Under the pieces are notes generated by a model, which had not been told where the DNA came from, did not search any database, and saw nothing but the letters and a program-made list of their open reading frames with translations. 64,000 nt of DNA from Deuterostichococcus epilithicus. Taxonomy: Eukaryota; Chlorophyta; Trebouxiophyceae; Prasiolales; Stichococcaceae. Position numbers and translations under genes: made by a program. Location: assembly GCA_033439295.1 (NCBI GenBank), contig JAVTLE010000014.1, forward strand, positions 4,712,001-4,776,000, read 5' to 3'. Every line of letters starts with the position of its first letter. The first letter of the stretch is position 1. Of this stretch, positions 1 through 64,000 are shown piece after piece.

Positions 1-304
1 AAGATGATGCTGGAAGGGCTACGTATGACTCATTGCTGTGGCGCTCCACCGCCTGCGCGCATGAAAGCCCGAAGCCCGGTTCCGCTACGAAGGACATGGA
101 CAATCTGAAGCAGCAAACTGTCGAACATGGCAAGAGTAAAGAAGCTCGGTGACATAGGTGAGAGTCTCTGTCGCAATTGCAGTGCCTCCAGCTTGCCTGG
201 CCGCGGCACAGAGACCGAGCACAGCATCTGACCTTTCAACAGGCAGGCGCGCACACGTCTGCATCTGGCGCATGCAGTGCCTGCTGATGTCAGGATAGGG
301 CTTG

Positions 305-1712
305 TCAAAGAAGCTCGTGGGCCACTGCAGCCTCGGCTGCCTCGGCCTGCGGCCGCACCTACTGCTGCTGCAGCGTCGCTGGCCGAAACAGCATGCCGGT
401 CTGACTCGCGCTGGGGCTGGCCGAGGGGTCGCATGAATGCATAATTGGGAGCGGTCGCAAGCATGTGCCAGAGTTCAGGGTTTAACTGCCAGTGTCCCAC
501 CTCCTCCTCGGCAGGCTCGTCCAGTGGCGGCGGCCCCTGCTGCTGTGGCGGCGGCGGCAGCGCCTCATTCAGCTGAGCCGCATCGGGCGACTGGTCGAAG
601 CGGCTGCGCCTGCAGGGCGACCAGCAGCACAGGAAGGATTGTACGGAGCTGCTCATCTCAGCAGCTTCCGGCGGCAGCTGTGCGCAGCGGCGCCTGGCTT
701 GGCTGCCCTGCTCCCGACGGCTCTCACACAGTGCCGGCCCCAGGTGCGGGGCATTGAGGACTGCGTGAAGGAAGGTGGCTCGAATGTGCATGTTCTCTGC
801 TGAGCTGCGAAGCCGCCCCTCCCACTGAGAATGGCAGCTCCATTCGAAAGCGGCGCCATACTTCAGCAGGACACCGGCACCTTCGTGTAGGCCAAAGCGA
901 TTCACTGCCTCCGGAGGCCTCAAGCCCGCAAGACAGTACACGCTCTCTGCACAGAAAGCATTTTCAACACGCGCCGCCCGCACGGCGTGGCGCAGTGCAG
1001 GAGCACAGCGCACCGCTTGCCGGGCTTCCCGCCGTCCGGCGGCGGCGGCGGCGCTTCCCGCCCGTCACGGTCCGTGCCGCGGCGAGCCGGCGACAGCGGC
1101 GGCTCCCGTCGCTCGGAGCTCCTGCCCCCCGCCGGCTCCTCCTCCCTGCCGCTGCGCTGCCGGCGCTCGCCGCTCCTGTGCCCGGCCGCCGGACTGCCCG
1201 CGCGGGCGTGCAGGGTCCTGCGCCGGCTGCCGGCATGGCCGCGGCCCTCGTGTCGGGGGCTGTCATCGCGCCGCCTGCGAGGCGCACAGTCAGCCTGCGT
1301 CGGCCCACACCGCCGCTCGCTGCACGACGACTGCTGATGCGTGTTTCAGGCCCCGCAGCACATGCGACCCAAGTCGCTGATGCGCCTCATGGCACAGAAC
1401 ATACGATGCCAGGTTCGGTCATGCCATGCGTGATGTGCCACTGGCAGGGATTGCAGGCGGCGTCCAGTGGCTCCCACTGGGTCCATGCTTCTCAGCCACA
1501 TCCACTCTGGGACCAACTGAGCCCATGATTGGTATATTTTGCATCACCTTTGCAGCGGTGTGTACCGCACACCATGCAAATTTTGCCGACCTGCGGTGCT
1601 TCTCGCTGTTGTGGCCCTGATCCTCGTCCCGGAGCCGCTCCCGCCGGCGGCCCGGCGAGTGATTATCGCTGCCCCGCCGCGGGCTGCGGCTGCGGCTGCC
1701 GTGGCGTCCCAT
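305..1712 (-). CDS. RS-domain protein, putative splicing-associated factor (181 aa)
   Basis: Four-exon model on the minus strand: 1591-1712, 1014-1274, 501-609 and 305-358. All junctions use GT-AG and the phases close exactly (546 nt including the stop). The protein starts MGRHGSRSRSPRR, continues as an Arg/Ser/Glu-rich low-complexity region to about residue 128, then has an RRSRFDQSP segment, a Pro/Gln stretch and an acidic, alanine-rich tail. RS-type composition is typical of nuclear pre-mRNA splicing proteins; that role is inferred from composition only. No RRM, zinc knuckle or other folded domain is visible. The start is the ATG directly before the RS run. It is divergent from the phosphatase regulator starting at 2723. 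The last exon is only 54 nt, so a longer alternative C-terminus is possible. Confidence 0.55.
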
Positions 1713-2722
1713 GTAAGATGAATCGGCGTCCGCCGCGCCTGCAGCACGGTTTGGTCGTGGGATGGAGGAAGGCTCGACACGACGCCACCCGAAAAGCTCC
1801 AGCAGCTGCACGACTGAAGTCCTCGTGCTGCTGGCTGGCGGGTTTCCGCCGGATGTGCATCCATCAGTCGCCAGATGTGCGCCACATACCTCTGATGTAG
1901 GCAGATCTGGGGCTCACAGTCCTTGCGACGCCAAAGCAGCGTGCAATCGACGATGCCTCGTTCAGGAGCGCTGCTCTGAGCCGCAAGAATGATGGAGCTG
2001 CACTTCCAAAGTTGCAGTCGTGACTGAGGTTGCACGATCTGCGCTGCGACGAGTGTTGCGCCTTCTAACGGTCCGGAGGCCTCTTGACAACAACAGTGCG
2101 GGCAAGAGCGAAGGTCGAGAGCCGATGCGCACTTTGAAACAGTTCTGGCTTCTGGGCGAGCAGACACTCAGGGTTTGGGTTTGGTAACCTTCTGGGTCCA
2201 GCGCGGCTGTGACGGGCCTGCGCAGACCCGCACGCACGGCTTGCAGCGACAAGTGGCATTCGAAGTCAACTTGTGACCTGAACCGGTGAGTGTGCGGCCT
2301 ACGGGCCCGCCGAGTTTGAGCCCACCGTTTTGCGATTTGCTCACACCGGATGTCTTGTTGTTGAGCCGGTCCGGCGCCCTTGCACCTCCGATCGCACCTT
2401 CGGCACGTTCTCTGCAAGCTCAGAACATCCACGGAACAAGCGGACGCCGCAGTAACGGATCCGCAGGCGCTGCTGGCTGCTACGGCACCTAGGCTCGCTG
2501 ACGCTGCGGGCGACCTCTGCGGGTGAGCTGCCGCTTGGCAGCTCAGCCGAGGTCGCTGCCATGCTACAGACCTGAAGCGCCGCCGCGGCGCGCACCCAGG
2601 GCGTCAGCTCTCTGCAGCTGCCAACCCAGAAGCTGCAGCAAGGGCGCCTGACCAGCGGCTTTCGGTCGGCGGGGCGCCAGCTGGCGGGGCTCTAGCGCTG
2701 CCCTCGCCTGCCGGGACCAGCC
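1713..2722. promoter_or_regulatory. Divergent intergenic promoter region
   Basis: About 1 kb separates the start codons of the minus-strand RS protein and the plus-strand PP4R3 gene, so both promoters and 5' UTRs should lie here. No convincing TATA box was seen. A telomere-like string (cagggtttgggtttgg) occurs near 2168. No open frame in this stretch has a supportable gene model. Confidence 0.4.
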
Positions 2723-5700
2723 ATGCAGGACGGCGGCGGCATGCAGCGGGTGAAAGTGTACCGATTGAATCAGGAGGGGATGTGGGACGACAAGGGCACG
2801 GGCTCCGTGTCCGTGGAGTACATGGAGGTGAGCAAATAGCAGTGCAGCTGTGCCCCTCTTGGGTGGGCATGCAGACGGAAGCATGCACGGCGGATCTGCC
2901 GTCCCCAACGCAAGTCTGCGCCAGGCCGCTGTTGCCTCATGCTGCGTGTGCATAACCGCTGCACCTGAATCGGCGTGCCCTGAGGGTGCCATGCATGAGG
3001 GTACCCGCGAGCTGCGCCGTGCAGCCTTGTCGGCAAGGCTGCAGCGGCAGCGTCCATGCTGCTGGCCATTTGCGCCATGCTTGGGTGCCTGCAGGACCAT
3101 GCTCTGCGGCATGGCCCTCGCTTCAACAACAGACGTCTAGGCTGTCCGGCCGCAAAGCTGCTGGATACGTCAAAGTTCAGATGGCTAGGAGGATTTACCC
3201 CGATGCCTCGTCGCTGCACAGCGCCGCTGTCATGCAGCCGCCACGGCGAGACCACTATGCACCCGCATCACCCTGAAGCCCTCTCGGCGCCTGCCTCCTG
3301 CAGCAATCGGACAGCGTGGGGCTGGTGGTCATCGGCGAGGAGGACACCCGCACGCTGCTCATCCACCGGATCTCCCGCGAGGACATCTACCAGCGCCAGG
3401 GCGGTGCGTGCCGCCGCGCCGATGCCTGTGATACAGCCCATGTGTGACTCAATCGCCTGCTGGCGCCTGCAGGGTGTTGGTGGCGTGCGTCAGGCCTTAC
3501 CGCCTGCTGCCTGCACTTATACACAGCAAGGCAGTGCAATGCCACCGGGCGTCAGCCGCTGCGTTTGCTGCATTCTGCATGAGTGCCAGTGCCCAGACAG
3601 GCGCGTGGGCGACACAAGCAAATGCACACAAAGCCGTCCCAGAATCGAGCCTCGCAGAGAATACCACCTGCTGCCGGCGCAGAGGACACGATCATCACGT
3701 GGACGGACACGGAGCTGGGCACCGACATCGCGCTGTCCTTCCAGGAGGCTGCCGGCTGCAACTTTGTCTGGTGCGCACGTGCCGCCTGACGGCTCCAGCA
3801 CCTGGTGCACACCCAGCGCTGAGAAAGCGGAGCACTGGCATGGCGGGACGACAGTGGAGTGGATGATGTCTACGCGGGTCAGCTGCTGGCACCCCCACCG
3901 CAGGGGCTTGGTGTTTTCGGTTGTGCCCGGCGGGGATCAGCCCTCGCCGACCGCGACTCATGTTGGGATTTGTTGTCACGCTCTGCAGGGAGCAGGTGCA
4001 GGAGGTGCAGGCGAGGGCAGACGGGCGGCGAGGCGGCAGCGGGGGTGCCGCAGGCGGCGGCGGCGGCGGGGAGAACGGCCTGGGCCGCTCGCGGCAGCCC
4101 GTCGATGAGTTCGACCAGCTGGGGACGTCACTGGAAGGTGGCTGTGTCTGCTGTGCCTGATGTCGCTGCAGCTGACGAAAGGGTTGAGGATGCTGCCGGG
4201 GGAAGGGCCGCTGTCCGCGATCCCAACTTTGCCGCCCAGGCAACGCCCCTGGTTGCAACTGACTGCAGGAGCCGCGCCACCTGTGGGGAACCGAGGCTGC
4301 CCTCGCACAGAGCCCTGCATGTGCGCACCGCCTCCAGACAGGGCCATTACCCTCAGCATCGCTGCTGCTCGAACTCTGCCGCAGGCGACTTTCCAGAGGC
4401 GGGCGCTACAGGGCCGGTGGACTTGCCGGCGCCGGAGATGGCGCACCTGCCCGACATTGCTCGCACGCTGCGGGAAGTGTCGCCCTTCCAGCGGGACCGT
4501 GTGGCGGAGCAGCTCATGCGGCCAGGCTACCTGAGGCGCCTGCTGGACCTCTTTCGAGTGAGCGGGGCGTCCAGTTCTGATTCTTCCTTCTGAATGTTCT
4601 GCTTCCAGCTCGGGCCCGGGAAGCAAGGGAGTAGCTGCCCTGGCGCGGCCGTGACTCGGGCCCGTGAATGAGGCAGGGAGGGCAGCGTGCCGGCGCGGCA
4701 CGAGAGGCGAGTGCTGGCGCGCTCCCGCTGGTGCGATAGCGACCTGACGAGCACCGGCGCACGCTCATGCTGTGGCTGCAGATGCCAGCGGTATCGCAAG
4801 CCTCCAGCGGCGCCTGCTTCTGGCGTCATGCAGATCTGAAACAACAAGGCCCCGTGGCGATGCGCATCAGCCCAGAACGGTTGAAAGGGGTGTTCCCCTG
4901 CACCTACTACACGCCAGACCCAGCAGCTCATAGTTTTCGGAGGTCCCTGGAGGGCGAGGGCTGCCTACCGGCGGTGCACGTGGCGGCGCACACGGCTCTG
5001 AAGCGCAGCACCCAACCCTTGACCGCTCATACTCGCATTAGCAAGATCTAGAGGACCTGGGGGACCTGGGGAGCGAGTGCGGCATTGCAGCGATGCACAT
5101 GCCGGTGCGCGGCGCCACCACCGAAACCCCTGAACGCTCTGAATCATTTTGCAGGATCTGGAGGACCTGGAGGATGAGGGCGGCCTGGCGACAATACACA
5201 CCGCGGTGCGCGGCGCCATCACCAAAACCTTTCAAAATCTAAATTCTCCGAGTTTCAACATGTAACTTCCTGAATCCCAGGACTTGGAGGACCTGGAGGA
5301 TGAGGGGGGCCTGGCGGCGATGCACACCGCGGTGCGCGGCGCCATCATGCTCAACGACACCGGGCTGCTGGAGTCGATGCTGGCGGAGCAGAACGTGATG
5401 GATGTCATCGGCGCACTCGAGTGCGATATTCAGATCTATCTTTACTTCTTGTGAGAGGAACGTGTCCGCCACAGCGCCCTCAGTTGATCCCCAGCGCTGT
5501 CACAGCTGCGCCTGAGGAAGAGCTGGCCGCAAGTAGTCTTGAGTGGCGGCGCGGGCGGCGCCATGGAGTGGCGGCTGTGCCGAGCGGATGCTGGGCTCTC
5601 GCTGCTTGACAGCCGCTTCAAAGCGCACACGATGGCCTTCACCAGACTGGTCGCTGTGTGCCACGCCACGGTGACGATAGGGACTCTGCCCGCTGCGCCT

Positions 5701-8700
5701 GTGCTGACGTGAGGAGGGCCTCAGAAGGCGTCGCCAGCAGCGCAGGCAGGGTGCTCGCTGCAGGGGCCTCCTGCAGGGTAGCAGCTGTGCCCAGTAAGCG
5801 GCACACTCGTCTCAGCATGGCGGGTGCCGCCACCCTCACAAGTCGCCACCGCGACCTGCGTAGGTACGACCCAGAGCTGCCGGCGCGGCAGAAGCACCGC
5901 GACTTCCTGCGCGAAAGGGTGGTCTTCAGGGAGGTGGTCCCCATCTCCGACACCAGCGTGCGCGCAAAGATCCACCAGACCTACCGAATGGGCTACCTCA
6001 AAGACGTCATCCTGCCGCGGTGAGTGCCAGTGCCCGGCGGCGACCGATGTCGCTCCTGCTCAGCGCCGGACAGGCAACATTCCTCTGGCGTGCTCGTGAT
6101 GCCCCAGTGCTCGTCTGTTGCGGCTCAGCGCTGTCGCCCCTGACACTCTGGCCCAGGCCCCTGCCGGACACATGTTGGGCAACGCCTGTGTTTGTTGGCG
6201 CAGCCCGCGGCGGCAGGCTGACACTTCCGTCTGACTCCCGCAGGGTGCTGGACGACGCGACCTTCGCCACGCTGTCCAGCCTGATGCTGTTCAACAACGT
6301 GGAGGTGCTGGTGTCGCTCACGAAGGACCCGCGCTTCTTCCCGGAGCTCTTCCGGCGGCTGGGCGCGGGGCCTGGTGGCGGCGGCGCGGGCGCCAAGCCC
6401 GACGCCTCCTGGGTCGACCTCGTCGCCTTCCTGCAGGTGCCTCATTGACAGCAGAGAGTCGATGGCACAGCTCTGTGGGGCGGCCGGGAGGGAACCTGCT
6501 CATGTGCCGCTGTGCGCCGGCGTCTGGCGACCGGCGTGGCTGTGCAGCACGGCAGCGGCCAGGCCAGCCCCGCCTTTTCGCACTGGCTCAGCCTGCTGGG
6601 TGTGTCTGTCTCCCCGGCCTGCATTCTTGGCCTGCCTTCCCGGCTTGATCTGCTGCCTGAAACCTCAGGGTTTTCGCTTGGCAAACTGGCTCCTCGGTGT
6701 GCCGTACACCCTTGACCCTGAATTGTGCCGCCGCAGGAGCTCTGCGGGCTTGCAAAGCACCTACAGGTGGGCGCGCGGACCAGCCTCCTCAACAAGCTCG
6801 CCGACCTGGGCCTGTTCAAGGTGTGCGCTGCGTCTCCCGGCCCTGATCCGAAAGCTGCCTTCCCGCTTGTGCGGGGTTTTCTGACCCCGGTGGCGCCACC
6901 CGCTGCTTGTGATGAATACTCGGAGCCTCCGCCGGCTGTCCAGTGCTGGGTTCTGCTGCCCCTGCTGCACACCTCTGCCGCCGAGGCTAGCCTGTCGCAG
7001 GGTGCGGCACGGGTGAACCCTTGCGGCGGCGCGCAAGGGGGGCAACAGCTGCGAACGGGGGCGTGCCGCGGCTGTCTGCTGCATGGCCTGGTCCTGAGCT
7101 TGTGGCTCAGCGTAAGGTATCGAAACCTCATCTGGTGTCCCACACCAGGTCATGACGCCGGCAATGGAGAAGGGCGGATGACGGCTGCGGCTGCGCACAT
7201 GCACCATGTTGCTGGCGGCCCGCCACATCTTGGATCCATGCGTGCAAACCTATCAAAATGGCTGTATGCTTGGATACCAGGTCATGACGGCGGCGATGGA
7301 GAGGGGGGACGACGTGCTGCGGCTGCGCGCTTGCGATGTGCTGCTGGCGGCGGGGCAGCACGACCCGCAGCCGCTGCGCGCCTTCATCGAGGGACCCGGC
7401 GCCGGCGCCGACGGCCGGCTGCTGGGCACCCTCATTGCGACGCTCGGCACGCCCAACGCCAACGGTCTGCAGGAGCAGGTGGGCGCTGGATGTCCAGAAG
7501 GCGCCAGAGGGTCTTGTGTCGGATCGCCTAAGCCCTAGACCCACCTTTTGGGGCCAGTCTGACCAGCCAGCTGCCGCGCGGGTCGCTCTTCCGTGCGCTC
7601 CGGTGGTGATGCCCGGCCTCAGACGAGCCCTACCAGTTGCAGCCTGGCGCGCTGCAGCTGCTGCGAAGGTGCCGCAGGCTTAAACTTACATCGCATGACG
7701 CGAGCAGGGGCAGCAAGCCCCTGCGGAAAAGTCCACGAGCCCCTGCACAGAAAATTCAGAAGAAGACCTTCATTGCTGTCCTGGCGCTGCGGCTGCTGCT
7801 GCTGGATCGCGACATGCCTGAGCGGACCCGTGGAGCTGAAGGAAGTCTTGTACCCAGCCCCGTGAATCCAGCTTGGACGAAGTCGGCGCCTGCTGCCCAG
7901 GCGCTGGTGGTCCTGCGGCTGAGTCGGGACATATCAAGAGGGGCCGTGCTGAACCCAGGTTGTTTCCAACCAAATGCACGTGACGCCAACATGCACCCAC
8001 GGTGATGTCAGCCATGCCGCCGCCCGCAGGCGCTGGACCTGCTGCGGCTGCTGCTGGACCCAGACATGATGGAGGGGCCCGTGGAGAAGAACTCCTTCCT
8101 CGACCTGTTCTACGCGCACCACATGGCTCGCATCCTGGACCTGCTGACAGCCGGCGGCGCCGCCAACGAGGTCAGTTTGCAGATCGCATCCATCCTCTCA
8201 ACCTTCCAAACCCTAAACCTCAACCCAAACCATACGCGCACCACATGGCCCGCATCCCGGACCTGTCGACAGCCAGCGGCGCCACCAACGAGGTCTGTCG
8301 CACCGCAGATCGCCCTGCGAACCGCATCCATTCTCAACCCGCTGTCTGTCCTTTCCCTGCTGATCATTGCGCACCACACAGCGCGCATTCCGATACTGCT
8401 GACAGCCAGCGGCGCCGCCAATGGGGTGAGCTGAGCCCCGAGGGGCACAGGGAGCCGGTGCACCTTCCTTCCTTCCTTCCTTCCAAAAGGGCATGCGCCG
8501 ACGAGTCGCGCCGCTGCCGTGCAGTCGACAGCCCGCTGCAGCAGATCACTTGTCATCCCTGTTGAAACAGGAGGAGGGCGAAATGCTGGCAGGCACGCCC
8601 GGTGTTGGTGCTAACCCTGCTGTGCTCCTGTGTGTTCTATCCTGTCCCTGTGGCATTTTTCCTACTTCCAACTAGGAGTAGGCATGAGGAGGGCGGCAGA

Positions 8701-9620
8701 TCGTGCTGGCATGCTGGTGCTGGTGCCGCTGTCGCCATGTATCAAGCCTGATCTTGGTCTGCCAATTATAACGGGAGGGCAGCAAGCACGCGGACACGCC
8801 GGTGCCAATGCTGGAGCCGCTGTGCCGCCACGTGTCCAGCCATTCTTCACCGAGGAATCATCTCCACTTACCTGAGCAGGAGGAGGGCGGCAAACCCGCG
8901 GCCACGCTGGTGCTGGTGCTGGAACTGCTGTCCTTTTGTGTGGGGCGGCACGCGTACCGTATAAAGTACTACATACTGCGCAACACGTGCGTCGACGCGG
9001 CGCTGGCGCTGCTGCGGCGGCGGGAGGCGTGGCTTGGCATCGCAGCCATCCGCTTCCTGCGCACCTGTGTCGGCTTGAAGGTGGGCATGAGCGCTACACC
9101 GAACCGAGAAGCGGTTGAGAGGTTGCGGTCGCCGGGTCTTAGCATCGTCGCCGGTTGCAGCGCACTTGCGCCGGCTTCGAGGTGGCACCGGAAGCGGTGC
9201 GGGAGCACACGCCGGCCAAGAGAGAAACCCTTGCACGGGACAGCAGCAGTGGACGGGGAGCATGGCCTGTCACTCCTGAGCGGCCCGCCCGCTCGGCATT
9301 TGGCGGGCGGCACCCACCGCACCCGCAGATGCGGGTAGCAGCTGGACATGTTACCAGCGGCGACGTGGCGACTGGAGGGCCTGCTGTGCCGACTCTGCAT
9401 GATGCACATGCATCCTTCCTTGAGCTGTGGCATCCTCGCGACCAACCACCGCCATTCCTTGTAGTGTCCTGGAGCATTGATTCGATGTTTCCATCCTGCA
9501 GGACGAGTTCTACAATCGGTACTTGGTGCGCAACCACTTGTTTGACCCCATCATCGCGGCCTTCCTGGCCAATGGCCCCCGCTACAACCTGCTGAACAGG
9601 TGCGCCGCTGCCGCCGCTGC

Positions 9621-9656
<36 letters not shown>

Positions 9657-12477
9657 GCCTTTCGTGCCTCATTTTGGTATAGCCCCTTGGAGCATCTGCC
9701 CCTGTGCCGCTGCTGGTGGTGCGGGTGCCTGTGGCATGTGATGCCTTCCCCTTGGGACTGCAGCACCCATTGCTACTCCTGCTCCCATCTGCAAAGGGAG
9801 GGAGCCGCTTCCTGCGTGTTGCCGCCGCCCTTGCAACATGATTGCACTGCAGCCACTGCCGCTTAGCCCCTGCTGCATCCTGCCGGAGCTGTCAAGCATG
9901 CACACGCGGAGCACCACTGGCAGCCGATCGATTAGCGGGACGCCACGCGCTTCTTCCAACAAACATCCTGTTCGCCCCTGCAGCGTGGTGGAGCTAACGG
10001 AGGTCGTCCACACAGGGAACAACAGGCTGCTGGTAGCGCACACGGTGAAGTAGAGCAGTCAAAACCCAAACCACCTCTAAGCTGAATCATCGTACACTTT
10101 CTGTACGTGCCGCAGCGTGGTGCTGGAGCTGGTAGAGTTCATCCGCTCGGAAAACATCAAGTCGCTGGTGGCGCACCTGGTGGAGAAGTTCGGGCCGCAG
10201 CTGGCGGAGGTGGACTACGTGGACACCTTCCGGGCGCTGCGCCTCAAATACGACCAGGTGTTAAAAACTCAAACTGCTACTCCAGTCAGCCTTGCGCTCG
10301 CACCCCTTTGAGTCGTGGGATTAGCTGAAATTGCGTCGCTCGTAATGTCTATTGAAAGGTTGCTGTTTGCTGGGTCCGCATCGCTGTTGACGGTGTCCAA
10401 GGCGGCGCAACCGGCCGCCGTGGATGACGTGGGAGTTTAGCACGCGGGCCGAAGCGTCTGCAGGCACGACAGGCCTTGTAAACACATCTGATGGTATCAA
10501 GGTGCAGGCATATCCAGCCCGGCAGCCCGTGCACAAGCCGGCCGTCCTTGGCCGGGTCCAGATCACACGGCGCACATGCCGAGCCGCGTCCTTCCAGACT
10601 GACTCTAGTCAACTCCAGACCTTCGGACCGCCGCGACCCTGCCGGCGCAGCACCTTGCGAGCACACGCACTGGGGTGTATGGAGTCATTGACTGGAAGCC
10701 CTGGAGCTTGAACCCTGTATGCAATGCGGCCGTGCAGGCGCAGCAGCGCAACGCGGGCGGCGGCGACGTCACCAGCACGGCCGCCGCGCAGGCCACGCTG
10801 GCGGCACAGCGGCGGCGGCCCGACGTCCGTGCCCCCTCCCGTGCCGAGGAGGACTACTTCGCCGAGGTGTCTTGCATTCTGTTTCCCCAATCTTCAGCTC
10901 ACTCCAGTTGCATTTCTGTCGTGGGCTGCGCTCTCACAGGCGAGGTTGAGACGCAGAGGGGGGTGCTGCCAGAGGGTCGGATGCCGCAGCCGCATGCACG
11001 CGCATCGTGCGTGTACGCCCGCCTAGCGTCAAGGGGACTTGTTTGATAAGGCGGGCGCCACGCTCGCACAGTTGCAGCTGCTCTGACATCGTGCGCCTCA
11101 GCAGCATGCAGAGGCTTTCAAGCCTTCCCCAGGACCTTGAGAAGGAATTTTGTTGTAACACCCTCCTCAAGAATTCCTCCTCGAGGTTGTATATTCCTGT
11201 TCTTTAGAAGGAAATTTATGTCTCCTCAGGACGACGACGAGGAGGAGGGTCCGCCTGCGCCAGCGCCCTCGCCAGCTAACAGCAGCAACGGGCCGCTGTC
11301 GGACCCGCGCGGGCCGCCATTCGGGCGGCCGCCTGGCGGCGACCCAGGACAGTCGCTCCTCGATGGCCGAGGTAGACTCTGATATGCTGCAAGCCCCTGT
11401 CACAGCGTTGGTGCTCGACCCCCTTCCCAGATACAGCGCGCTCTGTGCCCTGCAGTTTTGCGTGCCCTGGGTATGGCCTGGGTATGGACTGCCGAGGCCG
11501 TGGGGAGATGTGCCGCCGCGGGGTTCATGTAACACACCACATGGCAGGCGTCACTCTGGGTCGTTGCTCCCAGAGAGCCGCCAGAGCCATGGCATTCCCA
11601 CTCGTTTTGTCACCTGGACACGGCTGTGATGTCACAGAAACATCACGCAAACGACACGCTGGCTCCGCAGGCGGCGGCGGCGGCCTGGGGGGCGGCCTGT
11701 TTGGGCCGCTGGTGGACTACGAGGACGATGAGGAGGCGCAGGATTCCCCGCCGCGGCCCGGCACCCCATCCTCTGACGCCGGCTCCGCCTCCAGCGGCGG
11801 TTTGTTTTTGCCCTCTCAGACTCTGTGGTCTCACATCCACTTCACCGCTTGTCCATCCCCATAATAAACTATTTCTGCTACACTGCATGGGGAAGTGTCA
11901 GCACGTGTTCTCGATTAAAGCTCTCTGAAACGCCGCTGGCGCACAAGCTGGGAACCGGCAGGCCAAATGGTGCTGGCAGCTGCCGACAGCGTCAGCCCGG
12001 CCGGCATGCTGCCCTGGCTGAAGACCTCCAGCGACTCTGCCGGCGTCGTGATGACACCCGACAGCGGCATAGCGGCGGGCCGGAACACAACACCGTAAGA
12101 TGCAGAATGTGACACGTGCCCGCCCATGCGGCGCAGGCTCCAAGCGGGGCCCGCTGCCGCTGGATGCTGCGGACGGCGGGCCGCAGTCGCCGCGCAGCAG
12201 CAAACGGCTGCGCAGCGTGCTGACGGGCGCCAGCCCGCATGCCGGCGGCAGCCCGCGAGTGGGGGGACAGCAGCAGCCCCAGCCGCAGCAGCAGCGGCAG
12301 CGAGAACAGCAGGGGCAGCGGGCGCAGGGGGAGGACGGCGGCNACGGCGGCGGGCTCCGGCGCGGCGGCAGCGGCTTGGACCACGGCAGCCGGCACAGCA
12401 GCGTTCGCGGCGGCGGAGGGCCGGACTCGCCGCGGCGACCTGTGCTGCCGCTCAAGTTCGTCATCCCACGGGACTGA
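2723..12477 (+). CDS. SMEK: Serine/threonine-protein phosphatase 4 regulatory subunit 3 (PP4R3/SMEK/PSY2)
   Basis: Regulatory subunit that targets the PP4 catalytic subunit to substrates, mainly in the nucleus. Exons: 2723-2827, 3304-3403, 3683-3770, 3989-4137, 4385-4557, 5281-5420, 5864-6019, 6244-6436, 6737-6820, 7281-7478, 8030-8170, 8880-9080, 9502-9599, 10116-10257, 10738-10866, 11230-11371, 11671-11799, 12137-12477. All phases close, giving about 902 aa, close to the family's usual 800-900. The N-terminus is the PH/EVH1-like domain ([25 protein letters not shown]). The SMK-1/armadillo region follows ([48 protein letters not shown]). The C-terminus is acidic then basic ([18 protein letters not shown]), as in SMEK proteins. 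An extra in-frame-acceptor segment at 11962-12094 is treated as optional. Several introns hold tandem exon-edge copies. One N lies at 12343 in the last exon. Confidence 0.93.
4935..5222 (+). repeat. Three degenerate copies of PP4R3 exon 6 5' edge in intron 5
   Basis: Copies of the start of exon 6 (5281 onward) lie at about 4937-4995, 5047-5115 and 5155-5222, spaced roughly 110-126 nt. The nearest copy keeps a ttttgcag acceptor at 5149-5156 and an open frame reading [20 protein letters not shown], almost the same as the real exon's [20 protein letters not shown]. The middle copy is more diverged ([20 protein letters not shown]) but still in frame. The farthest is recognisable only in pieces. 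Identity falls with distance from the exon. Confidence 0.85.
7143..7225 (+). repeat. Degenerate copy of PP4R3 exon 10 5' edge in intron 9
   Basis: The stretch beginning ccaggtcatgacgccggcaa at about 7144 matches the start of exon 10 at 7281, including the caccag/accag acceptor side and the downstream gctgcggctgcgc and tgttgctggcggc blocks. Small indels break its frame. It lies one copy-length upstream of the real exon. Confidence 0.8.
7775..8430 (+). repeat. Copies of PP4R3 exon 11 on both sides of the exon
   Basis: Upstream of exon 11 (8030-8170), blocks at about 7780-7850 and 7897-7955 resemble its 5' half (gctgcggctgctgctggat; gcgctggtggtcctgcggct). Downstream, blocks at about 8228-8300 and 8368-8430 resemble its 3' half with the donor (gcgcaccacatggcccgcat; gacagccagcggcgcc followed by gt). 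So the 5' edge is copied to the left and the 3' edge to the right. Downstream copies keep a gt after a gag/ggg codon. Confidence 0.8.
8464..8483 (+). repeat. Short (CTTC)n/(TTCC)n microsatellite
   Basis: Run of ccttccttccttccttcc within PP4R3 intron 11. Simple-sequence repeat. Confidence 0.85.
8568..8835 (+). repeat. Three degenerate copies of PP4R3 exon 12 5' edge
   Basis: Blocks at about 8569-8635, 8675-8735 and 8778-8832 resemble the start of exon 12 at 8880. Shared elements are an ag acceptor, gaggagggc, a cacgc...ggtg block and gctgctg/ccgctg. The first keeps an acag acceptor and the open frame [11 protein letters not shown], against [12 protein letters not shown] in the real exon. Period is about 100 nt. 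Confidence 0.75.
9620..9657 (+). repeat. (GCT)n trinucleotide microsatellite
   Basis: An uninterrupted run of about ten to eleven gct units lies just after the donor of PP4R3 exon 13, inside the intron. It would encode polyalanine or polyleucine if read, but no exon covers it. Confidence 0.9.
9981..10055 (+). repeat. Degenerate copy of PP4R3 exon 14
   Basis: Starting with ctgcagcgtggtggagctaa, this block matches exon 14 (10116 onward: cgcagcgtggtgctggagct), then gag-tc, then ctggtagcgcacacggtgaa against ctggtggcgcacctggtgga. The cag acceptor is kept. Indels and a tag codon make the copy non-functional as an in-frame exon. Confidence 0.8.
11962..12094 (+). other. Candidate cassette exon of PP4R3 with a premature stop
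   Basis: A block with a good acceptor (ggaaccggcag before 11962) and donor (gtaaga at 12095) reads in the PP4R3 frame after exon 17 as QMVLAADSVSP...[11 protein letters not shown]. Its length (133 nt) leaves the wrong phase for the last exon at 12137. If retained without splicing it reaches TAA at 12096-12098. Skipping it restores the frame exactly. It may be an alternative exon, an alternative 3' end, or the junction may contain a sequence error. Confidence 0.4.
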
Positions 12478-13258
12478 TGCCCCGGGCGCTGTTTCCCCCT
12501 CATAGCACCAGTCGCCTGGCACCCTGATGCCGCGGGAGCAATGGCTGCCGGAACAATGGCCTTCAACCCCCTCTGGTGTCGCCAAGTGAAGGCTCCGACA
12601 TGTTTGGTGGACATGCCGAGGGGGCAGACGGGGATGCACGTTGGGCACACGGTGGCAGACTGCCAGCAGCTCAGCGGCGCAGCTTCTGCCCCTCCACCCT
12701 GTGACTGCAGCATAAACTGGCGTTGCCGCCGCCACGAGACACGAGCAGGCTGCTTTGGTTTCCGTTCTTGTGTTGTTTTGCGCGCCGCCGCCGCCGCCTG
12801 GGCGGTGGATGGCCGCGTTGTTTGCCTGGCCGTGGACACTCGTGGCCTTGTTCCGCTGCCCCTGCTTCGCCTGCACCTGTTGAACTGCCCTGCTGCAGCC
12901 TGGGGGTTGTGTGGCTTTCGTGTATCTTGACAGCGCGCGGCGCTGCCAGCGGCAGGCGGCTTGCCAGCGTGCAGCGCGTTGCAAGGTGTCGGCCGAGTTG
13001 AATCGTGAAACTTTTCGGTGTGCTGTTCGGAGGCTGTCGCCCTCTTGAGCTGTGCAATGAATGCAAAATGCAACGGCCTGCAGCTTCATCGGGCACCTCA
13101 GTCATCGGGCTTACAACTGCCTGATGCCGCACAGTCCGTCAGAGGCATAGAGTGAAACAGATTCGTTCCATGGTCGGTCTCAACAGCTGTAGCTGGTGTA
13201 AATCGCGGCATCAGTGACAACGCAGCCGATACTAAGTACCACCCTTGCGTCTTTGCCA
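12478..13258. other. PP4R3 downstream region, no further gene seen
   Basis: Holds the PP4R3 3' UTR and spacer. A TGTAA motif on the plus strand at 13197-13201 could be the PP4R3 poly(A) signal, about 720 nt past the stop. TTACA at 13111-13115 gives TGTAA on the minus strand, a candidate end for minus transcripts coming from 14031. No exon with a consistent model was found. Confidence 0.35.
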
Positions 13259-13370
13259 TCATGCCATTACGGCAGACACATCCGGCACATGGATGTTTCG
13301 CAGCAGCCGGAAGGCGGGCCCGTACTGCAGACCCGAGTCGTAGAGCTGCTGATACACCTGCACCGTATCC
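13259..13370 (-). pseudogene. Orphan polyketide-synthase dehydratase-like exon
   Basis: On the minus strand, after a ttgttgtgcag acceptor, the frame reads VQVYQQLYDSGLQYGPAFRL and continues LRNIH before a gtgccg donor-like site. The GLQYGPAFR string is characteristic of the dehydratase domain of type I polyketide and animal-type fatty acid synthases. If not spliced it stops at 13259. No other PKS exon was found on either side. It is downstream, on the same strand, of the 116-aa gene at 13546-14031, but the phases do not join. Most likely a relic or shuffled exon of a large algal PKS gene; a missed exon of a chimeric gene is possible. Confidence 0.45.
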
Positions 13371-13545
13371 CTGCACAACAACGCAAGCAGGGTTCAACCT
13401 GGAGTGAGCGAATCCTGCTGCACGTACAATCTTAGATGTCAGCCGTCCCAGCACTGCACCAGCTGCGCACGCGGCTCAGGAGCATCCGGGATGATTGAGC
13501 ATCGATCAGTTGCGATGCTGCGATGAACATTGAGAACAAAACTAG

Positions 13546-14031
13546 CTACGAGCTGATGTAGCTCGTAGATGATGCAGCTCGAGTGGGAACAGGACCATGC
13601 CTCGGGACCGGCGCGGAGGCGCGCTGAGCATCAATGGTCCGCTCCGCCAGGCGCTTGTTGGCCCGCTCGGCCCGCTTCTTCTCCTCCTGCGCAGTACCAC
13701 GAGCCATTTCCTGGAGACATATACGTTTGCATTGGTGGCTGGATGATATCTGAAGGTGCACATGACGCCGCTGCGCTCGACCGCATGGTTTGGCTATGGC
13801 AGGGAGGAGGCGCGTGGGCAGATCCGAGAATGCCGATTGGGTCACCTGGTACACCTCCTTTAGCAGCTCCTGAAGGGCGGCAATGTCGTCGCCCAGCACT
13901 ACCGCCGCGACCTCTGGCTCGCCCTGCAGGGCTGCCATCCTCTGGGGATCCGCCCGGAGGGCCTCCCTGAAGGCGACTGGATCCTTGGCGCTGCCGTTCT
14001 CGTTCAGAGCGTAAGGTCCACTGTCAGACAT
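13546..14031 (-). CDS. Hypothetical 116-aa protein
   Basis: Two exons, 13846-14031 and 13546-13710, with a GT-AG intron in phase 0. Exon 1 encodes 62 residues (MSDSGPYALNENGSAKDP..., then LQGEPEVAAVVLGDDIAAL). The repeated Pro/Asp-Glu pattern and amphipathic helices loosely recall STI1/DP-type co-chaperone motifs, but that is not secure. Exon 2 begins EMARGTAQEEKKRAERANKR, a strongly charged helix, and ends in a Ser/Thr tail. No signal peptide or membrane segment is seen. The stop lies in a small ctacgagct/agctcgtag inverted repeat. Family not recognised. Confidence 0.55.
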   Translation of the reverse strand: MSDSGPYALNENGSAKDPVAFREALRADPQRMAALQGEPEVAAVVLGDDIAALQELLKEVYQVTQSAFSDLPTRLLPAIAKPCGRAQRRHVHLQISSSHQCKRICLQEMARGTAQEEKKRAERANKRLAERTIDAQRASAPVPRHGPVPTRAASSTSYISS

Positions 14032-14585
14032 GTCGTCTAAGGCTGCGGTTGATATCGGCTTCTCACCTTGCCTAGGCTGCGAGAACTTCCAGCAGGCCGC
14101 CGCACCCGGTCAAACCGACGCGCAAAGGAGCGGCGCCAGCGTGTTACTGGATGATTTTAACTCAGATTTAAGGACCAGCGCCAGGTGTTAACAGCAGAGG
14201 TACAGCACTGCAGCTGAGCAACTCGGGCGTTTGCGCTTCTTGGACTCTCCGGTCGTCTTCCGGAAGCAGTGCTGGGACTACGTCCTGCTGCCAGATAAGA
14301 GATCAGACAGACGCAGATGACCGAAGGTTGGACTCTGGTTCTTCAAGTTGTCATCCGGAACGTTAGCTTCCTTGTGCTGACGCTAGCTCGCAAGCCGCAA
14401 GTTCTTTATCCGTTCGCTTGAGGGTGATACAGCGTAGTTTTGTTGTGCACCGTCGCTGCAGTCTTTGGAGAGCATTGATCCCTCGAGACAACACAAAGTA
14501 GTGCTCGCGCTTCCAAGGAACAGCGCTGCTCCGGAGGGTCTCGTGATCAAGCTGCTGCTTGTTGGTCACAGTGGCGCTGACAGAC
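14032..14585. promoter_or_regulatory. Divergent intergenic region upstream of ALB3
   Basis: Lies between the start of the minus-strand 116-aa gene and the plus-strand ALB3 start, so it should carry both promoters. No clear TATA box or other motif was identified. Confidence 0.35.
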
Positions 14586-17500
14586 ATGCTGGCACAGCAG
14601 CCGGCCAGCGCCCAGCAGCTGGCTGCCTGCAGTGCGATTGGAAGCCATACTAATGCTCCCAGGCCGGCACCCCACAGACATGTTGCTCTGAAACACTGGT
14701 ATGCTGCGCTTCCTGCTGCCGTGCGCCGCATGCTTGATCTTCTGCGGCAATCCGGCATGCGAAATGTTGAAGCAGCCAGAGATAGGACAGCAAGCGTGGA
14801 ACCAGTGTCGGGCGGCAAGTGACATTTGAAGAGTGCATGCGCAGGCCACACGCCCGACGCTGCTTGCCGGGCGCCGCGGTGCTTGCGAGCGCCGCGCTGC
14901 CGCAGGCGGCGGCCGTGGCAGCTGTAGACATGGCGTCTGCTGCCCTGGACGCCGCTGCAGCAGCGCAGGACGCGCTCGGCGGCGCCAACGTCCCTGGCGC
15001 CGCCACAGCGGCGCCGCAGCTGGCCGCCGCGGCCAGCGGCTGGCACCCGCAGCCGCTGTGGCAGCTGGCGGATGCAGCAAGCGCTGCAGGTGATGCCACA
15101 GCTGCAGCGGCCGACGCGGCCGCCAAGCAGGACTGGCTGACGCCGGTGGCAGACGGCCTGGAAACGGTGCTGCGGACGCTGCAGGGGGGGCTGGAGTCTG
15201 TGCACGTGCCCTACAGCTTCGGCTGGTCCATCATCGCGCTCACCGCGCTGGTCAAGCTTGCCACCTTCCCATTCACCAAGATCCAGGTGCACTGAGATTA
15301 CACCCGGCAAGACACTAGGCATATCCTGTTGCCTTCTGTGTGTTGCGCAGCATATGCTCGTCGGTGTCCACCAAGGCCGGGCTCCGCCGCGCATGCTGCG
15401 GGTGCAGGAGACGTGCGCCTCACTTTGTGTCCACTGCACCGACGAGGTACAGCTGCTCGGAATGCCAGCTGCAGAGCCTGAACGTGCCGGCGCGCAAGCA
15501 GCAGATGTGAACATGCTCACCAGCGGGGTACTGCAGGTTTCAGGCAAGAGATGCAGGCGATGTTTGCCGGTTGCTGTGCAGGTGGAGTCCAGCCTTAATG
15601 TGCAGGCGCTGAAGCCGCAAACGGATCTCATCAAGCGGCGGTACGGAACCGACAAGGAGCGGATCCAGCGGGAGACGTCCGCGCTGTACGAAAAGGCGGG
15701 CGTCAACCCCCTGGCGGGTGAGCACCCCGCGCCATGCTGGTCGTGATCTGGTCGTGCCGTGCAGCTGCTGGCGGACCTGCTGTGAGGACGCCAGCCGGCT
15801 GCGTGGCATGTCAGGCCGGCCGGCCGGAGGCTTTCCCAGACGACGACCTGACCGGGGCCACTCCGCACAAGCGGACCGTCTGGGGCCGTCGTCAGGCATG
15901 GCGCCCAGCAGCCGCGCCGCATTCGCCACATCGCCGCCGACGCTGAGCAGTGCACGCACCCCCCCTCCCCGCAGGCTGCCTGCCGACGCTGGCGACCATC
16001 CCGGTGTTCTGGGGCCTGTTCCGCACGCTGACCAACGTCGCGGCGTCTGGCTCCCTGACGGAGGGCTTCTACTTCGTCCCCTCTCTGGCGGGGCCCACCC
16101 AGCGGGGTGTGCGCCCACTCTCAACCTCTGGGCGTGAATGTTTGCCCGTGACTGCATGGTTCTGGAAATGGCCGCCTTTCCATTGCCTGCCGCCTGCGTC
16201 TCTGCGGGTGCCCGCATCTGTCAGCCAAACATGCCAATGCTGCTGGGTTGTCTAGGCTCCTCAGCTGGCTGCCTGCCGAGGCGCTCCTCAGCTGGCTGCC
16301 TGCCGAGGCGCTCAAACTGGAAGCCTTCAAACTGCAGGCGGCGGCATCACATGGCTGTACCCGTTCATCGATGGCACACCGCCCATCGGCTGGGACGAGG
16401 CATCCAGGCATGCGCCACTCGAGCCCTTATCCAACGAGACTCTGCAGTCTACTACGCGCCAGCTCTGCCACCCGCACAATATTCCCAGCAGCTGCCTGTC
16501 TACGTCTGCATGGTTGCCGGGTCGGGCATGGCTCCATCCTGTCACGGCGCGGCAGCCTTTGGTGCATCGCCGGCGGCGTTGCCAGCGTGCCACACCGTCC
16601 GCCCCACAAACCCTAAACCCCGCCACTCCGGCTGCACTCTCTGGCAGGTAGCCCATGTCGCAGTTGAGCGCTCCAGACTGTGCTCAAAACCCCGAAATCC
16701 TACCCCTAACCCTAATCTGTGGGATGCGACAGGTACCTGGTGCTGCCTGTGCTGCTGGTGGCCTGCCAGTATGTCAGCACCGCCATCATCACGCCGCCCA
16801 AAGACCCAAAGGAGAAGGAGGAGGAGAACGCGACAGCACAGGTAAGGGGCTACTCCCGAATTTTGGGCATTATGCAGAGGACGTGTGCAAATCGAATCGC
16901 TGCTTGTAAGCTGTCGCAGCCGCCACTGTGAGCGGCCACTGCGCCGACGCACGGTGATCAAATGGCACACGTTCTCGCTGAAGCGTCTGAAGCATTCTGT
17001 GGAGCATCCAAAATTTGCGACCTGCGACATGCTGCCTTCACACCCACCGTGCACCCACCGTGGGTGCTGATCAAGGCACTGTCGCTGACGGTGGGCTGGT
17101 CCTTTCAGTGCAGCTCAGGAACGGACAAAAACAAGTCAAATTTGAGTGTGTCCAAATGCCTCCGCAGCTGCTAATCAAGGCGTTGCCGCTCATGGTGGGC
17201 TGGTTCTCGCTGAACGTGCCGTCGGGGCTGGGCCTGTACTACCTGTCCAACACGCTGCTCACCACGGGGCAGCAGGTCTTCCTGCGCAAGTTCAGCGGTG
17301 GGTACCTGATGTTTTTATTCCAGACTCAAAGTTCTGCTGGAGCCTCAACCTGTGCATACCGCGATTGAAGGCTCTGCAAGAGTTCCGAGGCACAGGCCAG
17401 GGCTGCGCCGCACATTGCCGCCTGGCCGCAACACCGCTGCAGCATGCCGCACGCTTTGATGTGCTGGAACCGAGTCCGTTGTTGTGACCGTGCAGGCGCG

Positions 17501-18196
17501 GCAAACAAGCAGTTCGACCTTGGCCCAATCAACGTGGGGCAGGCGCGGCACACCGGCGTCGTCGCCGACCCGGTGCAGCCCTTCAAGGTGACGTGCATCA
17601 GGAGCCGCATCACGGACTGACCGCTGATGAATTGATGGCTATTATCAGCTTTGGCGGCCCCTAGAGGGGCAGGGTTCAGGGTTTGGTGCACTGGTCCTCC
17701 GCCAGAGTGGCGGCCTCTGGGTAACCTCTGCTGCCATGAAATACCATTGACACATTCGAGTTAGTTGGTCCTGCAGGTGAATTTCGACAAGCCGCCCGCC
17801 GGCATGGCAGCCGGTGCCGGCGGCTCCGCCCCCAGCGGCGGCGCGTCGGAGACACAGCCGTCAGGTGTGGCTGGATGCAGCATCAGACTGCAGATCCTGT
17901 CAGCCTGTCGCATTTCCCTACGTTGAGCATGCCCCAACGTGCCCTAGCGGGCCCGCAACATGCGTGTGACCGCCAGCGCTACCGCTGCACAGCTCCCGGC
18001 TCTGCTCACTGGATCTGCTGCCGCCGCAGAGGGTAACGGCGCCGATGGCAGGTCCGCCACCCCGGCGGCCACGCCGGAAAAGCAGCTGGACCTGCGCTGC
18101 AAGCGCAAGCGGCTGGAGCTGCTGCTCAAAACCAGCGACGACGGCGCCGAGGAGGCGGCAGCCGAGTCAGACAAGCAGCCAGCCACCATGGCGTGA
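14586..18196 (+). CDS. ALB3: ALBINO3-like thylakoid membrane insertase (YidC/Oxa1/Alb3 family)
   Basis: Inserts light-harvesting and photosystem proteins into the thylakoid membrane, working with cpSRP. Exons: 14586-14698, 14845-15286, 15582-15717, 15975-16106, 16338-16407, 16733-16841, 17168-17297, 17496-17587, 17777-17864, 18030-18196. Phases close for 492 aa (about 460 in plants). Residues 1 to about 60 are a Ser/Ala/Arg/His-rich plastid transit peptide. Family landmarks: the SFGWSIIALTALVKLATFPF helix (162-181), LKPQTDLIKRRYG, GCLPTLATIPVFWGLFRTL, SLAGPTQ, YPFIDGTPPIGW, YLVLPVLLVACQYVSTAI and VPSGLGLYYLSNTLLT. The tail has a basic RCKRKR cluster near 460-465, resembling the motifs that bind cpSRP43. 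Intron 5 has a GC donor (CAG|GCATGC at 16408). The start is the first ATG of the frame that splices into the transit-peptide exon. Confidence 0.93.
16257..16310 (+). repeat. Perfect 27-bp tandem duplication in ALB3 intron 4
   Basis: Two identical 27-nt units, 16257-16283 and 16284-16310, beginning ctcctcagctggctgcctgc, lie about 30 nt before exon 5. Perfect identity points to a recent event. Confidence 0.95.
16955..17110 (+). repeat. Degenerate copies of ALB3 exon 7 5' edge
   Basis: The block at about 17060-17108 (gtgctgatcaaggcactgtc, then ggtgggctggtcctt) matches the start of exon 7 at 17168 (ctgctaatcaaggcgttgcc, then ggtgggctggttct). A weaker one at about 16955-16990 shares gatcaa-ggc and gttctcgctgaa. 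Both lie in the intron just upstream of the exon. Confidence 0.75.
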
Positions 18197-18642
18197 CTGG
18201 CGGCCAGGCGTGCCGGATCATCACATGGCCCGGCTGGCAGGCGCAACATGATGCTCAGGAGAGGATATGCGGCGTGTGAGAAGGATTCAGGACTCGCCTG
18301 CGCTAGTTGTGTGATCAGACATGAAGCAAATATTGTGGCGTTGCATTCAGACACGCCACATGGCTGGTGTTGAACAACTCTGCGGCAGCAAACTCTGAGC
18401 GCCAACCTCGAGCATCGACGGTCTACGTACCTATTTAGGGTAGAGGTCGTAGATGCTCAGACAATGCCGTTGTCTACATGCAGCCGCTCTGCAGGCAGTG
18501 CCTGCTGCGTGTACGGCAATGCTCCAGGCGCTGCATTGTCACTCAAGACTGCGAGATTATTTCGCGGACAGCTCAGCTGAGATGTCCGGAATGCGGATTA
18601 AGGGAATTTGTGGTTGTCCAGAAAATAGCAGCATTTGGGGAC

Positions 18643-18647
18643 TGTAA
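18643..18647 (+). terminator. Candidate TGTAA poly(A) signal for ALB3
   Basis: TGTAA(C), the usual polyadenylation signal of green algae, occurs about 447 nt after the ALB3 stop. Confidence 0.4.
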
Positions 18648-19438
18648 CGTCTAGGAACCTACCGATTGCATGCCTCGTATGCTCTTACTTTCGTTCTCAG
18701 TTCATCAAACGGTGTGCACACAGTCAACAACGACTCGCACCGGCAGGCGCCTATCAAGCTACGCTGCCCGCGAGTGTGGGTCCGGAGTTCAGCTAGAGAA
18801 AGAAATCGCACAGTGGACACCCCGTCAGCAAGTTTATTTGCGTGCTGTACAGCTGCCAACGCGGTGTGCCAGTCCGTGCGCTTGATGCCCATGAGCATCC
18901 ACGTTCAAAGATGTTGCCTGGCCAATGCCGGCGACAGGCCAGAGCATGCTGCTCATCAGCCAAAGCCGCCGGCATGCGATGCGCAAGGTGATCCTCTCTG
19001 GGCTGGCAGCTGGAAGCCGCCACCGCCACCGCCGCGGCTGTGAGAAATCTGCAAGGGCCAGGATGCCGCGCAGAGCCAGCGCCACTCCTCACAGATCCTT
19101 CGAAGAAACGTGGTGTTGGCGAAGCCCCTGCCCTAAGATCCGCTGCTGTCTGGCAGCGGCCGCTGGCAGCCCGCGCACAGTGCTGTCATGCTGCAGCCGC
19201 CGGCACTCAGTGAGGCGTGAGTGCAGCCGCCTCGCTGCCTGGCGGCTACCCCGCTTCGGCCGCACTCTGCCGCCGCTCCCGCCCGGCGGTGCTTCCTCGG
19301 CCCGCGAGCTCGAAAATTGACGGAGCCGCTGCGAACCGCCGCGGTACAGTTTCTGGAAACCAGCTGCGCAGCTGCGGGGCGCCGTCCGGCACCTCCGCGC
19401 CGGCGCGCGCAGCCGCAGCACTAGCACGGCGGNGGCTC
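18648..19438. other. Convergent spacer between ALB3 and GSK3
   Basis: 3' flanks of two convergent genes. An N at 19433 lies just past the kinase stop. No gene or RNA element was recognised here. Confidence 0.35.
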
Positions 19439-24313
<4,875 letters not shown>

Positions 24314-24689
24314 CCTTGAGAAGACGGGCCCGGCCGCCGGCTGCGCATGCAGATCAGGCTGCCGCCCGCCCACGCGCTGCGCCGGGCCCCGCCAAGACAC
24401 GCTGGCTGACCACCTTGATCACCGGATGTTTCGCTGACGGGCCGTTGCCGCGAAGGTGCAGACTGACCCCAGGCGTGTCGTTACTGCCTCTGCCTGGGCA
24501 GCTGACCGGCACAGGTAGCTGCTATACGATGTAGGCGTACAGACTGACCTCTGCGCACAGGCAAACAAGAAACAGCACTGAAATTGGGCAGGCGCGCGAA
24601 AAAGTTAACGGGGGCTAGTTGCCTTCTTCGCACGATGGAACGCGATGCGTTCCAGCAGTTGCTGTAGTCCTCTTCCAACCCCGGCACAA

Positions 24690-24766
24690 GCCTATATACA
24701 GGCGCTGCTGAAGCTGCAGCTGGATGCTAACAGCCCGCCGAGCGTAGGCAGTCGGGAGATATATAC
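24690..24766 (+). promoter_or_regulatory. TATA-like elements upstream of SEM1/DSS1
   Basis: tatataca at 24693-24700 and tatataca at 24760-24767 lie 215 and 145 nt before the SEM1 start, in the 595-nt spacer it shares head-to-head with the GSK3 gene. In this GC-rich sequence AT-rich TATA-like boxes stand out. The second is the better placed for a TATA box. Confidence 0.4.
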
Positions 24767-24908
24767 AACTCGGGCAGTTTCGTATCTGCGATCGGTTTTG
24801 AGCGACGCTCACACCAGACTGGCGCATCGACGTTGGACTACTTGCAGCCGGGCAGTCCCATAGACCAGAGTTGGTGCTCTGCTGCGGTAGGGAAGCTCAG
24901 CAGGTGGC

Positions 24909-25917
24909 ATGGCTGACAAAGCGACCAAGACGAGCGAGCAGCCGCAGCCGCAGCCGCAGCAGAAGCCGGAGCCGCAGCTGGAGGAGGACGACGAGTTTGA
25001 GGAGTTTGACACCGAAGGCGAGGCTCTTTCCCAGCACTTGCTGTGATGCGCGGCCCGCTCTGTCGCCGATGCTGCTTCTGGCTGCCTGGCATTGGTTCTA
25101 GCAGTCTGAGCACTGCACCGCATGTGTGCCTATTCTGCACCTTCCTTCCCCCTGCATCACGCTCCTAAAATCTGTGTCCAGTCTCAGTTGCTGGACACCC
25201 TGGCGGTCCACGGAGCACCTGCGCGCCTCCCCCTTGACACTGCACGCTGCCGTGACTCTTCATCGCAGAGTGGACGGAGCAGCAGGAGGACCCAAACATC
25301 GAGAAGCTCTGGGAGGACGACTGGGATGACGACCAGGTGTGTTGTTATGACACGCCGCAGTGTGTTGTTATGACACGCCGCAGCCTCTGAGTGGGATTCG
25401 GAAAAGGCACTGGCAAGCCGCTGCTGTCAAGAGGGACGCCACTGGACCGCACGCCTGTGGCGCCCTGCCCGGACTCGCGAGCTTTAGCAGAGGTTTCCGC
25501 GCGGAGCTGGCTCCGCCATGCGTGGCTGTGGGGCGGACGGCGCGGCTGGCGGCACAGGCAACACAGCGCAGCAACAGCATACATGTGAATAAGCATGATT
25601 CCTTCTCCAGCGTGCATGTGCACGACACCGGAACAGGGACTGCGCGGTGGACCATACATGAAGCCTGTGTGCAACTTCGTTGGGCCTTACATCCCCGGGA
25701 TCGCCTCACTGGCAGGCCAAACAGTGTTCTGCTTGTGCGCAGGGTAGCTGGCGAAGACTGTGTGCTGGGGGCTGGTGGCATGCGGACCATCAACTGCCAG
25801 GCCAAAGCCTCAGCGTTTGAGAGTCACAAACCGGCAGGGCATTGCTGATTGCCCCGCTTATGTGTGCAGGTGTCTGATGACTTTTGCAACCAGCTGCGGG
25901 CGGAGCTGAAGAAGTGA
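24909..25917 (+). CDS. SEM1: 26S proteasome complex subunit SEM1/DSS1
   Basis: Small acidic, disordered subunit of the proteasome lid; in other eukaryotes it also serves TREX-2 and BRCA2-type complexes. Exons 24909-25017, 25269-25336 and 25870-25917 encode 74 aa, matching the family's usual 70-90. Diagnostic parts: LEEDDEFEEF at 24-33, then LWEDDWDDD at 50-58, then VSDDFCNQLRAELKK at the C-terminus. A Gln/Pro repeat at 11-19 is local. The first intron must start with GC (GAAG|GCGAGG at 25018) to join FDTE to EWTE; no GT donor is available before an in-frame stop. The second intron begins with a perfect 23-bp tandem repeat. Confidence 0.95.
25337..25382 (+). repeat. Perfect 23-bp tandem duplication at SEM1 donor site
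   Basis: Two identical units, 25337-25359 and 25360-25382, starting gtgtgttgttatgacacgcc. The first unit begins exactly at the 5' splice site of SEM1 intron 2. The second is also preceded by ca and starts gt, so the donor is duplicated, lacking the exonic cag except for ca. Confidence 0.95.
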
Positions 25918-26574
25918 CGCCGGCGGTAGTGCGCGCTGCAGGGCCCCTCAGTGGACAGGTGACCAGCATGCATAGCGCTGGCGCCGTGGGCATGTCGTGT
26001 GGGCATGCGGCGCATCTCAACGCCCTGGGAGGGTTGCATGCGGCTGCCACGGTTGCGCTGTCGGCGATTGTGCTATGAGCCGGCGTCTGCGGCTGTGTAG
26101 CACATGCAGGTTGGACAAGTTCGCTCGAGGAGCCATCCGTTAATCAGGCATCAGACATGTACTCCATTGTGATTGTGCAGGCAGCAACCGTGTATGCTCT
26201 GGCTGCAGCGGGGCGGGCGGCCGCAGTGTGCTCCGCAGTCAGATGGAGTGGAGAAAGCCATGCCAGGCAGCCCTGTCACCGCGCATAGGGTCTGCCATAT
26301 CACGCTGCAACAATTTGCGCGGGGCACAGCTGTTTCGCCAAAACGAATGCAGCGGCGAACAGGAAGAGCAGCCTTGTGGTCTGAAGGCTGTGGCAATACC
26401 GAGTGCATCTGGTCAAACTGGCATTGGTCTGCCAGTATTTGTATGGACGCTTTAATGCCGGATAGGCTTCTATGTCTCGTTTACACCGGGTAGTGCTACA
26501 GTAATACCGTATGCAACCATGCATCAGGTTGCATGTGCTGAGATCCAGGCTAATTTAGGTATCGATGCGCCGCT
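25918..26574. other. Intergenic, no gene seen
   Basis: 3' flank of SEM1 and the edge of the methyltransferase relic. Nothing else recognised. Confidence 0.3.
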
Positions 26575-28833
26575 TCAACAGGAAGCAGAATTCCAGCATT
26601 TAGAATGTCGCACGCGCGGTATCCAGCCTGCTGTGTCCCACAGCGTTGCGGCGAGGGGCTCACCTATGCAATTGAATACGCTGCCCAGCAGCAGCTGCGC
26701 GACCGCTGTAAGGACGGTGCCCGCCACTGCGCAAACAGCCGTCAAGTCGACGGTCGATTGAAACATGAGGTTCAGCAAGCATGCGCTGCATACAACAGTC
26801 ACGCTCTCAGCCTGCGTCAAAAGCCTGCCTCGGCGGTGTGCATGAGGAAGCCCCCTGTTCCTTTGGGCCGTGTGCGAGCCTTCAGACCTGGCTGACGCCC
26901 GCGGGCTGCTTACCGAGCTTTCGTCAACGGGCCTGGTCTTGGGACCCACCTCGGTTGACGAATATCAGTGGTGCCCTCACATTTAGCACGGTGCCACCTT
27001 CGCCAGGTAGGCTGCCGCGCCGGCGTCACCGATGGAGGCCACCACCACGTTTAAGCTGCCAGTACCCTGTGCCAGGTGTTGAACAGCACTAGGGCCTGCC
27101 ATCCCAGTTCGCAGAGGCATCTCGTGCAATGGCTGACTGTGCGGCTGCGCCCAGGTGTTGGACCACCATGACGATGCTCAACCGACCTTGCATTGGATGC
27201 CGTCCGGCAGAAGCAGTGGACAGGGCATATCCCACTCATGTCTGCCCATTGGGGCGGAACAGATGGCACAGGTCAGCACGACGCAGCGCGCGTACAAGTG
27301 TGTTTGTTACATGAAAGCGAAAGTCATGCACCTGGAAGGTGAGGTCGGTGGGTGGCTGCCTCCGCGCCACCACAGGCACGCCCGGCAATGCGCCCGCCTG
27401 CTCGATCAGGCCTGCCGCAGCATGGAGCCGACGCCTGAACAACCTGGTGTGCCGGCTGACACAGCCTGGCAGCAGGCAGCCTGCACCCTGCTGGGCAACC
27501 CGCTTGACCCAAATGATAATCAGTAATCCACTCAATGCAGCCAATTGTCGCGCCATGCGCTTCTACATCAAATCGAAAGCTGGATGAAAGACAGTGCCGC
27601 TGGCGTAAAAGTATGTCTCACTGCCGGAGATCACGACGCAGTTGGCCACAGGTACCGGATGGGTAGCAGAATACGTCCCGGGTGCCGCTGTTGATTGCAT
27701 CACTGTTGCGCCGCCTGTGCGCAAGGACAAGAACATGCATTGGTTGGCTGCTTGAAAAGCTGGAGCTCTGCAGCACCTCCCTGGGAAAGTGCCATCGATC
27801 TGCATGACTCTGGCGTCTGCTGCATGCGCCGACACGACAGGCATCGGCACGCTACAATTTTCAACATTTGCCGGGTTATTCATGGAAAGGTGCAGCATAG
27901 GTATTAATCGGACCGCTGCGCAGATTGCGGCAGCTTGCTCAGCGCCGCTCGCCAATGCCACCAAGGCAGGTGTTTCTTCTTCCTGGCTGCCACTGGATGA
28001 CGGAGCTGTGCTACTTCCCGTCCATGTGCCCAGTGCCACAGACGCTGCGCCAGCTTGCTGTGGTGGGCATGTCCTGCCGGCGCCGCTCTGGCCCGCATGC
28101 GACCATGGCCCACAGTGACAACATGACCAGCGTGCACATCCCAGCTGTGTACACTTCAGCTCACCTTTGGGGACGTACTTGCGCAGCATGGCGGCCAAGA
28201 TATACTCCCAGCGGCTGTACACCGCAAAGCACCAGGCTGTGAGGCTGCCTGCAACCGCAAGCGCTGCCGCTTTGCCCTGCCGGCAGCGCATCCGTAAGGC
28301 GTGCCAAGTGCTGCCCCGCAGAATAGTGCACGTGTTGTATGCTTGGATCAGCGAAGAGCCTACGGCCGCCGCTGTGGCAACCTCACCGAGGTGTCAGGCA
28401 CGCTGTCTGCCAAAACGGTGCCATATGCAAGTGCGGAGCTGGTGCTCAAAGCCGGCACTGGCATGCCTTGCAGCAAGGTGGCTGGCGAGTTTTGGCAGCC
28501 ATCCGCATCCTGTGCTGCAGTGTAGACGTTTCTTTCCTCGCCAGCGGTCTGAAATTGACAACAGTAAAGCAGCCAGAGTGTTTCCACCCCGCAGGTCCCC
28601 AGTGCACCTGCGCGCAGCTGTGTACTGAGCAAGCTGCTGCCTCCTGCGCCGTTCCGCCCTGCTGCACCGCGGCGGTGCTGGCATTGTCAGCAGCTGCGCT
28701 CAGCTGCAGCAGGGCATCGCCGAAGCGTCCGCCAGTACTGCAAGCTGCGGCCAGGCGACCGTCGATGCAGCGCGCCGCCTGCTGGCAGGCTGCCGGCCTC
28801 GGCGGCGCATGCTGGACGGGCGCGGCCGCAGGC
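26575..28833 (-). pseudogene. Decayed inverted copy of the methyltransferase gene at 42480-46015
   Basis: Exon counterparts in transcript order: 28608-28833 (226 nt, same length as the intact exon 2), about 28165-28334 (exon 3), about 27617-27714 (exon 4), 27332-27411 (exon 5, 80 nt as in the intact gene), about 26983-27066 (exon 6) and 26664-26726 (exon 7, 63 nt). Introns are also alignable, so this is a genomic duplication and not a retrocopy. Damage: the exon 3 copy has lost its AG acceptor and has an 11-nt deletion after CTGCCGGCAGG; the exon 4 copy has a 1-nt deletion; the exon 6 copy has an in-frame-size deletion and a TAA near 26983. Exon 1 and the last two exons have no counterpart. 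Confidence 0.8.
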
Positions 28834-29775
28834 CTGCATGAAGAAGCTGGAGCTCGACAGACTGGGCCAGTGAGAATCTCCGCCTTGATGATGGGTTTTT
28901 GGAGGTGACGTCCTCCGTGCGTAATATCAAAGTCAACACAGAAAAGCCAATGCAGCAGTGGGGCATGTGTTACACGTCTGAAGCAGCCTGCAGCACCAAC
29001 ATCGCCACTGCACAGGCGCCTCTCCGGCGAGAGAGCGGCCACGGCTCTCAACAGCAGGACATAGGCGCAGCCTGTTTTGCTTGCATGCAGCATCATCAGC
29101 TGGAGCGAAGCGATCGTTCACCTTCACGACAAGGCCACAACCTGCCTCTCGAAAGCAGAGTCTGCCACCTGTCGCACAGGTGCTTACCAACTATTGAATG
29201 TAGCTCGTGATTGATGAATGCAGGCGTGTGGCAAAGTGGATCCGAGGCTGAGCTAAGCGGGGACGAGCATCCTCCAACCAGTAGAGAGCAAATGCGGGAC
29301 AGCTTTGACTCAAGGATGCGAACTGGCACAGCCGTGCACCCAGACCTAATAAAAACAGGTTTGACGACATGGCGCGCCACGGTCTGCACTCTGCAGCACA
29401 CGGCGGCCTTTATCATCATCATTCCAACGGGTTGTTGAGTGACCCTGCGGCGATATGAGCGACCTGTTACGTCCCACACCACAACTGGCCTCTCAGAATA
29501 GCTACCAGATACCAATGTCGACATGAGCTACCTTCCTATCGTGCAGAGCACACTCCAGTCGCCATGCCGTCGCAACATTGATAAGCACCGTTGGTTTGCC
29601 CTCCAAACCCCTCTATCGATTGAGTTTCGTGACTGACTCACAAGCCAGCTGGACCCGCACGTGCGCCCGATGGCGTGCACAGACCGCCGTGTTGCGGCGC
29701 ACACACACCTGACCACAGCCCCGTGCGCCGCAGCAGGGCAGGGCAGCGAGCATGCAGGGAGCTCGTGTGAGCGCG
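28834..29775. other. Intergenic, no supported gene
   Basis: Spacer between the methyltransferase relic and the 3' end of the coiled-coil gene. Some open frames exist but none has splice-consistent structure or a recognisable motif. Confidence 0.3.
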
Positions 29776-32700
29776 TCACAGCAGCGCCGCCTCCGCCTGC
29801 CACTCCTGCAACCGCGGGCGCGCAGCGGCAGCGACGGCGCGGCCCCAGGCGTCGGCGCCGGCGGCCGCCTCGGGGGCCGTCACCCGCAGCGCCCGCGTGA
29901 ACAGGACGCCGTCAGCGTGCACGTCCGCACCGGCGTCGGAGCGGAAGTCGTAGCCCAGCGCTCGCATGAAGGCGCCAACATCCTCATTGCCTGCACGCCA
30001 ATAATGGCCCGGAGCAGCATTACGGGCTGGGAAGTGTCGCAGCAACTCCAGTGCAAAGCAGAACACCTGTGGAAAAGACGTCACGGCGGTCGCATGGACA
30101 GCGGCTGCCGCATCAGCGCGAATCACCAATGGCAGGCCTCCACTGCAGCATGCAGCGCAGGCTTTGCTAAGCACTCAACCGGCCGGCCATTCAGCCGGGC
30201 AGGCGCCAGCACCACACACGAACATGCAGAGCATGCCTAGCAGGCCACAGGAAGACTGCATCGGGTGGCAGGCGGCAACACACCCGAGAAACGGAAGTAG
30301 GCGTTGTGCACCAGCTCCTCAGCCCGCTTCTTCAGGCGAGCCGCTTCTTCCAGCTCCTGCGGGATGTGAGGATCGGGGTTGTGATTCAATGGGGGGGCCC
30401 AGCGGGGCGGCGGACCGCAGCAGCTGCGCTGCCATTGGCGGAAACGAAGCTGCCAACTAGTCGCACTGTGCTCAAGCTAGTGTACGACGAAAACAACGAC
30501 AGCAACAACGCATGTGACTTCTTCGAGCGGCGACACGCTGTGACCTCCTGGAGACGGTTTGCAGCATCCTGTGCAAGATGTGGCGCTGCCCCCTGCGGGA
30601 CCGTCTCAACCGCCTCGCAGGACCCTCCCACACCAGGCCTGGCACAGGTTCTGAAACTTCAGTTGCAGGAGGCCGGGCAGAAGGGTTTAGATTTCTGCAC
30701 CTGCCGAGCGCGGCGGTCCGCGGTGACGACACCCTCCATGCCCTCCGGCCGCTGAGCCGCTGCCTCCTGGGGCAATCCAAGGTGACTGGTTTCAGCGTGG
30801 GCAGCGGCGGCGACGGCAGCAGAGAAGGCGACGGCAGCCAGGGAGGGGCGGCAGCAAGGGAGGGGCAGAGGGGGTGGTGCGGGCAGAGGGGGTGGAGCGC
30901 CTGTGCGCGACATTATGGAAGCCAGGGGCGCGGTGCCGGTGCGGCGCTGGTGGGCTGTGTGCGCGTGCATGCATCATTGTGCCTGCTTGACCCCGACTGG
31001 CAAGGCGCTCGAGCAACTGCAGCTGGCATTACCACCCAATCTGGTGATCAGCTGAGTCGGCGCGGCCGAGTGCCGTCTGTAGGGGACGCACCTCCTGGAG
31101 CCGACGGGTGGCCTCGGCGCGATCCGTGGCCGCTTCCACGTAGCTGTTGCGCCGCCGCCGCGCGGGCGTCGCCATGGAGTCGCCTGCCGCGCATGAAGGG
31201 GGTAATCAGCGACCTTTGCTGTCATGCTCGCAGCCCTGTTCAGTGGCTGACATTCAATGACCCAGTCCCCAATGCACGATCCCGGCAGGCAGACTCGCCC
31301 TGGTGCGGCAGCAGCAGACGGCCGCACAGTAGGTTGCGCCCTTCTCGACATGCTGCTGCGAGCGCGCAGAGGAGGCGCCTGGTTCGAGCTCAGTACCCAG
31401 CACTGGCGACGTCAGTGTACATCCAGCCAGAGCCAGGGGCTGTCGTGCCTGACGTCTCGCTGACGGTGCGGGTGCGGGTCCCGAAACGCGACTCCGAGCC
31501 CGAGATCGAGCTCGTGGGCGAACCCGGCGCCCACCGGTCGCCCGGCGCCACGGGGCCCCCGCCGCCAGCGCCGGCGCCGGCATCGCCGCGGGAGCTGCCG
31601 CCGGCGTCGCTGTGGAAGCTGGCAATGCGCGGGATACCCTGATTCGAAGGCGCCTCCTCGTCGCCGGCGGTGCTGCCGGCGGCACCGCCGCCAAAGCTGC
31701 CNCGGCGCAGCGCCGGGGGTCGGCCTCCGACCCGCCGCCACCGGTGGCAGGCGCCGCTTTCGGTGCAAGGCCGCCGCCGTCCTGCTGCTGCCGCGGGCTG
31801 TCGCCGGCCTGCGATGCGCTGGCCGTGGAGGTGCGGCGGATAGAGCCCAGGCGGGTGAAGGACAGCGACCGGGGGACAGAGTCGGAGACGCCCCGTCGCG
31901 GCCGCGGCGGCGCCGCTGGTGCCGCCGCCGCTGGTGACCCGAAGCTGCCCGCGTGGCTCTGCAGCCGGGCAAGCGCCTCCGCCTTGACCTTCTCGTAGGC
32001 GTGCAGCTGTGGGCGAAAGAACCCAATTTAACATTTGAGAATCAAAGCAAGTAGAAGACAAAAAGAAAGAACACAGCAAAGAAAATCGGATCTCAGCATC
32101 CGGTCTGTGCGTGCTCGGCTTGCCAGCTGCTGCAGCGACGCCCTTGCTGCGAGGAGCCTGCTGTGGCGACGCCACAGGACACACCGCCCCACAACCTCTC
32201 GTGCAACATCAGAGGGAGCAATACGCGATGGAAAGGGCTGGAGGCAGGCCGGAATTGCACAGGGGAGCGCACATGCTGCCGGGTGCGGGACTGGAGCGTG
32301 GCGCGCCGCCCAGCGTCCTCCTCCGCCGCCTGCTGGCTCAATTCCACCTGCAGGGAAGGGGGTGAAAGCGTCAGGAGCCAGCCGTAGTGCAAGCAAAGTT
32401 GGGGCAGTGTTTCCGGGCAGGGAAGGGGGCTATCTTCTGGAGGCATGCTGACAATCGACAGCAGCTGCTCCTGCTGGAGGGTCAGACAGCAGTGGACGCA
32501 CCAGCCTGGCAGACAAGGGACTGGTGATGACCAGGCGATATGGCCACCGAGACGGTGCACAAGCAACGAGACAGTGTGCAAGGGGCACTTCATAGTCTCG
32601 TCCTAGCGGCAGGGATGCCTCAGCACCGGGTCGACCTGCCGATGTGGGTGTGCCTGCAGCGTCGAGCGCTGGGGGAGTGCTGCAACCGTTACGCAGAGGT

Positions 32701-35700
32701 GCAGGCTTCCCGGTGAGCTCAGCTCTGAAAAGGGCAAGGAACATGACCTGCTCGGCCATCTCGGCGTGGCGGCGGCGCAGCGCCGCAGAGTCCATGTCGA
32801 GGCGGTGCCCCGGCGAGCGCGGCGACGCAACAGGCTCCTCGCCCGCTTCGCCGCCACCGGGCTGCCGGAAGCTGCCCTGTCCAGCCTGCAGCTGCCGACC
32901 GTTTGCTGGCTGCTGCTGCTGAAAGGCCGGCGGTTTTGGCGGCGGCGCCGCGGCTGCCGCTGCCTCCTCCGCCGCGAAGAGCGCCGCCAGGGCCGCGGTG
33001 GCCGACACTGCCGGCTGGTCCACTGATTCCTGCTGCCCGCCTGCTTCCTGCTGCGGCGCACCTCCGTCCGCCGCCTGCCAGGCTTCTGTCAATGGCGGCG
33101 CCGGCTCCTGCGCTGCTCTTGCCTGCCGCGAGTGGCCTGCCGAGGACGTCGCGGCCGAGGCAGGCGGAGACAATGCAACAGCGTCGCCGCTGCCGGCTCT
33201 CGTCAGCCGGCCTGCAACAGCACAACCCCGTGCTGCATGGGTGTCCCAGCATGGTCAAGCTGCGACCATATCCCTGCGTTCAGCCAAGACTATGTGACAC
33301 TAGCCGACTGCTTCTGATGGCGTGCACCGCCCTTGCGCTTCTGGCACCGCGAGTCCTGTGTGTCGGCATGCTACCTGCTGGTGCCGCCGCCGGCGGCGCC
33401 GGTGCCGGTGAGCTGAGGTGCCGCTCCTGCAGCTGCGCCGGCGAGATGAAGCTGTCGCGCAGCTGGCCGCTGCCCGCATCGTCGTCGCCGCCGCCGCCAA
33501 GCGACACGTCGATGAGCTGGTTCATCAGCTCGCTGTTCTGGTCCAGCAGAGCCTTGGCGCTGCATCCGGTACCGGTGGGAAGGCGTCAATGGGCGTTGCC
33601 ACATGCATGTCACTCGTGCAGCACTGGACTGGCACCCTCCGGCACCTGGCATGGTGTCGTTTCTCAATTGCCTGTGCGAAGGGCCGATCTCGTCATGTAC
33701 AGCGACAGCAGCAGGTCGATGGGCGTGCATTTTGATAGGATGACTGCTTTATGCCGGCCCCTGGACGATGACTGCTTTGTGCCGGCCCCTGGACAGGTAT
33801 ACGGCGGTAGGCACGTCTGGTGCAAGGGCACGCACTTGCTGGTGAGGCGCGCGTTCTCGGCGGCCAGCTTGTCGTTTTCCTCTGCAAGGTCGCGCATGAG
33901 CGCGATGTTGCCCTCGCCGCCGCCCAGCACCTATTTTGTTGCAAAAAAAAACTTGGCGTCAAGGCAGAAGCGGCAGCAGGTGATTTGAATCCATGAGTGT
34001 GACTCCAGATATCACCAAAATGTGATCCTGTCGCAGCCCAGCACCTGATGCACAACAGGGTTTTACTGCCTGCGAGGTAGTGGCGGCATGCAGTGAGCTG
34101 ACTGAAAGGGCCGCCCAAGAGAGCAGTGTTGCTCTTGCTGCCGCCCAGCTCCTGCGGCCGAAGGTGTGACGTGGTTGACGTTTTCAACGCCGCACAATGA
34201 GTGCTGGACACTGCCCCGCCAGCTCCAGCACTGCCACAGGCTTCGTCAACCCCGTCACCACACCGAAGCACTGCCCCAAGCCTTGCGGCAGCAAAGCGCA
34301 GGTACGCAATGACCTTGCTGGGCGACGCGCTGACGCCGTCGGAGCGCAAAACGGCTTCCCCGCCATCGCCGCCTGCCGCCGCCGACGGCGGCGGCACCAG
34401 CCGAGCCACTCTGGCCACCAGCGCCTCGTTTTCCTCCGCCAGCTGCGAGGCACGCTCCGCCGCCTCCGCCGCCTCCCGCTTGAGCTGCAACATGTTCCGG
34501 GAGCAAGCCTCGGTCGCCTGCTGGCAGCTGAGAGACTTCTAATGCTTTGCACGTGATCAGACTGCGCAGGACACGCAACGCGTGTTCGGAGCCTGGCCCC
34601 CCTGTGCGGGCTGCGGGGCGCTTTGCAACTGCCTCCCGCTCGGGAGCTGCAGCTTCATGTTTCAATCAACATGCAATCATCGTGCGGCCCATTGTGCAGC
34701 ATGGTGCACGGTGGTGGCACGGCTCCCTTTGGCTACTGGCCTTGAAAAGCGGATATGAGGGCCTGCGCTGAGCTGCACAGCACCCATCTCGGTTGTGGGA
34801 TCCATTGCAACAATCGGAATGACCCCCTGTTGCCAGGTCAGAGTTTCTGAGGTGGCCCCTTGCTGTCAGGCCAAGGCTGTGAGTCGACATACCTGCAATG
34901 TGCTCCCCGTTAAGGTGTCTGAGACAGCGTGATCGCTGCCTCCTGTCAGGTCAGGGTTGAGATTACAATGGCCAGTTCTGTTGCTGTTAAGACCTGCCAC
35001 AGCAGCTGCTTGACGCCAGGTCAGGGACTTGCCCTTATGATGCCGGCCTATTACGCCAGCCACTTGCTGCCTGAGTTTGCTGTCAGATTAGAATTACACC
35101 CCAATCTGACAGTTGCTCACTGTCAGGTCAGAATCTGCACTCACCCACGGCGGCTTCTTGCTGTCAGGTCAGGGTTTCGGGTCTGAGCTATTCCCCAGGG
35201 GTTTCAGCAGCACCAGTAGCCCTCTTGCTGTCAGGTCAGGGCTCGTACCAAGTGGCAGCTCAAACATGACATGGTGCCATGAGTGTCATGCGCAAAGCGC
35301 CACTTGACAGCACTCTTGCCATAGTCTGCAGGCTGCCAGTGCACTTTTCTGCATTCTTTCTGCAGAACCCGGCTCACACCACCTTCCCCATGTCAACCCA
35401 TTTCACATGTCGTGCCACTTGGGAGCCGCACGGCCGCCCAACATGCCAGCTGCTCCCTCAGCTGGTCGTCCTGCATGCTTTGAAACCCCGAAAGATCCCC
35501 ACTGCAAGTTATCATGTTCTTCGACCATCCATCTGTGCGATGCAGTGCCAGCTGGTGCCGCTCGGCCGTCCGGCAGCCATGCTGCTCCGCTGTCAGCTGG
35601 CGGATGGGGGCATCCCCCTAGAATCCGTCTGCAATCAAAGCCTTCTACCAGCAGGCTTCGTTGCTTTACAGTGTGCAACCCACCTGGCGCCGCTCCGCCG

Positions 35701-38700
35701 CCCAGCGGCCCTGCTGCTCTGTCAGCTGGTCGCCCAGCGTTGCGGCGCCCGTCGCCGACGACCGCGTCAGGTCCGCGACCTCCGCCTCCAGCTTGGCAAT
35801 GGTGCCGGTCAGCGCCTCCCTCTCTGCCTCGAGCTCTGGAATGCGCCTGCAGGTGTGTTGCAGAGGGTGTCGGGAAAGCGCTTCAGATAGAGGGGCAGAA
35901 ATGTGTGCGCGATGTTGCAAACCCGACCTCCAGCCGCCACCGGCACGATCATTGCCCCCTTCTGCAGTCGTAGCTCCAGCTCAGCGGGAGGTGTGCAGGT
36001 TTGGGGCCAAGTCAAGATAGGACGTGAAGTGACGGCCAGGCAATCGAGCTCAGCCTCGGCAATCTGGGTTGTGTACAAACATAATTGGACGCCTCAATGC
36101 ATGTGTTGCTTGCACCTGCCACTACAGCTGATGACCGGATGCCTATAATTTCCTATTAACTTGAAGAGATTGTCCAGGTTCTGAGAACAGCTGGCCGAGC
36201 TGCGATGAAGCGCGCCACAACAACCGCCAACAAGCGCCTGTCAAAACGCAGGTGGCTGGTCGCGGGGAGGCCGGGCACAGAGTGGGTCCGGAAGCGCGGC
36301 TCTGTGCAACGAATTGGACTGCTCCAGTGGCCATATAAAGGGCTTTGAGGGTGCTCACCCGGCAACATTGTCCAGCGCCCGCTGCGCATCGGCACGGCCT
36401 GCCAGGGCGTCTGCCGCCCGCCGCTTGGCGTCTCCTGCTTCCACTTCTGCATGCTTCAGCGCCGTGCGTGCCTCCCTGCAAAGCAAAATGCTGCCGGCGT
36501 GGGCCGATGGGACAACACACCTGACATCAACGGTCGAGGCAGCAGTGCTGCCGGCTCCTGCTGCTGCCAGATCAGGGACAGCAGCTCCTGGTCATGAGAA
36601 CCGGAAGTATTTGTTTTAGCAGCACTGAATAAGTGTCCGAGAGCTGCCATTCGCGAAAAGATTTTTAAATCAATAAGATTTTTTAAATCATAAACATTTT
36701 GGCGACGGCAAGCATGTGAGCGCATGGGTCCTGTGCGTCGCCTATCCTCACCCGCATGCTACCTTCGTTACCGGGAACTGCATGGCCTATCGACATCGGA
36801 TTGCAAGCACAGGACCCCACCTGAGGGCCTCGGCGTCAACGCGGGTGCCCTTGGTGTCGCGGATCTCCTTCAGCTCCGCCCTCGCCAGGTCCAGCTGCGC
36901 CGTGAGCTCCGTGTTGGCGGTGGCAAAAGCCCTGCGGACCGCCCCATATTGCCAAGGGTTTGTACATGGGCTCTTACACTTGGGGGTCTGAGGTTGATGA
37001 CCACCAGCCAGTGCGCCGTGTGAGGGGCCTGCCCGCGGCTGTCTGTGAAGGGCACGACGCGGCAGTCGAGGGCGTCCATGGCAGCGCTCCGGCCGCGGGT
37101 CTGGTGGCGGCGCCGCCCATGCGCGCATGTGTGTGCAGCCTGCGGGCACTTGAACAGCAGGACAGGGAGCGTCTACTAAATCAATGCAAAACATCATACA
37201 GAAAGGAGGCTCACTCTGAGCGGGCCAGCTGGGCTTGCAGGGCGCGCACTGAGCCGGAGAGCGCGGCGTTGCGCTCTGCCAGCTCCCCATTCTCCTTTTT
37301 GTACTTCTCCACTGCCTCCAGCAGCTTAAGGTCCAGCTTGGACTTGCCGGGCGTCTTGGGCGCCTGATCCAGGCGCAGAAACCCATCCTTTCGAAAGATG
37401 CGCAGGGGGACATCCACAGCGTGACTCGCCAGGCTTGCTGATGTGCCTTGCCCAGCATCGACTTGCCGGGCAGCATGGCCGCCTGGCCCAGCGAACACGC
37501 AACGTTTCCTGCGAAATCTGACGGGTCTGTGCAGCAGCTCCGTGAAACTGGGCGCCCAGGGCGCCAGCGCACGAGCACCGGAGCGCCGGTGTGCCACTGT
37601 GCCTGTGCACCATTGCCCCATTGCTGTGCAACCTGTGTGCCATCTGCCTGCTGCAAGAGCGCTGCATGCGGCGCCAGGGTCTCGCATTGCATGGGACTGC
37701 CGCAGCCACCAGCGCCTGTGCAGGAGGGTGCGACCGGCAGCAGTGGTGCCTCTGCGTGCATGCAAAGCGCGGCCCTCGGATGTTTGCTCGTGGCTGCCCC
37801 GCTGTCACAGCCAACAGCGAGTCATGAAGCACAGCGAGCGAGCAGCTCGTCATGGGGCGCCCACCTGCGCAGCGGCGGCCCGCAGCTCGGCGGCCTCGTC
37901 GGAGAGCGTCGTGTGGCGCTCCGTCAGCGTGGCCAGGGCCTCCTGTGCCGCCGCCCGCTCCGCCTGTGGGGCAGCGATGCGGAGGAATCTGGAGCTCAGA
38001 ACTATGATGAAGCTTCAGCAGGACCTGTCGAACCTGCAAAGAGGCATGTGCAGCCTGTGCCGCCGCCCGCTCCGCCTGCACGCCAAATAGCATTTAACCT
38101 CGAGGCAGGCAGTCGGGCGTGGAAGTGCCTCTCAGGGTTTCAACACATATCGGGGCCTCCTGCACTGCTGCACCCCATGAAACACACCTTGGCGTCTCGT
38201 GCCGCGGCCTCGGCGGCATCCTTCTCCTCGCCCAGCCGCCGGTTCTGCTCCGTGAGCGCCGCCAGCGTCCGCTCCGCTGCATCGCGGGCGTCGCCGGGCG
38301 CCAGACCCCCCAGGCCTGCCACCTGGGTCTGTGCACCCAGTGCACAGCGGGCTCGACTACACTTTTCAGTCACACCTTGCAAGACGAACGTTTGCACGAT
38401 GAACCAGGTCATGCTCACTTGACAGGCGGCACATTCACAGCATCGTGGAGCCGACTGCTGCTTGGACACCGACCCGCAAGCGCCCATGCCCTCCCGGGAC
38501 GGCGTGGCGAGCGTGACACGCAGCGTTGCAACGCTGCTAGTTGTACCCAGAGACACAGTGACAGGGTGGTGCGCCCCTTCTGCATACGGTGCCGCATATG
38601 CACCGTGTGCAGTGAATGTTGGAGTGCAGGTGCGGGCACAATGCACCGCATGAGCCTGTGACCCTTGCGCTCCTGCTGGACACCACTGAAGCTGGCTGCT

Positions 38701-41427
38701 TCGTTGTGATCCAGGGACGCCCAGAACCTCCATCCGGAACCATGAGCGATTGGCGGATGCCGCACATGTGTCCAGGCGCTGGCTGACTCTGAAGCGCCGC
38801 AGCGCACAAGCACTCATCGTCCGCACCGGGAAATTGTAGCGAGGCATGTTGTTCACTGTCTAAAATTGACTTGTACCCTTCGAAGCTGACAAGAAGCGCG
38901 CCTGTAGTCCCATTATCTCGGCGACCAGCGCCTCGGATTCTGCGACCTCCTTGTCACTGGGCGGCCGGCCCAGCACCCGCCCGGAGCTGACCTGCGCGCC
39001 AGCAAAACTCGGATTTGAGAAAAGATGCAATCTGAACAGCTCGCTCAATCCGGACAGCTCACATCAATGAATCGATGCTCTGTCAGTCGCCCCTATAGCC
39101 GCAGGCGCAGGGGCGTCAGCTGGGCGCAGCGGCAACTGCTGAGACACCCTTCGAGGTCTGTGGTCCGCTTGATGTGTGCAGCGGCTGGGCGTGCAGGCTT
39201 TGGGAGCTGTGACGCCCCCCGCCAGCCAAATGCCCCGCAGGCTGGCTACTAGGACAATGTGCTGGAGGCCATCGTGGCATCTCATGGCAGGCGCGTCAGC
39301 GCGCCTCTGCCGGCAGGCTCCCGGCCAGCCGCCTACACACCAAGCATGCTCAGCGGCGACGCATGCAACAGGGAGGTTCACCTGCGCCTGCAGCGTCGCC
39401 ACGTGGCGTTTCAGCGCCTCGTTCTCCTCCGCCAATCCCTCGGCGCCGGTGCCGCCGTTCGCCGCCGGCGCCACGGCAGCGGCAGTAGCGGCGGCGGCGG
39501 CACCCGGCTGCCGCTTGGCCTCCTCCAGTTCGTCCTCCAGCCCATTGACCTGCCGGGCGGAAGGAACCTTTGGTGGCAAAGGTTTCAGGGCGCTGGCATG
39601 GGCTACACGGCATGCCGCCGAGTCCCAGACCAGAGCCGCCAACTAGACACGCGTACTCGACAAGACAGCCAACCCAAGCGCCAAGCCAGCGCCCTGCTCG
39701 GCAGGCTTGAGCAGGTTCATGCCAGGACAACACAAGCCAGGAGGTTTCGCCTCGAAACCCTTTTCATCCCCTAGGAAGCACCCCACCTTGTCGAGCAGGC
39801 TGGACACCTCCTCCATCAGCAAGTCGACCTGGTCCTCCAGCTTGGCGGCGTAGTCGGCGCCCGAAGCGTCGGACGCCTGCCGCGCCAGCACCTTTGGCGA
39901 CAGCGCGCCACTGCTGGTGCGCCGGGTGAGCCCTGCGCGGCAAGAAGATGGGTCTCGACAGGCTCTCCGGAACGAGGAATGCAAGCGAAGCATGCGTCTG
40001 CGCGGGTCGGCCTCGGCGCAATGCACCGCAGTAATTGCGCCGGCCCAGGCCTGCACCATGCGGAAGAGTTTCGGCGGTCGAACGTGTGATGAGCCAGCAC
40101 AAGCACGGCGCGGCACCACGACGGCAGCGCCATGTGATTCCAGGATCCTCACTGCATGCGATGGCGCCGAGCACACCCAGGAGTTTGGTCACCAGATCCG
40201 CGCTCAGCAGAGGGCACGCTGCCTGTACCAGCCCAAACGCTTGTCACAGCACCTCGTCGGGATTCGTGCTGTGGCTTCCCCCTCACCTCCAGAACCGGTG
40301 CGCGGCAGTGGTGGCGTGCCGGGCCGGCTGCCAGGCCCCTGCGGCGTCTTCACGCCGGTCTTCAGGTCCGCGTTCTCCGTCATCAGCCGTTCCAACTCCG
40401 CCTACAGAACAAAAGGCGCAAACGATATGCGGCAGCGACAATGATATTCTTGCAGCCAGTGGAGAAGTGCGTGCGCAGCGGGGTGTGTCCGGGCTACCTT
40501 GTTAGTGCATCCAGCTTGCCGTCATTCAAATGGCAGCACCATCTTTGAAACGCAATACTTGTCCATCACAGCGTACACATTTTGAGTGCAGAGGGGGACT
40601 CAATGGTGCTGCGCAGTCCAGCGGTACGGGAGGCATGCTGCTGAACACCTGTACGACCGTGCAGCACCAGGAAAGCCATGGCAGCGCCCCTGGGAACATC
40701 ACGGGCCAGTCAGGGCGAGGCCGTGGTGTTCACCTGCATCGCAGCGATGTCGGCTGGCGACGGCGCGCCTGCGGCGGCGCGCGAGTCTGCCGACGACTGC
40801 GCCAGCCGCGAGCGCAGCTCCCGCACCTGCGCGGAAAGACGGCCCACCGTCAGCGCTGAGTCGACTCTGAACTCTGCAGCTCAGCCAGCGCATTCCTGCA
40901 TTGCCCGGCAATCGCAGCGTCACAGGTCATGGCCTCGGGTCCCCCAGCTGGGGCGCAACAACGAGGTGGCATCCCCGGGTGTCGCACCGTGTTATGTCCT
41001 CATACACGACATCCAGCATCTCGCTGCTGCCCTCGAGAGGGTGTGCCAAACCCCCACAGTGGCATGTATCCATCGTCAACCAAGAGTTCATTTCGGTGGC
41101 GGCAGAAGCAAGGAAAGCCCGTTTACCTCACATGACAGCACGTCGCTCGCCATGTTGAGGAGGTGCCAGCACGTTGCCACGGCCATGCATAAGGAAGGAC
41201 ACTCCCCACCCCTAGTCTGGTGGCAAACATCCTCAAAAGCCACACGTGACTGAAATAGTGGCAGATTTGAAGATCCTCACCTCATGCGACAGAGTGTTGT
41301 TCTCCTCGATGAGGTCCAGCACCTTGTCATTGCCCTCGGCGTCCAGCGACAGGGGGTCGATGTCAAAGTCGCCAAAGGTGCGCTCCTTGAAGGGCGCGGC
41401 GTCGCTGCCGCTGCCGCCCGCTGCCAT
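29776..41427 (-). CDS. Long coiled-coil protein of unknown family (about 1200 aa, ~21 exons)
   Basis: Exons in order: 41281-41427, 40734-40826, 40287-40401, 39787-39932, 39382-39549, 38877-38991, 38188-38328, 37865-37963, 37215-37363, 36821-36931, 36359-36475, 35684-35846, 34314-34484, 33836-33930, 33375-33559, 32748-33211, 32273-32347, 31404-32006, 31092-31183, about 30284-30356, 29776-30066. Most phases close. The N-terminus is MAAGGSGSDAAPFKERTFGD. Many heptad-like blocks follow (DLIEENNTLSHE, KLEDQVDLLMEEVSSLLDK, LAEENEALKRHVATLQAQ, LEAVEKYKKENGELAERN). The third quarter is Ala/Gln/Pro-rich, then Ser/Arg-rich (SVPRSLSFTRLGSIRRTS), then a charged helix and a 96-residue end with GHYWRAGNEDVGAFMRALGY. 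No motor or membrane domain was seen; a cytoskeletal or scaffold role is inferred. Uncertain: the exon 6/7 and exon 20/21 junctions, and an N-linked frameshift at 31702. Confidence 0.72.
33739..33794 (+). repeat. 28-bp tandem duplication in an intron of the coiled-coil gene
   Basis: Two units, 33739-33766 and 33767-33794, beginning gatgactgctttatgccggc and gatgactgctttgtgccggc, differ at one base. They lie in the intron between the exons at 33836-33930 and 33375-33559. Confidence 0.95.
34828..35246 (+). repeat. Dispersed-tandem array of a TGCTGTCAGGTCAGGG-type unit
   Basis: Around eight degenerate copies of ttgctgtcaggtcaggg occur 35-105 nt apart in one intron of the coiled-coil gene. The best are near 34946-34961, 35015-35025, 35119-35132, 35157-35173 and 35224-35240. 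Each core contains aggtcag, which combines splice-junction-like AG|GT with its own inverse. Confidence 0.75.
35404..35610 (-). repeat. Two degenerate copies of the 3' edge of coiled-coil exon 35684-35846
   Basis: On the plus strand, about 35410-35470 (ccacttgggagccgcacggc, then agctggtcgtcc) and about 35535-35608 (ccagctggtgccgctcggcc, then tgctgctccgctgtcagctgg) match the exon end at 35681-35750 (ccacctggcgccgctccgcc, then tgctgctctgtcagctggtc). Both lie on the donor side of the exon in transcript direction. Confidence 0.7.
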
Positions 41428-42479
41428 GGCCGCCCGGCTGATGGCTCACAGGCTCAGAGCGGCGCCGCAGCAGCTGCAGCGGCAGCTGTCGCGCAGTAGC
41501 GGCCGCGATGTGGCTGCTGCGAGGCTTTCTGTCGGCAGGTGTGGCGCTGCTTGCGTATCACGGACACAGCACAATCCACGCCAATGCTTGGAACCAACGC
41601 TGCAGGGTTCCGCAGGATGCAGGTGTGTCACATACAGCTGCAGGCTATCGGCCGCTCTCCTTGTGAGTGTACTGGTCGATGAAGGGGCCTGATGTCAGGG
41701 CTGGCTGCACATCGGGCCACTGCCAGGCGGCGCTCCGCGTGCACGCTGCGGCATAACGACCGGGTTGGCATGCACCGCACTGTCTTATGAACGGCTAGCG
41801 CATGATGCAAATCAGGTACGGCATGTCTTGCATCACGGTAAGGGTCCGCATATCGTCAGCCTGCCAGCCGGTGCTGCCGAAAGGTCCTCACCCAGAGGTC
41901 ATCACTTTCATGGACCCGGAAAGATATCAGCTGACAGAGGTAGAGATGCGAGCTGACAAACGTGATCCAGTTTCTCGGCTTGGTTCGAATCAAAGGAACA
42001 ACCCCTGGATCCGACTCTTAGCGACTGAAATCAGAATCTTCAGGCCGCCACACGCCGCTGCCGCACCCCAAGCAACACAATGCACTTCCTTGAGACTGTC
42101 GCTGCCTATGCAGGGATTGTGCATTTCATCCCGACGCCCACTGTGGCCACTGAGACTCGCGTGTGGCTTCGCAGTGCTTAAAACCCTTTGCGCACGTGCA
42201 CTTGCTGAGCTCGTGAGCTGGCACACAGGCACAGCCTCCTACAGATCATATCGCTGCGCAGCACGCTGCCCGCATTTAGCTCTCGAGAGAGTGTAAACTT
42301 GTTTCCGGGTGTGATAGACCCAGCCGGCTGAGCAAAGCGGAGCCCTGCTCCCGCTACCCAGGCCGAGACCGTTGCTCATCCCCTTGGCTCAGCCTGGGAC
42401 CCGCTTACTTACACCTCTGAGCTAGCAACTAGCAATTGCTTGCACAGCCCACGTGATGATCGTGCTGCAGTCAGACACA
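41428..42479. promoter_or_regulatory. Divergent spacer, coiled-coil gene and methyltransferase
   Basis: About 1 kb between the two divergent starts; it should contain both promoters. No TATA box was clearly placed. No coding exon is supported. Confidence 0.35.
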
Positions 42480-45400
42480 ATGGCGGCGGCCCGGAGCATG
42501 AGATGCACGGCAGTACCCACGCTGAGCCCCCACCGGTGCGGCATGATAGCTTTCCAGCGCCGTCTAGTCTGTTCCAGTCATGGAGACACCTGCAACACGG
42601 GCAAATCTGCCTGAAATGAATTCCAGATACCTGCCAGGCGACCCTGGTGTCACAGCGCTACCGGTGCGCCCCACTAGGTGCGTCAGAAAATACAGAAAGA
42701 AGTCAATCGGGGCTGGACCTCTCCCCTGCAGGCTCGCGGCCGCGCCCTTCCAGCACGCCCGGCCGAGGCAGGCAGCTGGCCGAGGCAGGCGGCGCGCTGC
42801 GCCGATCGCCGCCTGGCCGCAGCTCGCAGTACTGGCGGACGCTTCAGGCGCCCTGCCACAGCTGAGCGCGACTGCCGACAATGCCGGCGCCGCCACGGCG
42901 CAGCAGGGCGGTGCGGCGCAGAAGGCAGCAGCTTGCTCGGGACTCGGCTGCGCACAGGTGCACTGGGGACCCGCGGGGTGAAGTACCCTCCGGCTGCTGT
43001 GCAGTTGGCAGTCTTAGCATGCGGATGGCTTCCAGGATTCGCCAGCCACGTTGCTCGAAAGAAAGCCAGTGCCAGTCTTGTGCAACAGATCTATATGTGC
43101 GCATGGCGCCATATCGGCAGACAGTGCGTTTGACGCCTCTGTAAGCGTGATGACGACATGATATTGCCGCAGCGGCCGCTGTAGGCATAGCCACCATGCC
43201 TGGACTGGGACCGCAAACACCATGCATTGGCACGGCAGCGCCTCGCAATGCCGCTTTCGTCGGCAGTGCAGTCTGCACATGTGGGCATGCAGCCTGCTGG
43301 TCGCCAAGCCTCCGGCTGACATCAGGGACCGCTGCTGGCGCCTCAGAAGGACGCCTGCACACATGTGCGCTTCGCTTGTGCCACCATTTGCTCATGCTGC
43401 GGCTCCACATCCTGCAAGCCAGTGATTGTCTTCGATCGTCTAACAAACAGGACGTGCTGGACTCTGTGGCACGGCCCTTTGCGGGCCTGACGGAGGCGCT
43501 GCCGGCGGGGTCGCTGCTGGGCGGCGCGGCGGCGCTCGCGGTTGCGGGCGGCCTCGCAGCCTGGCGTTTTGCGGTGTACAGCCGCCGCGAGTACATTGTG
43601 GCCGCCATGCTGCGCAAGTACGTCCCCAGAGGTGAGGTGACCTTCACATACCTGAGGTCGATATGCTGGTCATGTTGCTGTGGGCCATGTTGCAATGCGG
43701 GCACGAGCAGCACCGGCGGTGCATGCCCTCTGTAGAAAGCTGGCGCGGCGTCTGTGGTGGCCGAAGGCAGCACAGCTCCGTCATCCGGTGGTCACCGGGA
43801 AAGAGATACACCTACCTTGGTCGCATTGACGAGAGGCGCTGAGCGAGATGCTGCAACCCGCGCAGCTGCACACCGCGCAGTCGCCGAAACAAACCCTGTG
43901 CTGCACGTTGTATGAATAGCCCGAAAAGGTGTTACCGAAGCCTGCTGATACATGTCTTGCCGTTGCGTGCAGCAGGTGCCAGAGGCATGCAGACCTGTTG
44001 GATCCTTAGAAGCGCCATACCAATGCATATTCCTATCCATGCGCACAGGCGGCGCAAGGGTGATGCAAATTAATGGCACCACCCGGGATGTGTTCTACTA
44101 CCCAACCGGCACCGTGTCCATCCGCGTCGTGGGTTCCGACATCAGGCCGGGTGAGGCATGTCCCTGCGCCAGCAGCAGTTCTCTTCCATCCAGTTCTTTG
44201 TTGTTACGGAGGCGCATGGCACGCGGCGGGCTGTCTTGTTGAGGGATCCTGCGCCGGGGTGGAAGGGTGCGCTGCACTCGTCCGGAGTGCTTGTCTTCCT
44301 TTTGACTGATCTGCTGAATCAGGTCACCTGGCCTGAAGTGCCTCTCGACTTCCAGAACTCGCCCTACATGGAGGGCTGCTGCAGCGCGCACCGCATGCAT
44401 CGCCGGCCTGTACAACTCCGGGCAGGGCTGTGAGGGTTGCGCGGCAGGGTGCAGACTGCCTGCTGCCAGGCTGCATCAGCCGGCTCATCAAGTTGGTGAG
44501 GCGTCGACCTCCTGCTACGGCAGGTCTGATGGAGCAGGCGGGCGCATCAGCGGGCGTGCCCGTGGAGGCACGGAAGCAGTCGCCCACCGACCTCTCCTTC
44601 CAGGTGAGATTGGCTTGTATATAACAAACACACTTGTATGAGCGCTGTGTCGTGCTTACCTGCGCCGTCTGTTCTGCCTCAGTGGGCGCTGCTAGGCATG
44701 AGTGTCATGCCCTGTTGCTGCTGCTTCTGCCAGATGGCATCTGCTGCGAGGTCGTTTGAGCATTGTTCGTGGTGTCCACAACACCTAGGCACAGCCGCAC
44801 ACCCAGCCACTGCATGAGATGCCTCTGCAGCTTCATACATCAGGGCCTAATGTTCTTCCAACGCCTACTCAGGGCACCGGCAGCTTGGACGCGGTGGTGG
44901 CGTTCAATGCGCTGGCGTCGGTCGGCGACACCGGCGCGGCGGCCTACCTGGCAGAGGTGGCCCGCGTTCTGAAGCCGGGAGCGCCATTCGTGTTCGTCGA
45001 CCGAGGTGGGTCCCAAGACCATTAAGCCCGCCGGCGCAGGCTCGGCAAGCAGCAATATGCCAACATCAACCAGCTCTGAAGGCGCGCACTATGACGGTCA
45101 AAGGCTCGGAAGGACTCTGCGTGCAGGAGCACGCCGCTGAGGTTTTGGCGCAGGTTGAGGTCGTGACTGTTACATGCGGCGCACGCTTATCGAATCTCAT
45201 GTTCAGTCTCAATCGACAAAACATGATTTGCGCAGTGGCGGGCGCCGGCGTCGCGGCAGTCGCGCAGCCGCTGGTGGGCGGCATATTCAATTGCATAGGT
45301 GAGCCCCTTGTCGCGATGCTGTCAACCACAACAGGCTGCATGCCCTGCACAAACAGTTCTAAGAGCTCGACAGCTGCTTCCTGTTTCATAAAGCGCTACG

Positions 45401-46015
45401 ATAATGCTGCGGATGAAATTGAACCTGAGCATGCCATTGCAACCTGGTGCATGGGCGCAGATGAGGCGGCGCTGCAGCGGCTGCGGAGAGCAGATAATCT
45501 GGTGGACGTCTCCGGGGACATCGTCCTCAAGGGCCAGGTGCGGCTGAGAGAGCTGCAAGCCTGTATATGCTTACAGGAGTCGCAGCGCGCGCAAATGTGT
45601 CACAACATATAGTCGCTGCCGGTACCCATCTTTGTGTCAACCGGCACATGCTGGTGGCTACACCACATCCACAAGCACAGGCAGACGCTGCGCAGTGGGC
45701 GCCGCCGCTGCGGTGCTGCCGGCTGGCTGCATGTTTGAAAAACGGGCAAGCTACGAGAAAACTGCATTTGGTAGCATTACCCCAATGGTCAATTGTCCAG
45801 GGTGAGGGAGTCAGATCTGCTGTCGCTGAAACCCCGCATGGCATCGTGTGCAGGACCCGCATGCCGTTGGCGTGGCCTTCAGGGCTGGCGGCTCACCCGG
45901 GAGCGGCCAAGTCGACGACCGGCCACGCGAACGCAGAGGCACTGCTAGGCCGTCTGCGCCGCGCAAACCCAAAGGAGGAGGCAAAAAGAAGGGCTTTGCG
46001 GCCAGCGGCCGGTGA
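42480..46015 (+). CDS. SAM-dependent methyltransferase-like protein, probably plastid-targeted
   Basis: Exons: 42480-42535, 42732-42957, 43451-43631, 44049-44150, 44524-44603, 44873-45005, 45236-45298, 45461-45537, 45854-46015. All phases close, giving 359 aa. The start MAAARSMRCTAVPTLSPHR plus an Arg/Ala-rich run looks like a chloroplast transit peptide. A hydrophobic segment (GGAAALAVAGGLAAW, about 112-128) may anchor it. AAMLRKYVP leads into VMQINGTTRDVFYYPTGTV, in the place of the usual glycine-rich motif I. DAVVAFNALAS (about 220) and EVARVLKPGAPFVFVDR (about 240-256) are typical class I methyltransferase elements. The last exon carries GQ-DPHAVGVA, then a Lys-rich tail (KPKGGGKKKGF). 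The substrate cannot be told. A truncated, frameshifted inverted copy lies at 26575-28833. Confidence 0.82.
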
Positions 46016-47057
46016 ACTCTGAACCTCTGCTAGCGAGGTTGGCTGCATGCTGTGGTCTCGATCTATTGGTGCGGGGCGGGGCACTCATCAGCTGCACGTG
46101 AAGCAGGATTTTATCTCTTTTGTGTACCTTGAGGGTCATCTAGAAAGCCTGCGTTCAAGGACGGCGAGTCGGCTGCCCCTGAAGACTCGCCTCATGGGAT
46201 GGTGAGGCGCCTGCACTGAAGCACTGTGTGAGGCACAGAAGCTTCAAAGGGCCAGGAGCACCGCCCATTGCGATGAATTTACATCCAGCGGCAGGCGGGG
46301 CTGCTGACTGATGTTGATGAACCGCATTACAAGCAGATAACTGCTGCACTGCTGAACTCCGTTCAGCACCCCCTGTTTGTGATGCGAGGACATTGGTGTC
46401 GTGACCAGGCAGTTTGCAACAAGCAGCAAGACGTCAAACTGGCATGATCCTAACTTCCGCAAACCGTGCAACACAGCGCCACTGGGGGCCTGGGGCAGGC
46501 ACACCGATTCTTTTGTTAATAATGTGGCACCAGTTTTTACACGGTTGAAGAGTGCACAGCCTCACTAAAGCTCAACGTTCAGAATTCTCCGGGAGCGCAC
46601 AGAAAAATGCTGGCACCATCAACACCGCCCCAATCACATCATTGTTTGAGAAGCTGACATGCGTCAGGCGGTCCGCTATCGGCTGTGACATACAGCTGGA
46701 CGGCAATCAAGCCCGCAGCACACCAATCAAGTAGGAAGAATGTTGGCAGCAAGGCCGCACATTACCGCGCCTGTAGCGGCCGTGCTGTGCCGCTACTGTT
46801 GGCGTCACTATCCGCTTGGACCTGCTGGCGTAGCAAAGCGCCAAGGATATGTTGAGCGCCGTTGCAGACATGGCACAAGCCAGGAAAGACCGTATGTGCC
46901 GCGCTGTGACGCCGCCGATCTGTACCGCCCCAGACGTCAATCCTGCTTCATGGCTCTGCGGTCCTTGACGTTGTTGCCTCTGCGCTTGCACAGTCGACCT
47001 TCAAGCAGCGGTGACGCAACATCTCGCAGGCGAAAGTGTGTAACACGTCAGGTGCAC
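46016..47057. other. Gene-poor spacer, no gene seen
   Basis: 3' flank of the methyltransferase gene and lower-GC spacer. No exon chain or RNA gene could be supported. Confidence 0.3.
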
Positions 47058-47282
47058 TTGCCTGCTTCCACGGTGCATCCACTCCAAGATGACTCGCTGC
47101 TGCTCGAAGCTGGTGCCCGTCTCATTGTTTATCGCAGCAACGAGCAGGCCCAGTGCAATACCGTCAAGAGGGGAATGAGGATTGGGCTTGGGCCTCAGGG
47201 CAAAAAAATCCTCCAGCGTAGGGTCGGACTTTTCCCTATAGAGCTTCCAGGCTTGCTGTGCAAATGACGCGTATACAGCCAT
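47058..47282 (-). CDS. Hypothetical protein exon (75+ aa)
   Basis: An ATG at 47280-47282 opens 75 codons beginning MAVYASFAQQAWKLYREKSD, then TLEDFFALRPKPNP and GIALGLLVAAINNETGTSFE, ending at a gtgcac donor-like site. The composition looks coding, and the local GC is lower than in neighbouring genes. A possible continuation is a short exon after a cttgaag acceptor near 47008, ending in a stop. No family is recognised and it may be a fragment. Confidence 0.3.
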
Positions 47283-48074
47283 GAAACTGCATGGAGGCTG
47301 CGTTGGGCAAAAACCAGGACAAGCGCGAGTTGTGCTGTGCGTTGAAAATGCGAGCTGCGAGGGTCGGAGAAGTTGGAAGGCAGATTTCGGAGATTCGGAA
47401 ATTCGGAGGCAGATTCCCGCGAACAACGTGCCCTTCAAAATGTCGTCCTTCACCACCTACTTCTGTTTCGACTGTCGCGCTGCCAAGGGTTTCATTGTGT
47501 ACATACAGGCTCTCGCTCGCTCGTAGATTCGCAACAGCAGCGGCAGCAGCTATTCGCGGACCGTCAGGACCCTCGGCTACGGTGGCCTGCGATCCCACTA
47601 GCACCACCCAGCACAAACTTCAGATGGAGCACGCAGATGCACGCCTGGCAGGCGACGAACCGAAAGGCACGCGTTTGTATTCACTCACTATTATGAAACG
47701 CCGACGAAGCCGGCATTCAATCTGACTGCTGCCACATACCTGCTGTGCATGCAGTGAGTGCAGTGTCCTGCAATGCAGCTCTGCGCTGCTGAGCAATCGA
47801 ACCCATCAGCTCTCAGGCACGTGGGTCACTTGAAGCAACAGCCGTGTGCATTCGAATGCATGTCGCGACATAGAGTCGCCTTGCATCAGATTTCGTGTCC
47901 TGTTCATCATGCTCAGATCTGAAAACGAATATCGCCAACCTCGCTACCAACCATTGAATGGATGAAACTCAGGGCATCCGTCGACGTTGCTACTGCATGC
48001 GGGGAAGGACAGCAAATTAGCGAGTCGCTCGGATCAATGGTTCGCTCGGCATACGGCAGCCGCAGCAGGCGAAG

Positions 48075-48553
48075 ATGTTTGATGGGTTCGCGTCATTCGG
48101 CAGGCTCTGGTGATGACATGCCTGGTGCATGAAGCATCATCAGCAATCACTTCAAAACTGCTGTTCTCTGAATGCTGCAGGCACCAGCACCTGGTCGCGG
48201 GTCGTCGATCTCCTGTTCCTCGCGGTCACGTCTGTCACCGGCGGCTGCTCATGGATCCTCAACGGCGGCTTCCCCCAGAAGGAGCTGCGGAGGCGCTGGT
48301 GGTGAGTGCACTCTCAGCAGGTCCGAACTTTGCCGGGGGGCGGACGCCTACTGTGAAAGGACGAGTCCTTGGCAGAACGCATCATGTTCGCCGCCGAAGT
48401 AAGGCATGGCGGCGGGGGCCGCCGCTGCCATACGTAGCACCAGACTATTGTGACAAACTGGGGCTGGGGCTCCTGGCCCATCCGCAGCTATGACGACTCG
48501 GTTGTCACTGAGCAAGGATGGCTTGCATTCGCGGCAAAGCGTGTGGCTTCATA
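48075..48553 (+). CDS. Hypothetical small membrane protein (tentative exons)
   Basis: Exon 48075-48109 (MFDGFASFGRL) joins in phase to 48188-48301 through a gcaggcaccag acceptor. The second exon encodes SRVVDLLFLAVTSVTGGCSW, a probable membrane helix, then a basic KELRRRW. Further coding-like blocks follow: ESLAERIMFAAE (to 48401), and from 48447 TIVTNWGWGSWPIRSYDDSV to a stop near 48552. The introns needed to join them are very short or out of phase, so the 3' half is unresolved. It may be a real small gene or a decayed one. Confidence 0.3.
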
Positions 48554-49438
48554 AGGACGCAATGTTTGTTGAGTCATCCTTCCGCCAATTACTGCAGTGG
48601 CAAAATTTTTGAGGACTATTGCATATGCCTGATGCCACCTGATGTCGTGATGAGCACAATGCGGTCTGCGCAACCACCCTTGCTCCAGCGTCCACGGCTT
48701 GTGACGGTTCCAGACAGGGTTGCAGTGTGTGCGCCGCCACTTGCACATGCATTGGCAAGCGACCCGGCCAGGACAGTAGTGTTCTTGCTGCTCAGGCTCC
48801 CTGCAGAGGAGTGCAGATGGACATCTTGGATAATCGCCATGCAGGTCACGGTCCAGAGCTAGCATCCAGCATTCTGCTGCTGCTGCAGCGGCGGAGATGC
48901 CGCATGCAACCTGAGCATTAGTGCATTCACTTCCACAAAGTCATAAATTCGCTATGTTTAAACCTTTTCATGCACGAGCTGAATAGGTTTCGATTCCGAA
49001 ACGACAATCATCGCCCACTTGTGTGCCAAGCAGCTTTTTCCAGAATGAATTCCGTGCTGCAATGATCGCCCCGCCATAGCAGCCGGGGCGAGCAGCATCT
49101 CTACATGAGCAGGAAGCCTGCCGGGACATTCGTGACTGCTGGACTGCTGCCAGGTCCAGGAACGGAACCAGTCCAATGCGTGCGGCCGGACTGCGCCAGC
49201 AGCAGCGGCACACTGCATTGCTAACTGCGCCTGGCATTAATCTGAGTTGCAGCCCTGCAGCGGTTCACACAGTCCGCCGCACATGGTGCTGCTGCTCGGT
49301 AAGAGTATTGCAGACCAAAATACTTCACGCTATAGCACCCGCAGCCGGTGCCATCGGCCAGTGTGGAGCCTGGCTGCTGCTTGAATGCACAGATGCCGTT
49401 GCCGGCTGCGCTAGCCGCGCTGTCGAGGCCTGCTGCGG
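48554..49438. other. Spacer and VPS16 3' flank
   Basis: No gene supported. It should contain the VPS16 3' UTR on the minus strand. Confidence 0.3.
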
Positions 49439-52400
49439 TCATCGGCCGCCGCCGCCCATGCCCGGCAGCTGCAGCCGATCCCGTATCTGCGTGATGGCCG
49501 TACCCAGCGGGCTGCCAGCGCCAACCGCCGCCTGCGGGCAGGGCAACAGGCTCAGCGCAGGAGAACATGGGAAGGCATGTTATGAAGGGCCTCATCGACA
49601 ACCCAGGGCCTCCACACAATGAACCGGTGCCTGAGCGGTGACCCGCCTCAGGAGTAGGTGCTCCGGTGCAGGTGGTGCAGCAGGAGCACCCTGAGCCCTC
49701 AGTGTCTTACAGAGCCGCAGAACGCCACTGCCAGCACCCGGCCGGCGCAGCATCAGCGCACAGCGCCTGGCGGTCTGGCGCAAGGCTGGCACAGGCGGGC
49801 TCCGTGCCGCAAATCAGGGTTTGGGTTTTGAGTTTCAGGTTTGGGCTTTGAGGTTTCAGAGAATGGGATGTTACTGTTGACAGGAGTGGAGAAGAACCTG
49901 GATGCGGCCCAGGAGCTCGCCGTCTCGCGCCGCCGCCGCCGCCTCAGCAGCCTCGGCGAACAGCCCGGAAGCCGCGTACTCCTCGGCCTTGCGCTTGCCG
50001 TTGGGGAGCCGCGCGATGAACCTGCGCGGTGGCAGGGCCCCTGTTTGACTGGCCGCAGTTCCACGGCTCACCTCCCACGGCTCGGCGCTGCACGGCCCAG
50101 CTCGATGCAGCGTCACAAGTCTGCATGGTGCTGGTGGCAGCGCTGGCGTCCAGAGGTGTCGAGCAGGCGTGCCCAGGATGCCCCACGCATTTGCGTCAGC
50201 GAACCGGCTGCGCCGCCGCACACTGCGGCGTGCTGCCTCTGCGCCATCAACAAGGGTCCCTGCCGTTTATACGCCTGAACGTTGCCCCTGCCGCACACTC
50301 TAAACAATTGAGGATGTCGGCTGAGCCTCCAGTCATTCCAGTGGCAGCGCCCTGCCCATCTTGAACTGCACGTGAGGTAGTGTTTCTGGGGTTTAGGAGT
50401 TGGGATTTCAGGGTTTCTGGGCACCTGGCCACGACGCCCTGCGGCGCGCCCTGCACACGCGCCGCAGCGATGAAGGGCTCCAGTCCCACGGGAGACTTTT
50501 TCTCGGTCGCAAAGGCGTCCAGCGCCTCCCACTGCTGCTCCGCCGCCAGTGCGTTGATCTGCAGCGCCCAGCAATAAACAGGGGTTGATACAAGGGCAAG
50601 GCGACGGTCCTTCCGCACCAGAGGCGTGCAGCGCCTCCCACGGCGAAACGCTGCCACAGCCTGAACCTGCAGGCGGCAGACGGGAACGCTGGTGTTTGGT
50701 CGTTCGACAGTGAGCAGCCATCATGCAATTCCCGCTGCCGACCGCCGCCAGCGCCTGCGTCTGCATCAAGTTGCTGCAGTTCCGCTGCATAGCCAGCCTG
50801 CGGCGACATCGAGGCCCTCCCTGAAGCCCTGCAAGCGGCGGCCGGCAATGCGGAGCTCGGACACCCTCGCAGTGGTGTGACTACTTTTGCCCAGCCCCAA
50901 CACCCACACTTCTTCTGCACACAGGAGCATCACCTTGATACCCCAGAAGCGGCGGTCGGCGACGCGGAACTCGGACCGCACCCGCACCGCTGCGCGCTCG
51001 TTGCCCAGCCGCACCGCCTGCCGCAGCGTGCCCGCCACGCTCAGCCCCACGAACGCCAGCTGGCCGGTCTCCACCTCCAGCTCCGCCTGCACGCGGCGCA
51101 GGCGCGCAAACTCCGCCGTCGCGCGTGCCTGAAACGTGTGCTCCTTGCTCTGCACGGCAAGAAGGAAACGTCTTCAGGCGTCCAGCCGCCTGCTCCACTT
51201 GAAAGGTGTGCACCTTGCTCTGCACGGAAACAAGGAGAGCACATCTTCAGGTGTCCAGCCGCCAGCTGCGCCTGCACGCAGCGCAGGCACTCACATTTTG
51301 CGCTCACGCACGCCTGTAAGGCAATCTCCTGTCCTTGTTGCTTTTTAAAACAGAACAAAGACGATTCCGTGTGGCGATCGGTTCCCTCAGTGTGCATGCA
51401 GAAAAGGCCCGCATACTGTGGCTTCGCGGGAGCCTGCAGAGTGTGCTGTTTCCTCTGCGTGGCAGTGAACACTGCTTCGTATGGCGAGCAAGGCCTGGAC
51501 TGCATGCTTGTCACGCAAAAGTCACCATCATGCGTGCCTGAGCGGCAGCGCGCTAACTGGCACACCCACAGCTGTTCTGCTGCCTGAAAGGATGGCTTCA
51601 GGAGTGGATGACAAGGCTTGAGGCGGACCAATTCTGGGGCTTCCCACACCTGGCTGTAGAGCTCGGCCGCGCGCTCCAGCAGCTTCACGGTGGCCGCCAC
51701 GCTGGGGCCGCCGGCACTGCCGGGGCTGCCGATGCCGCCGCTGCCGCCACTTCCGCCGCTTCCTGCAGCCTGCAGTGCCACCGCCTCGCGCAGCCGCAGG
51801 TCGCCAACGGCTGCCAGGCGGCCGCCCGCCGTCAGGAGCTGCTCCAGCAGCTCCGGCTCCTGCGGCAGAAGTTGTGAGATATCTCGCTGGAGCATTCCTC
51901 AGAACATGGCATTGATGAGCACTGCTAGCAGTGATGTCCGCAACAAGCTCCAGGTCAGCAGCTGCTCCTGGAATCAGTCGAGGCCAGGTGCACCGGTGGT
52001 TGACTGCATTTTCACGATGCTGAGCATCCCCCAATCTCGTCAAGAAACCACTTCTACTGGCATGTGGCACACATAACCACCGGCTGCCAGCTACACCCGC
52101 GTTCACTTACTGCTGCAGCAGCGCCTTGAATTTCCAATCCTGCAGAGCCACCGATCCTAAGTCTGGTTCTGGTTCTGTCTGCTCTGCTGCCTTTGCCTGG
52201 CACTCGAAGCCTAGCAGAATGTGCCGCAGCTTTGTGTAGTAGCTGCCCACTGCTAGATACGAAAAGGCGCTGGGCCTTGCAGCATGCACCAGCTGCATAT
52301 GGGATTGTTCTGCCCAGCAGCCCCATAGCAGCCGCACCGTTCAGCGCCGTGCGCAGCATGGACACTCAAAACTCCCCCACTGCTCAAGTGCTGCCGGGGC

Positions 52401-55400
52401 GCACACCCTCGCCGGGGTTTGTGCACAAGCCGACCCCCCGCGGGCGCCGCTGTGCTTCACCGGACAGTCGATTGTCGTCTGCAACAAGGCGTGTCTGGGA
52501 CTAGCGTCTCGTCCCCACCTGCGCCGCGCAGTAGGCCTCGAACAGGACGCGTGCCGCCGGCCGCGCCGCAAGCGCCGCCAGGAAGTCGGGCAGCGGCCGC
52601 GTCCGGAAGGCAGCAAACAGCGCCAGGTGCGCCAGGTCCGGGTCGCCGCAGGCGAGCGCCGCGTCGAGAGCGCGGTCCACCTCGCCCAGCGCCAGCAGCA
52701 GCGGCACCTGGGGTCCACAACAGAACGGAAAACATGAAGGGCTAAGGACACTGCATCTACTTGCATTTGGGGTCGCCCACGCCCAGTGCTAGCAGCAGCG
52801 GCACCTGGGGCAGCAAGGGGTGACACCTGCTGTGGATGGAAGATCTTAGGCTGCTTTTCTAGCCGTCATGCTGGGTCGCCAGATGGCAGCGCTTCGTCGA
52901 GAGCACTTACGGCCCGTTCCCTGCATCAATAGCAATGACACCTGAAGACTGCAGCCGAACAGACATCGAGAGTTTACATGCAAGTGTACATATCGGGTTG
53001 CCTAACGTCACGCTGCAGCGAGGCTCCAGTCATCCTGGCCCATTGCCTGCAGCGCCGGCGGCGGCAACCCGTCAATGAGGCGAGCGGCACTCTCGCCCAC
53101 GTGCGTGACTGCAGGAAGTTTTGGAACGTTGCATGCGCTGAACCTCCAAGCCCTAGATCTGGGGACAGGCCAAAGCATGGGCCCCAGAGGTTGGTTTGCC
53201 GGCATGCTTGCCCGGCGCCCCACAAAGTTACAGCGACAGGCTTGTACGACACCATCAAATGGGGATGCGGAAAGCTACTGGTGGTCGTGCGAACAGCAGC
53301 CTCAGGCTAATGACCATGCTGATCTTTTGTTTATTCCGCTTGTCAGGACATAATCATGATGTACGATCGTGGAGGCGGCTTCGAGCCGAGACCCTTCCGC
53401 GTTTCGATCCCTGCTCATCAGCAGTGAACGTGCCCAGACCTGGCTTGGCTCGAAGTCGCACAGCCCAAACCCATCCCAGCGTGTGCTATTACTGCTGTTG
53501 CGAGGTTCCTCTCAAGATTGCGGGTTTGCTGTTGGGTTTCATATGTCGGTAAACATGGCTCAACTTTCGCACACATCAGCCAGCGGCTGCTGCTGTCATC
53601 ACCAGCGGCACACTCAGCCATCTCAGCTGGAAAGCTGGATCACTTTTCCCCACCTGCTCGCCGGCTCGCGTCTCGTGCTCCAGCAGCAGCGTCGCCAGCC
53701 GGGGCCTGCCCAGCGCCTGCGCGTGCGCCGCGATCGCCGCATATCGCACGCCGCCGCCGCCGCCGCCCTGCCCCGCCAGCTTGGCGCGCAGCTCGTCGCG
53801 CAGCTCCTCGTCCGGCGTCGCGCCGGCTGCGCCGACCTTTGCGCACGCCCAGTCCACCAGCACCTGCGGGAGACGTGTGGGTTTTCGAGGTGTTACAGTG
53901 GCGATGTTGCCAGACACCAAAGAGCAGCTCCTCGTCAGAAGTGGGGTCGGCCGCCCCGGCCTTCGCACGCGCCCAGTCCACCAGCACCTGGGGGAGACGT
54001 GAGGGTTTGGCCAGGTGTTGCAGTGGCGATGTTGTCAGACGCCACAAAGCAACTCCTCATCGAAAGTGGAGTCGGCCGCCCCAGCTCTCGCGCACGCCCA
54101 GTCCATCAGTATCTGGAGACGTATGCGTTTGCCAGGTGTTGCGGTGGTGATACTGTCAGACGCCATAAAGCAGTTCCTCATCGGAAGTGGAGTCGGCCGC
54201 CCCAGCTTTTGCGGACGCCCAGTCCACCGTCACCTGCGGTTGAGCAGAAATCCACATAAGACAAACCCTGAGGATGGGTGGCAGGGTGATCCGGCACAGG
54301 CAGCAGCTACTCGTCGGAGGAGCGGCCACTGTGCCAACTTCTGCACACGCCCAGTCGACCAGCACCTGCAAATGATGCAGGTCCATCCGATTTCGACCAT
54401 GCTCACATGCTCGTCCGGCACTGCACCAGCGGCGCCGTCTATGACACAGGCGCAGTTCATGAGCAGTGAGCAGTGGCGCAATGCGACTTGAGCATGCTAT
54501 TGAGCAGCAGATTGATTGGCTGAAAGGTATCAGCTCCGCGTCAGAACCAGCATCCCAATGCCGATTGTCGTTCCAGTCGCATTGCATCAGGCTGGCGGTT
54601 TGTCCAAGGGATCAGGGCCGGCAGTGAGGGCAGAGGCTGTGAGCGCCCCTCAGCTTCGAGGAAGCGGGGCCAGCAAAACACGACGACTCCTGCCTCAAAA
54701 GTCTGGCGTCGCTCGCAGCCCTTGGCTCAGGCAGCATCTAGCACACGATTTGGACACGAGCGCAGTTTGAGTGCTGCCACGATCTGGCCAGCCAGCTTGC
54801 AAACCGGACATGGGATGGGGCTTGGATCCAAGCTGAAAAGTGGCAGGGACCAGGGCTGGCCGGGCTCAAACTGTCCACAGCTGCGCTTTGCAGCCATGGC
54901 CCAGGGAGAATCTGATGTGACCCTGACCTGACCCTGACCTGTCATCCAACAGGCACCAGGGACCGGCTGAGGCACACTCGGACTGAGTTGCGGGCTCATA
55001 CCGCCCGCAGACCGGGCGTGCTCGGAGTCGACGCCGAGGCAGCGGCAGATGGCGGCAGCACAGACGGACGGAACAAGGCCGTAAGCCCTGAAGCAAGGCC
55101 GACGCAAGTCGCACTGGAAAGGCGGGAACGCCTTGCCGGCAGCAGAGGGTTGGACCCCAGACCGAGACCGTACTTACACCATAGGTAGGCACCTGCTCGG
55201 CGCCGATGCCCAGCTGGCGGCAGATGCGCGCCGCCAGTAGGTGGTGCCGCGCCGCCACAAGCCGCGCCACCGCACCCTGTAGCGAGACCGCCTCCAGCTG
55301 CGCCGCCGTCAGCGGGATGCCCACCTGTGGCGCGGGCGCAGCTTTCAGATAGTGTTGCATGGTCTCCCTCAGATTTTGATGCCGGACAGGTCAGACGTCC

Positions 55401-58400
55401 AACCACTCGGACCGTGCCATGCCCGGCGACGGGGCCGCAGGCGCACTGGACGCTGAGTGCCTGCGCACAAGCTGCCTCCTAGCATTGAATGGCAAATACG
55501 CAAATGCTGCGTACTGTGCAGCAATCACGGCCGTCGCCATCGATGAGCCAGCCGCCTGCAATGCGCCACATCCTTGCGGGCACGACATGCCATCGAAGCG
55601 ACTGCCAGCAATTGGTGCACAGTGGCATGGCCTCCCAAGGAGAGCAATTCAAATGTGCTGCGCTGCCGGAGGGCATGCACAGAGTCTGCTTATGCCGACA
55701 CAGCAGCCGACACAGCATAAGATGTTGGCAACTACAAACACAAGCAAACCTGCAATGGGGCCGGCAATGTGTCTGCAGCCAGGCACGGCGCTGCAATGAA
55801 AGGAGGACAAAACAGATAGGCATTGATCACCAATGAACGGGTTGAGGGCAATGCGCATCTTGCATGCAATGACATGATACTCTATACCTGTTTACCTAGA
55901 TTAAGAGACCGAAAGAAGCGCACCGCCAGGTCCCGCATGGCATTCAAGACCCGCAGCTTGCGCACAACGCTGACGATGCCATCGCGGGGGAAGGCGCCCG
56001 CCGGCACAAAGGCCCGCCCGTAGCACGCCGCCTGCAGCCGTGCAGGATGGAGCATGCCGAGTCACGGGAAGCCAGGAGGCCGAAAACATGTCAGAGGAGC
56101 GACTGAGGTCTGGGACGGGGCAGTCCAGCTTTCGGGCAGCATCCCAATTCGGGCCACCAGTTCACACCGAGCACCACCAGCAGCAAAATCGGTTGGTGTC
56201 ATCTGCGCGCAACACAGCGCGAGGACGATGGGCTCGCACGCTCTGTTTGCGGCCACTCCCGAGTCCCCATGGTGACTCTAGATGTCGCAAACATGCAGCC
56301 GTTCACGTCGAGGTCACCCCTTGAGCCACGCTGCCGGCCGGTCGGGATGTGCTTCACCGCCGCTGCCGCAGCGTACGCTAGCACCAGGGGGAGTCCGGCA
56401 GAGCTCAAAGCCAGGGCCCCAGCCCAGCTCACAACATTGAGGCTCTTCGAATTGCTAGTGCGCTTGGAGATACGATTGATTTTTCAGGCATGCAGACGTG
56501 CGCCGCCTGGCTCCGCTGCTGCCGTCGCAGCGAAAGTCGCAGTCTTGAGACCGTCTGGAATCCAGTGCACCTCGGTAGTGCATTTCTTCGCCTCCCAGGC
56601 AGAAGAGGCTTGCTTGGCCCATGCCGGTATCTTTTCTTTGTTGATTGCTCTTTCTGACAACCCACCTTGAGCAGTGCAGCCTGGCGGACGGGGTCCAGCT
56701 CTGCCGCTGCCGCAGCGGCGCATGTCGCAACCGCCGCCGGCAGCTCCGCCGCGATGGACCGCAGCAGGCCGTCCGCGCGGGGGTTCTGGGCGTCAAACAA
56801 CTCCCGCGCATCGTACAGGGTCGCGCCTGCACTTGCAAGCGCTCGGGACTTGAGGCACCGCGGCAGCAGGCATGCTTGCGGCAGGCGATCAGGGTCGCAC
56901 GGCGAGCAGAGGCACCGTCCCTGCCAGGCTGTGCTGTGTCTGCCAGTGTTGGACAGTGTGTGGGGAGGACAGAAGACGCTCCCGCTGTACCCTGGGTGTC
57001 CCTTGATGGCACAGCTCCCCACTGGCACAGCTGCTGTGGAAGCCCGAGCCATCGAGGTTGGCTGCAAATGCAGAGCGTCGCTGCAACTGCCAGGGCACGA
57101 CAACCGTTTGACCAACCTGCCGTGCTTGTGCGCGATGACAGGGCGACGCTTCCTGCGCTCACAGGCCCTGTACAGGTCTCAAAAGTGGTTCCTGAGACTC
57201 CTCATGCCGCCCCGGCCCCCAGCGCTGCCAAAGCAGCACATGCGCTGTTCTCAAACCCAGCACCACAAACCCTCACCTGGCGCTGTGGAACCCACCCGGA
57301 AGACCTCCGCCAGCGGCTCTGGCACCCGCCGCAGCAGCTCGTGCCGCTCGTCAGCCAGGATGCGGACGCCGTCCAGTTCGGGTACCAACCGCACCGGCGG
57401 CGAGATGGGCAGCTCCACCGTGTCGCCCAGCGGGCCCACCATCAGCAGGCTGTCCTCGTCCTGGGCGGCACGGAGCCCCGCAGAGTCAGCAGGTGGCAGC
57501 GACAATGCAAGTGTACATCTGTTTGATTTCACAAGATAACGCTGGCCAGGCAGGTGGGGAGGTGCGCCAGCTGCAAGGTAGCAGACGCAGCTGCGGTGCC
57601 AAGCACGGTCCTGGTCCTGCGGCCCCCGCAAGCCGGCACGGTATCTAGAAGGTTCGCCCATTACCTTGCACAGCGCAGCTGTCTCTGCACTTGCGACATT
57701 CCTAGCCAAGGCAAGCTGCCAGCATGGACTCCAGGGGCTGTTGGGCGAGGCTGTGGCCAGCAACATCGCTATGCTGCTGCTGGGCACACGTGCGTATAAA
57801 TGCCCGATTGCGGGGCGCAGTCAGTTTCTCGCAACATGTGCAAGCCGCCGCGCCCTCAACCCGCAGAGCATGCGCTCAAAGGCGGACTCCGACATCTTGA
57901 TGCGCAGCATGGTCGCGGCAGTGCCGTCTGGCATTAGCTCCGCATGCAGCGGCTGCACGAGCATGTCAAGACAGAGTGGGAGCAATCAGTTTGACACTGT
58001 CCACCTGGAGGGACCGTCACTTGGAGAGCGCACCTGCCAGGTGACTACCAGCGAGTCCGAGCCACACCAGGCCAGCTGCTCCGGGGCACGCCCTGCAGCC
58101 AGAAACACGATGCGGTGAGCGGTAGGTCGAAACCGGCGTGTCAGGGCTTGGGTCGCACAGCATGCCGAGCCGTATGCCCAGCTGACATCTCCACATGGCG
58201 GGCAGACTCAGGCTGTCGATCTGTTCGGGACAGCCGCGGCTGCGCCAAGCGCTGGCTCGATTTGCCCGGTGCCGGGTCCTCACTGCTCGTTTGACCGATG
58301 TCACTGTCTGCCACACTTGCCAAGGCCAGGCAACCTTGACCCCCACGATATTGCAAACGGCTTCACATGTCAGCCAACGAACAATTCCACTCGCAACTCG

Positions 58401-61006
58401 CAAGCAAGATAGCGAACATGCGGTGACGCACCCGCCGAGCCGGTGTTGAACTCGCTGAGCACGCGTCCAAAGTCGGCTGTCCACACCACCAGGCGCCCAG
58501 AGGCCGCATAGCCCGCCACAAAGCGGCCGTCAGGCGACGCTGCCAGGCGCAGCAGCGGCCCCGCGGCCAGACCCTGATCCACTGCCGAGTCCGCATCCAC
58601 GACCCACACGCTGTCGCCGGCTGCAACAACCACCTGCAGTACACAGGACTGGGAGGAGTGGTGTCGACTGTGCGCGAGTGAGCCAGTCAGGCAGGTGGGC
58701 GGCGGAGTGAACATGCCAAGCTAGGGACTGCACACCAGGGGTGGCCTTTTGCATTGGTGCAGAGACAGCGCCTGATGGTGAAGGCTGCCGGCAGTCAGTG
58801 CTGCAAGCAAGTGCTCCAACGCGCAAACTGCACGGCTGGCATGGTGATGCTGTGATGTGTCTGCTAGTCAGTTGCTCAGTTCTGCTTTGCTTTGCTTCCG
58901 TCGCGGCCAGGAGGGTAGCCTTCGGCTCTGCAGATGTGAGTTTGGATCAAAGCGCAGGAGACCTGCTGGCAGACCTGCCTCGGTATAGCAGGGGCGCAGC
59001 CGGCAAGCTCGTGGCGGCTGTTGGTGCACCCTGAGATGGCAATCTGGGACAAACACCCAGACAGACGCCATCTCTCAGCGAACAATTCGCAGCAGGTTCT
59101 CGAGGGATAGTTGGGACAGCACGGAGCGCCAGGCAGTTAATTTACATCCAGCCCAGCACCCAGCCCTGTGGCTCGGCGCCAGGACTCGTTTCGAGGCAGC
59201 AAGACGGCGGCTGGTGCCGCGGCGGGACTGCCTGTTGGCACTCGGCACCCACTCGCTGCCGTAAACAAACAGTTGAAACCCATCTCCCAGAAACCCCCCA
59301 ACCCCACCTCCAGGCAGCCGGAGGGCGACTGGTGCGGCGGCAGCACCGCCCAGCAGTGCGGCGCGCCCGGCCACGCGCCCGATGCCAGCAGCTGCGGCCG
59401 CGGCGCTGCCTCCGCCAAGTCCTCCACCACCCAGAAGGTGCCCGCCGCCTGTGGAAACACTCATGAAACCCTGCTCAGACAGCCGGACGTGATGCTGAGA
59501 CACCCGTGTTTACAACGGCGGCGCCGCCTCGGTCGGTTCATCCACCAAACAGCATGCGCGTGTGCTGCCTGGCGAGGCAGACATCGGCATCTTGAGCCTT
59601 TTCTGAGACGGACAATGCCACTAAAAGCAGCAGATGCACAGTCACCTGCAGCTGCTGCCTGACTCTCCTTCTAAGCAGGTTCACTATCGGCCCTAAAGCG
59701 CCCGCTGCCCTTGATGCGCATGCATGCGACCACTTCAGGCTGTCGAGCCTTACACTCGTGGCCTTGCCATCGCCACAGCTGCTGCCACGCACACCAAGAA
59801 CAGGGCTTTGCACAGCTCACCGTCTGGGCGACAAGCACGTTGTTGGCAATGACCGCCGCCACGACGCCCTCTGCCTTGGCGGCAGCGCCCAGCGAGAAGT
59901 GCCGCGGCTGCCGCTGCCCAAACATGCTGTAGGTGTGCACCTACCGCACAGCGGCACTTGGAGGTCAGTTGTTCGACCCAAACGTTCGAGGAGTCTGCAA
60001 GTCGATGGCGCTGTCTCGCAAGAGGATGCCAGTCAGCCGAACATTCGTATAATTGACTGCCACAGTGCCAGACTGTCACAGTGCCGAATTGTGCAACACA
60101 GCAAGCAGGGCGCGCAGGAACACTGACTCGCTGATGGTGCGCTGGTGAATGTCGCTGCAGCAGGGTGGCTACCTAGGCCAAGATGTTATCAACACGACGC
60201 GGAGCTCGCAATGATCCATGGGGTTGAAGGTATGCACCTCGCCACTCTCCTCAAGCACCAGCAGCTGCTGCGCGTCCGACCAGCCCAGCGCCGCAATGCG
60301 GCCGCGATCCCAGGAGAATGCGCCCAATGGTGTGCCTGCGCAGTGCAGCACCCAACTCCTCCGCTGCCCCGGTGGTGTCTTTGGCAGCTTCCCTGGCTGT
60401 TGGCCGTCAGTACAGCTAATGGCATCGCCAAGCTGCTTAGGCTGCCGAAGCCTTTGTCGGCAGGGCGGCAAGGAGCAAGCCCTGCATCTCACCTGCCGCT
60501 GTGTATGTCCGGACCGCAGGCACGGCAGTGGAGGTGCTGCCTGCCGCCCCCAGCAGCACCGGCTTGTTCTCATCACGCACCGTCGCAATAGGGCCGCCGA
60601 ACGGCGCACACGCCACCCTGTGCAGGAAAAAACGCCTGCGTCAAAATAGCGCGTCACGCATGTGATACATAGGTGGACGTCACAGGCGTGGCGGGCAGCC
60701 AAGATGCAGGCAGTGCAAGTGCCCAACCGCTGGCAGAGGTTTGGGGGCACCGCCGGCAGTCAGCTGTAGCCTGGCGCCTGACATCTGACCATGGCGCTGC
60801 TCCCGTGGCAGGGAGTCGACGGCTCGCACATGGCGTTGGAGCACAACCATGCCGTGGGGATAAGGTACGGCGGAAACCTGTGCATAGTGCGCCAGGCACG
60901 GCAGTGCCATCTCACCTGAGGTATTCCAGGCGCACATCGCCCCAAGCCATAGCATACAGTTCATGACGCGCGTAGAAGCGGTCGCCACACAGCTCCCAGT
61001 CGCCCA
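49439..61006 (-). CDS. VPS16: Vacuolar protein sorting-associated protein 16 (VPS16), start exon missing
   Basis: Core subunit of the HOPS/CORVET tethering complexes on endosome and vacuole membranes. Exons in order: 60916-61006, 60493-60617, 60238-60335, 59821-59940, 59308-59448, 58432-58633, 58034-58092, 57277-57460, 56666-56826, 55924-56031, 55193-55324, 53654-53863, 52519-52707, 52111-52139 (uncertain), 51650-51859, 50934-51149, 50425-50558, 49898-50021, 49439-49531. About 875 aa are covered (family about 840). The N-terminal beta-propeller shows FYARHELYAMAW, ACAPFGGPIATVRD, RIAALGWSDAQQLL and LVPELDGVRIL. The C-terminal Vps16 helical domain shows LRVLNAMRDL, VGIPLTAAQLE, LLLEHETRAGEQ, GDPDLAHLALF, FRVADRRFWGIK, EKKSPVGLEPFI and LPNGKRKAEEYA. 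The first listed exon starts mid-codon, so the initiator lies upstream, probably before 61260. One short exon (DWKFKALLQQ) does not close in phase. Confidence 0.92.
50790..50875 (-). repeat. Degenerate copy of the 3' edge of VPS16 exon 50934-51149
   Basis: The plus-strand block ccctgaagccctgcaagcgg, then cggccggcaatgcggagctcgg, matches the exon end (cttgataccccagaagcggc, then ggtcggcgacgcggaactcgg at 50934-50975). It lies about 110 nt on the donor side. Confidence 0.75.
51160..51320 (-). repeat. Degenerate copies of the 5' edge of VPS16 exon 50934-51149
   Basis: About 51200-51235 (tgaaaggtgtgcaccttgct, then ctgcacggaaacaagga) repeats the exon border at 51131-51172 (tgaaacgtgtgctccttgct, then ctgcacggcaagaagga). 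About 51255-51318 (cgcctgcacgcagcgcaggc, then cacgcacgcctg) repeats the more internal part of the exon (cgcctgcacgcggcgcaggc, then cgcgcgtgcctg). Both lie on the acceptor side. Confidence 0.8.
52758..52820 (-). repeat. Copy of the 5' edge of VPS16 exon 52519-52707
   Basis: cgcccagtgctagcagcagc followed by ggcacctggggc at about 52780-52811 matches the exon border cgcccagcgccagcagcagc, ggcacctggggtc at 52683-52716. The acceptor (cccag on the minus strand) is retained. Confidence 0.8.
53925..54375 (-). repeat. Array of four copies of the 5' edge of VPS16 exon 53654-53863
   Basis: Copies at about 53925-54000, 54045-54115, 54165-54240 and 54303-54370 repeat the exon border at about 53800-53880, with a period near 115-130 nt. 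Each has the plus-strand cgcccagtccaccagcacct-type core, so the acceptor side is present. Minus-strand translations stay open: VLVDWARAKAGAADPTSDEE for the first, then MDWACARAGAADSTFDEELL, VTVDWASAKAGAADSTSDEE and VLVDWACAEVGT, against VLVDWACAKVGAAGATPDEE in the real exon. Confidence 0.9.
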
Positions 61007-61446
61007 CTGCAGCGGCAGCAGGCTGGGTCGGGAAGGGGTGCGGCATGTGACTGCCTCACCAATTGCACGCTCGCAGTTTGAACAAGGTTGCGCCGGTGAC
61101 CATGGGCCAGCGCACAGCAACCTTCGCACACATGATGCGCTGAAACCCTTCGAGCCTCATCTTCGCGTTTAGACAGTGACAAGCTAGCCTGTGTTTCGCC
61201 CTCAGAGGCACTGCATGCCGCACGGCGAGTATGGTTCACCTGGGGACCCCATGGCTATCACTATGCCGGAAGCGGTCGCCTGACCTACATGATCACTTGT
61301 GGCCGGGTTTCCGGCAACACAGTTGCCGATGGTGTTCCCGTTCTCAGGCAATGCTGCAGGGCCCTCCAATCTATGTAATTGTCTACAGCGTCTTGCGGAG
61401 TTGCCGTTGGTGGGTTGATCGGTGGCGATGCACTGGTCTAAGACGA

Positions 61447-61453
61447 TATATAA
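61447..61453 (+). promoter_or_regulatory. TATA-like box upstream of the plastid lumenal gene
   Basis: tatataa lies about 283 nt before the start codon at 61736, in the spacer shared with VPS16. It fits a TATA box if the 5' UTR is about 250 nt. Confidence 0.4.
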
Positions 61454-61735
61454 GGATGCTCAGGACGCTGGGATGGCCAAATACATAGTCACGCTACGTT
61501 TGTGCACAATGTACAGGTCAGGGTCAAAAGCCAACGAATGCCAGGTCATCGTTCATCATTAGGAAGGGATCTCCCGCCAGCTGAGATCTCCGGGATCCTT
61601 GTGTGCCAGCTTCGCCGTCGCGATGTCCAGCAGCTTCGCCCTTATCTATTGACAAATCCTCCCTTGCGCAGTGCTGACAGTTCAAATTTACGATCTTTGA
61701 GTATTTCTGAGCCTTTTACACCTCGGTCAAGCACA

Positions 61736-63952
61736 ATGATGGCGTCCACGATGAGCAGCATGCAGACTTCCGTGCAGAGCAACGTCCGCACGCCGGTGCC
61801 GTTCCGGGCTGGTGGCAAGGCGACGCCCCGTCGCCAGCGGATGGTCGTCACGAAGGCCAGCCAGGTATGCGACTGGTCCGCAGATCCGCTGCGTGCACCC
61901 AGGCGACGGGCTGATGACTGTGCGTATCCCCGATTTCGCGGATGCTCCGCAGCTACCCCGGCCGCACCAAGGCGCAGAGACCCTGTAATTTGTTATAATT
62001 GTCCTGAGGATCTTCCGTACGTCCCCTCTACGACTTGCATGGTGAGATCGCGGCCGCGATGCGATACCGACTGCTTCCCGATCAAGTCCGATCTGTGGCA
62101 CCACCTTTTTCAAGGAAGAGCCGCTGTGGTGCTGACATTGATACTTGGTCACCAATTTCATATGCGTGATACTTAAAGTGCGGCCGTGGGGCTTGCACAG
62201 CCGTGCTGCACCTCCTTCCAGCTGATGGGAGCGCATCCGTTCTGTCAAGTGGAGGTGCAGCAGGTTGTGCCATCATCTCAGGAGAGCTGCATGTCTTGCA
62301 ATGATCCTGCTAAGCTCTGATGCACTCGCTGTCTGCACCCACAGGAGCCGGTCAACGATGTGGCAAGGAAGGCGGTTGCGGCCTTTGCCGCTGCGGCGCT
62401 GACCCTGACGCCATTCGCAGGTTTGCTTTGAAACAGATTGCGTTTGGAAAATTATTGTATCAGGCACACAACGTATCATGGGTGCGTATGGATGGGACTG
62501 ACTGTATATGCAGGGTTTTTAGCACCCAGATGATCGCTGACTCTCTGGCAATGCTGTGTCTTCCTACATTTGTGGGAGTTGTCGAGTCGTCAGCAAACCA
62601 TTTCACTCCTCACGCTAGCTGTGTGGAACACTGCGCAGCCCGCGCCACGGAGAGCGGCATCATGCCCAGCCGCAACCGCGATGAGGACAATGCGGCACGC
62701 TCCTTCCTGGACTCAAAGGGTGAGCCATTTCAGGATGTGCAGCTGCTGCACTGGAGGTTGCCCTGCAGGACGAGCCCCATTGCCTCGGCCACTGCTGCAG
62801 ACGGTCTGGGCGCTGCCGCGTGAGCTTGAAATCAGGCATCTTGTGTACCACGTTGCGTCTTTATAGCCATGCACCATGTATGCGCAACTGTCCTGTTCGG
62901 CTGCCATTGGGTGTGGCCTGGCAGTCGTCTGGTGTTGATGCTCATCGTCAGCTCGTCTGGACCCGCAGAGAAGAAGGGCCCCTTGGTGCAGAGCCGATCC
63001 AGCGACCCCAACAGCGGCAACGTGGACACCGACACCGTTGCGGGCGTGCAGCAGGCAGATAAGGTCAGGCACTCTACGGATGCCAACCCTGATGCACAGC
63101 AGAAAGCTGTCGCTTTCCGACTGTCTTTCCGATCAGAGAAGCCAGACCAGTGGCCAGTGCCAAGCTTGCTGCTTGCGGCGAGTCAGGTCGCACCACAGTG
63201 TTCTGTTCTCGGTGTAGCCTCTGCACCATGGATGGTTCACAGCAGCTTATGTCCTGGGCCACATGCGAATGTGTGAGGGGGTCAGCTTGCTCGTGCTGTC
63301 TTCCGTATGTGCCCTCCAGCCACTCAGATGTTACGGCCAGTTGATGTCTGCGCCTGCTGACATGCGCAGCGCACACCGGCAGGGCGCATGCCAAAGAGCG
63401 ACTCGAACACCGAGATTGGCTTTGGCGAGGCTGCGGCCGACCTGAAGAGCCAGCCAACCATGCGTGGCTCCAACTCTGCCGCCTCCAAGCAGGTATGCCT
63501 TCTCATCGTGCATTGTGTCTTTGCTTGGCTTTCCTGTGGCGTACATCACGACCGCGTCCTTGTGCAGACTCATATCAACCTTTTGCCACAGCATGGATCA
63601 GAGCCGCGCGCATCATGCCCTGCACTCCGAGCTCGCTCAGGGTTTCTAGATGCTCATTTTAGTCATTCCTATTTGTGAGCCTTTAGGCTCAGTGTTTAAG
63701 ATGCCTTATGCGCCCGCACCCAAAGTTCTGCCACACCTTGCCAAACCTTGCCACACCTCCATGCATTCTCGTTTCAGACCCACTGTGGTCAACCTGCAGG
63801 CTGAGGACAAGCTGGACCCGGCTGCGGCGCTGAAGAAGGCCTTCGACCGCAGCGGCCCAACCAACCCGGCGCCTGCCGCCTGGACCGGCGACTTCGCCAG
63901 CCTGCAGGTCAACGTTGCCGCGACGCCTGACCTGAACGGTCTGATCGACAAG
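61736..63952 (+). CDS. Putative chloroplast thylakoid-lumen protein, partial (continues past window)
   Basis: Exons: 61736-61864, 62345-62420, 62639-62719, 62969-63063, 63370-63492 and 63800-63952. Phases close, and the last exon ends at a gtgcag donor, so the gene runs off the window. Residues 1-43 (MMASTMSSMQTSVQSNVRTP, then KATPRRQRMVVTKASQ) form a plastid transit peptide. VARKAVAAFAAAALTLTPFA then ARA looks like a thylakoid transfer signal with an Ala-x-Ala cleavage site, so lumenal location is inferred. The mature part is hydrophilic (NRDEDNAARSFLDSKG, DTDTVAGVQQADK, SNTEIGFGEAAADLKSQPTM, LDPAAALKKAFDRSGPTNP). No family is recognised. ATG 61736 or 61739 could be used. Confidence 0.7.
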
Positions 63953-64000
63953 GTGCAGTTTTGCTACCCCTTTCTGCCTGTTTTGGCATCTCGCCCTGCT

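Follow-up and report, generated by a model that had tools for sequence, protein, structure and literature searches.

Degenerate copies of exon edges in the adjoining introns of a green alga: probable remnants of short tandem duplications across exon-intron borders

The window, the whole 64-kb stretch of Deuterostichococcus epilithicus DNA analysed here, corresponds to positions 4,712,001-4,776,000 of contig C12 (4,837,475 bases) in an assembly of 46.8 Mb and 21 contigs. Gene models were obtained with an HMM gene finder trained on the sequence itself, which gave 42 genes with 598 exons and learned sharp splice motifs (donor NAG/GTGNG, acceptor YGCAG/G). Models of the window that lie far above the Pfam cut-offs are those of PP4R3, a protein kinase, the N and C regions of Vps16 and 60KD_IMP (ALB3/Oxa1-type), and the kinase is GSK3 according to a PDB match; no second full-length copy of the GSK3 stretch (window 20100-21400) was found in the assembly. 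The models are ab initio and contain known errors: one GSK3 exon extends into an intron, and the model of a coiled-coil gene is, judged by eye, probably fused with a neighbouring paralogue. The window also holds an inverted pair, at 26577-28838 (minus strand) and 42727-45385 (plus strand), with 70-74% identity in three pieces. These are two paralogues of one gene, which looks methyltransferase-like by eye; the left one looks decayed and seems to be fused to the coiled-coil gene in the model.

Introns of these genes hold partial, degenerate copies of the edge of a neighbouring exon, which are called echoes here. The PP4R3 gene model (2723-12477, plus strand; HMM model with Pfam PP4R3 at 4e-116 over the first 763 residues) has the most echoes in the window. 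Two acceptor-side echoes (5052-5120 and 5152-5214), part of which the gene finder called as exon, belong to the exon starting at 5281; a further one at 7142-7209, with 88% identity, lies 132 nt upstream of the exon starting at 7281, and another at 7775-7841 (79%) lies about 252 nt upstream of the exon starting at 8030. The clearest case is the intron at 8171-8879, in which the upstream exon, ending at 8170, is represented by two donor-side echoes at 8233-8298 (89%) and 8369-8430 (81%; the gene finder called an exon at 8309-8425), and the downstream exon, starting at 8880, by three acceptor-side echoes at 8563-8631, 8682-8726 and 8774-8823. Also on the plus strand, the ALB3 introns 15287-15581 and 16842-17167 each contain an acceptor-side echo, at 15463-15528 (83%, score 130) and 17056-17119 (76%, score 149), respectively. 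On the minus strand, GSK3 intron 21874-22256 contains an acceptor-side echo at 21927-21995 (74%, score 169), and exon 35684-35846 of the coiled-coil gene has two donor-side echoes at 35548-35602 and 35422-35474 (offsets 132 and 264). VPS16, likewise on the minus strand, has one echo per side in intron 50559-50933 (acceptor, 50611-50675, 77%; donor, 50817-50877, 81%), an acceptor-side echo at 52769-52810 (offset 97, 86%) in intron 52708-53653, a ladder of acceptor-side copies with a period of about 121-133 nt at 53924-54369 beside exon 53654-53863, and donor-side echoes at 56316-56378 (78%) and 59191-59250 (75%) in introns 56032-56665 and 58634-59307. The initial annotation had described such copies, from inspection by eye, in these five genes.

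Edge queries consisting of 60 nt of exon and 8 nt of intron were scored against the rest of the intron, with a score of at least 120 taken as positive, and the counts refer to introns of at least 100 nt that are free of N. Over 503 introns, positives made up 6.9% of 467 tests with the own donor edge and 8.3% of 469 with the own acceptor edge, as against 0.42% of 4,513 tests with non-adjacent donor edges and 0.70% of 4,597 with non-adjacent acceptor edges; the reverse complements of the own edges gave 0.2% (donor) and 0.9% (acceptor). Edges from the wrong side were positive in only 1.0% and 0.75% of tests (401 each), which upholds the earlier claim that donor copies lie downstream and acceptor copies upstream of the parent exon, and edges one exon farther away in 0.5% of 394 and 1.3% of 397. 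In the window, where eight HMM exons (echoes or spurious micro-exons) had been taken out of the models by hand, echoes were found in 21 of 101 introns, and they are local, in the same orientation, on both intron sides and on both strands, as the initial annotation had described them. Own edges were positive in 23 of 195 cases here, and equally good alignments were rare among the non-adjacent pairings (2 of 1,296).

A self-BLAST search of the window (E<1e-3) returned 19 direct pairs, whose partners are all at most 1 kb apart, and three inverted matches, all of them fragments of a single pair of paralogues separated by 14-18 kb; no local inverted pair was found in this search. In a larger search, which covered 264 kb of C12 and 50 kb of C14 (1.50-1.55 Mb), there were 85 near direct pairs, 6 near inverted pairs and 1 far-control pair at 44 bits or more. 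Some of the 85 come from one 22-kb coding-like array, and without it 62 direct pairs of at least 40 bits are obtained. This degenerate tandem repeat array (C12:4,611,900-4,634,200, L021-L024), situated about 100 kb to the left of the window, has about 65-87% identity, many periods and long open frames, and is perhaps one giant repetitive protein gene; it was left out of training and of later counts.

The observation of exon-edge copies within adjoining introns is thereby confirmed. It is barely credible that they represent chance similarity of GC-rich sequence or an artefact of the gene models: the GC content is about 63% and the ab initio models have their known errors, but every control is at or near background, the annotation-free repeat searches agree, and the copies, with their identity of about 80%, are not duplicates made by the assembly. 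Chance and composition are ruled out by the non-adjacent, wrong-side and reverse-complement controls. Introner-like or otherwise transposed elements were also rejected, as no family common to unrelated introns was found in the regions searched (1 far pair at 44 bits or more, and non-adjacent edges at background).

The anatomy of the copies was determined on 58-59 pairs, drawn from overlapping searches with differing scoring. When the query holds exon sequence only, the copy runs exactly to the splice junction in 37 of 58 cases and comes within 3 nt of it in 53, in accordance with the proposal that the copies include the junction. Offsets are mostly 110-140 nt or multiples thereof (110-139 nt in 26/59 pairs). 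Two or more copies are present at 24 of the 91 junctions with a copy (exon-only queries with a score of at least 112, a threshold without a separate control), often forming regular ladders, for example with offsets of 132/264, 138/275, 129/252/381 and 144/288. In 59 pairs the median length of the exon part of the unit is 60 nt, with quartiles of 46 and 65, and the whole exon is reached by 4 of 59 extensions. An exon part of more than 87 nt is found in 1/59 pairs, compared with 31% in a simulation of random placement with the same detection (P ~1e-8), which was run for donor sides and exons of at least 110 nt, 5 of the 59 observed exons being shorter than 88 nt. Either the units centre on the junction or, as the simpler reading, those dominated by exon would be lost through mis-splicing.

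Tandem arrays with units of about 120 nt that hold both exon edge and intron are located at L032-L036, at C14:1,545,370-1,545,754 and at window positions 53800-54369, and contain the best-kept whole units. At A:60411-60692 (C12:4,572,411-4,572,692), where no exon is predicted, there is a direct pair with an offset of 177 and about 62/65 identical positions (by eye), a recent duplication that apparently lies outside exons.

The echoes are probably what is left of tandem duplications of short units, for the most part about 110-140 nt long (around 125 nt), that straddled exon-intron borders; duplication of this type, already suggested by the initial annotation, is the best explanation of copies that are local, direct and end at the junction. 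A duplication straddling the border would leave the exon edge, together with its splice site, in duplicate. If the original junction (first donor or last acceptor) continued to be spliced, the protein would be preserved, and the other copy would turn into intron, add one unit of length and decay without constraint, the extra copy being tolerated because splicing discards it. If the protein must remain intact, duplication across the junction would also account for the position of donor copies downstream and acceptor copies upstream of the exon. Repeated events, or slippage inside an existing array, could generate ladders of two to four copies with near-constant spacing, and the DNA events behind the duplication may have been slippage, paired nicks or break repair. 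We infer that tandem duplication was the event in every case and that splicing acted as the filter. The duplication model does not account for the narrow unit size or for the rarity of units whose exon part exceeds 87 nt.

If the duplicated unit covers the junction, a copy of its intron half is expected as well. Such an intron half can be made out in 14 of 43 pairs, among them 4/4 with an exon-echo divergence below 0.1 (the array intron B:45412 is counted twice), and inspection by eye puts the identity of both halves at about 90% on the acceptor side of A:49949-50621; most older pairs show no recognisable intron half. Two free intron halves are expected to diverge twice as fast as an echo and a constrained exon, and in 22 of the 27 pairs with a divergence below 0.2 the similarity of the intron halves falls short of that in a simulation of twofold decay. 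When echoes of one junction are compared with each other, the flanks are at background in 12/12 pairs with a divergence below 0.3; among all 22 such pairs, 15 are below the simulation and 2 above background. A simulation with 1.5-fold faster intron decay and longer indels comes near these counts, as a fit rather than a finding, and the selection of better-preserved copies adds to the apparent loss of intron halves. The persistence of exon-derived halves over intron-derived halves exceeds the expectation from simple decay, an excess for which plain tandem duplication does not account. A preference for junctions, once drawn from the scarcity of intron-only duplications (a signal excess of 0.66% in intron windows vs 7.0% at exon edges), was dropped: these values are near the prediction from intron-half loss, and since intron halves are recognisable only in a minority of pairs, the low intron-window signal is close to expectation and needs no junction preference.

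The longer survival of the exon-derived halves would suit a junction-directed process of copying or homogenisation, for example via unspliced RNA or through conversion of echoes by the exon, that creates or renews the exon edge and the splice site alone. The concentration of the exon part at 46-65 nt, with just the one pair above 87 nt, points in the same direction, as does the order of the copies within ladders: identity had been said to fall with distance from the exon, a claim that fails, for the copy closest to the exon shows the highest identity in 12 of 24 ladders where chance would give 11.3; such an outcome is expected if copies are refreshed. However, the intron half is common to 14/43 pairs and to 4/4 of the youngest, the constant spacing of the ladders suits whole units, and a modest difference in rate is nearly enough. 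Mismatches in the copies are not clustered and there are therefore no patchy conversion tracts, although conversion of whole tracts is still compatible with this pattern. Such junction-directed copying is considered rather unlikely. Doubtful as well is a process centred on the splice junction, in which the junction itself would fix the unit at some 60 nt each of exon and intron, exon halves would later be refreshed from, or held to, the exon, and introns of this lineage would grow by about 125 nt per step, with exon edges as the material. Tandem duplication across the border is retained as the preferred explanation in what follows.

Copies decay like non-coding DNA. Mismatches between echo and exon amount to 0.172, 0.171 and 0.218 at the three codon positions, gaps ignore the frame, and the frame is broken by a gap or a stop in 54 of 58 copies. 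The acceptor AG is retained in 20 of 29 copies, which is about the neutral expectation at 18% divergence, and the donor GT in 9 of 24, a lower value with several cases ambiguous through gaps; the notion that echoes supply spare splice sites found no support in these counts, which give no sign of retention. Pseudo-exons maintained by selection, whether as spare splice sites, as decoys or as mutually exclusive exons, are very improbable for this material. The retained AG dinucleotides, the calling of some echoes as exons by the gene finder and the seemingly better preservation of exon-derived halves than of their flanks could be taken as signs of such a function, but AG retention is at the neutral rate, each copy is partial (median 60 nt of exon) with one splice site, the frame is nearly always broken, the mismatches are almost even over codon positions and just 9/24 donors keep GT. 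Duplicated or mutually exclusive exons were rejected, because the copies are partial, with 4/59 reaching the whole exon, and have a broken frame in 54/58.

When the copies are sorted by divergence (0-0.06, to 0.12, to 0.18, to 0.24, and above), the classes contain 2, 6, 18, 22 and 10 copies. Uniform ages would predict 10.4, 13.1, 15.8, 14.5 and 4.2, and a single age of 0.19 would predict 0.3, 5.1, 25.1, 23.7 and 3.8; neither model fits fully. The process had been thought to be continuous, but young copies are too scarce for this (2 and 6 vs 10.4 and 13.1 expected), and their shortage favours an older wave over a steady process.

The feature is real and extends beyond the window, but it is uneven. 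Echoes are present in 12/159 and 23/116 introns of neighbouring C12 stretches and in 4/90 introns of C14, where 5 of 174 edges were positive against 9 of 1,080 controls. Local direct pairs number 18 in the 64 kb of the window, 23 in the preceding 78 kb, 17 in the 100 kb further left and 4 in the 50 kb of C14; twelve small loci (36.6 kb, L011, L037 and L038 not included) yielded 2 direct pairs and 0 inverted pairs. Echo density differs between genes too (permutation P 0.0185). The even, genome-wide spread that had been supposed is at odds with the difference between C14 (5/174 edges) and the window (23/195), and, with about 350 kb of the 46.8-Mb assembly covered in total, genome-wide occurrence is unproven. 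As to the related claim that duplication has lengthened introns, echo-bearing introns are longer (median 329 vs 217.5 nt), but the comparison is weak because the mask, which uses 120-nt edges at a score of 112, overcalls (283/503 introns are flagged) and longer introns give more chance matches.

The kind of event is a known one. In the Rogers model of intron gain, as outlined in PMC4974935, the new intron is about one unit long, has the copies at its ends and leaves the protein intact through splicing. Tandem duplication and a protein preserved by splicing are common to this model and to the echoes, but the echo unit spans an existing junction and needs no new intron. It is extremely unlikely that the echoes arose by gain of introns from a duplicated AGGT-bearing exon segment, with later extension. 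The event would be of the same kind and the unit has the size of short introns, but the model predicts a new intron of about one unit whose acceptor end holds a copy of the donor edge, whereas the echoes sit inside introns that are typically several units long and have the splice-site type of their parent. Intron gain of the AGGT type was rejected on the basis of this splice-site type and of copies at about 110-140 nt or multiples in mostly longer introns, a judgement on the set as a whole.

The closest published case found concerns one potato gene, that for RdRp, where an intron arose anew when a tandem duplication crossed the border between intron and exon (Ma, Lan and Niu, 2016; PMC4974935). 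As in the echoes, the unit crosses the boundary and the splice signals are inherited from the parent copy; unlike the echoes, which are decayed and lengthen many introns, on both sides and with ladders, it concerns one gene, a recent event and a new intron (PMC4974935). New here are the unusual density, the occurrence on both intron sides and the ladders built of regular units. In the green lineage, short direct tandem duplications may have an origin of the kind described in 2016 work that PMC8153287 and PMC8316200 cite. Long introns in compact genomes, with median lengths of 198-343 nt, are known from core-Reinhardtinia algae (Craig et al., 2021; PMC8226300); that account treats intron length and conservation, and exon-edge copies are unmentioned in the parts consulted. 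No report of the exon-edge echo pattern in an alga was found in a full-text literature search, with subscription papers mostly outside its range.

Little is understood of how introns lengthen in compact genomes if transposons are not involved. If recognisable remains of the adjoining exon edges occur in about one in five introns of a region, short tandem duplication that passes the filter of splicing would add intron DNA in measurable amounts, and the exon, being under selection, would serve as a reference for events that soon become invisible within introns. Echoes that retain splice motifs are also a hazard for annotation, some of them having been taken for exons by the gene finder. In keeping with a green alga, as is the ALB3/Oxa1-type gene of the window, an rbcL gene lies on C21, and a fragment of a fatty-acid photodecarboxylase matches PDB 5ncc, the Chlorella variabilis enzyme.
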